Source: Calycina herbarum (lineage: Eukaryota; Ascomycota; Leotiomycetes; Helotiales; Pezizellaceae). Taken from it: 64,000 bases of DNA. Positions 1 through 64,000 of the stretch are shown in pieces. A program made the translations under genes and the position numbers. Location of the stretch: contig LLEY01000069.1 in NCBI GenBank assembly GCA_001414485.1, positions 124,001 through 188,000 of the forward strand, given 5' to 3'. The notes under the pieces were generated by a model. That model searched no databases. It saw only the letters and a program-made list of their open reading frames with translations, and had not been told where the DNA came from. Every line of letters starts with the position of its first letter. Position 1 is the stretch's first letter.

Positions 1-391
1 AATAGTTAAGAATAATCTCTAAGTACTTTTACTTATAAGGTTTAATACTTTTCTATTTAATATTTTATTTTTCTAAAAATCTTCTAAATATAGTTCTATC
101 TAATTATATACTACTCTTTTAAGATAGGTAGTAAGCTATATAACTTAATCTATTTTATAAGTAAACTATACTAAGTAAAAATTTAAGTATATTAAGACTT
201 TTATAATAAACTTAGTAAGTTTCTCTAAAGAACTATTAAACGTTCTTAGTACTAGTAACTTTACTTCTTCTCTAAGAGTAGTAACTAGCGCTACTGGTAT
301 TATTAGTACTAGAGGTAGTATAGAGGTTAAACCTAAGAATAGCGTAGTTTTCGATATTATATTAGCTATACTTCTAAGCAGGTACTTAAAG
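1..391 (-). mobile_element. Gypsy element C2, gag 5' part (RIP-degraded, runs off the window)
   Basis: This is the start of the internal region of a C-family LTR retrotransposon that reads leftward off the window edge. Its reverse complement matches 49,569-49,970, the gag start of the other C copy, almost base for base apart from transition differences. The first roughly 290 bases contain no CA or TG dinucleotide, an extreme RIP signature. No open frame survives. Known: gag encodes the structural particle protein. Inferred: the element is dead. The adjoining 392-838 is its 5' LTR. Confidence 0.8.
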
Positions 392-838
392 TATAACGAA
401 ACTTAAACAAACTTAATAAAGATAACTAAGTCTTAAAGGTTAGTATATAAGTAAGAAGTATAGACACGATAGATTGTTTACTTAGAAGTAAACTCGTTAC
501 TTATATTAAAGATATTAAATAAGATAATAAGATTAATAACTAAAGTTAAGTACGAAGCTTCTATCTAATAGCAGACGTGCTAGTCTTATATAGAACCCCT
601 CGTACTACCTAGATCCCTATATAAGCCTAGATCTCTAGGTCTTTCTAGATCTCTTAAGAGATCTAAGAGAATCTATTATATAACTACTAACGGTTATCTA
701 ATAGTGAGATCCTAGAATACCTAAATACCTTTATATTACTGATTCTCTTCTATATCACCTTCTAATTCCTAGATATCGTGCCTTATCTTATCAGAGCGCC
801 GTCTAGACTACTTACTACGTATAACGTAATTCGTAATA
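392..838 (-). repeat. LTR of family C (5' LTR of C2)
   Basis: The element begins (minus strand) with TATTACGAATTACGTTATAC-like sequence and ends in TATA, the RIP product of the expected TG..CA ends. It matches the LTRs at 1,457-1,919 and 49,134-49,568. The most conserved 200 bp lies at about 400-600 and includes a run around AAGATATTAAATAAGATAAT. It is followed leftward by gag sequence, so it is a 5' LTR. Its right edge abuts the D reverse transcriptase relic, so C2 also inserted into D. Confidence 0.8.
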
Positions 839-1456
839 GAAAGGCTCTCGTACTCGACTTAAGTATAAGATTAAATAGATAGAATACGTAAACCTAATAT
901 AGGAACCTGCTACGAAGTTAGAGGATATAGTAGCCTTAGACACTTACTTTTAAAAGTAGAAAGAGAGGTAATATTAAGAGTTATACTCGTAGAATAAGTC
1001 TCGGAGTACTCTAGCGACGTATTTACGTAACCTCGCTTAGCAACGTATAGACGTAATAGAACCTTCGAGAGTACTTTTAGTAGAACTCTCTAGAATAAGT
1101 AGACTAAGTATATAAGTTAGTAAGGACTCTAGCTTAGAAAGGATAATCGAATCTTCTTATATATAGACAGCCTCTATAGTTTAATTTATTAGTACTTACT
1201 ATAAGCTCTAATATAGCGGGTCTATTATAGAGTCTAAAAGAAAGGATCTTATATTTATATATTCTATACCTAGTCTTAAACGTAGTTATCTCTTCTAAGT
1301 CGAGGTCTATTTAGATATAGTAAAAGACTTATTATATATCTAACTTAGTAAAGATCTTAGCTTTCCTTATTCTTGAAAAGAGTTCGTTAATATAAGGAAT
1401 TAGATAAAGGTCGTTTTAAGAGTATTAAACTTCTAATAATCGATATAAAACCGTAG
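839..1456 (-). mobile_element. Gypsy element D, reverse transcriptase fragment (RIP-degraded)
   Basis: Read on the minus strand this gives degraded Gypsy reverse transcriptase: a TKLD-type motif followed by a TRYRIYKYKIL-like stretch, interrupted by stops. Its minus-strand start, CTACG at 1,452-1,456, is the 5-bp target duplication of the C1 element. The same pentamer ends the other half of D at 49,129-49,133. Placed end to end, the two halves read straight through the motif KLRFYIDY, which corresponds to the LRxxxDY block of Gypsy reverse transcriptases. This fragment is therefore the missing continuation of the D relic at 45.7-49.1 kb, now on the other side of the window and in opposite orientation. 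Confidence 0.8.
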
Positions 1457-1919
1457 TATAATGAAACTTAAACGAACTAAACAAAGATAACTAAGTTTCG
1501 AAGGTTAGTATATAGATAAGAGGTATAGACGCGATATATTATTTACTTAGAAGTAAACTCGTTACTTATATTAAAGATATTAAACAAGATAATAAGATTA
1601 ATAACTAAAGTTAAGTACGAAGCTTCTATCTAATAGCAGACGTACTAGTCTTATATAGAACCTTCGTTCTCTATATATATTACCTATATCGCTTATATTA
1701 TCTATATTACTTGTAATTAGAGCGATTAGGTCGATTAGAGTAATCACGTTATATAATTATATATAACTTCTAATAATATTATAATAGTAAGATTCTAAAA
1801 CTCTTATATACTTTTTTTATTACTGATTTCCTTCTATATTACCTTCCTTTCCTAGATATCGTATCTTATCTTATTAGAGCGCTTTCTAGACTACTTACTA
1901 CTTTCTATAATTCGTAATA
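1457..1919 (-). repeat. LTR of family C (3' LTR of C1)
   Basis: About 463 bp, homologous over its length to 49,134-49,568 in reverse complement. Immediately outside (1,452-1,456) is CGTAG. Immediately inside (1,920-1,935) is a CT-rich tract, the reverse of a polypurine tract, so this is the 3' LTR of a minus-strand element. It is more heavily RIP-mutated than its 5' partner: CTGATCG motifs kept at 49.3 kb read as CTAATCG or CTAATTA here. Confidence 0.85.
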
Positions 1920-3166
1920 CTATCCCCTTCTTAGCCTAGCGTGTTCTTACGCTTAAGTATAAGCTAAGAAATATTATTAAGAAGTTATTAGACTTCTCTT
2001 CCTTCTATTATATCGTTAACACCTATTTATAAAGACAGACTTAAATAATATAGAATTCTAAACACTCTTCGAATTAAATAATTAGAATACGAAATAATTC
2101 CCTATATCTGATATACTCGAGTAAAGACCGGTCGTCGCTATATTAGCGTTACTAGTAGTTCTAAGTACTCTAAGTATACTAGAAAAGGCAAGCTCTATAA
2201 CGTCGAATAATAAAACCGAATACTCTTACTTTTCGAATAAGAGTCTATTAATACCTAGTAGCGGCGGTTATAGTAAGAGAAAGAGATAGCTTTTAAAGTT
2301 TAAGAAGAAGCTATATAAAAGAGTTCTAAGGCTATATAGAAAATCCTCTGATTATAGTAGTAGTAACGTTTCCTTACTAAGCAGGAGTAAGAGATACTCC
2401 GACATAGTCTTATAAACCTATAAGAGCTTAATAAAGCTAAGAAGAGAGAAAGAGAAGAGAAAGAGTAGTAGAAAGTAGAGGAAAAATAATAAGAAGTAGA
2501 GATCGTATATCTAGCGGCTCTACCTATTCTCGCTAGTTCCTAATCTAAGCTAAGTCTCGACCTAGCCTTCTTTAAAGCTTTTCCTTCTAACTATAAGATA
2601 TAGGTAAACCTAGGTTTTACTAGTAGAACTCCTAAAGTTATACTAGGTAATAGTTAAGATTACTTCTTAGTTCTTAAGTGTTTTCTAAGTATAAGTAATT
2701 TAACTATTTAATTAAATACTTAACTTATCTTCTAATAATTTTATAGTTAAGAATTCTCTTAACTTTATACTTAGTATTTAGGTTTACTAGTTAAATTTCT
2801 ATAATTAGAGCTAGTAGAGCTCCTAGTAGTACTAGTTTAAGTAGAGATATATAAAATACTAGGTAGATGTTTATTATCTTTAGTAACGCTAGTTTATAAT
2901 TTAAAAGTTCTTTAACTTATTTAATTTTAAATAGTCTAAGTTTTTTATAATCTAGTTTATTACTTAGTCTTTTTATATTAATATTTTTTTATACTAAGTA
3001 GACTTTATCTCTCTCTTTTAGTATTAGCTCTTAACTACGTTGTTTATTATAGTAGTATATATTTCTTTTAGTTATAAACTATAAATCTTTTATAAGTTCT
3101 TTATATAGACTTTTAATTTTTAAGACGTAGATACGAGTAAGCTGATTATTAATAGTCGTAGGTAGT
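1920..3166 (-). mobile_element. Gypsy element C1, 3' part of the internal region, cut by element A1
   Basis: The polypurine tract (reverse) is at about 1,920-1,935, followed on the right by a 3' internal region. From about 2,600 to 3,166 it matches 61,530-62,090 of the C3 copy nearly base for base, in the same orientation. The part at 1,936-2,590 differs from C3, so C1 and C3 are subfamilies with different 3' segments. The right end at 3,162-3,166 is GTAGT, the target duplication of the A insertion. The continuation of this element is not at 9,205 but at 54,448, reading the other way. CA and TG are strongly depleted and no frame is open. Confidence 0.75.
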
Positions 3167-3398
3167 TGTTACAGCGCTGGTCCGTAACACGTGATTCTCA
3201 GTCCTACACGTGACCGTCAGAGCCGCAACGCTTAGACGGATTTATAACGAGATTAAAGGCTCTTTATAGTTAGTAGGAATACCTCTTTTTCGTAGGGTAT
3301 ATATTCCGTATTCCCTCGTTCTTAGAACTATAGCTTTAAATTCTCGAATATATATATATATACTCTTATACCTTTGTCTTTAGATATGGATTATGATA
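3167..3398 (+). repeat. 5' LTR of element A1
   Basis: Begins TGTTACAGCGCTGG and ends near TTATGATA, where other copies end CGTGACA. It is preceded by GTAGT at 3,162-3,166. It contains CACGTGATTCTCAGTCC and a TATATA stretch near its end, possibly the promoter. It is very similar to 8,973-9,204 and to the reverse complements of 54,449-54,679 and 60,254-60,485. Confidence 0.9.
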
Positions 3399-6300
3399 TT
3401 ATTTAAAGCTTAACTCTTTTTACTTCTTATAAAGGATTATAATATCGACTAGATTCTATGCTTATAACAGCTAGAAGATCTTATACTTGTAATAGTGTGA
3501 TTATAACCCTTCTTCTCTGCCTATAATAGCCTCTCTTCTTATAAACAGATCCCTCGAGTATCTCTACGTCTGTAACGACTTATCTCCTTGAAAGACACGC
3601 CTATAACAGCCTATATAACCTTTTTTATAACCCCTTCCTACCTTCTCCTCCTTCCTTTCTGATAATATAATAGCCGATACTTGAAGTGGTTGTGGTAGAA
3701 AAGGGAAGACACCTACTAGCTTGTCTCGAACTGAGTCTTAATAACCGGATAACACCTCTGGAGTCGCCCCTCCCTCGCCTGCCTCCCCTACGATAAGCGA
3801 GCCTCCTATAGACGAAAACGTTCGTTTATAGGCTAAAATCCTCTCTTTATATATATAACTCTACTAAACCCCGTTGCTTATAAACTACCTAGACAACCCT
3901 CTCCTAAGCCGCGAGTATACGTAAGCCCTCTAAGAGGCTACTACCGACTCCTCCTGTTCCTGATTTAGTTCTAACAATTCTGCTTATAAGTTCTAAGATA
4001 GCGAGAAACTTAAGAACGGCATCTCTCTGTTATATAAGGCTTAGCAGATTATCCTAGCTAGTAAAATGAGAAAGAACCTCTTCGAGGACGAATAAGACAA
4101 ACTTACCTTCGTCTTTATAGCTACTTCTGGCGTAGTATAAGAGCACCTGGAACTATAGATAGATTTCGGTTCTCTTACCTTATTTATAGACGTTATAGAT
4201 ATGTTTATACATTTAGATACCTTATTCGTAGATAGTAACGAAGCTGTAGAGGCCTGTAAGGTCTTCTATAAACTCTTAATATAAGAAGACGAGACTTTTA
4301 CTATGTTTAAAGCAACCTTCTTAAGCCTTATAACTAAGGCTTATATCCTGTTAAGTAAGTAGTCCGAAGATTTATACCAGAAGCTTACGCCAGCTCTTTA
4401 AGTAAGTATCTCGCTAGTCTGAATCACCCTAGCAACCTTTAACCAGTTATATAACCGCTGTTACTCTGTCTATTAAGACGGGGTAACTATTAAGGAACGC
4501 CTTACAGCTTACTACAACCGCCGCCTACCTATAAGAGGTTTCCCTGCCGGCTACGGATCAACTTACTAACTTCTAGCTCTATATACTGTTATTAGTTATC
4601 CGCTAACCTAAAGCCCGGTCCGTTACTCCCTAGTTATAGACCGTAAGACTCCTTTACCCACTCGTAAGAGTACGACTCCTATCTAGGATATAGCAGACGT
4701 TATCTATTACAATTACGATGAACCTAGGCACTACGCTAGTAAATGCCCTCTTCCTTAAAAACCCTCTATAGCTATTAAGCTATTAGAAGACGCTGAAAAC
4801 TCGCTTATAGACTTCTACGGACTATAAGCGTCTAGAGAAGAATCAGCTAACAAGGAACTCGTCTATAAGAACTCGGGAAAAGAACAGCTCTAAAGCAAGT
4901 CTCCTCTTTAGAGCTAAATAAACTTAGATCTTAACCTCTTAATCTAAGTCGTATAATAGGCGGAAAGGCTTTTATAACTATATATACTTTAATTAAGAAT
5001 AGATATGCTTTTAATACTACTAGACTTATTAATACTAGAGCGAATAGATAGCTATTTATTAATACGGCTTTAGCTGACTAGTTAAGTTAATATTATAGAT
5101 AGGCTACGGAAAAGCTATTATATATAATATTAATTATAGGGTTTAATAGACATAAAGGACTAGCGATTACTCGTGTTATTTGCTTAACGCTAAGTATCGA
5201 TAGATAATAGTTTACTAATACGCTCTTCCTAATTACTAATATCGGCGGATATAATATTATTATTAGCTGTTAATAGCTTATAGACGTAAACGTAAAGTTA
5301 GTAGTCTATAGCTATAAGATTAAGTAGCTAGAATCCCTTCCCCTAGTTCGTCGATTCGATTACTTAGTACCTATTACTAGGGAATCGATGACTATCTCCC
5401 TGCTAGACCTCTAGGCTTAGGAGGATATAGAGAACCGCGACCTCTACTAGAATACTATAGAGGAACCTATATTAATCTATTCGATACTACCTCGAAGCTA
5501 GCGCCAAACCCCGCTACTAGTCACTCTTAAGGAAATTCTAGACGAAAGCTTTTAGCAAGACCTCGTCTCTGCCTAGAATAGAATATAGGTCCTTATTCCT
5601 AACTGCTAACAACGTCGTCGATCCTCCTTAGGAAAACGTTTAGTTATAGACTATAAAGCGGCTGTGAGCTCGCTTACGGACATCTATAAACCTACAGAAG
5701 ACTTCGCTATTAATATCTATTATATTAGAGCTACTACTTTCAAACTTAACCTTTAAAAGCGCGATAACGAAGTCTTCTCTACTAGCTTACAAGAGATCGA
5801 CTATGCTCTTATAGACAGGTTATATATAGAGCTCTCTTTAGTAGATTACGCTTTAGACGAACAACTAGTAGAACAGAACGTTCGCTAGGAATATACAGAC
5901 TTCAAAGATGTCTTTTTAAAGAGAGCTTCAGACGAGCTTCCTCTACTACAAAACCAAGTCGACTACTAGATCAAACTTACAAGTCCGAATACTCTATTAC
6001 ATAGCCTATTATACAGGATAACGACTAAGGAACTTCTAGCTATAAAGTAGTATATCCTCGATAACCTTAATAAAGGGTTTATTATTCCTAGCCACGCCCC
6101 TTTCACCTCTCTAGTACTGTTCGTAAAGAAGCCTAACAGAAGCTTACAGCTCTATATCAACTACCGGAAACTTAACAACCTTACTCATAAGAACCAGCAC
6201 CCTCTTCTACTAATCAACGAAACTCTTACACAGATCACTAGTACTAAAATCCTTACAAAGCTCGACATTCGTTAAGCTTTTAACCGTATATATATAAAAC

Positions 6301-8972
6301 TAGAGTTAGAAGAACTTACAACCTTTCAGACCTATTATAGCATATTTAAATATAAGGTATTACCTTTCAGCTTAACCAACGATTCTACTATATACTAGAG
6401 ATATATAAATAGCGTTCTTATAGAATATCTCAATAACTTTTATATAGCTTACCTTAATAACATTCTTATATACTCTAATAATAAGCTTAAATACGTTAAA
6501 CACGTCCGTAAGGTCTTAGAACAGCTCTATAAAGCTAGGCTATAAGTAGATATTAAGAAGACAGAGTTCTACGTTACTCGTACAAAGTACCTTGGTTTTA
6601 TTATCTTTATAGACGGAATCGAAGTCGACCTAGAGAAGATCTTAGCAATCGTTTCCTAGAAATATCCTAGTACTATTAAAGGTATCTAGTCCTTCCTAGG
6701 TTTTTATAACTTCTACCAACGTTTTATTCAGGATTATAAACGGATTACTCGTCTACTAAACCATCTTACGAGTAAGGAAGTGCTATTTAAGTTCAACTTA
6801 GAATATAAGAAGGCTTTTAATATATTAAAAGAAGCCTTAGTTACCGTCTCTCTCTTATACTACTTTATAGCCGATTTAGAGACTATAGTTAAGACTAACG
6901 CTTCTAATAGAGTAGTTACAGCTATAATATTATAACGTATATCTAAGACCGAACTATAGAGACTCGTAGACTACTTCTCGAAGACGATAAACCCTGCTAA
7001 GCTAAACTACCAAATCTACGATAAGGAGATGTTAGCTATTATATACTCTTTTAGATAATAGCGAGCAGATCTTGCTTAGACTAGCTCCTAGATCAAGGTC
7101 TTCACTAATTATAAGGCTTTAGAGTACTTTATAACCTCTAAAACCTTGAACTAGTAATAAGCGAGATAGGTAGAGTTTCTATTAGAGTTCTATTTTATAA
7201 TTACGTTTCGATCTAGTAAGTAGAACGAGAAAACGGACACGCTAATACGCCGAGACTAAGACGTTAACCCGTAGAACGACCTAAAAGCGTCTATAAGATA
7301 ATAAACCTTACTTACGTCTAATTAGTTAGATCTACGTATTACTACTCGATTAGAACCTCCTATAACGTTAGCCCTAGTTACCTTAGAACCCTTGCTTAAC
7401 CTTGTCGACTAGTTACTTACTACTAACTATAACTCTTCGGACTTAGAAGACGACTAAACGAAAGCTACCCGTAGGTACTAAAACTAGATAATAGAGAACA
7501 GCTTACTTCTTTAGCAAAAGAGACTCGTAGTTCCTAATTAAGGCACCTTACGGACGGACCTAATCCGTAAGGCTTATGTATAAGTATCTACGGCTCACCC
7601 TAGACGGACAAAGACGGTAGCTATCCTCGCCCGTAGATACTAGTAGAAAGGTTTATAGACGTCTGTAGAAACCTATATTAATAACTACAGAGACTGTCGA
7701 TATACTACAGTTCCTTATAACTGTAAACCTAGGTTTTTATACCTGTTACTAGTTCTAGAACGTCTCTAGTAGTATATTACTATAGACTATAAGTCTTTCC
7801 CTACTGATAAACAAGGTTATAATACCTTATAAGTAGTTATAGATCGCCTAACTAAGTAATCGGTCTCGATCCCTTGTCTAAAGACAGTTATAGCCCGAGA
7901 TATAGCTCGAATATACGTTATATAGATCTATTAAACCTACAACTATCTATAAAGTATTATTTTAGACTATAGACTATAGTTTATTTCTTCTTTCTAGTCT
8001 AAATTCTATAGAATCCTTAGTATAAAGCTTAAGCTATCTACTGCTTTCTATCTACAAACTAATAGATAAACTGAAATTATAAACTAATAGATTAATCAAC
8101 GCTTATAGCCTTTTATTAGTTACTATTAGAACAACTAGAGCGAACTTGTCCCTATTCTAGACTACGCTTAGCTTATGCTTTGACATAAGAGTCTAGGTAG
8201 GCTCTCGCCTTTTAAAGTAATTAACAGATACGTAGCTACTACGTCCTTTAATTAGAACCGTCTAGATAAATCCGTAACAGTCTACGAACAGCTTAACTAG
8301 ACCGATGTAGAGGCACTTATATAGAGAATATACGATACTTAGACCATAGCAAAGGAATTAGTTAGTAAAGTATAAGACCGCTATATAAGGTCTGCGAACC
8401 GGATTCGAAGAGCGGTAGACTTTAACATAGACGACTTTGTTTAAGTATTAACTCGTAATTAGAAGACAGACTAGCTAAGCTATAAGCTAGATAGACAAAA
8501 CAAGGGTCTATTCTAGATTACAGCCTATAAAGGACACTCTTTCTAGCTCGAACTACTAGACCACTTCTATATACACCCTGTATTCCACCCGTTACTACTC
8601 TATAAAGCTGCTATAGATCTATTACCTAGACAGGTAAACGAACCACCCCTGCTAATATAGGTTATAGATTAGGAAGAGTAAGAAGTAGAAGAAGTCTTAG
8701 CTATAAAAGCAGTTCGTAGAAAGCTCTAATACAGGGTTTAATAGTTAGGCTATAACCCTAATCTATAGTAGTATCCGGCCTCGAATTTTAAGTATTATCT
8801 ATATAAATTATACGATTTTCACCTTATTAATCTAGCTCGCGCTAGTCCGCTAAGGGCTTTATAAAGCTAGATATAAGCGTAGGAAGACGGAATAGACGAT
8901 TATGATTATCTAATAGACGATTCAGTTATAATATAAAGCTTATAGACAAGCTTTTTCTAAAAGGAGGGGTAA

Positions 8973-9204
8973 TATTATAGCGCTGGTCTATAATACGTGA
9001 TTCTCAGTCCTATACGTAACCGTCAGAGCTGTAACGCTTAGACGGATTTATAACGAGATTAAAGGCTCTTTATAGTTAGTAGGAATACCCCTTTTTCGTA
9101 GAGTATATATTCCATATTCCCTCGTTCTTAGAACTATAGCTTTAAATTCTCGAATATATACATATATACTCTTATACCTTTGCCTTCAGATATAGATCGT
9201 GACA
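8973..9204 (+). repeat. 3' LTR of element A1
   Basis: Begins TATTATAGCGCTGG (a RIP-altered TGTTACAGCGC) and ends GATCGTGACA. It follows a polypurine tract directly. The next five bases are AGTAC (9,205-9,209). That pentamer matches the outer flank of the other A copy (GTACT at 60,486-60,490 is its reverse complement), not the left flank of this copy. Confidence 0.9.
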
Positions 9205-9472
9205 AGTACGTACGCTAGTACTAGCGTATATCTAAGCGAGTATATAATATCTAGCAGCTTTTATAACTATTATAACAGACGTGAATAAATAGCTTTTACT
9301 AGTACGTTAGCCGGCTAAAAGATATAAGAATTAATTAGTAGACTAGTTCGCTATTCTACTACTTAATAGGAATCCCGGTGTAACACCGCCTACGTAACCT
9401 CTAGCTACGTGACAGCTGTTACAACTATAACTGTTATACTTAAGATATTTAGAATTAACTATAGAATATAGC
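9205..9472. other. AT-rich relic between A1 and a solo LTR
   Basis: RIP-degraded sequence with no readable frame. It keeps a few CpG-rich patches such as CCCGGTGTAACACCG near 9,373. The first five bases are AGTAC, a target duplication shared with the far side of A2. The last five, ATAGC, are the target duplication of the solo LTR that follows. I recognise no coding capacity. Confidence 0.6.
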
Positions 9473-9933
9473 TATTATAAATTATATACTAATATATAAC
9501 TAGTAAAGTCTAGGTAATACTCTAATAAGATAAGCACTATTAGAACCTAGTAGAGGAAAGAGGATTAAATATATTAGATATATAATCTATAGATCTTATT
9601 ATAGTTATATCACGTGACTCGGTTAGAAGTAGTTAGGTAATAGAGCCTAGTTTTTAAGAGCTCTAGAATTAGAGTCGGACTTTATCTTTAAAACTTCTAT
9701 AGAATAGAACTTTAAATAAGAACGAAGGTTTTATATAAGACTAGTACGTCTACTATTAGATAGAGGCTTCGTACTTAACTTTAGTTATTAATCTTATTAT
9801 CTTATTTAATATCTTTGATATAAGTAACGAGTTCACTTTTAAGTAAATAACCTAGTATATCTATACTTCTTATCTATATACTAACCTTCGAGACTTAGTT
9901 ACTTTTATTTAGTTTATATAGAGTTTCGTTATA
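9473..9933 (+). repeat. Solo LTR of family C (C3 subfamily) with perfect target duplication
   Basis: 461 bp, homologous in reverse complement to the LTR at 60,573-61,035, including the part that differs from the C1 LTR (for example GAGGATTAAATAT). It is bounded on both sides by ATAGC (9,468-9,472 and 9,934-9,938). There is no C internal sequence on either side. The perfect duplication with a single LTR is what remains after recombination between the two LTRs of a full element. Confidence 0.88.
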
Positions 9934-9938
9934 ATAGC

Positions 9939-10490
9939 TAGTATAAAATATATAAAAGTCGTTTATATTTATTTAGCTTTTTTTTAATTTAAAGATATAA
10001 ATAGACGTTAATAAGTTATACTTAAGAATTAATATCTATTACTATATAGTAGAAATTCTAACGTCTATCTTTATATTCTAAGACGTACTTTATTATAAAA
10101 CGAATCTATAGTTTTAGAATTATAAATTTTTTCTTAGTATATCTATAAAGTTGTTATTAATATATTACTTTCTTTAACTATTTCTCTCTAAGAAGACTAC
10201 TTAGTAATAAGAAAAAGAGTATAGTTAATTATACTATTAATAGTTTTAATTATACTACTAATCGCTGCTTCTACTATCTCTCTCTATTTAATTATAACTA
10301 TTAAAGTCTTTTTAAAATTCAGAGTACTTAAGAGAAGGTCTTATTATAAAATAATATAGCTCTAAATTTTAAAGATACTTAGAGAGAAAAAGAATATAGT
10401 CCGAGAGTTATACTAGTATAATAAGAGTGTCTATATGTTTTAGTACTTAGTAATATATATTAGCCTAGATAAAATTTACTATATTCACGC
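9939..10490. other. AT-rich RIP relic, left edge of the gene island
   Basis: CA and TG are strongly depleted and no frame is open. I recognise no retrotransposon domain. The shift to normal composition is abrupt at about 10,485-10,500, where CACGCCAGGGCTCGC appears. It is probably remains of an older repeat. Confidence 0.6.
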
Positions 10491-10531
10491 CAGGGCTCGC
10501 TATATTTACTTAGCCACGATTCTCAGGCGTA

Positions 10532-10570
10532 GTCACGTGTGTGGCGTACAATGGTCACGCGTGTGGCGTA
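10532..10570. repeat. Two direct copies of a 17-bp CACG-containing motif
   Basis: GTCACGTGTGTGGCGTA at 10,532-10,548 is repeated as GTCACGCGTGTGGCGTA at 10,554-10,570, with one mismatch. The first copy contains a CACGTG palindrome. It lies at the border of the gene island and about 315 bp upstream of the first gene. It could be a pair of regulator sites for that gene or a repeat edge; the sequence alone does not decide. Confidence 0.6.
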
Positions 10571-10884
10571 AGATCAGGTTTCTCGAACATTCTATTAGCA
10601 GGTGGCAGCACGCTAGTGCCTAGGCACTGGAGCGCCGTCACTCGTCTCCTTCTACAGGTGAAACATGCCAGAAAAGCCTTTCGGAACAAAGTCAAAGAGA
10701 TGAAAGTTTCATATAAAATTCGACGAACTAATTATTTCTCCCAAGAAGGAGCTAAGGTGAGACAATCGGTACTGAGGGAGTCATACCTGCAGTAATACGG
10801 CGCAAAGTCCCCCCAATAAATACCCCGCCAAACCCCGCTCCAGCACCTCAACCACCAAGACTCAACTCCATCGAACCCTTAAAA

Positions 10885-11550
10885 ATGGCCGCAAAAACTC
10901 TCCCCAAAACTCCCTTCCAGCTCCACGGCGGCTGCTTCTGCAGCGCAATCCGCTACATGATCTCCGTCCCGGAACTCTCTGAGCGCAAACCCCTCCCCAA
11001 AGCTGGCATGACAGCTGACCGCCTCCTGGTGCCTGTCAACGAAGTCAACGAACGCATGCCCATCATAAGCCTTGACCACTGCAACGCCTGCCGTCGCGTC
11101 CCGGGCACAATCATAGATTCCTGGTTCATCTGTCCCCCAGAATGGGTTGAGTTTACTGTTCTGCCACGCGAGTTAGGAGATGAGAAGGAGCCTATCAAGG
11201 CGGACAGCATGGCGTATTTGCAAGAGGATAAGACGTTAGCGGAGCGCACGTATGCCACGCATTTCAAGAGCTCGGAACACTCGAATAGGACATTCTGCGG
11301 GAAGTGCGGGACGCATTTGACGTTCTTCAAGACGGGGCCGCTGGGGGCGTGGGGGGTTTTCGTTGATATTGCCGTGGGGACGTTGGATAAGGAGAGTTTG
11401 GAGATAGAAGGGTTTATGCCGACTATACAGTTTTGGCATGATCTTGGGATTCCGTGGGCTGTGAAGCTGGTGAATGAGGGGAAGAAGGGTTTACACGCTG
11501 ATGCAGCTGATGAATTGTCGAAACTGAAGCTTGACGAAGAGAAGAAGTGA
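10885..11550 (+). CDS. GFA/CENP-V-like zinc protein (Mss4-like fold)
   Basis: A 221-residue protein without introns, starting at an ATG in good context (AAAATGGCC). Zinc-ligand pairs are visible: C17-x-C19 in GGCFCSAIRY, C66-x2-C69 in DHCNACRR, and C138-x2-C141 in FCGKCGTHL. This is the ordered Cys pattern of the glutathione-dependent formaldehyde-activating (GFA) / CENP-V family, and the length fits fungal members. Family members bind zinc; the best-studied bacterial one adds glutathione to formaldehyde, but most fungal paralogues have no assigned substrate, so I infer only a small soluble zinc protein. It is the first gene inside the island, next to RIP-degraded repeats, yet its frame is intact and rich in CA and TG. 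Confidence 0.85.
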   Translation: MAAKTLPKTPFQLHGGCFCSAIRYMISVPELSERKPLPKAGMTADRLLVPVNEVNERMPIISLDHCNACRRVPGTIIDSWFICPPEWVEFTVLPRELGDEKEPIKADSMAYLQEDKTLAERTYATHFKSSEHSNRTFCGKCGTHLTFFKTGPLGAWGVFVDIAVGTLDKESLEIEGFMPTIQFWHDLGIPWAVKLVNEGKKGLHADAADELSKLKLDEEKK

Positions 11551-11717
11551 ACGAAGAACAAGGTACTGAGAATTTTTAGAAGCTTGAAGCAAATGTAGAA
11601 AGCTGATTTGATACCTGGTCCTATACACGTCGAGATATATCCTTGCGTCGAGCTTGAAAAATTGCACAGTTATGAATCATTACCTTAACCCAAAGTTATA
11701 TCGATCCTCTCAAGCGG

Positions 11718-12013
11718 TTATGCTTCCCACATATTCTTCTTAACACGACCAACGCCTTTCCTATAAGCGATACTATCTTCCCACTTAATCCATAGGACAT
11801 TATAAAACTCGTATAGTCCTTTTCCCGGCTGGTCTTCACAATCCTGGAGTTCACGCCCTCGATATAGTATACATGGCTAGTAGAGATTGAGATGAGTTCG
11901 CAGCGGGGAAGCTGGTCCTCGGAAGTAATCCCTTCGGGGCTGAGAGGAGAATGGAGATTCAGCACCCCTGCCCAAGCACTAGCGTCGTCTCGAAGAGACT
12001 CCCAAAGATACAA
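11718..12013 (-). pseudogene. C-terminal remnant of a HET-domain protein, frameshifted
   Basis: Two minus-strand frames meet near 11,817. The upstream one (to about 12,013) contains CELISISTSHVYYIEGVN. The downstream one, offset by one base, contains VLWIKWEDSIAYRKGVGRV and stops at 11,718-11,720. Together they have the order and spacing of the conserved C-terminal end of fungal heterokaryon-incompatibility (HET) proteins, where an ISRG/ISTS segment precedes a YNVLWIEW..GIAYRKGxGRV block. The N-terminal HET domain is absent: upstream sequence to 12,180 shows no HET motifs. I therefore call it a truncated, frameshifted relic. Intact HET proteins control self/non-self recognition in fungi. Confidence 0.7.
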
Positions 12014-12555
12014 ACTGGGTCTACCGCGAGAGTGTGTCGTTACAGTTAGCCAACACCTGTAGGTGTAGCAGGAAATGAGTGGGAGGCGACCCTAGAATTT
12101 TGATCCTGTTGTATCTTGAGGAATGGTGATTGGGTACTAGAATTCTGTTGCTAAGGTGGCGAACTGGAGCGCTAGGGTCAGCATAACGTCATCCTACGCA
12201 AGTTGTCTGTTGTTGTTGAGATGCCGGAGGCCATTTCAGATCTTATGCGGGCTTCTCCAAAGTTGAAGAGCGGCAAGATACCGTAGGTGGGGGATTGAGG
12301 GGACAGGACGGTTATGAGGTACGGAAGGGCGTCACAAGTGGGACTCGGCCACCCCATATTTCTGCCATCGCTGGAAGAGGGAATTTCTAGGGCTATTTCC
12401 ATGTTTCAATACATCCGCTTCCCGACATCCTCTGAACCCCTCCCCGAGCAGAGCAGCAATTAATAGCGAATAAAAGATGACCGAGTACGAGGTGAAATAG
12501 AAGCGTTGCTTTGGCACTCAACTATCTGATTCCCTTTCCGATCCCTGCGTCTGAA
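12014..12555. other. Intergenic stretch without a supported gene
   Basis: Normal base composition. Two short overlapping minus-strand frames exist (to 12,402 and 12,517) but I found no splice sites that join them and no domain. It may be decayed coding sequence belonging to the HET remnant, or 3' sequence of the MYND gene. Confidence 0.4.
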
Positions 12556-13287
12556 TTAAGGAGAGGTATCTACAATAGAAGTCATCAGATCTTGCTTTTC
12601 CGCCCGCATCTGCATCTTGATAGTCATATCGCCATTTTGACCGCCAGGTCCTCGTCCATACACCTGTTCCCCAAACAGTCTCAACTGCATCGGCATCTCT
12701 CCGTTCCCATAATACTCAATGAGTTGTCTCTTCTCTACTTTGCGAGCCAGCGAGCTCCACGAATCGTTATCCAATCCCAATGCTACGCACTTATCCGCTT
12801 TCTCTTCCGACCACCACGACGGCAGCAATGTATTGACGCTCGCCAAACTTAGGAAAACATCGAATCCAGCCCGTCCATCAGCCTCCCCGGCATAGATGCT
12901 ACCTTTGCCGCGAACGCCCTCGATTGTAAAGTCGTCGTGCATGCGGAAACGGTATGTATCGATCAAGAGTTTGTAAACGTCATTTTCAGGGCGGTCGTGG
13001 AGCCACGTTTTGTCGTCGAGACGGTGGAAGGGGTTTTTAATCGTCACAGCTAGACCCTTTAGAGCCGAACTCGCAGATGCAGAGGAGGAGTAGGAAGCAG
13101 TTGCGTTGGCAGATCTAGCGGCATTGCTAGCGCAGACTTTCTTGTGATTCTTCCAGTCCGCTTTCTGGCAGTCGCGCGAACAGTATGATGTGGTTTGACA
13201 TTTGGCGCAATGTTTAAGGCGGACTGCAGATTCGGAGTCGGTCTTGTTGCACGCAGCGCACTTTGGGATAGTATTTGCGTCGGCCAT
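12556..13287 (-). CDS. MYND zinc finger protein
   Basis: 243 residues, no intron. The N-terminus carries a complete MYND finger: C10-x2-C13, C27-x2-C30, C36-x3-C40 and H48-x3-C52, with the usual HCAKCQTTSYCSRDCQKADW layout. A Ser/Ala-rich linker (about 55-75) leads to a C-terminal region of about 165 residues with Trp-rich motifs (FHRLDDKTWLHDRP, LLPSWWSEEKA) and a final GEQVYGRGPGG block. Similar stand-alone MYND proteins of about 240 residues are common in filamentous ascomycetes and mostly uncharacterised. MYND fingers bind proline-rich peptides and usually mediate protein contacts. No SET domain is present, so this is not a methyltransferase of the SMYD type. Confidence 0.88.
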   Translation of the reverse strand: MADANTIPKCAACNKTDSESAVRLKHCAKCQTTSYCSRDCQKADWKNHKKVCASNAARSANATASYSSSASASSALKGLAVTIKNPFHRLDDKTWLHDRPENDVYKLLIDTYRFRMHDDFTIEGVRGKGSIYAGEADGRAGFDVFLSLASVNTLLPSWWSEEKADKCVALGLDNDSWSSLARKVEKRQLIEYYGNGEMPMQLRLFGEQVYGRGPGGQNGDMTIKMQMRAEKQDLMTSIVDTSP

Positions 13288-13972
13288 GTTGAGATTTGGG
13301 AGTCGTATTGTGTGGAATCGTATTGATGTACATGTAAGTTGGAAATCGAAAGGTCATCAACGTGGATAGCGGGGAATGTGGATCAAGGAATAACGTCCGT
13401 GCATGATGTGGATCTAGCGAACCAACGCTACCCCGCAAATCCAGAGGACCCAGCGATTGATGGTTAAGCCAAGGATTTGTTAGCAATGATAAGGGTGCCA
13501 AGCCTCCTTGGCGAATTGCGCACTTCAGAAAGCGGAAGAAGTCATTGCCATCAAGAACAAGTGCAGGACGAGATACCGTAGAAGATTCTAGATTTGGGGG
13601 AGCCTATTTAAGCGCTTGTCAGGTTCCACATTTGGCCTTAAATTGTGCAGGGGATTGAGGCATCCAAAATGGTTTGTTAAGCACCAGCTTCAGGGAGCCA
13701 ATTACGGTATCCTGTGGTCGCACGAACAGGTGCAACTCAGCCCTACTTCCTGCGATATACATATTTCATTGACGTCGAAAAACGAATGAACGAGAAATCA
13801 ATGCATTTTTAAAAATAACTCGATCCTTCGATTCCTAAATCTCTACACCTTAGCTACAACTCTGTATCGACTAGCTCAATTTCGTATTCGCATAACTCAG
13901 ATGATGATTCGTCAAGCCTATAGTTATAACAACAACCCAGATTACAGAACAAATCTCCCTCCACCATTGAAA
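13288..13972. other. Intergenic region between the MYND gene and the next minus-strand gene
   Basis: Contains the MYND promoter side (13,288-13,500) and the 3' flank of the gene ending at 13,973. No repeat, RNA gene or supported frame was seen. Confidence 0.4.
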
Positions 13973-14447
13973 TCAGGCATGGCAAGCGGCTTGACAACAA
14001 GACACACAATAGTTACTGGGGCCACTGTCCCTCTCCGAACAACAAAATACAGAACAATCAAGACCGCAGCAATCACAAAACGCTAGGGCTGTCTCTAGTG
14101 GAAGACTTGCCACGATAACAACACAAATTGCAGAACCAATAGCAGTATTCTTCGTAACATGGACACACAAGCAATCGGAATCGCAGGTTCCTTTCGGGCA
14201 GCCTGCTGATCTACTCTGCCGAGATTGTGTTGGCTGAGGCTCTTGGGTTGGCTGGTGACTGATCTGGCTTGCGGATGTAGCCTCCTCGTAAGTTGGTGGC
14301 GACTCGATTCGTCCATCGTTTTCATAGCGCAGTTGGTCGAGATTCAGCTTTGGCTGTTCAGTGATTGTCTTCACCAAGGCAAGTTAGAATACGTATCTCA
14401 CTTCTCTGTTCAAAAGTACTAACCTTGGGGTTTTTTGAGGAAGACAT
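13973..14447 (-). CDS. Small PPxY-containing, Cys-rich predicted membrane-associated protein
   Basis: Two exons on the minus strand: 14,447-14,424 (MSSSKNPK) and 14,368-13,973. The 55-nt intron has GTTAGT at its 5' end, CTAAC as branch point and AG at 14,369-14,370, giving 139 residues. The N-terminal half is polar with a PPTYEEA motif (PPTY at 32-35), the ligand of WW domains such as those of Rsp5/Nedd4 ubiquitin ligases. The C-terminal half is Cys-rich (CDCCGLDCSVFCC) and includes a hydrophobic stretch (AIGSAICVVIVASLPL). Inferred: a membrane-anchored or palmitoylated protein that may recruit a WW ligase. The family is not one I can name. The splice choice rests on the signals, not on a homologue. 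Confidence 0.65.
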
Positions 14448-14514
14448 GCTGGGACGGGAGGTCGTAGAATCATTGAGGCAAGTTAGGAACATAAGGCAAC
14501 GCAAAACGGAGTAG

Positions 14515-14690
14515 TATCCGTTTTATACCGTTATATATTTTATTAATAAGAGAAAGAAGATAGCGATTCTTCTAAGATTATTAAGTTTCTAGAAATTAAT
14601 ATAAAAACGTAATCTTCTATCTACTATCTTTATAATAAACTCCTCTCTTTTATATACTACTACCACTAAGTTAATCTAGTGTGATTTGTC
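14515..14690. repeat. Small AT-rich RIP-like patch inside the gene island
   Basis: About 175 bp in which CA and TG almost disappear (14,540-14,660), unlike the sequence on both sides. It has the composition of the flanking repeat blocks and is presumably a fragment of a RIP-mutated repeat. No terminal repeats or coding motif are evident. Confidence 0.5.
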
Positions 14691-14981
14691 TACTCTAGCC
14701 ATAGTTAAAGTAGTTATAGTAGAGTAAAAAATAGGGGTTTTGAAGTAGGCTTTTGCCAGGGACGTGCACTGGCTAGGGATATCGGTTACAGGAAACATGT
14801 CGGCGTTTGGAATATATCTGCCGGTGCTGAGAGTGCGCGCATAAATATTAGAAGTGGTGCGAATGCTGAGGATTCTGAAGAAGACCTCGTGAATGCCTAA
14901 GAATTGGTCCTCGACGTGTTTTACTCGCCTTAGCGCGCGCTTGCAGATATTTTCGGATCGCGGCCGAAAGAACCAAGCCAT
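14676..14981 (-). other. Open frame of 101 codons, doubtful
   Basis: An uninterrupted minus-strand frame beginning MAWFFRPRSENICKRALRR and running into the AT-rich patch. I recognise no domain and see no intron. Composition is normal upstream of 14,750. It could be the 5' part of a gene truncated by the repeat fragment, or a chance frame in the promoter region of the kinase that starts at 15,080. I lean to the second. Confidence 0.2.
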
Positions 14982-15079
14982 CGACCCCGTGTTCTTTTAA
15001 TATCGCAAGCTACCTCAACTTCGTCAATTCTCTCCACATTATTAGTAACTTGATTTCAATTTAACAATCCCTTTGAGAT

Positions 15080-16218
15080 ATGGCTTCTTGTGTCAAAGTC
15101 GGCCAATGTATCGAAGGGAAGGTTAGCACCTACGTCCTCTCGAAGCAACTCCACAAAGATATCTGGACTGCTATGTATCAAGCCCTCCCCATTGATCGCT
15201 CCCCATCGTTTCTAATATTAAATAGGAGTTCAAACCTGGATAAGGTGATCATTAAGAGCGCACCTAAGTATCGCTTGGACAACGAACGCGATGTCCTCAA
15301 GCACTTTCATGCCCGGCCAGGAATTCGCCAGCTGCTGGATGAGACAAAGGTCCCACCAACTCTAGTGCTAAACCACCTCGATGATAATCTCTTAACTGCA
15401 TCAAATTCGAAAAGGCTTGAAAAACACGAAATTAAGTTCATCGGGAAGAGGATTCTTGAAGCGCTACAAGCATTCCATGAGGATGGCTACGTGCATACTG
15501 GTATAGCTTTGCCTCTCTCTTTGCTTCATTGTTTTGGATTCTAGACATGACTAATACCAACCAAACTCCAGATGTCAAACCGGATAACATTCTCATCAAT
15601 TATGGCAGCGGCCCCGGTCAATTTAGAGAGGTTGAGCTAGGTGATTGTGGCCACGCATGCCTTGTGAACCAGAAAGATCACCTGAAACTCGGAGAGAACG
15701 GGCACATGATTGGAGCTCATATGTTCAGGAGTCCAGAGGCTATGCTAAACCTGAGATGGGGCACTGAAACTGATATCTGGCCCTTTGGTACAACCGTAAG
15801 TGACTTAGATCTGCGCCATCGCAGTTTTATAGCACCGATTGCCTTGCTGACCTTGTTGCAGCTCATAAGCCTAATATGGGGATTAGGCTGGCATATCTTC
15901 AAGCCCGATCCCAAGGATGCTGGACCAGATGATGAGGCTTATCCTAGCCATGTTCTAGTAAAACAAATTGCATTTTTCGGACCTTTTCCACTGAGCTACT
16001 TTGATTTTCTTCCAAAAGAGGACGGGAGATGGGAATTTATTGGCGATGCTACACAGTACATCATAGACCATCAAAAATGGAAGCCTTTTGCGAAGGCCGA
16101 GGATAAGGAACTCGCCGAGGAAGACAGGACGTTCATTTGTAAGATTATGAAGCTGGATCTGAGGGATAGACCGACGGCAAAGGAGCTCTTGCAGGATCCG
16201 TGGCTTAGAGATATATAA
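15080..16218 (+). CDS. SRPK-like protein kinase with HTD catalytic loop
   Basis: Three exons: 15,080-15,500, 15,572-15,795 and 15,862-16,218, with introns of 71 and 66 nt (donors GTATAG and GTAAGT, acceptors CCAG and GCAG), giving 333 residues. Kinase landmarks: VIIK (Lys 59), a C-helix Glu (69), catalytic loop HTDVKPDN (139-146) where the usual HRD Arg is Thr, DCG (165-167) instead of DFG, SPE for APE, DIWPFG in helix F, and DLRDRPTAKELLQDPWL at the end. The glycine-rich loop is not recognisable. HTD loops and weak G-loops are common in a fungal expansion of SRPK-like kinases. All catalytic residues are present, so activity is possible. The role is unknown. Confidence 0.85.
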
Positions 16219-17805
16219 TGCCGCTCTATCTCTGCCCACGTCTTGTCTTCGTGGATCACATTGATCAATAGACTCTCTTGCTCCTTTGTATTGTCGCATT
16301 TAGTGAAGGTTCTGCAGCGTTATCGCAGTCAAGGACGGTGAAAAGTTGGTGGAATAAGGGATGACCCTGAACATAGCTGGATTAACAAACGTGATATAGT
16401 AGTAGAGAAACTGCTGAGAATATTGGAGAAAACACTTCGAAAAAGTACGCAGGTCCCTCTGAAATTTATATGAAGGCATCTGAGGAGAAGATATTGGACG
16501 ATACGGAGATGTTAAAAGGAGACTAAATGCTCGCGAGGGATGTGGAGGCGGCAAGGGGGGGATAAAACGGGTAGGAGGGAAAGTCCAATTACTCATAATG
16601 CACCACAACAAGAGCCAAAATTGCAAACAGAAGTCTAAATCAATCCTTCCTATCAGTCCTCGAAGCACTACCACTTTCCCCGCCATTTCATGTGACACTG
16701 TAGCTCTGTGGCTGCGGAAGCCTTGGGATGCTTGGAGGGGTTCTGGGCGCAGACGCATTGCTTAAGTAGAAAGATAACGTCTGCTCGCAGAAGGCGGTAT
16801 TATAAAGTGCTATATCCTTCTATGTTGAATCCCACCCGGGTTGGCCACCATTCTTATGGACAACTTTCACCACGTCCGCAATCTGGTCCGTAGTAATCAC
16901 CTTCCCTATTTTATACTTTTCTCCAGGATGTAGTCAGTGAATGAATCACTTTATTCTTTTCAGTTTCACTAAGGAGATTTGTACTCCGTTTCCTTCGCTC
17001 TACAAAGTCAAAATGCTCTTGTTGAATAGTAGGGTATTCATTTTTGGCGTAGTAATTTCTTGTATAAATAACTCAGAAGACAGGACAGGACCTAAATCCC
17101 TACAACTACCGTGGAGAAATTGGACAACCGCCGACGTGGTGCTTTCCACAGAGAGAGGATAGTAGGAATTAGAAACTCCTTTCTATCCGTTTACCCTCCA
17201 TCATTAAATTCTGAACTTTTGCTGTACCCACCCGAAGAGCTATTGCTTGCTTTTCCCGGTACCTTCGGAGAATTTGCTGTCAATCATTATACACCTTCGA
17301 AGTAATTTGTACTCTCGAAATGTCTACAACATTCAGATTTGGAACTAGGTCCCTCTTCATGTCTATGCTTTTGTTAGTTACTTTGATGAAAGAGGTAATT
17401 CACGGAAAGCCGAAAGAGTTATACAGCTTCCCCCCAAAACCCCCGCCAACTTGGAGTCCAGAATAGCAAGTTCTCTTCCATGTTTTTGCTATGATAGTAT
17501 TGACATCAACTCACCCTCTTCTCTTTTAAACTTCTCGCCCCAAGCAATGTTAGTGAATCTGGCAAGAGACTCGAAGTCTTGGAAAATATAGCGGGAGAAA
17601 AAGCTAATCACCTTTTGTGTAGCACTTTCTTATATTATAGTACTGTACATCACAAACCATCTCACATCTCTCGCTCATTTTTTTCCTCGTTAAACGCCAC
17701 ATCCGATGCCCTCAAAGTGTTGAAACTCTTCAATCTCCCATAAATACGCTATGCAATTGTACATTCCCCTCCCATCACCTCCCTCCTCCCTTCTCCCTTT
17801 ATTCC
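16219..17805. other. 1.6-kb interval with no supported gene
   Basis: Lies between the 3' ends of the kinase and the cystathionine gamma-synthase, which converge on it. Several frames of 60-150 codons exist on both strands, but none shows a domain, a signal peptide or coherent splice sites, and they overlap one another. It probably holds two 3' UTRs and spacer or decayed sequence. Confidence 0.4.
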
Positions 17806-19760
17806 TCAAGCATCCTCCGCCGCCTTCAGCGCAATAGCAAACCTCTCCCTCAAATCATTAGCATCCTCAAGTCCAATACTAACCCGAATCAAATCAGCTG
17901 GAACCCCAAACTGGGCCGCCCACTCCAACTCCAAATAATGCGCCAACACAACATAAGGCGAAATAAGCGTAAAATTCGTCCCCAAACTAGGTCCTTTCGC
18001 AGTCTCAATCCTATCATAGAATGCCACCGCTTGAGGTTTAGTTTTGAATTCAAAAGACAACAAACCTCCATACCCGCCATTCGGCGTTCGACAAGCGTCG
18101 TAGAATTCGCGGGAGGAATTGTATTTTGGGTAGTATAAGTTGGTAACGAGAGGATGGGAGCGTAGGATATCACAAAGGATTTCCGCGTTATCGTTTATTT
18201 TTTCGATGCGCGAGACGAAGTGCCGACTATTGCGCTCCATGAAGATAATGTCTTCAGCCCAATAGTTGTCTTCGTATTCCGATTCCAGGGTCTTTTTGAG
18301 CTGTGCGTAGTATTTGCTCTTGGGGTTGAGGATTGTGCCTCCGCCCATGACGTTACATTCTCCGGAGAAGATTTTAGTTAAGCTGCTGACGACCAGGTCG
18401 GCGTGTGGGAGGACGTGGACGTTGATGAAGTTACCGATTGTTTCGTCGACTACGACGCAGAAGTCGTATTTATCTGCGAGACGACGGATTCGTATTAAAT
18501 CTGGACATTTGAGCATTGGGTTGCCGGGGAATTCGCAGAAGAGAGCTAGGAATTTTTCGCCAGACTCTAAGCGTTTTTCGATATCATCGAGGTCGGCTGA
18601 GGATCCGTTGCCGTAAAATAGACAGCCTGGACCAAACTTTTCAAGAACTTTGAGCGTGTCGATGTAGGGAAATCCAAATGAAATACTCTTTAGTTGACCT
18701 CGGGATTCAAGTAACATTTGGTGTGCGTTGAAAATCGAGTTCATACCACAAGGATATAAATAAACATCGTCCTCGGACAGTCCGGTGACACCACGTGTAT
18801 CTGCCCGCTTTGGACTCGAACTTCCACCTTTAGCAAGGTCTTCTTCGCCCATTAATGAACCAGCTATGCGACGTTTAATGGCCGACTTGGCATTTTCGAC
18901 CAAGGAGACGTCAAGGTTGCGACCAAATCTCTCCTCTAAAAATGTAGAACTCTCACGAACATCTGGCTCAGACCGAGGATGCTTTGGCTCAATGGGAGAA
19001 GAGGACCCATTTTTCTTGGTGGTATCGATTGAACCTCTTTGATATCTTCTAGGGCCTTTGCAAGATTTTTGGAATCCAATCTCGCCATTTGAAATGGGTT
19101 GCAGAGTCTTTTCATCAGTCAAGATACCCTCCTGGAAAAGACCGTGGCAAAACTCGGCTCGCCTACTTGAAACACCGTCACCAGAATGTTGCCAATATTG
19201 CTTTGCAATAGGAAACAACTCTTTAGGATAGATGACAGCTGAGATGGAAGGAGATAATTTTGACAACATCTCCGGGATTTGTTGGCTTCTGTCGAGGACA
19301 AGGCCGAAGATTTGTAATTGGTTGATGGATATTGAGGGGTCTCTTTCGAGCATAAATTTGATACAACTCCGAGCAATTCGGTGTGTTGGAAAGAGCATTG
19401 CTGACTGGCCTGGCTTTCCATGTTTTTTCACGATATCTTCGGCGAATGCCACAATTGATTTGTGAATGAAGAAACTGGATGACGAGTTGGTGAGAAGTCA
19501 AAAGTGGGAATTCCAAATGACATACCGTGGATAACCAGTTGTCATCTTACTCAAAACTCTCTCTTTACCCTCCTCATATTCGACGTTGTCGAGCCATGCT
19601 GGGAGTGACACGCTCGTTCCCTGGGTTTCATCAGCATGTTGTTTGTTTTCATGGGGGGGCAATACACATAAAGGAATATTGAAATGGTGAAGTGATTGGA
19701 ATTGAGACTTACATGGGGAGTCAGAGAGGGAATAGAGTCTCCTAGCTCGATAACCGACAT
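17806..19760 (-). CDS. Cystathionine gamma-synthase (PLP enzyme of transsulfuration)
   Basis: Three exons on the minus strand: 19,760-19,713 (MSVIELGDSIPSLTPH), 19,620-19,526 and 19,474-17,806; introns 92 and 51 nt with GTAAGT/CAG and GTATGT/CAG ends; 603 residues. The spliced N-terminus reads TSVSLPAWLDNVEYEEG and then TTGYPRFFIHKS, the conserved start of fungal cystathionine gamma-synthases (met-7/STR2 type). The Cys/Met-metabolism PLP fold follows. The PLP lysine is Lys 415 in SSLTKIFSG, and VVDETIGNF and CEFPGNP are the cofactor-pocket segments. The enzyme joins an O-acyl-homoserine with cysteine to give cystathionine on the way to methionine. Fungal forms carry a long N-terminal extension, as here. 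It is head-to-head with the Utp22 gene, 534 bp apart. No disruption is seen. Confidence 0.93.
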
Positions 19761-20294
19761 CTTGGGCTAGAAATTAATATTTTTGCGAGGTGGGCGAGAA
19801 AGGGGGGGGGGGGTTGTTCTGTCTTTAGAAGAAAAAAGGTTGAGGTTACTCACACGGAACGGATAGCGCGAAGATGACCCCACATGCCGTTACCGGAGCC
19901 GGCCTCGCGATGGCAGCAAATACCGTACCTACCTACATCATGTTCGCACTTGCCTACACGGCAGGGCCCTCGCTGTTCCAACTTTCTAAGGTAATGGAAC
20001 TAAGGAACTAAGTTCTACGCACTTGGAACTATTTGGGACTATGAACCCAGGTATTTGGAACAATTAAGTTCCAAAATACTAAAAAGAAAAAGGTCAAAAC
20101 AACGGGTATGTATTTACTGCCGCTTTTAATGTCCAGCGATAAGCCGATAAGAAGCTGCGCTAAGCCATTTATAGTATGGTGGTATTTCTCCCTCTCCCTC
20201 GGGAAAAAGTTCCATTTTCTTGGTGAGCAGCAGCTCGAATTTCTTCTCAGTCTTTGGTTTGGCAATTGCGCAACTTCCATTCGTTCCATACACC
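19761..20294. promoter_or_regulatory. Shared divergent promoter region with a G12 tract
   Basis: A 534-bp interval between two divergent start codons (cystathionine gamma-synthase left, Utp22 right). It contains a run of 12 G at 19,802-19,813 close to the left gene, and at about 20,105-20,190 a stretch that resembles 39,230-39,330. No TATA box is obvious. Inferred: both promoters lie here. Confidence 0.6.
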
Positions 20295-23200
20295 ATGTCT
20301 CCGATATCTTCCAAACGCCGGAAGCTCGATCACGATAGCGCCGATGATAATTCCAATTTTTCGGGCTCAGACGAGGAAATGATGGGAGCGGGGGAGGACG
20401 ATGCGCCGAATACCACAGCGAAGCAAACCCACACAAAACCACATCATGCGCGTGACATCGACCAAAGTGCTGTGTATGCCGGAGGACTTTTCAAATCCAA
20501 TACCTTCAAAATCCAGGTCGACTATCTGCTGGAAGAAATCAGGCCGAATTATGAAGGAAGGTTGGGAAAGGCGAACGAGACCTTGAGCAAATTGAAAGGC
20601 TTGATTGAAGGCCTTGAGTCTCGAGCTGAGCTTCCTGTGAGTAAATACTGGAAAATCTGGCTGGAAAGGAACAATTCTAACTGGAATACACAGGTCGCAG
20701 AGGCTACAAAGGTGTTGCAGAAATCCCACAAAATCTCCATTCCATTTCCCTCCCCCAAACCCGATAAAAATGCTGCCTACAAATTGGCATATGCGAAGCC
20801 ATCTAAAATAAATGTTGTTGGGAGCTACCCGATGAAAACTATGGTCAAGCCCGCACAATCTGATCAAGTTTTATCTATCGATATGGTTGTTGTTATGCCA
20901 GCTTCAATCCTTCAAGAAAAGGACTACATGAATTATCGCTATTTTTACAAGAGAGCGTATTATCTTGCGAATATAGCTGCTGGCCTTCAAGAAACCCTGA
21001 AAGAAGCTTACACGCTCAAGTTCAAGTATCTCAGTGGGAATGATCTTCACCCAATATTGACAGTCAAGCCAAAACCAAGTATGGATGCCCATTAAAATAA
21101 TAAACTATAGCTAACTAACACCACATTGCAGCTGAATTGAAATCCCACTCCAAATACGAAATCAACATAATTCCTGCTGCCCCCGCTGGATTTTTTGCAG
21201 ACGCCAAATTGCTTCCAGCCAGGAATTCCGTTCGACCCAAAGATGGAGCCGAAAATGCCACCCTTCCACCTACCCCATTTTACAACGCTTCCCTAAGCTC
21301 AGACCGAAACTTCGAGGCATACCTTAAACTTTTACACTTGGCATCAAAGCAGTCTAAGAGTTTTGCGGATGCAGCTATGTTGGGTCAAACCTGGCTTAGG
21401 CGACGCAATTTCTCTGGCTGCGTCTCGCAAGGAGGATTTGGGAATTTTGAGTGGGCTGCTATAATGGCTCTGCTCATGAAAGGCGGCGGCCCAAAAGGCC
21501 ATGCCATTCTTTCAGAAGGTTATAGCAGCTACCAGATGTTCAAAGCTATGCTCCAGTTTATCTCGACAAATGATATGTCTAGCAAGCCATTCATTTACGA
21601 AGCTTCGGATGTTTCTCTACCAAAATCGGACACTCCAGTTTTCTTTGATGGGCCACGAAGTCAAAATTTGTTATACAAGATGACTCCCTGGTCCTACGGT
21701 CTTCTGAAAGAAGAGGCCAAGGTTTCCCTGGACATGCTTAACGAGGAAACTTTCGACCAGTTCGAGTCAACTTTTGTCACTTCTGCCTCAGAGCCATTGC
21801 AAAGATATGACTGCATAGTTTGTGTGCCATTGCCTACCGAGACTCCTGCGACCTCGACCTGTGATCACCTCACACAGATTACGAGCTTCGCCCGTCGGGT
21901 CTTCAGCGTCTTACGGGAAGGACTTATGGATAGGGTCAAGCTGATCAATATCCAAGCCCCAGCGCTACCTAATTGGTCAATCAAGTCTTCTGGGCCAGCT
22001 TCAGAAGCACAAATACTGTTATATTTCGTGTTTGATCCAGCAAATGTAGATCGTCTCGTCGACCATGGACCATCAGCCGAGGAGAAGAAGAAGGCGCTCA
22101 AGTTCCAAAAATTCTGGGGCGAAAAGGCCGAATTGCGTCGATTCAAGGATGGCAGTATCCTCGAAAGTTTGGTGTGGAAGTCCGGTTCTACATATACCGT
22201 GTTCCAAGAGATCGTCACTTATATCATCAATCGCCATTTCACTCAGGATATCAGTGATGGTTTAACATTTGTGGGGCAAAGTTTTGATAAAGCGGTGCGG
22301 TCTAGTTCAGACTCTGGCACAAAGCAGTTTGAAGCCCTCAAGGAAGCGTTCCGCGCCTTTGAGAAGAACGTTAGAGAACTCGAAGGATTGCCGTTACAAC
22401 TACGACAACTTTCCCCCACAAGTCCCCAGTTGCGATACACTTCTATTGATGCGCCCTCATTCAGTGCTCATAGTCCTCTAAAATTTCCAGCCGATGTATT
22501 GATTCAATTCGAAGGCTCTGGAAGATGGCCAGATGATCTTGTTTCGATCCAACGTACGAAAATCGCTTTCCTACTCAAAATTGGAAACTTACTCGAAGGT
22601 TGCGATGGCGTTGTTTTGAGTCGAGTTGGCCTAGAGAACGAAGACAAACAATTCGAAAATTGTGCTTTCCTGGATATCGTCTACGAATCAGGAGCTGCCT
22701 TCAGATTGCGCATTCAAAATGATCGAGAGCAGACTCTCCTAGAGCGTCTCGTCAAAGACAAATTAACAGACTCTCGTACCCGAGAAGAAGCCGTGTCGGC
22801 ATTGGCAGCCTACAAAACGACCTTCGTTCAAATGCCCCTCTTAACGCAATCAATCTCAACACATTGCACAAGATTCCCCCTCCTCTCACCTACGATTCGT
22901 CTGATGAAGATGTGGTTTGACAGCCACATGCTGTCTGGACACGTTAGCGGTGAGTTGATTGAGCTCTTGGTGGCGCATACTTTCCTGCACGCTTATCCTT
23001 GGCGAGCGCCCTCATCTGTTATGACTGGATTCCTGCGAACGCTGATGTTCATCGAGCGATGGGATTGGCGTCATCAAGCTCTGGTTGTTGATTTCACCGG
23101 TACCATGACGAGTAAAGATGTCACCTCTGCGAATATGCGGTTGGAAGCTTGGAGGAAGATTGATCCTGGTATGAATCGAACGGTTGTTTTTGCTGCGACG

Positions 23201-23746
23201 AATCATGATCCTAGCGGTGTTGGGTTCACAGAGATGGGCCCTTCGAAAGTGGTTGCTGCTCGTATGACTGCTCTCGCTGGATCGGCATATAAAGTTGTGA
23301 AACAAAGGGGGTTTGAATTGGATCACCGATCACTATTTGCTAGTTCAACGGCTAGCTACGATTTCATTATTCATATCTCTCCCTCCACCAAAGACCGGAA
23401 ACGCAAAGAAAGCTCGAAATCGAAATTCAAGAATTTGGAGGTGCAATCTGAAGTCGATCTGGAACAAATTGGCTATTCACCTATACCTCTTTACCTTGCT
23501 GAACTGAAGAAACTTTATACGAATAGTATTGTGTTCTTTTATAGTGAGGAGTCTGGTGCTGTTATTGGGGGATTGTGGAATCCACAATCGGTTGCAAGCA
23601 GACCATTGAAGGTCAGTGTTGCTTATGCTACGAGACCTAGTGGGAAAGAGGGGGAGGAGGATGTTGAGTTGGATAAATGTGCTATACTATCGGAAATCGC
23701 GAGGCTGGGTGGCGATATGGTTAGGGAGGTTGAGGTTCATAGATGA
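20295..23746 (+). CDS. utp22: Utp22/Nrap nucleolar protein, small-subunit processome
   Basis: Three exons: 20,295-20,636, 20,694-21,078 and 21,132-23,746, giving 1,113 residues, the usual size of fungal Utp22. The start is CACCATGTCT. The N-terminus is acidic and nuclear-like (SSKRRKLDHDSADDNSN). Family blocks seen include DIDQSAVYAGGLFKSNTFKIQVDYLLEE, LSGNDLHPIL, LRRRNFSGCVSQGGFGNFEWAA, FWGEKAELRRFKDGSILESLVW, SPTIRLMKMWFDSHMLSGHVS and DLEQIGYSPIPLYLAEL. The protein is built from tandem nucleotidyltransferase-like (PAP/OAS1) modules and acts with Rrp7 in the UTP-C module of the 90S pre-ribosome. Intron 1 (20,637-20,693) is 57 nt, a multiple of three without a stop, so it could be read through; its GTGAGT donor, CTAAC branch and CACAG acceptor mark it as an intron. 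Confidence 0.93.
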
Positions 23747-24392
23747 TGAGGTTGTCTGTGATTTGTGAATAATACCCAAAAAAAAATGTGGAGAAGGAGA
23801 TGGGATACCCAATGAGATGATATCATTTGTTCGTTCTTCGCTCTTCGCTTTCTTTTCATCTCCATTTTTCTTTCCTATTTGAAGTTGGTGTTGATCTCGA
23901 AAACGGGGTTGAAACTTGAAGAGCGGAGTTTCCGGAGATTCGGATTTAAATCTTTTCCTGTTTGGGATTAGTTTCTTCATCTATACATTTTCTATTTTTT
24001 TGGGCTGCGCTAGAGGAGTTAAGATCTTTGGAGCCGTTTATTACTCTCTTAGGATGGTTTCGGAGATACGGAGTTAATATATTTCCTATTTGGGTTGAGT
24101 TTTCTTATTTTTACTTGCTTGTTTTGGTTTGTGTTGGAGGAGTTAAGATGTTGAGAGCTGGGTTCCGGGTTCACCCCCCTTTGCAATTTATAAGGAGGTT
24201 GTCTTACTACCTTTTCCTTGATCCTTTCTGACATTATCTTGCCTCTTTCTGACTTTACCTTGCCTATAGTCTTTCCGATTTCAAATCTCTTTCTATAAAA
24301 GGACTTCGTCGTTGTTTTCTAATTCCAAATCCATCCCCTTTTTAACAAAGAAAAATAAAACTTCCTCATCACCTACCAAACTATCAATCACA
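23747..24392. other. Intergenic region between Utp22 and the NmrA-like gene
   Basis: T-rich sequence with two similar GGAGTTAAGATxTT motifs (near 24,015 and 24,137). It should contain the Utp22 terminator and the promoter of the next gene. The 5' leader at 24,300-24,392 is CT- and A-rich, as is common before fungal start codons. No gene was seen. Confidence 0.4.
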
Positions 24393-25432
24393 ATGACAAT
24401 CCTTCTCACAGGCGGCACAGGAACCACCTCCTCCCTCATCGCAAAACTCTGTCTCTCCTCCTCTACCCCCTTCCTCATAGCTTCACGAAAGGCACCCGAA
24501 ACTGCCGTCGGGGAGGGTGTACATGCCGTGAAATTCGATTGGGATGATCCCTCCACCTTCCCTGGTGTCTTCAACTATGAACTTCCAGGTGGCGAGAAGA
24601 TCGATACTGTCTATTTGGTTGCTCCTGTTACTGCGACGCCTGTTGATGTTGTGGGCCCTTTCATTGAGCTGGCGAGGGAGAGGGGGGTGAAGAAATTTGT
24701 GCTTTTTACTGGGAGTTCTTGTGAGAGGGGGGGATGGGGGCCGGGGAAGATTTGGGATTTTTTGGAGGAGGGGAAGAAAGAGGGGGAGGTGGGGTTTGTG
24801 GTTAGAGCTACTTGGTTCATGGGTTTGTTTTTCTGCCTCTTTTTTCGCTTATCTCCTTCCTCGCTCGCCCATGCTACTCACTCTTGCTTTAAAGAATTTT
24901 CGCCTCTGAAAGTCTAGACTAACTGACATCATATAGATAATTTCCTCAACTGGCAACACGGTGTAACGATCAAAAACGAGAATGCAATCTACTCCGCCTG
25001 TGGGGATGGTATAATCCCATTTGTTAGCGCAAGTGACATCGCAAAGATGGCCTTTGAGATCCTCACCAAACCTGGACCATGGAAAAGTGACTATAGGGTG
25101 CTTGGGAGCGAGCAGTTGACGTTCGATCAAGTAAGTCAACTTACCCCCTCTTTACACCACAAATTTCACAATCTAACTACATCTAGGTCGCACAAACCTT
25201 AAGCCAAACCCTAGGCAGAGATATCAAACACATCAGGGTTTCAGAAGAGGAATGTCGTGATAGATATGTTAAATTTGGCATGCCGGCCCAGACTGCCGAT
25301 TTCTTGGCTATGATTGAAGTTAGCACTGCTGGTGGGAGTGAGGCGTTTGAGGGGAATGATTTTGAGATCGTTACGGGTGGGAAGCCGCAGAGCTTTGGGG
25401 AGTGGGTTGAGGGGAACAAAGGGGGGTTTTGA
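24393..25432 (+). CDS. NmrA-like / ergot alkaloid reductase-like NAD(P)-binding protein
   Basis: Three exons: 24,393-24,822, 24,937-25,130 and 25,187-25,432; introns 114 and 56 nt, the second with a CTAAC branch; 289 residues. It begins MTILLTGGTGTTSSLIAKL, a Rossmann GxxGxxG dinucleotide site at the very N-terminus, followed by KIDTVYLVAPVTATPVD, FVLFTGSS, VVRATWFMDNF (across the first splice junction) and a VSASDIAKMA segment. The size and order fit atypical short-chain reductases of the NmrA-like group, which includes EasG-type enzymes of ergot alkaloid pathways. There is no backbone gene for such a pathway here, so the substrate is unknown. The CACAATG start context is good. The first donor (GGTTTGT) is weak but gives the only continuous family sequence. 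Confidence 0.83.
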
Positions 25433-26071
25433 ATGGCGTTGGGATGAGAGTGAGAAGTTGGAGAGTGGTTGAGAGATGGACGTTGGAGTGGGGACTGGAA
25501 AGTGAGCCAGATGGTTTTGTTAGAGTCCGATCGAAAATAAAACCAGAGATAATTTCGAGATGATATTCGAGAGAACTGGTGCGAGAGAACGAGAAATAAA
25601 CCCGAGAATTCAAGAATAAATCCGGGAGAAGTATCTCCGAATACGTAATATCTCTAAGTGGTCTGATATCTCCGAGCAAAGCAATATGATATTTCAGAGT
25701 GAAATCCGGAAGTAAACCATATCCAAATCCTAGATATAAATCCGAGAAATAAAATCGAGATGAATTCCGAGAAAGAAATCCGAGAGAACAATAGAGAAGA
25801 ATAACCGAGAGAATATTATCCGAAAATATGTCCGAAGGGAATAAATCCGCAAATAAAACCGCTGTCCAGAATTGCCAACTCGAATAAATCAACGTAGTCG
25901 CATTAGAACCTTTCAACACTCTCGGAAAAGATAGTTGAGCATCTTGCGCTTTTACGCTCATTTTTATTTCATTTTTACAATTTTTGTTTGTTAAGTTATC
26001 ACGTTGTAAATTTAGTAGGCCACTAATTATGATTCCACATTAAAGTGCGTAAGTTCAGTTAACACTATGCT
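25433..26071. other. Intergenic region with a degenerate short-unit repeat
   Basis: Lies downstream of the NmrA-like gene and of the decayed regulator, whose 3' ends converge here. From about 25,520 to 25,870 it is a degenerate array in which variants of AATCCGAGAAATAAA recur every 10-20 bases. The long minus-strand frame through it (to 25,961) is composed only of repeat translation and is not supported as a gene. Confidence 0.6.
25520..25870. repeat. Degenerate (AAATCCGAGA)-type repeat array
   Basis: At least a dozen imperfect copies of a CCGAGA or CCGAAA core separated by A-rich spacers (for example AATAAACCCGAGAATTC, AATCCGAGAAATAAA, GAATTCCGAGAAAGAAATC). The unit length is not constant, so it looks like an old, mutated minisatellite. 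It is strongly purine-biased on the plus strand. Confidence 0.6.
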
Positions 26072-28351
26072 CTAGAATACCCAAAAAAGAATTGGAAAAA
26101 CACTAGGACCAAGTAGATCCAGATCCCTTATCTCCAAACTCATATCCAACGTCCAGTCAAATTCTCCTTCTCCTGTAGTCGGAGGGTCTTGGCCAAATGA
26201 AGCCGTACTATCTTCTGGATTCCTAGCTAATCTCAGTCTTTCCCAGCAACTTTCCAACACATCAACAGCTCGGGTTGAAGCTTGGGTTGCACTTCATCAT
26301 GTTTCAACGTTTCGATCGCCTTTTACCATGAAGTCAAGTAAGGTACAGATTCGAGATCTACGCTGGTGTCGGGTCGTAGGACTGCTGCTAAAAGGATACT
26401 AGCTGCTGCATAAGAGACTATGAAGGTCAGTATGGGGAATTTGGAAAGTACAAATAGATCATACAGTAGACGGAATGCCAGTTGGAGCTTTGGTGAGAAC
26501 TTATCTAGCGGTGGACCTAGGCGGTGGACCTATCTTCTCCACCACGGAGTGAACTGCATCAAGAAGCCAGGGTCGAAGAATAAGTAATCGGACATATAAA
26601 ATCCTGGTGACATTAGCCTCATTACATAGACCTATGAAATAGGGGAATCTACGAACCTACAGTTTAATGTTGTCGTTTGTACTCGAAAACATTTCTCTAA
26701 CTGTCTAGCATTGTCATGTGAACTCCCCGGCAGCTTTAAGTGTGTCGGAATGTTTCCAAGTAATCTAGTTGGGAGTTTAGCATCAATGTGTCGGTTAGTG
26801 AATCCCGTATCCGACGAAGCTTAGACAGTTGATAAAACATTATCAAGAATATTGAAAAGCTGGATGGAATTTTAAGGAAACAGTCAGCGGCTGAGAACGT
26901 TTTGGAGAAATTCATCGTGAATTATTTGAGGCATTTTGACGTTCCAAGTTTTGGGTAGGTTACCGGTCGTCCGAAAAGTCGTCGCTGTCATCCTGCAAGA
27001 TATTGACTGTTGTTCAAAAGCGGCTCAGACACGCGATGGACTGTGACCATGGATGCGTAAAGAGCTGCAGCTCTCGTTGTTCCAAGTAATTATTCCAAAA
27101 GTTTAGAAGAATTATGAATATTTACCCAGATACTTTAAGACAACCAGATTCAATGCATGAGAAGCGCTGGAATGACGAGAGCATTCACTGCGGCTTTCAC
27201 TGCCCATCTCGGGCCGGGGGGGGGAGGTGACAAACATATCAAGAATAACGCAGCAATACCATATTCTCCTTCGTATTTCTCGTTGAAGCTGGGATTCCTT
27301 GCGATGAACAAAAGTCGTCTCTCGGTGCATACCGAGACCTTGAACGATACGGATCCCCGTACCCACCATATCCCTGCATCGATTCGCGTATGATATGGAG
27401 TGGATGTTGCAGTAACGATAAATAATTGAACATGTGAATGGGTGGGGTGGTCTATTGCATCAACAGCGATCAATGTCCGAGAGCTTTCGTAGAATGCAGT
27501 TGCGGATGAAGTGCGCTGTGCCAAAACAACCTTTTGACGAGTATGATATAGAGAACCAAGGGAGAATGCGATGTTCAAGAATGCGTGGAAAAGATTTTTT
27601 TCGAGCCCAGAATTTTCGCTTCCAGCTTGGCGAAGATGGTCGTATGAACTTTGGATACTTGCTTGATATAGTATTGGAAACATTAGTTGGATGGTATCCC
27701 AGAGGCTTTCCATTAACGCCGTCGATACTTCTGAGCTTGAGAGGCGAAATCCATCTTCGTCCTGAGAACGAGGTTGAGCAGTTTTTGGCCGCAACAGATG
27801 CAACTTGGTTGATAAAAGCCTCGTTGGAGGAATCTACGTGAAGTGACGTGAAGTGACGTGAAGTGACTCGTTGAAGGGTACAGTCTCTGGGATTTCTGGG
27901 CAAGGATTGGTTATAGGTACGAGATGGTGTGGAGGGGTTGTGCGAGTAGTGCTTGCAGCATAAGCTGAGTTTATCCGGCTCTGCTCGAGCAATCTCGAGC
28001 TGGGATTGAACTAGACGGGATTTCAGCAAATATTCAACTACCATGGTAATTCTAAAATGGCGTACGAGGTCGACTTTGACGATTTTTTTTTCATACTCAC
28101 AGCACTCCACGTTTCCGGCAAGACCGGCACCTTGGGCGATCTCCATTACAACGCGTTTTACAGCTTCGGCAATGACTGCAGGCAAGTAGAGTCTTACGTC
28201 GCTTCTGGGGCAATATGTTCATGGGTGGCAGTTCGTTGGTAAAGCACAACGAGTGGGGATGGGATTTGTCGTTCAGAAGTGGAGACCCGAAAATAAGAGG
28301 GCCGGGAAACCCCTCTTTCTTAGAAATCTCTGACTGATCATAAATCTTCAA
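26072..28351 (-). pseudogene. Zn2Cys6 transcription factor, decayed
   Basis: Minus-strand remains of a binuclear zinc cluster regulator. The cluster (28,097-28,210) reads CSHCRSCKTRCNGDRPRCRSC and has five of six ligands. The frame then stops (TGA at 28,097-28,099), while the sixth Cys continues in another frame as CEYEKK, so a small indel splits the zinc cluster. Farther on, fungal-specific regulator domain sequence appears in shifting frames: ALMESLWDTIQLMFPILYQA (from 27,710), then GTGIRIVQGLGMHRETT (27,310-27,360), then RRRIWYCCVILDMF. A C-terminal part follows with YAAASILLAAVLRP and TSW-stop-KAIETLKH, where TAA at 26,323-26,325 stands at a probable Gln codon. A 10-bp triplication (27,838-27,867) and a C/G run (27,216-27,224) lie near frame changes. 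A GTGAGT after the zinc cluster could be an intron donor, but that would not repair the later breaks. Confidence 0.8.
27838..27867. repeat. Three tandem copies of a 10-bp unit
   Basis: GTGAAGTGAC is repeated exactly three times. It sits inside the decayed regulator gene. Because the unit is not a multiple of three, each added copy shifts the reading frame, so slippage here is a likely inactivating event. Confidence 0.85.
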
Positions 28352-28387
28352 GACCTTCTATAAAGGTACAGTATCTGTAATTAAGAA

Positions 28388-29296
28388 ATGACGATCCCAT
28401 ACTTCGAAATATCGTCATCCATCGACGCATTTCCAAAACCCCTGTCAACATTCAACCGAGCTGTCACAATGCCACAATTTCAAGTTAAAGGGGCAAATCT
28501 TTATTACGAAACTTTTGGAAATGGACCACTCCTACTCATGATACCCGGTGCAAACGGTAACGGAGCAGTATATCACGACGCGGCCAAATATCTTTCAAGT
28601 AAATTCACGGTCGTCTGCTGGGACAGAAGAGGATATTCTCAAAGTCAGCTCAGTGGTGAACAAAACTTCACAGATCGTCTCTCAGTCGACGCTGACGATG
28701 CTTCTGCCCTGATCAAACACTTGAGTGACGAGCCCGCTTTCGTTTTTGGGACTTCATCCGGGGCGATTGTGGGCACGCAGTTACTCATCCGTCACCCAAA
28801 GAAGATACGTGCACTTGTTGCCCACGAGCCACCATCATTTGCACTATTACCCACGGAACACCGGGAAAAGGCTTCTGGATTCATTGATCACATTTACAAC
28901 TTGTATCGCACCAAGGGGGCTCACGCCGCCATGGAAACCTTCTCAACACAGCTTTTTCCAGTGGGCGAAGAAAGGCAAAAGATGTATCATTGTATGGACA
29001 CTACCCGCGGGCACGAAATCCGGGCAAACTCGATGTACTGGTTTGAGTTTGAGCTGAGGCAATACACCAGCACTATACAAGATTTAGAGACTATAGTGGC
29101 GGAGAAAGAGAAGTACATCCCGGCTGCTGGACTTACTTCTGGCGATGGACCGGGAGTTGGACCTGTTGCTTTGTTGGCTGGAATGGTTGGAAAGGAGATT
29201 GTGAGACTTCCTGGGGGTCATGTACCATATATGATTGAGCCAGAGACCTTCTCTTTTGCACTGTCAAACTTGCTCGAGAAAGTAATTGCGGATTAG
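28388..29296 (+). CDS. Alpha/beta hydrolase fold protein
   Basis: 302 residues from the first ATG, no intron. An internal ATG at 28,469 (MPQFQVKGANLYYE) would give 275 residues and matches where related proteins usually begin; the first 27 residues may be a leader or untranslated. Motifs: LLLMIPGANGNG (oxyanion region), VVCWDRRGYSQS, nucleophile elbow GTSSG with Ser 123, and GGHVPYM with His 278. The acid residue is not certain. The family includes esterases, epoxide hydrolases and haloperoxidase-like enzymes. It is divergent from the decayed Zn2Cys6 regulator, with only about 36-165 bp between them depending on start sites, an arrangement often seen for a regulator and its target. The frame is intact. 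Confidence 0.85.
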   Translation: MTIPYFEISSSIDAFPKPLSTFNRAVTMPQFQVKGANLYYETFGNGPLLLMIPGANGNGAVYHDAAKYLSSKFTVVCWDRRGYSQSQLSGEQNFTDRLSVDADDASALIKHLSDEPAFVFGTSSGAIVGTQLLIRHPKKIRALVAHEPPSFALLPTEHREKASGFIDHIYNLYRTKGAHAAMETFSTQLFPVGEERQKMYHCMDTTRGHEIRANSMYWFEFELRQYTSTIQDLETIVAEKEKYIPAAGLTSGDGPGVGPVALLAGMVGKEIVRLPGGHVPYMIEPETFSFALSNLLEKVIAD

Positions 29297-30211
29297 GGTT
29301 TTAGACAAGTGACTTGTTACGGCCCAAATCATCGTTTTTTGTTCACCTATGAAATATTATTGTGCCAGGGATCCCGGACAATTGAGGTTGATTTGTTGTA
29401 GAAGCTTTAGAATAATAAATCGGAGCAAAAGTTAATCATCCAAAACCATTCGAACAATTGATTTGATTGTTCAAGCCTTTTTAGAAAAATTACATTTTGA
29501 GTAGGTGAGACTCTTGACACTATTAGATGATTTCGTGTGTCATGTCTTTCTCAAATGTTCTAAGAAATATATTGTCGTTTAATTTGAGTTTATGAAAGGC
29601 AAGTCCTTTGAGCAGTGATTTGTTTTTAAACACAAGCGTACTGGTTATCTTTCCCATCAATTAACTCGCAATAGTTCAGCTTTACCTAACGACACTCATA
29701 CTTCCTCGCTGATTTTCGTTGGGTCTTCTGCTTTTCTAAGCATTGTGCGTTCCGATTTCCACGTCATCCATTCCACGAGAACTGTGGTGCAACCTCAGGG
29801 GTATCTTTTATACGCCTTAATATTGGCAAGCTTTTTAATTATGCATTGCCCCACATTCAGTCCTATGCGATCTAATTATTAAGTCGTAATTTTGAAAAGT
29901 AGAGGGTAAATCGCCCAGCGGCTCACCACTTTTCTTTAGGCGTTCCGTGGAGTTGCTTAATTTTTGCGTGTGATACTTGGAATCTTACAGGATTTGGAAT
30001 CAAGCTTCCTATAATTAGTTATGTAATCTGAACTTGGGCTTTGATGAAGATCAATTTCCAAAACCAACGACTTTTGCGGAATGAGAATATGTATAAATTG
30101 CTTTTCACCTCCGCCGAAATCCCAAGCAACCTTCACAAACCAAGACCCAGTTGTGAACCTCTACTCCAATCAGCAAAGTCAACACTTCGCCCATTTTCAA
30201 CTATCTTCAAA
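29297..30211. other. Intergenic region upstream of the MDR gene
   Basis: About 0.9 kb of normal composition between the hydrolase stop and the likely start of the next gene. A frame in phase with the MDR gene extends back to 30,041, but its translation (MMKINFQNQRLL...) is unlike a dehydrogenase and is probably 5' leader. No RNA gene or repeat was seen. Confidence 0.4.
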
Positions 30212-31198
30212 ATGAAAGCTATCGTCCTTTCAAACCCTGGAAAGCCTTCTCAATACAGCTTCGAACAAATTCCAAAACCCACGCCACTACCCGGTCACGT
30301 TACAATCGCAATCAAGGCCTTTGGTTTGAACCATGCCGAAATTCACATGCGACGCGGGGAATGGGCAGAAACACATGCAATATCTGGTATTGAATGTGTT
30401 GGAATCGTGACTGCCTGTCCAAACAACGAATTTCCCATCGGTGCTAAGGTAGCTGCCCTTATGGGTGGCCTGGGACGAACTATCGCCGGGAGCTATGCAG
30501 AATACACGCGTGTTTCTGCTAGAAATGTTGCTTTGATAGAAAGTAATCTGAGTTGGGAGAAGCTTGCTGTTATCCCGGAGAGTTATGCCACGGCTTGGAC
30601 TTGTTTATTTCGAAATTTGGAATTGAAAAGGGGAGAGACACTTCTCATAAGAGGAGGAACAAGCGCATTTGGCCTCGCAGCTATCAATCTTGCAGTGGAA
30701 GCAGGATCCAAGGTTATCGCCACGACTAGAAAATTGGATCGCGAAAAACAGCTCCTTGACCTGGGAGTCGATCGAGTCGAATTGGAGACACCCTCTCTTG
30801 CGTCCAAATTACACGGGAAAGGAACCATCGAGAAAGTCCTCAATCTAGTAGGAAACAGCGTTCTCCTTGATTCCATGCACATCCCCATACGTGGTGGAAG
30901 GGTATGTCTAGCTGGGTTTCTTGGTGGTCTCGATCCGATTTTGGACTTCAACCCTCTCGCTCAGCTACTCAGTGGCGTCCACTTTAGCTTTTTTGGTAGC
31001 TTCCATATTGGGACTCCTGGATTTCCGTTATCGGATGTTCCCCTACAGAAGATTGCCAGAGATGTAGAGATTGAAAAGTATGTTGCCAAACCAGTGAAGG
31101 TTTTTGAGTTTGAGGAGATTGATGAGGCGCATAAGGTTTTGGAGGAAGGAGTTGGGGGAAAGATTGTTGTGAGGGGTGTTGGGAGAGTTTCGGAATGA
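30212..31198 (+). CDS. Zinc-type (MDR superfamily) alcohol dehydrogenase / quinone oxidoreductase-like
   Basis: 328 residues from the ATG at 30,212 (MKAIVLSNPGKPSQYSFEQ), which fits the family start; an upstream in-frame ATG at 30,041 would add 57 residues. An N-terminal GroES-like domain (IKAFGLNHAEIHMRRGEW) is followed by ISGIECVGIV and a Rossmann domain with LLIRGGTSAFGLAAINLA for NADPH. The typical structural-zinc Cys cluster is missing, so it belongs to the zinc-free quinone oxidoreductase side of the MDR family. The reaction would be NADPH-dependent reduction of a quinone or enone; the substrate is unknown. No intron. Confidence 0.87.
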   Translation: MKAIVLSNPGKPSQYSFEQIPKPTPLPGHVTIAIKAFGLNHAEIHMRRGEWAETHAISGIECVGIVTACPNNEFPIGAKVAALMGGLGRTIAGSYAEYTRVSARNVALIESNLSWEKLAVIPESYATAWTCLFRNLELKRGETLLIRGGTSAFGLAAINLAVEAGSKVIATTRKLDREKQLLDLGVDRVELETPSLASKLHGKGTIEKVLNLVGNSVLLDSMHIPIRGGRVCLAGFLGGLDPILDFNPLAQLLSGVHFSFFGSFHIGTPGFPLSDVPLQKIARDVEIEKYVAKPVKVFEFEEIDEAHKVLEEGVGGKIVVRGVGRVSE

Positions 31199-32360
31199 CT
31201 TAACTTCCAATTCAAAATTGAAGTCTTACATTATTGAAAGACTCTCTTTATTAGAATTTGAAACAGACTAGACCACCTTCCGCTTTGCCTCGCTTAACAC
31301 AAGTGAAAGTTGGGGATGAGACAACGATGAGGTGGGGAGGGGCGTAGTGCTGCATCCCCCCCTCTACTATGTTTCCATCATATCATCATCTTCTGAGGCT
31401 AGACTTATATTTTTCAATTACGCTCTTGTATGATTCCACTTTTGATGTAAGACTTATAGATACAATTTGCAAAAGAAATATGCATGCTTCTCTTTAAATC
31501 CGACTATTTCGGGAGATGTCTATATTGTTTCCACAGTACAAGTATTGCTACCTCCACATATTCAGTCGACTACTCCCTCGTTCCGATCGCGATCTTTCTC
31601 CCAGCCTCTTATTATTGAGTCTTGGAACTTTTACCCAAATGGCTCGCTTAAATGCGGGGTATAGGAGCCCCTTCCCCTTGCCCAATCATACTACGAGTTG
31701 CTTGCCATATCTGACTTATGACCCAGAACAATCTCCCACACAATTTATTGGTGTAGTAAGATCTTACTATCGCATGTCTTATGTTCACTGTCATTGGCTG
31801 CTTAAACTCACCGTACTTCTGTTGTGTAACCCTCCATAACAGAAGGTGCTTGAGTCCCATCCCAAACAAAAACCCATGCCTCTGGCAACTTCCGTCGGGT
31901 AGTTCTTGTGTATTCAAGCATGATTAAATCTCAGATAGCAGCTATCCTTTTCTTCATAATCACGGAGAGGTATTCGAAGGCATGCATATAGAAGCTCCGC
32001 CCCTTTTGTGATTATGGTTCAAGCTCACTATTGAAATATAGAAGTATTCAAATCTTTCGCATGGAGAATTTCCTGGGGATGCATCGATTCGTTCCGGTCC
32101 GCAGCTGCTGTGTTACACAATTCTTCGGTGCTTTTTCTATACAGAATTTATCCCGTCCACGAATGAGAAATCTTTGCCAAGATCTTGGTATTGATCTCTC
32201 ATCTTAAACCTAGCAAAGGGCTGCTTATTTAAAAATTGGCCTCATGTCATAAGCGAGGTATACAACTCCCTCATAGCATGAGGGACACATAAATAACATC
32301 GTACGAATCCCTGCATATCGCCAAAGAATATTGATAAACTTCATCAAGGCAATTTTCAAT
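31199..32360. other. 1.2-kb interval without a supported gene
   Basis: Normal composition. A minus-strand segment near 31,830-31,920 reads RKLPEAWVFVWDGTQ in one frame, which looks protein-like, but the frame is short, lacks a start and I cannot place it in a family. The last 150 bp should hold the tyrosinase promoter. Confidence 0.35.
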
Positions 32361-33972
32361 ATGAGAGTTTCTCTGGTAATTCTTTCTTCCTCCCTACTTC
32401 TATTCAAGTTTGTGCTTGGAGTAGCAACTGATACTTCGTCTCCCACGAACCCCGGTACACAAGACATCCAAAGAAAAATTGATGAACTCCAAAACCAAGC
32501 TCTTCAAAAGATCTTGGCGGGGTTAGATGCCGACGAGGGAGCAGCCAAAGCAGCTGGTAAAAAGCCAAATTGCACTCGTAAATTGCTTCGTCGTCGAGTT
32601 GAATTGTGAGTTGCATGATAACATTGAACTCCACGTACTGACATTCCTGTAGCGGCTCAATGAGGAAGGAAGAACGAAAGGCTTATACCGACGCTGTTAC
32701 TTGTTTGCAAAAGACCAAATCAAAAACGCCGGAGGCCGTTGCTCCAGGTGCTAGAGGCAGGGTGAGTTTTGAGTATGAAGTTGTGCTATACTCGAGGCTG
32801 ATTGGTTTTAGAATGACGACTTTACAGTAACGCACATCTTAGTATGCTAACCAAGTCTCTTTTCCAATCAATTCCTATCAACGAAACCACACCTAAAAGA
32901 CGAGGAGCGCCTTTTAACAATCTAACAGCAAACTCCCTTCGTCCACTTCAATGCCAAATTCCTTCCCTGGCACCGCTACTTCATCCACATCTATGGAGAA
33001 GCCCTACGCAACGATTGTAACTACCACGGACCGATTCCTTACTGGGACTGGCCCAAATATGCCGACGCACCCCAAGATTCTCTTCTCTTCAACGGCGATG
33101 ACTACTCTATGGGAAGCAACGGAGCATGGGACCCAAACTTTCCTATAATAACCGTTCCGAACGCCGACGATATTCCACGCGGACTTGGGGGTGGATGTGT
33201 GACCAAGGGGCCATTCAAAGACATGGTGGTTACACTTGGTCCTCTCACACTTCCAAATCCCGGACCGGGGGGAGGCTTGGGATATAATCCGAGGTGTATG
33301 AAGAGAGATGTTGGGCCTATTTTTGCCAAGAGATGGTCGAATTGGACGTCTGTTTTAGGTTTGTTGTTTCTTCATTGTTTTGGATGACTGAGTACTTACA
33401 CAATCTTACGCAGAAACATTTCAATGGCAAGATATTGGAACTTACCAAGATTTTCTTCAAGGTGTTGGGACGAAAGCTGGGGGTGTTCATGGTGGAGGGT
33501 AAGTTTGTAGACTTAAAATCATTCCTGGGCTTCTCTCGCTAAATTTACCTCAAGTCACTTTACGATAAGTGGTGATCCAGGTGGAGATCTCTTGTACGTT
33601 CCACCTACAGTTGAAATATCATGATAGGCAGCTACCGCTAACACTTCAATCATAGCGTGAGCACCGGAGACCCAGCATTTTATTTACATCATGCACAGAT
33701 AGATCGCTTATGGACCATATGGTTTGTTTCCAAACTCATCTCGAATCAATCACCTTCAATTGGACACAGCTGATTCAAATTACAGGCAAGCACTTGATCC
33801 TGAAAATCGACAGTACAAGATCAACGGAACAAATACTATGTTCAACGATCCACCTTCGGAGTTTACTAAACTTGGGGACTTCATGGATGTCGGGTACGCG
33901 GGTGGGGATAATATTACAATTTATGATGTGATGAGTACGGTGAGGGGTCCATTTTGTTACGTATATGTATGA
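32361..33972 (+). CDS. Secreted tyrosinase (type-3 copper oxidase)
   Basis: Eight exons: 32,361-32,605, 32,653-32,761, 32,812-32,841 (30-nt micro-exon), 32,929-33,358, 33,414-33,498, 33,555-33,593, 33,656-33,721 and 33,786-33,972; 396 residues. A signal peptide (MRVSLVILSSSLLLFKFVLG) comes first. CuA ligands: H126 (DDFTVTHIL), H134 (FVHFNAKF) and H143 (FLPWHRYF). CuB ligands: H297 and H301 (VHGGGHF) and one of H324/H325 (FYLHHAQIDRLW). PIPYWDWPKYA and the closing GPFCYVY are family hallmarks. All exon phases agree. It is short, lacking the C-terminal lid domain of full fungal tyrosinases, like the small secreted tyrosinases found in secondary-metabolism contexts. The reaction is oxidation of phenols and diphenols to quinones. 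Copper ligands are complete, so it is probably active. Confidence 0.88.
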
Positions 33973-34148
33973 CTGGAAGGAATCAAGTCGAAGCTGCTAC
34001 TTTGGTGAAAATATACAAATACACCCCAAGGAAAGGCTTAAGAGAGCCTCATGCATTCCTCCAAGCCCACCTCAAGACATCTCCCTATTCTTTTCGAACT
34101 TCTCAAGATCTCTTCGTTCTCAGTCTTCCTCTTCCTTTCTATAAACCT

Positions 34149-37100
34149 TTAGCATGATTCATAAAACAATTCTGCTGAGCTGTTAATATACGCACCGTTA
34201 TCTTGAAGCACGCCTCCATCATTTGCGCGCCTCCGGCTTTCAAGTAAACCCTCGTAATTCCGCAAGGCCCGTTGGGTAGAAGAGTGTTGCTCGCCAAAGG
34301 TCTTTCTATAACCCTCAAGTGCCGTCTGATACAGCGCAGATGCTTCCATGTCCTTTCCTTCTCTTTCTCGGATCTTCGCGACAGCTGATACACAAAATGT
34401 GTTGTGGTGTGAAGGCCCAGATACTTTCTCACGGAGCTTTAACGTTTCCAAGTGCAATATATCTCCCTCGGGAGTTCCCCTCAAAGTAAGAAATTGAGCA
34501 AGGTCATACATGGCGCTTAGTGTATCTGGATTTTCCTTCCCAAGAACCTTCTCCTGTGTCTCTTTGAGTTTTCTGTACAGTATTTCTGCCTCTGCGTACT
34601 GCTTTCGTTCTTCGAGAACCCAAGCAAGATGTTTCATAGCATATAAAGATGTTCTATGGTCGTTCCTCATCACCTTTATACTCAAAGCCAAATGATTCTT
34701 GCACATGATTTCCAGGTCTAGGTCGCATTCGCCTTTTCGAAGTCGAACTTCAATGAGGCTATTGAAAGCTGAAATTGTCTCCGGATGTTCCTTTCCGAAT
34801 CTCTTTTGATATAAATCTACCACCATTCGATAAATGTTTTCTGATTCTGTGAAATTTCCTTGCTTCTGAAAACAATTGGCGAGTTTGTCCATAGTCATTA
34901 TCGTATCTGGATGGTACTCCCCTAATATATCGCTCCTCGATACCAGCAACTCTAAGAATGATTTTTCAGCCTCGGCGTATTCTCCCTAATTCATTAAGCA
35001 TGTAGCGAGATTATTCGTAGTAGAGAGCGTTAATGAAGCTTCCTTTCCTAAGAATTCTATTTCCAACTCTAATGCTTTTTGGTATATAGATTCGGCATCT
35101 GTGTATTTTCCCTGGTCTCCAAGGCATGCGGCGAGGTTATTCATAGATACAAGCGTCTGCATATGTCCTGTCCCCAATACCTTCTTCCGAAGCGTGAACA
35201 CCCTCTGATGAATCCCCTCAGCTCTGGTGGCTTTTCCATCACGTAGAAAAGATGATGCGAGCTCGTTCATAATAAACATGGTATTGGGGCTTTCTTCTCC
35301 GTAGATTTCCAGATGTAACTTCAATAATTGGTTAAATGTAACTTGCGCCAATTTATATTAACCCAAGTCTAGATGACGTTGCCCAACTTTGAAAAGCAGA
35401 TCCAGCCGTAATTCGTCTCCGGGGGGGACCTCAGACGACCCAGTAATGTAAGTTGCATGAGGGAGATATGCCCTCCAAATTTCAACGTCTAGAAGAAAGT
35501 CGTCCGCTTTCAATCCTTCTCTCAGTCTCTTTGTTGCCATATTTGTCCAATGAAGTAACTGATTGCCGGCGCCGTCTCGGGACTCTCGTCTGAGCCAATT
35601 CTGGGTTGCCAAATGAACAAGACGATGCATGTCAAACGAATCTCTGTCTCTGCGTTTGGTGATGAACGCATATGCTTTCAAAATTCCTATTGAGTTAATG
35701 AATTCATTCTGCGAGGACTGTGGTAAAAGCGACGTTGGAATATTCTCCCGAAGGAGACATGCCATGAAAGACAAATGTTTTGCCGCCAAACTATTAAGCT
35801 TGCGAATTTGCTCAAATGATATAAACCAGGTTGTTGCAATCGCGTTTTTTGCCCCTCGATATCTCCGTCGATCTTTGAAGTCCTCTTCAAGAAGTTCGAT
35901 GGTTTTGGATTCGCTGCATTGGTATAATGAAATGTATTCGGAAATTGAAATATCGTTCTGGTTGATATAGGATGCTGCTTGGACTATCGCAAGTGGGAGG
36001 AAGGTAAGAAGCTCGAGGAGTTGATTGAAATCATCCTCACGTTGAGCTGCCGATTTGTCGGTCAAGGTGGAATGCAACATTGCTTTTGCTTCTTCCGGGT
36101 TCAGCTCCTGGAGGATCAAAACATTGCCGTCTGCTTCATCAAACCCGGCTTTTTTGCTTCGTGTTGTAAAGAGTCTTGAGCCAGATGTGTTTGAGGGAAG
36201 GTAATCAATCAAGCATTTGGTATCCAAATCAGTACCAGTTCCCAGATTTTCAGCAGGCTCTTCAAAGAGCACCGTGGAGTCATCGGCATTGTCAATAATC
36301 AGAAGCCGCTCACCCGAATTCGGGCTGTTCAACTTGTCTTGTACGAGTTGTTTGATGTTCGCCTTGGGGTTTGAAATTTGAGGTATTTGCAAAAGTCGTG
36401 CAATTCCGAGATATGCCTCGTCGAAGATTCCTTTGCTGATAGCAGGTACCCAGAATACGGAGCGTTGGGGTGTTTTGCTTTGGTTCTATACGCAAACTCG
36501 AGAGCGATGGCAGTCTTGCCACTGCCACCCAGAGCGCAGATGGCCAACCGCTGGCAAAACTTGGTTGATGAAAGTCTCTCCTCAATTTCACCGAGCTTTT
36601 CTTCTCGGCCTACAAAATGCTCATTTTGTTCCAGAGGAATAAGTGAAGGTGCCTCGAGGTCCCGAGGAATAGGTGGCGGTGTTGCTGGAAGATAAAGTGT
36701 TAGTATATTAAAACGCGTAAAATTATAATCGTAATCATTTCCTTTATTGAATATTTCGAGAGCAAATACATTAAACCGAAAAGAAATATGAAAATAGCAT
36801 AAGGACCACGTAGAAATATCCTTCTTCAGATCTGCTGTTTCAAGGTACCTTCAATCCCAAATTAAGCATCGTACGAAATGGTTTAGGATAATCAAAAAGT
36901 ATTGTTCGAGAAGGTTATGGAATCAAAAACTCCACTTCTCAATTAACCTTAACTATTTTGACTAATTATCCGAGGATATCTCGCATAATTATATTGACCA
37001 CAAGACTCCGTGTCCCATAACGCTTTTAAACTGGGAAAAGAGGTCAATGGGATAGAATGAGAGATACAAAATGACGAACATACCTGGGTGGATCAAACAA

Positions 37101-38178
37101 ATAAGTTCCCTCGCATATGCCGCTACCGTTGCGGCTGCATATCCGTACCATTCACCGTTTTTGTGTTCGTCTGCATAGTCACAAACACCTCGAATGTTGC
37201 CAACTGGGATGGTTGGCATCATGCCATGCGCCTCCATCTCGACTCCGATAAGTTTGTAGCCATGCTCCTCTTGCAATTTATCTCTTTGTTGTGAGGCTTT
37301 CATCAACGTATTGCCTGAAGCAATTGTATCGTACCAAGTCCGAATGCGAGATTCTTCCGTTCGAATGGGTCGTTCTTGTAAATCACCCTAGCTGTCGTGT
37401 AATAGGTCTTTTTCTTGTCCGGGATCTCGAAACACAAACACTCCTTCATCGTCCACCTCATTTTCGACCCTCTCTAGGTGTTGTGCGAAGGTATTTCCCT
37501 TCCTTCGTGCAAGGACACGTATATCTTCAACTGTAGCCCGAATGATGGATGTTGACATCGGCTGTTGGCTGGTGTTCTTGAATCTGTCGACCGTTTGCTT
37601 TCCCATATCGTGTTGCACAACGCCAGTGCTCCCAGCTTCAGGAATGGATACAAGAACGTCTCCAAGACGTATATCTCTCGGTGGATTCCTAGAGAAATCC
37701 GGCAAACCAGCAGCAATGCCTACGACCAAACCAGAGACTGCTGCCAATACACTTTCGGATTTGGCCCGCAAGTGTTGCCGCAGAACTTCCACCGTATTGT
37801 GTTCCAGGAGGTAAGGTCGCTACGATGATATTGAGTCCATTGATAGCGCCGCCTATATAACGAAAGTCGTCGCCAGGACCAGATTTGAAACTTCCATCGT
37901 GGATATTGTCCAACATGCACAGCGCAGCCTCTCGCTCGATCGGTAGGGGTGCAATCCAGGCCACCTGGTAATCTTTGAAGTGGAGGAGAGGTGGCATAAT
38001 TGCCGATGTGCCTTCGAGAGCTGCGGGAGGTTTTATGATCGATATCTACTTCGTAGGAGAGTACACATCTTCGATCCCGAAGAAAACTCAACACTTTGAA
38101 TGAAGGCTGGACTCTGCTGCGACGAGAGTCTGCCTTGAAGCCTGTAGACGCCCACAGTGCATCGGGAGAGCTGGCCAT
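34149..38178 (-). pseudogene. NLR-like PNP / NB-ARC / TPR protein, decayed
   Basis: Minus-strand gene with three recognisable domains: nucleoside-phosphorylase-like (about 37,085-37,990; DYQVAWIAPLPIE, GLVVGIAAGLPD, IRLGDVLVS, GNIRGVCDYADEHKN), NB-ARC (about 35,700-36,684; P-loop LGGSGKT at 36,512-36,529, LLIIDNADD at about 36,280-36,305) and TPR repeats (34,149-35,357; YAEAE, LGKENPDTL-type units of about 42 residues). A 399-nt intron (36,685-37,083) joins the first two in phase (HPATPPPIP). Breaks: frameshifts near 37,760 and 36,465, probably another near 38,030; in-frame stops TAG 37,388-37,390, TAA 35,358-35,360 and TAG 34,986-34,988, each where Gln fits. Intact members are fungal innate-immunity or incompatibility sensors. 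No intact frame spans it. Confidence 0.85.
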
Positions 38179-40084
38179 TAGTGGTGCCCAATCAAGGCGC
38201 CACCATTAGAGTTGCCTTTTTTTTTGTTTTGGAATGAGGCATGGGATCAAAAGCTGGAAACCAGACTTCAAACTGCTGGAGAAGACTTGATACGATATTG
38301 TATGGTAGGAATGTTTAATAACACTCTGCGGGAGCTACACAGATTATCCCCCCCCCCCCCCCCCCCCCCCCAACAAAAAAAATGACCAAATTGGAGGTTT
38401 TAAGGTAAGAAATAAAAGGTTGGTTTGAGACAGCTCCCCGACGACCCGCAGACAATAGAAGCGGCCGTAAATAGGTACTTCTCCCCTCACTCTGTTGGAA
38501 CTGTCCTGGAGTCGTCTACCTGCGATATAATGGCAACAACAAACTTATAAAAACTTCTGGGGGTGTAGAATGCAACTCGTAGATTTGTTGTCTCTGAAAC
38601 CTGAACGATCCCATAGAGTTTAGCGCTTTCAAAATAACAACTAGGTGAGGAAATGGAAATACTGCTTTTGAGACTACCTTTGTTTGAGGGGATCGATTAT
38701 TTGGGCCGTAGGTTGTATAGAGTCCCTAATTGATCTAAGTATGCTTAGGAGTAGGTTAGATATGGTAATTATTGCTTAAATACTTATACTAAGTATATAG
38801 CTATAACTTTGTAGGGGGTATATTACAACTTTTCAACCTAATACCTTTTTATATTTATTAGTTAATAAATCGTTACATTAAACGCTTTAAATTATAATTA
38901 TATTATTTCCTTTAAAATTTAAACGTGTTATAGTTTATAATAATTATAATTAATTTAACAGGTACGTAGACTCTATAATAAATGCAAGTCGACTTTTGGT
39001 ATATACGACTTATTAACCAAAGTGTTGTATTAGCGAACGTACCAACTGGCGTAGGTTGGTGGTGGGTGGTGTAAAGCTCATATATAACTTTATACGACCT
39101 ACGGCCTAAATAATCGATCCCTGTTTGAGACACCCATACCGCTGAGTTTGAAGCCAATCAAGGCCAAACATTGCCACAATGCCAGTTGATTGAGCCCAGG
39201 CCCATGCGGCTCAGAAACTCAGAAAGACGAGAGCTATTTACAGCCGCTTTTATTGTCCATCAGAAGACTGCTAAATGAGGCTGCCCAGCAAAGGAAGTAA
39301 GGAGATCTAATATAGTGGTATGTAGCCCAAATAATACTGCAAAATAAAAACGTAATTGAGAGAGGGACAGAAAGAGGCACGCGATGAAAAGGGCGGGGAA
39401 TTATTTCACTCATCGACATGCCAGGTAGCACAGGGAATGACCACCGAGAGTCTCCAAGAAATCATCACCAACACGTTGAGAAATCTTTCAAGTGTCGTAG
39501 TGTCTCCTGTAGTAGTTGGCAAGGTTGGGGGGCCTGGAGGGAAAAACCTTCTCTGTACACACCATACTAAAATGAAATTTTAACATTCTACAGATGTCAG
39601 AAAAATAAAATAAAAATATACCGTGGTTCCAAACTAGTCTATCCATACAGTTATGGATTTTCAAATCTTCTAACCATGCGGTTATTGTACAATATATGAA
39701 GAATCTACTCCCTTTTTGGGTTAGCTGAGGAGAGAGGCCTCGGCGCTAAAGTTCTCGAGTACCCCCCCTCCCCTTTCAATGGGAGTACTTGTACATTGTT
39801 TTTCTTAGACTGCTTATAACTTGCCATTTCCTCGAATCTATGGAAAGCCTTTTGATACATCAATTATTCGGTCATTCTGGTGGCGTCGTCATCGCCAGGC
39901 AACCAACTTGATGCTCCTGAAAGCACCGGCTGGAAGCCACGATGACCCCTCAACCATTCACCGATGAATTGCATAACGAATCCAATTCCTCCCCAACCTG
40001 ATTTTACTATTGCAATTGAGTAGTTATTTACTCCAGCTATCCTTTCCTTTACGCAGCTATCGAGAACCCCTACCACGCCCAACG
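38179..40084. other. 1.9-kb interval without a supported gene
   Basis: Contains a run of 24 C (38,348-38,371), an AT-rich, partly CA/TG-poor patch (about 38,750-38,960) and a segment at 39,230-39,330 that resembles 20,105-20,190. Frames of 65-81 codons show no domain. It lies between the 5' end of the NLR relic and the 5' end of the PPxY membrane protein gene, so both promoters should be here. Confidence 0.4.
38348..38371. repeat. Poly-C tract of 24 bases
   Basis: An uninterrupted run of 24 C followed by an A-rich stretch. On the minus strand it is G24, able to form a G-quadruplex. Such runs are prone to length errors in sequencing and to slippage in vivo. Confidence 0.9.
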
Positions 40085-41472
40085 ATGAAGGCCAAAAACC
40101 CGGCTCTTTGCGACCACTTACCGAGCGCCTATAACAATGGTATATATCGCGATGAATCGGAGAATTCCCGTGGGACTCCAGTGGCCTCAAGCAGCCGATC
40201 AAGGGAAAACGAATATACTTATGAGGACCTTCCGCCGTCATACGAGGAGACCCCTCTGTTGTCCCGTCCTCGAGATCGATCGCCTCCAAAACCACAACCA
40301 CAAGTCCGGAGAAGATGGTACATGTCAGTACAACTCTACAGCACCCTAGAATCTATTCCTAACCTAGCTATGACAGGCCACCCCCAGACTTACCTTTCTC
40401 GAGCCATGGGGTAAATCCAACAAGCGTCCAAACCTACTTCCCCGATTACTCCACCAATGCCGAAACCCTACGACAGATGTTATATGAACAGGCTTCATAT
40501 CCGCCTACATACTATGTAGAATTGAAGGGGACACATACGGAGACCACATACCGTCGGCAGACACATGGCATTACCATTGGAAATGGCGAGGGGCGGGGGC
40601 ACCACCGCGATAACAACAGCGAAACACAAAGCTCGACCACCATCACCGACTTTTTTATTCGAATCAACATAACCCACCTGCTCAGCACAGGACCAAATGT
40701 TGGTGGCGAGTTGCATCTCCTCGCAGACAATGAAAAGGGTTTCCGATGCGGGATCATAAAGCGTCTTCGGCCTACTGTTACCTCCCGGGATATCGACAAC
40801 CAACACGAAGAGCTGAAAGCGTGGTGTGATAAATACGTTGCAGACCCTTCTTTGAAATCATTTACATTGAAGCGGGAAGTGATTAATCACGACACTAAGA
40901 AGCTTGAGGACCTCCTCCGCTCAGCCGTTGCCTCCACCAATTATCGAGGTCAGGTCTCTGTTTCTTTTCCAATTACACACCAGTCTGTGGTTGTGTATAG
41001 TCCGGGTTGGATCAACAAACTCCGCATGACAACGTGGATTCGATGGTTTTTCTATCTTACATTTCTTTGGATTTTTAGTTGGCTGTACTTAATCTTCGCC
41101 ACAGCTAGGTATGAGGTTGTCAAAGTTGTTTTCCCTTATGCCGATATCTCTCCTGAGGATGCGACTCATGGTTCTGATAGGACACCCACAGTCATGAGTG
41201 AGACTGAGTGGTTTCATCTCTGGGAGATGTCAATTAGGAGGGCTGTCTTGGGCAGGCTAAATCTCCAAAATGCTGAGGTGGACGACGAATACCGCCTCAC
41301 AACGGATCATATACTCGAGTCGAACCATGGCATGGAACGGGCTAATCTCCTCGTTGATCTGCCTGGTGGGGGGTATGGCCATGGAAGAAGTGTTGGGACT
41401 GGAGGATTTGGATTCAACATTCAGTTCCCGGGCCAGTGGCAACAACGAGAAGGGTGGGGCTACGATTGCTAA
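40085..41472 (+). CDS. Conserved fungal membrane protein with PPxY motif, function unknown
   Basis: Two exons: 40,085-40,317 and 40,377-41,472, with a 59-nt intron (GTACAT donor, CTAAC branch, GACAG acceptor) that splices R-W-P-P-P-D in phase; 442 residues. The N-terminal region is disordered with YEDLPPSYEETPLL (PPSY at 50-53), a WW-domain ligand. The central region has TTITDFFIRINITHLL, KAWCDKYVADPSLKSFTLKREV and NYRGQVSVSFPITHQSVVVYS. A strongly hydrophobic, Trp-rich segment follows (about 298-319, WIRWFFYLTFLWIFSWLYLIFA), probably one hairpin or one membrane span. The C-terminus is Gly-rich. This layout recurs in filamentous ascomycetes as proteins without known function. Inferred: membrane protein that may be ubiquitinated through a Rsp5-type ligase. 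Confidence 0.8.
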
Positions 41473-42129
41473 CGCGATTTTCCCTCCCGTCAAGCATTGC
41501 CATTTCCGTCAAATTAATTCTCTCTCGAACAGAAATATAAAGCCGCTCTCCATGAAAAAGCGCATGAGTCTCATTTTTGCTATGTTGAAATTTTTCTTCA
41601 GAGTTTTCAAACCTTCAATTTGCCTCAGCTGTCTCTATGAGTTCACGTATCTCTAAATGTATGGTCACATTCGAATCTTTTTACAGAGGCTCCCGGAATA
41701 CAGTCACACTATTTCTGGGACATACATGTAAAATCTCGTGGTATAACCATACTGCCATCCCCGGTACCCGATGCTCTTTGTGCTTCTTTTGAACAGTTGT
41801 GAGTTGGTTGGTGTTGGTGTTGGTAATGATATTGGTCTCGGCGCACTTGACACATCCTTGTCTGGTCGGGTGTGCTCTATCAAATCTATATTCTTTATAT
41901 TTCATGTACTCCAAATAGAATGGTTCTTCATGAATCTCATTGGCATGGGTTTCCTTTTCTTTGCATTAAAGAGAATCGGCAAAGTGCCCCGGACCATATA
42001 AGTGTAAGCTGGTCCTGTTCCTCCTAGCTGCGTTAAAGATTTTCAGTTAGTATGCTATATCGTTTTGACTTATTTTGGTTATGCGACCAAAGGATTTTCT
42101 TTGATTTATTTCCAGCATAATTTATCTCA
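41473..42129. other. Intergenic region
   Basis: Normal composition, no supported gene. It includes the 3' flank of the PPxY membrane protein and the 5' flank of the decayed surface protein gene. Short frames on both strands show no domain. Confidence 0.4.
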
Positions 42130-43781
42130 ATGGCTGTCTTCGACCGTAACCGCTGGAACTGACTTAAAGTAAAGCTCAATCCAGGCTATCTAAACCACCA
42201 ATTGGTCACCTCGACAGGACTACAAGGCCAGCAGGGTTCAGTGTTACTACAAAATGTCACGAATTCCACGTATTTGGCTCAGCAGTGGCAATTGTTCCCC
42301 CTCAATACCTCACATTATGCCCTACGCGCTGCAAATTCCGGACCACTAGGTTTTCTAGGATTGACACTTTCCAGTGACGAGGTTACACCTGGAAAGACAT
42401 TGCCAGTTCTGCGACATGTTGAAATATCGGATCTTTCTATATTCTAGCAACTTAATTCGACCATGGATAGGAGTTTTTCGTTGAGAAATGCTGCGCTTGG
42501 AACGGGGTTGTTGTTGACCGCTAAACCTGGATCTCTTATGGTGATGGTTTTCAAGTTGGTTGAAAATATGGAATCTTAGCGGTTCTCTGCTGAGCGGAGT
42601 GATTTTATTAATGATGCTAGATACTCGACTGTAAATGTATGTCTAATATATCATTTTCTTGATGGTTCAAGTGTAGCTGACTATTCTTAGATCCCAACTT
42701 CTCTTGCACCAACTTCCCCTACCACTCTATCTCCACCAGCGACGTCGTCTTCGATAACATCGAAATCAAATCATACCTCCAACACCCCATCCATCTCCAC
42801 GATCGCTGGGATATTCGGTGCCCTTGGTCTTGTAATATTCCTAGTTATCACCTGTATCTTCATCCAACGCAGAAAGAGACGACGCAGCAATGCAAACTAT
42901 TTCGCGAGCAAAAGGGGTCTTCTCATGGCAAGAAAGCTCGACATTAGTGGACCTATTAATTTACCAAAAAACAACATCTCTGAAATCTCTGCATCGGAGG
43001 ATAGTAGTATCACAACTAAGCCGTCATACGAACCAACCTACAAAACCCACTACGTTATTCTCCCCTCTTCTCCGTCGAGTTCCGTTTCTTCCCCGAGGTC
43101 TTTGGGATACGGCCCTACGCCACCATTAACTTCCCGTTCTCCATATTATACCAGCTCTTCAGCTCTTATTTTTGGTTCTTCCTCTCCTCTTCCGAAAATC
43201 CAAGCCCAAGTACACTGAAAATTCCGGATTCTGTGGTCAGGAATCCTGGGTTGAGATCGCTGCCTTTGAGAACAGGAAGTACAATGAAGGGGATGGAGAT
43301 GGCGTCGAGAAGACCTCATAAACCCCCGCCTTTGAGGGTTCCTAGGAGGGGATGGGAAAGGGTTTCGCTGCCGCCTAGTCCGAGGAAACGGCCTCCGCCG
43401 CCGCCTAGAGATAGGTTTTGGGGTGAGGGCAGGAGTAACGATACGCCGCCTCTTTCCACTTCTGCAAGATTTCGGATGGATGTTAGTAAGGGCTCGATGG
43501 AGGGGTTGGGTGCTGTTGAGGAGAGGCGTGAGGGTGAGGATATTAGGAGGTATTTTAAGGGTGGTGAGAGTGGCGAAGAGAGAAAGGGGGGCGAGGATAT
43601 TAGGAGGTGTTTCAAAGGGGGTGCTGGAAGGAGTGAGATTCAGGGAGGTGTTGGTTGCGGGGGTTGTCAGGATTCAACTAAGATTTATTCTCAACGTTTG
43701 GATAGTGTTCTCACAACGCGACTTGTCTGCCAATTACTTGAATCAATTTCGTGTTTTCTTTTCTTCTCCCAGGTCGAGTAG
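42130..43781 (+). pseudogene. Single-pass surface protein with lectin-like ectodomain, decayed
   Basis: One frame can be followed from ATG 42,130 (MAVFDRNRWN) through three stops: TGA 42,160, TAG 42,445 and TAG 42,577. An intron at 42,637-42,690 (GTATGT, CTGAC, TTAG) joins NDARYSTVN to IPTSLAPTSP. Segments such as YLAQQWQLFPLNTSHYALRA and FSLRNAALGTGLLL resemble the beta-trefoil-like ectodomain of fungal wall or surface proteins. Then come a Ser/Thr stalk, a membrane span (IAGIFGALGLVIFLVITCIF) with stop-transfer QRRKRRR, and a Ser/Pro-rich tail. The tail changes frame near 43,190 in a CT-rich run and goes on as ENPSPSTLKIPDSVVRNPG and PP-rich sequence to about 43,781. Both TAG codons fit Trp to stop by TG to TA. 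A non-functional gene is the best call. Confidence 0.75.
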
Positions 43782-44162
43782 GCCCCCAACTCGTATATCT
43801 AAAATCTTCCGAGTTGACCAATCAAACACTAGTTGCTGACAATTACGTGGTGGTATTTTATGTCAATTGTATGTCAATTCTACGGAGGCGGAGTTTAAAA
43901 TGCTCCTTGCAAAAACAAAACTGGGGGTTTCAGCCTCTCAATCCTACCGGATTGGCTCTCTTTCTGTATCATCGAGAGACTATTTTCGTCTCTTGCCGTA
44001 AACGATCGGCTGTGTTTAACCCTTAACTGAACATCTGCTGATCTAGCCGATTATGAACTTTATATACGTAGATGCGCCCATCTCTTGACATTTAGGATTT
44101 TTGCCCATTGTTCTATTATTCCGTCGTCATTCATTCAAGTCGTTATAATAATTAAATCGTCG
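43782..44162. other. Short intergenic region
   Basis: 380 bp between the decayed surface protein and the next gene. No supported frame. It should carry the promoter of the gene starting at 44,163. Confidence 0.4.
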
Positions 44163-45066
44163 ATGCCTTCATCTTTCTCGCTTGCTTGTTCGCTAATTAT
44201 CGCCATCTCGCTTTCAAAATCAGTCTTTGGCGTTCAGCAATGTTACGCCCTTACCGGTGAGCTGGAGCCGGAATTATCGCCTTGCAATAATAGTTCTGTG
44301 AGCCCATGTTGCAATTTCGGAAATACAAATGGACAAGCGCCAGATACCTGCATGGACTCAGGTCTATGCCTCTCATATCTCGGACAATTCTATCAAGCTG
44401 GCTGCACGGATAAAGAATACAAGAGCAACCAATGCGCCCATGTTTGCAACTCTCGTAGGTGTATATCTCAATATCTGGAGAGCAAGAAGCTAACAACTTG
44501 CCTTTTTAGCACAAAATGATTGGGGTGGAGGCAGCACTTCAAAAATTTGGAACGTCATGCCATGCAACGCAAACCAATATTGTTGTCGAGCAGCTGACGA
44601 TTTGAAAGATTGCTGCTCCAACTCAAGCCAGATCACGACCCGCTCAACCCCTCTCGGTATGCCAGTCACTGCTACTATAACTTTAGTTGCGAACTCAACT
44701 GGTATCGCGATTTCAACTTCAGCTTCGACCCCAGCCCAAACAAGCGCGTCTAATCAACAAGTCAAATCTTCGAATAATGTGGCGGCTGTTGGTGCTGGTG
44801 TTGGAGCGAGTCTCGGAGCTTTATTAGCAGCTTCGTTGGCGGTTCTGTTTGTTATGATGAGGAGACAGAAAGGGTTGCGGGAGGAACTTGAACGGAGGGA
44901 GCTGGAACTTCATGAGATGAATGTGTTGTTGCTTAAAGCCCAAGGCAGTGCTAAATCTAGTGGGGTCCAGGTATCTCCTGAATCGCCTCGATCGCCTGAA
45001 ACGCCAATTATTGTTGAGAAAGATGCTCAACCCGAGGCTACTGAGTTGGACGGACGAGGACTATAG
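44163..45066 (+). CDS. Cys-rich single-pass membrane protein, function unknown
   Basis: Two exons: 44,163-44,454 and 44,510-45,066; a 55-nt intron (GTAGGT donor, CTAAC branch, TTTAG acceptor); 282 residues. I chose the ATG at 44,163 because it starts a clear signal peptide (MPSSFSLACSLIIAISLSKSVFG); an in-frame ATG at 44,085 would place it internally. The ectodomain is Cys-rich (CYALTGELEPELSPCNN, SPCCNFGN, CMDSGLCLSY, QYCCRAADDLKDCC), then a Ser/Thr stalk, a membrane span at about 188-212 (VGAGVGASLGALLAASLAVLFV), MRRQK as stop-transfer and a short coiled coil (LREELERRELELHEMN). This architecture is frequent in ascomycete genomes; a sensor or wall-linked role is only inferred. The gene is intact although its neighbour of similar layout is dead. 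Confidence 0.8.
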
Positions 45067-45734
45067 GGAATAGCAAGACCCATCGTTCACCATAAATTTA
45101 ATCAATATTGACATCCTACAAGTTATTGAGTGATAGAATTAATTGGACCTAGCTCTATTGTTTCAAGTACCGAAGCAAAATGTTTTGATGTAATTTCTCT
45201 GCTCTTCTCATTTAATTTGTTGAATTGTTAACTTTAGAACGGATAATAATGGGCGCTCTAACTAATTTCGGACATTAAAGTGATGTAGAAATTCATACGA
45301 TCTCGTTGAAATATGACAGTGCAGTCTCCCCAAAAGCAAGGTTACGAAGCAGGACACATGGCACGCCTAGAGTACGTGAACATAGGAAATAAATATATAT
45401 GATAAGTGATCATTGAAGTGGGTATGAACACAGAGGAAAACCAGTTAGCAAAAAGACATGTTTTAGAGATGGACCAAGGTATACTTTATTTAATATGGAA
45501 TTGACCAATTATGTCGCTACTTCAGACTATTATGTAGTGAGTCTAGTAATTTATATTCTTGAATTAAATTTTTCAAAACTATATGAGTTCATCAATTCGA
45601 TTGAATAAAGTTCCAAGATCGTTAAAAATACAGAGTGCTAGATGAATTCTTAGTATAACTAAATGTTATGTATAATCAGGTCAGGTTGGTCAACGTCACG
45701 TGAATTTCAAGAATACGAAATTTAAAAGTCTATT
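45067..45734. other. 3' flank and right edge of the gene island
   Basis: Normal composition until about 45,730, where CA and TG vanish after TCACGTGAATTTCAAG. No gene was seen. Confidence 0.5.
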
Positions 45735-48700
45735 ACTTTTTTAAGAGATAAGATATTAAGCTCTAGTTTTGAAATTTATAGATTTATACTAAATCTAAGT
45801 TATATAAAAGCTTAAAAGCTTCTAAGTATAAGTTATCTTAGTTATTTAAATTAATTTTAAAATAGTCTCTTTTTTATCTATTTTTAAGCTACTATAATTA
45901 CTAATTCAGCTATTTTTAGAAAAGAGTTTATATTAATAAGTTAAAGTTAAAGTAAAGTTATATCTAATCTTTTAAAAGTAAACTATTCTAAAGAGTAGTT
46001 TTAGAATTATAAGACTTTAAAACTAGTAACTTTTAAGAAAAAGTATTAAAAAACTAAAGAAATCTTAGAAAGTTATAATAGAACTATTAGGAATTAATCG
46101 GAATAATCGGAATTAGAATTACCGAGTCTACGTACTGAATAGAATACGATATAGATGTTGTTTTAGGATTTAGAAAAGCTAGATAGCTTCTAAACTTATT
46201 ATTATCTAAACCTCTTATAAATAGCTGCCTCCTCTCTATCGGGAAAGACTAATTTAGTCTTTTCCTTTATATTAGAGCCTAGTATTCGGATATGTTACTC
46301 TATCGAACGTACTTCTATATACCTCTTTTATAGTAGTATCTGTTTCGTACTATTATATTAAAAGACTAAATTCGACTCCGCCGGAGATAGCCTGTTATAA
46401 TATCTTACTCGAGCGCGCCGGCGTACCTGCTTCGAATTCGATTTAGCCTAGATTCGAATTAGTATATTAATAACCTTAAATAGCTAGGTAATTAGAAACT
46501 ACCTAGATAGCTAGTAATACCGGGGTTTGATATCTAAATAGTTAGCTAGTAAAATCGTAGGCGGTTCCTATGTTAATAGAAGTAGACTACGCTAAGTACT
46601 TCTAAGACTTCTAATAACCCTCTCTATATAGGGATTACTATATAAGATATAGATAGTCGATAATATATAGTTACTTAGAAAGCTTCTAAATCTATCTCTT
46701 AACCTCTCTAAACGGTATACGATATACTAGAATAAGGAGAGACCTTAGGTCTCTCTAAAGCTTCGCTTAAGAGTATTAAGTAACCTACTAGAGAAACTAG
46801 TAGGCCTCTATCTAAAAAGTCTACGAACTATACTTATATATCTAAAAACAAAGGGTCTTAGAAAGGAAAGTAACCTGCTTAAAATCTCAAAGACAACTAA
46901 GACTTTTCTAATATAGACGAGATATAGAGTATAGTATAAGGCTTAGAAGAAAAACTTTAAGATAATAATAATCGGTTTAAACAGTTAGATATAATTATAA
47001 ACGAACTTAGGAATCAAATCAGAGATCCTTAACCTTTCTAATCTGAAATCGACTCTTCTTCGATTCTAAGTCCTATACTAGACCTCTTTCGCGTAAGGAA
47101 CCCTACCTCTAATACCTTCCCTCGATAGTAGACTACTCTACTCGACCTCGAAGGTAGTCCGAATCCTATCTAACCTGTGAAAAGTAAGATTACAGAAAAG
47201 ATTAAACTCTTAGATAACGGTATATTACTTATATACTAATAATAGAAGATATTAGTATACGACAGACTACTAGTAAATACCGATTATTATAATATAAGCT
47301 CGGCTCGAAAGACCCTTATATAGAGAATAACTACTAGACTCGCTAGGAACTATCTTAAGCCTAGATATAAGTCTAAATTAATTTATATTACTTTCTACGA
47401 TTATTAAGATATAATTAAACTTTTAGATTTATATTTCTTAACTAGATACGAGATAGAGGATATATAGAACGCCTTCTAAGCCTTATAGATAGGTAGAAAG
47501 GATTATACTATAGCTACGAAACTTAGCCGCTATACTTAAGAGACGTTAGAACTATAACTTCGTCGAAATAGTAGTAGATCTTCTAGCTCTAGATAAGAAA
47601 AAACGCTAAAACGCTAAGTTATATATAGCTAATACGACTAAGCTAGTCGGTATAACTACTTTAGTTAAAAAGACTACCTTTTAACTCTTATCTAGTATAA
47701 TACTAAAACCCTCTCTACTTATACAAGGATCCTTCTCTACTGTTTAGACTACTTCTTAAACTTTCAAACCTACCTCGACTCTCGAATACTAAAAGACTAT
47801 AGACTAAGTCTCTACTAGTATAACGTGTTACTACTATAGTAAGCCCGGATATTACAAACCCGATTACTCTTAGCTACCTAGTATTAAAGAGATAGTCTAG
47901 GAAGTAGACGAAGATAATATATAAGTCTCTATAGAGTACTCTAATTCAGACCTAGATTAGAGAGAAAACGAGGTAGCCTAGGTAAAGACTCCTTCCTAGG
48001 CTTATATAAATATAACCTATTAAACCTTAATCTTTCTAGCCTTATAAGAGGAAACTAATTTCTTATAGATATAACTCTTAGTATACACGGATATAGTATT
48101 AAGTTATAAGCTTTAATAGATATAAGAGCGAACGGTTTTCTATTCTTAAATCGATCTTCAGCTCTATAACTAGTCTAATTACTAGGATTACAAATTTAAA
48201 AACTACTCTACTCGGTATCTATTCGTAGATATAATAGTAGTATTAAGAGTAAGGTAATATAGTATATATAGCTATATCTAAACCTAGATAGACGTCGTAT
48301 TTATAACTGCCTCTTTGTCGTCTTAGATCTTAGATAATAAGACTTAATTATCGGAAATAAATAGTTAAAATACTTTAAAATTCTTCTTAACTCTGCTAGG
48401 AATTAACTTATTTAGCTAGCTGAAACCTTACTAACTCTTTACTTTAGAAAGGAGATCTTACTTTCTTTAACTTCTAGCTAGATCTAGAAGCCTTATTTAA
48501 ATATATAGTCGGATACGAATCGAAGGGATTATACTCTCTATTAAGACGAAAAACGACAGAAGAGTAGTAAACTCTTAGCTAAGTTATTACTATTATCTAC
48601 GACTCTAACTTCTAATAATTCTATATTCGACTCTAGTTTAAATCCTCTTTGACTTATAAGTATAGCCTAGATAGATTAGACTATATACTTATTTATTAGC

Positions 48701-49133
48701 GAGATAAGTACGAATACTTTATATTTTAATATAAAACGACCTAATACCGAGTTCTTTATAACTAGTATCTACGAATTAGATCGGATTATTAAAGAGAAGT
48801 TAGCTCTGTCTATAGACGACGCTAAGACTATAGATCTAATATAGTTTTAATTAACTCTCTAAATATTATTCTTTATACTAAGATATATTCTTAAAGACAG
48901 CCTTAGATAAACTCTCTTCTTACTATAAATATAATTATAAAATTATCTTAAACGAACTACTTTCTACCTCCTACTTCTCTCTATATCGATAGTTAACTAT
49001 AGAGCTATAAGCGACGAAAGAGTACCTTATTAATAATTTAAATAAAGGATTTATTATTAATAGTAATAGTTCTTTCACCTTACTAGTACTCTTCGTTAAA
49101 AAGCCTAATAGTAATAAGCTACGTGTTACGAAT
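45735..49133 (+). mobile_element. Gypsy element D, gag and first part of pol (RIP-degraded, cut by C1)
   Basis: An AT-rich leader (45,735-46,080) is followed by degraded plus-strand gag (about 46,700-47,900), with a zinc-knuckle-like CYYYSKPGYYKPDY at about 47,827-47,870 in which conserved residues read Tyr. A protease region follows (about 48,050-48,400), then the start of reverse transcriptase, ending with LFVKKPNSNK at 49,080-49,130. The sequence is then cut at CTACG (49,129-49,133) by the LTR of C1. The rest of the reverse transcriptase is at 839-1,456 on the opposite strand. TAG and TAA stops are frequent. D is the oldest element of the nest. Confidence 0.8.
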
Positions 49134-49568
49134 TATAGAAAGTAGTAAGTAGTTTAGATAGCGCTCTAATAGAACAAGGTACGATATCTAGGAAAGGAAG
49201 GTAATATAGAAGGAAATCAGTAATATAAAAAGCATATAAGGGTTTTAGGATCTCACTGTTGTAATATTGTTAGAAGTCACGTGCGATCATGTGACGTAAT
49301 CGCCCTGATCGACCTGATCGCTCTGATCGCGAGCGATATAGGCGATATATATAGAGAACGAAGGTTCTATATAAGACTAGCACGTCTGCTATTAGATAGA
49401 AGCTTCGTACTTAACTTTAGTTATTAATCTTATTATCTTATTTAATATCTTTAATATAAGTAATAAGTTTACTTCTAAGTAAATAATATATCGCGTCTAT
49501 ATCTCTTATTTATATACTAATCTTTGAAACTTAGTTATCTTTATTTAGTTTATTTAAGTTTTATTATA
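49134..49568 (+). repeat. LTR of family C (5' LTR of C1)
   Basis: Begins TGTTACGAATTATAG, ends TTATTATA; 435 bp. The preceding five bases, CTACG, are the reverse complement of CGTAG at 1,452-1,456, the outer edge of the other C1 LTR, so the two ends of C1 still share their target duplication. The stretch 49,260-49,340 is unusually little mutated and keeps three CTGATCG units and GTCACGTGCGATCATGTGAC. Confidence 0.85.
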
Positions 49569-52500
49569 CTTTAAGCACCTGCTTAGAAGTATAGCTAGTA
49601 CTATGTCGAAAACTATACTATTCTCAGGTTTAACCTCTATACTACTCTTAGTACTAATAATACTAGTAGTACTAGTTACGACTTTTAGAGAGGAAGTGAA
49701 GTTACTAGTACTAAGAATATTTAACAGCTCTCTAGAAAAACTTACTAAGTTTATTATAAAAGCTTTAATATACTTAAACTTTTACTTAGTATAGTTTACT
49801 TATAAAACAGATTAGGTTATATAGCTTACTACCTATCTTAAGAGAGTAGTATATAACTAGATAGAACTATATTTAGAGGATTTTTAGAAGAATAAAATAT
49901 TAAATAGAAAGATATTAAATCTTATAAGTAAAAGTACTTAAGGATTATTCTTAACTATTACTAGATTTAAGAAGGAGATTATTAGGTATTTATAAATATA
50001 GATTTAAAGAAAAAAGTAGTATAAGCCTTATATAGCCTTTGATAAAAGGGTTTAGCTACTAAATATATATTAATATTCTAGTAGTACTCTACGCGTCTTA
50101 GCTAGAATAACGAGGCTTTACGTAAGCAGTTCTATAGAGGATTAAAGAATAGTGTTAAAGATAAATTAGCTAGAGATAACTTTCTAGATATACTTAATAA
50201 ATTAACTAATAATATAATTAAAATTAATAATTGAAATTATAAGCGAAGTCTAGAGAAGAAAGGTAGTTATAAACATTAATAAGAAAAGAGTAAGAAAAGA
50301 GACTATAGAGATTCTATAGAAATTAATACTACTTAGAAACGTTAGATATTAAGAAAAGGAACTTAAGATAGAAACCTACTTAAGAGAGAGCTTTTCTAGA
50401 AGGAGCGAGATCGTTAATATAAGTAGAACTTATATTATAAATATAGCCTTCTTAGCTATAGAGTAAATAAGTATAGTAAGAAGAAAGACTCTAAAGAGAA
50501 ATAAGCTAACGCTACTATCTAAAAAGAAGTAGCTTTACTAGAAAAAATTAAACTTATAGACAAAGAACTTAAGATTAGAGGATATAGTATATAGATTGAA
50601 ATAGATGCTTTAGATATAATAGTAGATACTATATATTTATAGCTAGATAAAGGAATTAAGTTATAAGTTAGTAAAGTATAGAATACTAATAATAGTAGAA
50701 ATCTACTTTTTAAAGAATATTATAATATATAATTATAAATAGAATATAAATCGCCTTATTAAGTAGAATACGAATCTCTACTATTAATAAGTTTATTAGA
50801 GTTATTAGAATTAGAATCTAATTTATTAGAAGTAGATCTAAGAATATATAAGCCTAAATAAGACGAGATATAGGTATTTATTAGAACCTTTAAAAGAGAG
50901 AATAGATAAGTATATATAAAAAACTAGAAACCTGATTTTTAGAGCCTATATTCTACTTAAGGAATTAATTCTATTATTTTAACTACCTATATAATAGTTT
51001 AGAATAAACGAGATAGAATAATAATAGTAAGCCTTATTACTAGGAGAGAAACTATCGAACTTAAGGAACTTAGACTAGAATAAGTAATAACTAATAAGCT
51101 ATTAAGTTAGTCTAAGATAAGAGATATATAGACGGTTATAGACCTCTGGGAAGAAACTAGTTTATAGTAATAGTATAGTCTAGAGAAATTTACTAGATAA
51201 CCGAAACCTAGTTTTTTAGACACGCTACTAAAGGAAACGCTACTAGAAATAGAAGGCTAGTATACTATAGTTGCTTTAGTTAGTATTATTAGAGTAATAT
51301 TTTAGAAACCTAGGACTAGGAAACTGTTTAGTATAATTTTTTAGGAAATAAACGAATATAATATAGACTAAGAAATAAAGTTAGTATAAAAAGAATTATA
51401 CTATCTAATAATCGGAGAATTATAGTTTATAGAAATAATAAACGAAACTATAGCTAAATAGACGTGATATTATCTAAACGTTATATCTTATTAGTCTATA
51501 AAGAAACGATTTATAGGAGTATTACTAGAATTAAGATAGATTATAGAATATAGATTAAAATATAAGATAGTTTTTATAGATTTAGAAAAGATAACCTTTA
51601 TTCTAAAATCTAGTAAAGAAGATAAGAATAAAAGAAGATTTAAAGTATACTTTATAATAGAAGAATTAAATACTACCTTAGAAGAGAATTAGTTAGTTAT
51701 AACTATAAAAATAAAGAGAAAGGAACTCTAAGTTATAATTAACTCTAGAGTAATAGATAATTTCCTTTCTCTAATAGCTTTGAAGAAGCTAAACATTCTA
51801 ATTAAGAATATAAAACTATATTACCTTAGAGTAGTTAATAGAACGGACGTTGCTTACTAAGATAAGATTATTAATTAGTAAACTATTCTAGTAGGAATTA
51901 ATATTAAAAGACACTACTTAGATATATAATTCGATATTATTAAAATAGGAAGTAAGGAAGTAATACTTAGTATACTATAGATTTAGAAACATAATCTAGA
52001 TATTAATTAGAAGGCTTAAATATTAACCTTTAGTTAATATAATTATACAAGTTTATAATTATAACTATAAAGCTAGAACAAGGTTAGCGCTACCTCTTCT
52101 AAGACGCTAGAATACCTTACTTAGAGTCTTTTATAAGATAGTAAGACAGCTGATAACGAAATACTTATATAGTATAGAGAATTTATAGCTTTGTTTAAAA
52201 ACCTAGAAGACTTATAAGCTTTACTAGAATATCGCTTATAGAATTATAAGATTAAATTAAAAGAGGGTTATTACTTCTCGAAGTAGAAGCTTCGGTTATA
52301 TAACTAGAAAAGCCTATAAAAAATAGAAAGTTATATAAAGAAAGGTATTAAAAAGGGATATATTAGGAGATCTAAGTTACTAATTACCTTAAATATACTT
52401 ATTATTAAGAAGAAAGATAACCTAGAAGAGAGAGTATATATTAATTACTAAGAAGTAAATTATACTATAGTTAAGGACGCTTATCTACTACTACTTAGCT

Positions 52501-54448
52501 AATACTTATAAGATAAGTTAGACAAAGTAGTATAATTTACGAAATTAGATTAATAAAACGCTTATAGACTTATATAGATAAAAGTTAAAGACTAATAGAA
52601 GATAGTATTCGCCTTACTATTAGGCCTTTATAAATATATAGTTATACTATTTAGACTATATAATATACTAGCTATATATTAGAGATAAAATAATAATATT
52701 TTAAGAGATCTTTTAAGAATAATAGTAATCTATTATCTAGATAATATCTTAATCTTTTTAGAAAAGGAAGAAGAATATAAGAGATATATTAGAGAAGTTC
52801 TATAATAACTTATAAAAGTGAACTCTTAATTAAAACTCTTGAAATACGAGTTTAAAGTAACTTAGATACTCTTCCTAGGATAGGTATTTAGCTTAGAGAA
52901 GATAGAAATAGATCTAGTAAAAATCTAAGATATCTTAAACTAGAAATTACTAGAGAATATAAAAGATATATAGTTCTTTCTTAGATTTATAAACTTCTAC
53001 TATCTATTTATTATAAACTATATAAAGATTACTAAACTAATATTAGTACTAGTAAAAAAGGCTATTAAGTTTATATAGAATAAATAAGCTAAGGACGCTT
53101 TCTAGAAGATTAAAGTAAGGTTTATAGAAAAACCTATTTTATATAATTTTAATATAAATAAACCTAGTATAATCGAAATAGATGCTTTAGATATAGTAGT
53201 AGGTATAATTTACTTATAACTAAATAATAAAGAAAGACTTATATCTATTATATATTATTCTAAAACGTTTAATCTAATATAATAAAACTATAGTATCTTT
53301 AATAAAGAATTACTTATTATAGTATTAGCTCTAGAATACTAGAGAATTTATTTATAGCTAGTAAAATATTAAGTTACGATTTTATTTAATTATAAGAATC
53401 TTAGAATATTTATAATAACTAAGGAACTTACGACTAGATAGTTAGCTAGATAGGTAGAGATATTAGAAGAGTTTAATATTATTATTTATTATATAAAAGG
53501 AACGTTAAATACTTAAGCTAATACTCTTAGTTAGAAACCTAGATATAAGAGGAATAAAGAGTATAAGAAGATTATAATCTTAAAAACTCTTAAAAATAGA
53601 GACTTAGTATCTACTATATATAAAATAGTAGTAATAAATAATATCTAGATAAATAAGATTTAGAATATATATAAGAGATATAACTAGTATATAAAAGGAA
53701 AACTATAGGTTCCTAGCTTATATATAAAGGAGTTTATATAAGAATACTATACTATACCTACTTATAGCTACTAAGGAATTTATAGAACTCTCTAGAAGAT
53801 AAGATAATACTACTATATTAATTAGTTATCTACGATAGTTAAGGAAGTAATAATAGAATATAATACCTATACTAAGAATAAGGCTTTCTACTATACTTCT
53901 TATAAATAGATAAATACTACTCTAATACTATAGATACCTTAGAAATCGATATCTATAGATTTTATTATTAAATTACTAAAATCTAAAGATCTAATAATAG
54001 GAGTTAAGTATAACTTGATTCTAGTTATTATAGAACGACTTACGAAGTATATAATTTTAATAGTATATATAGAATTAAGTATAGCTAAGGAATTAGTATT
54101 TATATTCCTTAGAGAAGTAGTCTTAAGATATAGACTACTAGAAGAAATAATCTTAGATAGAGATAAACTTTTTACCTCTAAATTTTAGATTACTCTTATA
54201 GAACGATTAAGTATAAAAAGAAAGCTTTTTATAGCTTTCTACTCTTAGATAAATAGAGGAAACGAACGTATAAACTAGGTTATAGAAATATACCTTTATT
54301 ATTATATAAACTACTAGTAAGATAACTAAGTAGAACTACTACTCTTAGTATAGTTTGTCTATAATAGTTTAGTAATAGAAATAATACTTATTACGTTATT
54401 CTATACTAATTATAAATATAAATTATTAGTATATTAAGAACTACTACT
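49569..54448 (+). mobile_element. Gypsy element C1, gag-pol (RIP-degraded, cut by A2)
   Basis: The gag start is at 49,603 (MSKTILFSGLTSI, open for 63 codons). Then come a protease region (about 51,680-51,900), reverse transcriptase (about 52,380-52,900; active-site box YLDN at 52,734-52,745 where YxDD is needed), RNase H (about 53,150-53,530) and integrase (about 53,720-54,370; VKYNLILVIIERLTKY, ILDRDKLFTSKF and NERINQVIEIYL stretches). The catalytic Asp to Asn change and the many TAG/TAA codons fit RIP. The element breaks at 54,448 in ACTAC, the target duplication of the A insertion. Its 3' part is at 1,920-3,166 on the other strand. Confidence 0.85.
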
Positions 54449-54679
54449 GTCACGATCTATATCTGAAGGCAAAGGCATAAGAGTATATATATGTATATTT
54501 GAGAATTTAAAGCTACAGTTCTAAGAACGAGGGAATGCGGAATATATACCCTACGAAAAAGGGGTATTCCTGCTAACTGTAAAGAGCCTTTAATCTCGTT
54601 ATAAATCCGTCTAAGCGTTGCGGCTCTGACAGTCACATATAGGACTGAGAATCACGTGTTATAGACCAGCGCTGTAACA
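54449..54679 (-). repeat. 3' LTR of element A2
   Basis: Read on the plus strand it begins TGTCACGATCTATATCTGAA and ends GCGCTGTAACA. It keeps intact TG and CA ends, better preserved than the A1 LTRs. Confidence 0.9.
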
Positions 54680-57600
54680 TTACCCTCTCTTTTGGAAAAA
54701 GCTTGTCTATAAGCTTTGTATTACGACTGAATCGTCTGTTAGATAATTATAATCGTCTATTCCGTCTTCCTACGCTTGTATCTAGCTTTGTAAAGCCCTT
54801 AGCGGACTAGCGTAGGCTGGATTAGCGAGGTGAAAATTATGTAATTTATATAGGTAATACTTAAAATTCGAGGCTAGATACTACTATGGATTAGGGTTAT
54901 AGCCTAACTATTAAACCCTGTATTAGAGCTTTCTACGAACTGCTTTTATAGCTAAGACTTCTTCTACTTCCTACTCTTCCTAATCTATAACCTATATTAG
55001 CGGGGGTGGTTCGTTTACCTATCTAGGTAACGGATCTATAGCGGCCTTATAGAGCAGTAACAGGTGGAATACAGGGTGTATACGAAAGTGGTCTAGCAGT
55101 TTAAGCTGGAAAGAGTGTTCTTCGTAGGCTGTAATCTAGAACGGACCCTTGTTTTATCTATCTAGCTTATAGCTTAGCTAGTCTGTCTTCTAATTACGAG
55201 TTAATACCTAAACAAAGTCGTCTATGTTAAAGTCTACTGCTCTTCGAATCTGGTTCGCGGACCTTATATAGCGGTCTTATGCTTTACTAACTAATTCCTT
55301 TACCACGGTCTAAGTATTATATATTCTTTATACGAGTGCTTCTGTATTAGTCTAGTTAAGCTGTTTATAGACTGTTACAGATTTATCTAGACGGTTCTAA
55401 TCGAAGGACGTAGTAGCTACGTATCTGTTAATTACTTTAAAAGGCGAGAGCCTACCTAGACTCTCGTATAGAAGCGTAAGCTAAGCGTAGTCTAGAATAG
55501 GGACAAGTTCGCTCTAGTTGTCCTAATAGTAACTAATAAAAGGCTATAAGCGTTGATTAATCTATTAGTTTATGATTTCGGTTTATTCGTTAGTTTATAG
55601 GTAGAAAGTAGTAGATAGCTTAAGCTTTATACTAAGGATTCTATAGAATTTAGACTAGAAAGAAGAAATAAACTATAGTCTATAGTCTAAAACAATACTT
55701 TATAGATAGTCGTAGATTCGATAGATCTACGTAACGTATATTCGAGCTATATCTCGGGCTATAACTGTCTTTAGATAGGGGATCGAGACCGATTACTTAG
55801 TTAGGCGATCTATAACTACCTATAAGGTATCGTAACCTTGTTTATCAGCAGGGAAAGACTTATAGTCTATAGTAATATACTGCTAGGGACGTTCCGGAAC
55901 TGGTAACAGGTGTAAAAACCTAGGTTTACGGTCGCGAGGAACCGTAGTACGTCGACAGTCTCCGCAGTTACTAATGTAGGTTTCTACAGACGTCTATAAA
56001 CCTTTCCACTAGTATCTACGGGCGAGGATAGCTACCGTCTTTGTCCGTCCAGGGTAAGCTATAGATACTTATACGTGAGCCTCACGGATTAGGTCCGTCT
56101 GTAAGGTGCCTTGATTAGGAACCACGAGTCTCTTTTGCTAAAGAAGTAAGCCGTTCTCTATTATCTAGTTTTAGTACCCGCAGGTAGCTTTCGTTTAGTC
56201 GTCTTCTAAGTCTAAAGAGTTACGGTTAATAGTAAGTAACTGGTCGACAAGGTTAAGCGAGGGTTCTAAGGTAACTAGGGCTAACGTTATAGGAGGTTCT
56301 AATCGAGTAGTAATATATAGATCTAACTAATCAGACGTAAGCAAGGTTTATTATCTTATAGACGCTTTTAGGTCGTTCTATAGGTTAATATCTTAGTCTC
56401 GGCGTATTAGCGTGTCCGTTTTCTCGTTCTACTTACTAGATCGAAACGTAATTATAAAATAGAACTCTAATAGAAACTCTGCCTATCTCGCTTACTACTA
56501 GTTTAAGGTTTTAGAGGTTATAAAGTACTCTAAAGCCTTGTAATCAGTGAAGACCTTGATCTAGGAGCTAGTCTAAGCAAGATCTACTCGCTATTGTTCG
56601 AAAGAGCGTATAATAGCTAATATCTCCTTATCGTAGATTTAGTAGTTTAGCTTAGCGAGGTTCATCGTCTTCGAGAAGTAGCCTACAGGTCTCTACGGTT
56701 CAGTCTCGGATATACGTTGTAATATTACAGCCGTAACTACTCCGTCAGAAGCGTTAGTCTTAACTATAGTCTCTAAATCAGCTATAAAGTAGTATAAGAG
56801 AGAGGCGGTAACTAAGGCTTCTTTTAACATATTAAAAGCCTTCTTATATTCTAAGTCGAACTTAAACAGCACTTCCTTACCTGTAAGATGGTTTAGCGGA
56901 CGAGTAATCCGTTTATAATCCTAAATAAAACGTTAGTAGAAGTTATAAAAACCTAGGAAGGACTAGATACTCTTAATAGTACTAGGATATTTCTAGGAAA
57001 CGATTGCTAAGATCTTCTCTAGATTGACTTCGATTCCGTCTATAGAGATAATAAAACTAAGGTACTTTATACGAGTAACGTAGAACTCTGTCTTCTTAAT
57101 ATCCACTTATAGCCTAGCTTTATAGAGCCGTTCTAAGACCTTATAGACGTGTTTAACGTGTTCGAGCTTATTATTAGAGTATATAAGAATGTTATTAAAG
57201 TAAGCTGTATAAAAGTTATCGAGATATTCTATAAGAACGCTATTTATATACCTCTAGTATATAGTAAGACTGTTAGTTAAGCCGAAAGGTAACACCTTAT
57301 ATTTAAATATACTATAATAGGTCTAAAAGGTTATAAGTTCTTCCGACTCTAGTTCTATATATATATAGTTAAAAGCTTAACAAATATCAAGCTTTATAAG
57401 GATTTTAGCACTAGTGATTTATATAAGAGTTTCGTTGATTAGCGGAAGAGGGTGCTAGTCCTTATAAGTAAGGTTATTAAGTTTCTAGTAGTCGATATAG
57501 AGCTGTAAGCTTCTGTTAAGCTTCTTTATAAACAGTACTAGAGAGGCGAAAGAGGCGTGGCTAGGAATAATAAACCCTTTATTAAGGTTATCGAGGATAT

Positions 57601-60253
57601 ACTACTTTATAGCTAGAAGTTCCTTAGTTGTTATCTTATATAACAGGCTATACGATAGGGTATTCGGACCTATAAGTTCGATCTAGTAGTCGACTTGGTT
57701 TCGTAGCAGGGGAAGCTCGTCTAAAGCTCTCTTTAAAAAGACATCCTTAAAGTCTATATATTCCTAGCAAACGTTCTATTCTACTAGTTGTTCGTCTAAA
57801 GCGTAATCTACTAAAGAGAGCTCTATATATAACCTGTCTATAAGAGCATAGTCGATCTCTTATAAGCTAGTAGAGAAGACTTCGTTATCGCGCTTTTAAA
57901 GGTTAAGTTTAAAAGCAGTAGCTCTAATATAATAGATATTAATAGCAAAGTCTTCCGTAGGTTTACGGATGTTTGTAAGCGAGCTTATAGCCGCTTTATA
58001 GTCTATAACTAAACGTTTTCCTAAGAAGGATCGACGACGTTGTTAGTAGTTAGGAATAAGGACTTATATTCTATTCTAAGCAGAGACGAGGTCTTATTAA
58101 AAGCTTTCGTCTAGAATTTCCTCGAGAGTAACTAGTAGCAGGGTTTAGCGCTAGCTTCGAGGCAGTATCGAATAGATTAATATAGGTTCCTCTATAGTAT
58201 TCTAGCAGAGGTCGCGGTTCTCTATATCCTTCTAAGCCTAGAGGTCTAGTAGGGAGATGGTTATCGATTCCCTAGTAATAGGTACTAAGTGATCGAATCG
58301 ACGAACTAGAGGAAGGGATTCTAGCTACTTAATCTTACAGCTATAGACTACTAACTTTACGTTTACGTCTATAAGCTATTAACAGCCGATAATAATATCG
58401 TATCCGCTGATATTAGTGATTAGGAAGGGCGTATTAGTAAACTATTGTCTGTCGATACTTAGTATTAAGCGAATAACGCGAGTAATCGCTAGTCCTTTAT
58501 GTCTATTAAACCCTGTAATTGATATTACATATAACAGCTTTTCCGTAGCCTATCTATAATATTAACTTAACTAGTTAGCTAAAGCTGTGTTAATAAATAG
58601 CTATCTATTCGCTCTAGTATTAATAAGTCTAGTAGTATTAAAAGCATATCTATTCTTAATTAAAGTATATATAGTTACAAAAGCCTTTCCGCCTATTATA
58701 CGACTTAGATTAAGAGGTTAAGATCTAAGTTTATTTAGCTCTAAAGAGGAGACTTGCTTTAGAGCTGTTCTTTTCCCGAGTCCTTATAGACGAGTTCCTC
58801 GTTAGCCGATTCTTCTTTAGACGCTTATAGTCCGTAGGAGTCCGTAAGCGAGTTTTCAGCGTCTTCTAATAGCTTAATAGCTATAGAGGGTTTTCGAGGA
58901 AGAGGGCATTTACTAGCGTAGTGCTTAGGTTTATTGTAATTGTAATAGATAACGTCTACTATATCCTAGACAGGAGTCGTACTCTTACGAGTAGGCAAAG
59001 GAGTCTTGCGGTCTATAACTAGGGAGTAACGGACTAGGCTTTAAGTTAGCGGATAACTAATAGTAGTATATAGAGCCGGAAGTTGGTAAGTTAATCTATA
59101 GCTAGTAGGGAAACCTCTTATAGGTAGGCGGCGGTTGTAGCGAGCTGTAAGGCGTTCCTTAATAGTTACCCTATCTTGATAGATAGAGTAACAGCGGTTA
59201 TATAACTAGTTAAAGGTTACTAGGGTGATTTAGACTAGCGAGATGCTTACTTAAAGAGCTAGTATAAGCTTCTAGTATAAATCTTCGGACCACTTACTTA
59301 ACGGGATATAAGCCTTAGTTGTAAGACTTAAGAAGGTTGCTTTAAATATAGCAAAAGTCTCGTCCTCTTATATTAAGAGTTTATAGAAGACCTTATAGGC
59401 CTCTATAGCTTTGTTACTATCTACGAATAAGGTATCTAGATATATAAGCATATCTATAACGTCTATAAATAAGGTAGGGGAACTGAAATCTATCTATGGT
59501 TCTAGGTGCTCTTATGCTACGTCGGAAGTAGCTATAAAGACGAAGGTAAGTTTATCTTATTCGTCTTCGAAGAGGTTCTTTCTTATTTTGCTAGCTAGGA
59601 TAATCCGCCAGGCCTTATATAACGGAGAGATGCTGTCCTTGAGTTTCTCGCTATCTTAGAACTTGCGAGTAGAATTGTTAGAACTAAATCGGGAACGGGA
59701 GGAGTCGGTAGTAGCCTCTTAGAGGGCTTGCGTATACTCGCGGCTCGGGAGAGGGTTGTCTAAGTAGTTTATAAGCAACGGGGTTTAGTAGAGTTGTGTA
59801 CGTAAAGAGAGGATTTCAGCCTATAAACGAACGTTTTCGTCTATAGGAGGCTCGCTTATCGCAGGGGAGGTAGGCAAGGGAGAGGCAACTCTAGGGGTGT
59901 TATCCGGTTGTTAAGGCTCGGTTCGAGACGAGCCAGTAGATGTCTTCCCTTTTCTACTATGACTACTTCGAGTGTTAGCTATTGTATTATCGGAAAGGAA
60001 GGAGGAGAAGGTAGGGAGGGGTTATAAAAAAGGTTATATAGGCTGTTATAGGCGTGTCTTTCGAGGAGATAAGTCGTTATAGACGCAGAGATACTCGAGG
60101 GATCCGTTTATAGGAAGAGGGGCTGTTATAGGCGGAGAAGGAGGGTTGTAATCATACTATTATAAGTGTAAGATCTTTTAGCTATTATAAGCGTAGAATC
60201 TAGTTAATATTATAATCCTTTATAGGGAGTAAAAAGGGTTAAGCTTTAAATAA

Positions 60254-60485
60254 TATCACGATCTATATCTAAAGGCAAAGGTATAAGAGAATATATATAT
60301 ATATTCAAGAATTTAAAGCTATAGTTCTAAGAACGAGGGAATACGGAATATATACCCTATAAAAAAGAGGTATTCCTACTAACTATAAAGAGCCTTTAAT
60401 CTCGTTATAAATCCGTCCAAGCGTTGCGGCTCTGACGGTCACGTGTAGGACTGAGAATCACGTGTTACGGACCAGCGCCGTAACA
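60254..60485 (-). repeat. 5' LTR of element A2
   Basis: Read on the plus strand it begins TATCACGATCTATATC and ends GCGCCGTAACA, followed by GTACT. It retains CACGTGTAGGACTGAGAATC and CACGTGTTACGGACCAGC, an almost unmutated version of the LTR core. Confidence 0.9.
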
Positions 60486-60572
60486 GTACTAGCGCGGATA
60501 ACTTGTATTTAGTTCTTAGTTCTCTTAAGCTCTTCTACTCTCCTCGTCTTTTATTCTAAGAATAGAGTATTA
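60486..60572. other. Spacer between A2 and the C3 LTR
   Basis: 87 bp starting GTACTAGCGCGG and ending TATTA. The first pentamer is the reverse complement of AGTAC at 9,205-9,209, so this spacer and 9,205-9,472 were probably contiguous before A2 inserted. Confidence 0.6.
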
Positions 60573-61035
60573 TATAACGAAACTTAAACGAACTAAATAA
60601 AGATAACTAAGTCTCGAAGGTTAGTATATAGGTAAGAAGTATAGATATACTAGGTTGTTTACTTAGAAGTGAACTCGTTACTTATATTAAAGATATTAAA
60701 TAAGATAATAAGATTAATAACTAAAGTTAAGTACGAAGCTTCTATTTAATAGTAGAAGTACTAGTCTTATATAGAACCTTTGTTTATATTTAGAGTTCTA
60801 CTTAGTAGGAGCTCTGAAGATAGAGTCTAACTCTATTTTTAAGGCTTCTTAAAACTAGACTCTATTATCTAACTACTTTTAACTAAGTTATATAATATAA
60901 CTATAATAAGATTCTTAGGATTATATATTCTTTTATATTTAATCTCTTCTTTCTTTTAGAGTTATAATAGTATTTATTCTATTAAAGCGTCGTCTAGACT
61001 TTACTTATTTACAGACTAGTATATAATTTATAATA
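60573..61035 (-). repeat. LTR of family C (3' LTR of C3)
   Basis: Its first 210 bp match the other C LTRs. The rest matches the solo LTR at 9,473-9,933 rather than the C1 LTRs, so it belongs to a second subfamily. A reverse polypurine tract (CTATCCTCTTCTTA) follows at 61,036, so it is a 3' LTR of a minus-strand element. Confidence 0.85.
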
Positions 61036-64000
61036 CTATCCTCTTCTTAGCCTAGCTACTAGAATATAACTCTAAAATTTATTATTTAGAAAGATATTAT
61101 TCTTCTCTTATATATAAATATATCCTCCTCTTATATTAAATGAAAAGAGTATCTAGCTCTTATTATATAAATCGAATCTATATAATATCTAGTAGAGACT
61201 TATTCTTTTTATTAAAAATAATCTCGTCGCTGTTTCTTAGAGCTTTCTAAATCCTCTTAATATTCTAAGTATATTTAGTTAAAAAGATTCTATAATAGTT
61301 CTAGTTATCTTAACCTTCTACTCTCTAGACCTTAAAAACCTATATATTGATTTTTCTTTAGCCCTTTATATAAACAGCTCTTTATTACTTCTCTAAGTCC
61401 TTCTCTCTCGAGTCCTTCTCTCGAGTCCTCGTCTTCTTAGTTCTCTACTTTTAAGATAGCTTCTTTTGTTAAGTAGGTGCTTTCTAATAATGTTTCTCTA
61501 TCTAACCCTAGTCTCGAATTCTAGGCAGCCCTAGGTTTTATTAGTAGAATTCCTAAAGTTATACTAGGTAATAGTTAAGGTTATTTTTTAGCTCTTAAGT
61601 GTTTTCTAAGTATAGATAATCTAACTATTTTATTAAATACTTAACTTATCTTCTAATAAGTTTATAATTAAGAATTCTCTTAACTTCGTATTTAGCGTTT
61701 AGGTTTACTAGTTGAATTTCTATAAGTAGAGCTAGTAGTATCCTTAATAGTACTAGTTTAAGTAGAGATATATAGAATACTAGGTAGATGTTTATTATCT
61801 ATAGTAGTACTAATTTATAATTTAAAGGTCTTCTAACGTATTTAATTTTAAATAGTCTAAGTTTTTTATAATCTAGTTTATTACTTAGTCTTTTTATATT
61901 AACGTTTTTTTATACTAAGTAGACTTTATCTCTCTCTTTTAGTATTAGCTTCTAACTATGTTATTTATTATAATAGTATATATTTCTTTTAATAATAAAC
62001 TATAAGTCTTTTATAAGTTTCTTATATAACCTCTTAATCTTTAAGACCTAAATATAAGTAAGTTTATTATTAATAGTTATAGATAGCGGTTCTTAATATA
62101 CTAATAATTTATATCTATAATTAGTATAGAATAGTATAATAAGTGTTATTTCTATTACTAAACTATTATAAGTAAACTATACTAAGAGTAGTAGTTCTAC
62201 CTAGTTATTTTACTAGTAGTTTATATAATAATAAAAGTATATTTTAACTACTTAATTTATCTATTTATTTCCTTTATTTATTTAAGAGTAAAAAGTTATA
62301 AAAAGCTTTCTCTTTATATCTAATCGTTTTATAAGAGTAATCTAAAATTTTAAGATAAAGAGCTTATCTCTATCTAAGAGTATTTCTTTAGATAGTCTAT
62401 ATTATAAGACTACTTCTTTAAGAAATACGAATACTAATTCCTTAGCTATACTTAACTTTATATATACTATTAGAATTATATACTTTATAAGTTATTCTAT
62501 AATAACTAAGATTATATTATATATAACTTCTATTATTAGGTCTTTAGATTTTAATAATTTAATAATAAAATCTATAAATATCGATTTCTAAGGTATTTAT
62601 AGTATTAGAGTAGTATTTATTTATCTATAAAGAGTATAGTAGAAAGTCTTATTCCTAGTATAGGTATTATATTCTACTATTACTTCTTTAACTATTATAA
62701 ATAATTAATTAATATAGTAGTATTATCTTATCTACTAAAGAGTTCTACGAATTCCTTAGTAGCTATAAGTAGGCGTAGTATAGTATTCTTATATAAACTC
62801 TTTTATATATAAGCTAGGAACCTATAGTTTCCCTTTTATATACTAATTATAACCTTTATATATACTTTAAATTTTATCTATTTAGATATTATTTATTACT
62901 ACTATTTTATATATAGTAGATACTAAGTCGCTGTTTTTATTATACTTTAGTATTACTATATTAACGTATTTTTTATTTTTCTTATAGCCTGGTTTCTAGC
63001 TTAGAGTATTAGCTTAAGTATTACTTATTCTACTAATATATCGAATAACTATTTTAAATCCTACTAAAGTTTTAGACTACCTAGCTGGGCGTCTAGTAAT
63101 AAGTTCCTTAGTCGTAGTAAATATCTTTAGGTTTAGATAATTAGTAAGTACTATTACTAGGTATAACGTACTTTAGAGATAAATCCTCTATTCTTTAAAA
63201 GCTAGAATAATAGTTATAAGTTCTTTATTATAAATACTATAGTTCTATTATACTATATTAAAAGTCTTTAAGAAATATATTATAGATATAAGTTTTCCTA
63301 TTTTATTTAGTTATAGATATATAGTATCTACTACTATATCTAAGGTGTCTGTCTCTATTATACTTAGTTTTTTATAATTAAAATTATATAAGATAGATTT
63401 TACTATAAACCGTCTTTTAATTTCTTAGAAGGCTTTTTTAGTCTTCTTATTCTAGATAAAAGCTATAGCTTTTCTAGTTAATATTAATATAGGTTTTATA
63501 ATTTTTATATAGTTTTTAATAAATAGTTAATAGAAATTAGTAAATCCTAGAAAGGATTATATATCTTTAACATTTTTTAGTAATTCCTATTTAATAACTA
63601 TATAAATCTTTTCTAAATCTATTTCTATTTTTCTTAAGCTAAATACCTATCTTAGAAAGAGAGTTCTTTTAACTCTAAACTTATATTTTAAGAGTTTTAA
63701 ATAAGAGTTTACTTTAGTAAGTCTTTATAAGACTTCTTTTACATAGCTCTTATATTCTTTTAGATTTTCTAAGAAAATTAATATATTATCTAAGTAATAT
63801 ATAATAGTTAGTCTTAGAAGATCTTCTAAAATACTATTATTCTATCTCTAATAAGTAGCTAGTATATTAGTTAAACTAATAGATATTACTATATACTTAT
63901 AGAGTCTTAATAGTAAGATAAATATAGTCTTCTATTCATAGCCTATCTTAATTCTAATTAATCTATAAAGGTTCTATTAATCTAGTTTTATAAATTTCTT
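61036..64000 (-). mobile_element. Gypsy element C3, 3' half of pol (RIP-degraded, runs off the window)
   Basis: The 3' internal region (61,036-61,530) is followed by sequence homologous to 2,600-3,166 of C1 and then to the reverse complement of 52.9-54.4 kb: integrase at about 62,100-62,750, RNase H at about 62,990-63,400, and the last part of reverse transcriptase from about 63,500 to the window edge. This copy is uninterrupted where C1 carries the A insertion, so its 62,060-62,110 gives the empty-site sequence used to test the inversion. No open frame. Confidence 0.8.

Follow-up and report, generated by a model that had tools for sequence, protein, structure and literature searches.

Two inverted copies of element A around a gene island

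The stretch of DNA analysed here (the window, 64,000 nucleotides) corresponds to C346:124001-188000, i.e. contig LLEY01000069.1, of a 68.8-Mb assembly of Calycina herbarum in 379 contigs. It contains a gene island between two copies, A1 and A2, of an LTR retrotransposon termed element A:

3167-9204, plus strand: A1, RIP-mutated LTR retrotransposon of the Ty3/Gypsy group, 6038 bp (sequence comparison, domain order)
3167-3398 and 8973-9204, plus strand: the LTRs of A1, 232 bp each (LTR comparison)
9205-54447, no strand assigned: probable inverted segment, 45,243 bp, with the gene island (arms of the inverted pair, gene content)
17806-19497: cystathionine gamma-synthase gene (protein match to HYFRA_00003082)
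21119-23746: Utp22 gene (protein 88% identical to HYFRA_00003081 of Hymenoscyphus fraxineus)
54448-60485, minus strand: A2, the other copy of the Ty3/Gypsy element, 6038 bp (alignment to A1)

A1 starts with TG and finishes with CA. An inverted-repeat search of the window returned A1 and A2 as the pair I1, with arms of 6038 nt and 45,243 nt between them, and their alignment shows 92.0% identity (480 mismatches over 6037 aligned bases, 0 gaps). Both copies are dead, their reading frames being broken by many stops. Among three between-stop pieces of A1 that were compared with Pfam, two matched no family, while the third matched RT_RNaseH_2 at 4.2e-6 and, at 0.00067, a Myb model; neither match reached the curated cut-off. 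Since these pieces gave too little, the search was rerun with stops read as X, which recovered RVT_1 (8e-21), RT_RNaseH_2 (2.5e-19) and RT_RNaseH (2.4e-17), with Integrase_H2C2 (1.3e-6) downstream; the catalytic integrase core had no match in this Pfam search. The order reverse transcriptase, RNase H, integrase is a mark of Ty3/Gypsy elements. With reverse transcriptase followed by RNase H and the integrase zinc domain, LTRs bounded by TG and CA and a 5-bp target duplication, A belongs to this group.

The repeats bear the marks of RIP, which are transitions, depletion of CpA/TpG and an excess of TpA in repeats. The differences between A1 and A2 are transitions in 478 of 480 cases, 314 of them in present CpA/TpG context and 164 outside it. 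The ratio (CpA+TpG)/(ApC+GpT) amounts to 0.05-0.34 in 2-kb repeat bins versus 0.94-1.51 in the gene bins at 10-46 kb. A1 and A2 are located within AT-rich blocks of strong RIP composition that flank the gene island; its open frames extend from about 10.7 to 45.1 kb, and its G+C content is 0.42-0.48 in all 2-kb bins but one. Ten 120-bp samples taken to the right of the window, at 189-212 kb, contain 1-5 CpA+TpG each and likewise have a repeat-like look.

Exchanged target duplications and closure of the host repeats

As the initial annotation had read them, the flanks of A1 are GTAGT on the left (3162-3166) and AGTAC on the right (9205-9209). For A2, it had given AGTAC before and GTAGT after the element in its own sense. 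Both pentamers are confirmed, as is the position of the first (GTACT at 60486-60490 on the plus strand), but ACTAC occupies 54443-54447 and not 54444-54448, a difference of one base. The duplications of A1 and A2 are thus exchanged.

Crossed pentamers could also arise by coincidence from independent insertions whose own duplications were lost or mutated. Such a coincidence is helped by the shortness of 5-mers, by RIP, which makes flanks A+T-rich, and by the recurrence of AGTAC within the first 20 bp to the right of A1. However, when the left 5-mer of one A copy was compared with the right 5-mer of a copy on another contig, just 10 of 2248 comparisons matched exactly. Two crossed exact matches would hence be expected about 2 times in 100,000 if independent, host-repeat continuity not yet counted.

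Most of the other complete copies of A that were examined have matching duplications. LTR and internal searches listed 421 candidates for the former and 173 and 175 for the latter, and 80 hits from two lists (40 of 41 rows, a 63-bp row having been dropped, and a further 40) were combined into 71 copies. Apart from A1 and A2 themselves and a copy located at the start of a contig, all of these (68) had their edges examined: both full-length ends are present in 29, the 5' end alone in 16, the 3' end alone in 22 and neither in one. Of the 29 intact copies, 27 have matching duplications (23 identical 5-mers, four one transition off); the other two are a copy on C59, which differs by one transversion, and C150:39438-45475, which has no match. 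Four more copies, presumed to be split by later insertions, were paired from single-end rows on the same contig in the same orientation, 12.7-18.7 kb apart, and their duplications match exactly in all four cases. In total, duplications match in 31 of the 33 complete copies other than A1 and A2, so that an exchange of flanks is exceptional in this family.

Unmatched flanks are nevertheless not unique to A1 and A2, because the full-length copy C150:39438-45475 has them too. Its flanks, GTAGG and GTTAT, match different repeats. Among the best 40 of 233 candidates in a flank search, no row matched both flanks at length, and eight rows for the right-flank repeat extend into the left flank by its final 6 letters. 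This copy might represent a second recombination product, a lost duplication or a mis-join.

The same signature would be yielded exactly by an assembler that flipped the 45-kb segment between the 6-kb inverted repeats, with matching duplications around both A copies in the organism itself. The present case is judged from the assembled sequence, and C150:39438-45475 adds one more A copy with unmatched flanks. Yet corrected reads should be able to separate A1 from A2, given their 480 differences and a longest identical run of 103 bp, and the 31 of 33 matching copies indicate that the assembly usually crosses A correctly. An error of this kind is therefore unlikely, albeit not impossible.

The pentamers are embedded in host repeats. 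Each A copy has one flank in a repeat termed C and the other in a repeat termed D:

2601-3166, plus strand: left half of host repeat C; its last bases are the target duplication GTAGT (matches C3 from 61522 onward; contiguous when joined with 54442 leftward)
9205-9270, plus strand: AGTAC (9205-9209), followed by the right-hand section of host repeat D as far as E, a small repeat (join searches)
52534-54447, minus strand: right half of host repeat C, reversed, ending in ACTAC, which is GTAGT in sense (alignment to C3)
60486-60785, minus strand: GTACT (60486-60490), then the left-hand section of host repeat D with the adjoining B repeat (join searches)
61522-63996, plus strand: C3, an uninterrupted C copy, which serves as in-window model of the empty GTAGT site (alignment)

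For site 1, the left flank of A1 was fused through a single GTAGT to the reverse-complemented sequence that precedes A2 on the plus strand, which gave a 600-bp query. It aligns to C3 (61788-62387) without gaps at 87.8% identity, which bears out the earlier proposal that the C element closes over one GTAGT as it does in C3; a longer version of the join aligned over about 2.5 kb at 82.3%. Across the assembly, the join was crossed at every scored locus (the best 40 of 974 candidates), 36 of them spanning positions 1-600 of the query and four spanning 1-591 to 1-598.

The query for site 2 combined the outer flank of A2 with the right flank of A1 over a single AGTAC. At 600 bp, it is dominated by the very common B repeat, while its right half enters repeat E 61 bp from the join, and one spanning locus was found among the rows listed, C357:61202-61559 (L011), which has AGTGC once as its target. 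This variant can be reconciled with the AGTAC of the window, since RIP of its TpG would give AGTAC. A 121-bp query confined to the D repeat was spanned across the join at every scored locus (the best 40 of 131). Such support for closure of the AGTAC site goes beyond what the initial annotation had offered. In the lists for the two as-found joins given below, eight loci were available for comparing D-left with D-right matches: the two are exactly adjacent at five, overlap by 11 bases at one and are without a listed partner at two. One of the latter, C348:278960-279080, is spanned by the 121-bp query. Both restored sites come from paralogous copies of the host repeats, and they were read letter by letter at L011 and C3 only.

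The joins as found around A1 and A2 were searched as well. For C-left/D-right, the best 40 of 269 candidates include one spanning row, C169:51116-51212 (78%), which is also a C copy, and four rows that overlap by 2 letters. For D-left/C-right, no row among the best 40 of 787 crosses the join by more than 4 letters. Coincidence leaves the closure of the host repeats over the crossed joins, in 40 of 40 scored loci each, unexplained and is thereby refuted; we assign it practically no probability.

Repeat E itself is about 150 bp long (window about 9271-9423) and is situated within D, at a distance of 61 bp from the border of A1. It occurs at many loci, several times as pairs about 440 bp apart.

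The proposed crossover and its timing

On the basis of the flanks and the host repeats, the following course of events can be proposed. Two copies of the Ty3/Gypsy element A would have inserted in opposite orientation at a distance of about 45 kb. One insertion into a C repeat would have duplicated GTAGT; the other, into a D repeat, would have duplicated AGTAC, which reads AGTGC in a D copy with fewer mutations. A crossover within A1/A2 would then have inverted everything between them, and each copy seen today would be a composite, its left portion derived from one insertion and its right portion from the partner, with one duplication from each. As the copies are inverted on one chromosome, i.e. 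in cis, a single step could produce the inversion.

A one-step crossover of this type had been suggested in the initial annotation, and its two predictions agree with the data: the duplications are exchanged, and each outer pair closes at all 40 loci scored for it, the top-ranking ones of 974 and 131 candidates, respectively. Of the limits proposed for the inverted block, 9205-54448, the left one stands, while the right one is corrected to 54447. We infer that there was a single crossover and that it took place in the organism rather than in the assembly. Judged from the sequence, one A × A crossover that inverted 9205-54447 in the organism very probably explains both the flanks and the closure of the host repeats.

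The inversion could in principle have been mediated by other inverted repeats round the island, i.e. copies of B or C, and such pairs are indeed present (I2, I3, I4). However, duplications are swapped only if the crossover falls between the ends of A, because one in the flanks leaves each copy its own pair, and the exchange observed here coincides precisely with the LTR ends. This refutes mediation by B or C, which is accordingly rated as extremely improbable.

The crossover within A cannot be placed along the element, since nearly all differences are transitions, the LTRs do not pair across copies and the longest identical run is unremarkable. Regarding the last point, when the 480 differences were shuffled uniformly 2000 times, 8% of the shuffles reached a run of 103 bp. 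The strand bias of RIP along A, inspected by eye in 300-bp bins, shows no step.

Among the LTRs, no signal pairs the 5' LTR of A1 with the 3' LTR of A2 (19 differences) or the 5' LTR of A2 with the 3' LTR of A1 (21). The closest pair are the two 5' LTRs with 10 differences, all other pairs having 18-21, and the four-way comparison contains only transitions except in one column. Dating or pairing of LTRs to recover the original insertions was rejected, as the six columns that divide the LTRs two against two all set the two 5' LTRs apart from the two 3' LTRs, i.e. they sort by end and not by insertion. Column 117, the sole two-against-two column for which the survey allowed a comparison at both ends, is polymorphic at each of them: 34 of 43 5' LTRs and 33 of 48 3' LTRs have T.

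The crossover in the organism probably preceded the greater part of the RIP mutations by which the copies differ today. This timing is suggested by the mean identical stretch between A1 and A2, which is now about 12 bases. RIP is often described as a guard against recombination between repeats. A crossover after RIP divergence, for which 8% divergence would be no bar and which would leave the island still able to flip between strains, is considered improbable.

Precedents, synteny and further inversion substrates

The mechanism is already known. Exchanged target duplications mark the transposon-mediated inversion 2z3 of Drosophila buzzatii, in which Galileo is involved (PMC2775673). Like A1 and A2, opposite copies of one element are described there at both breakpoints with exchanged duplications, and ectopic recombination was inferred (PMC2775673). 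In contrast to the present case, non-inverted chromosomes were sequenced for 2z3 and each target was found to be single (PMC2775673), whereas a single assembly was used here and the sites come from paralogous repeats. Moreover, both Galileo copies were reported to be chimeric (PMC2775673), while A1 and A2 are without visible switch point. The elements differ as well: Galileo is a DNA transposon of the P superfamily with 7-bp duplications (PMC2775673), A a Ty3/Gypsy retroelement with 5-bp duplications.

Among ascomycetes with AT-rich blocks, 30 within-chromosome inversions of 1.3-355 kb, bordered by transposable elements in 70% of cases, distinguish Leptosphaeria maculans 'brassicae' from 'lepidii' (PMC4210507). 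Unlike for A, the association was made by synteny, and the available portion of that article does not mention exchanged target duplications (PMC4210507). In H. fraxineus, LTR/Gypsy elements are affected by RIP, so that Gypsy copies with RIP signatures are common to both cases; the word "inversion" has no occurrence in the main text of that article (PMC8254937). Within the open-licence literature, the wordings 'exchanged TSD' and 'exchanged target site' were found in Drosophila work only, which is weak evidence of absence.

New here is a fungal instance with RIP, a Ty3/Gypsy element and both ancestral sites from paralogous repeats. Unless the assembly is wrong, A1 and A2 provide an unusually clean single-genome case in a fungus, in which a past inversion can be read from one assembly without a related genome. 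The combination of 5-mer flanks and host-repeat closure could be used across the whole family to count rearrangements per genome. As for its consequences, the A1/A2 inversion is local and is not known to affect any gene.

By protein similarity, H. fraxineus is the closest organism among the named sources. The cystathionine gamma-synthase and Utp22 genes of the island are adjacent and have consecutive tags in several Leotiomycetes (e.g. HYFRA_00003082/3081, IFR04_013485/013486, L3040_003702/003701), and both H. fraxineus genes lie on one 1.81-Mb contig. To the left of the window, L225:4735-5592 (C346 about 98.7-99.6 kb) holds an FMN-dependent hydroxy-acid dehydrogenase gene, the one left outside gene tried, whose best named-source match is HYFRA_00009772 on a 745-kb contig. 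As this gene maps to a different contig, the orientation of the island relative to H. fraxineus could not be scored; possibly, a further synteny break is situated in the AT-rich block.

Another inverted repeat pair (597 nt, 91%) is formed by window positions 1-597 and 49363-49959 and brackets most of the island. It lies outside the A exchange and might constitute another substrate for inversion.
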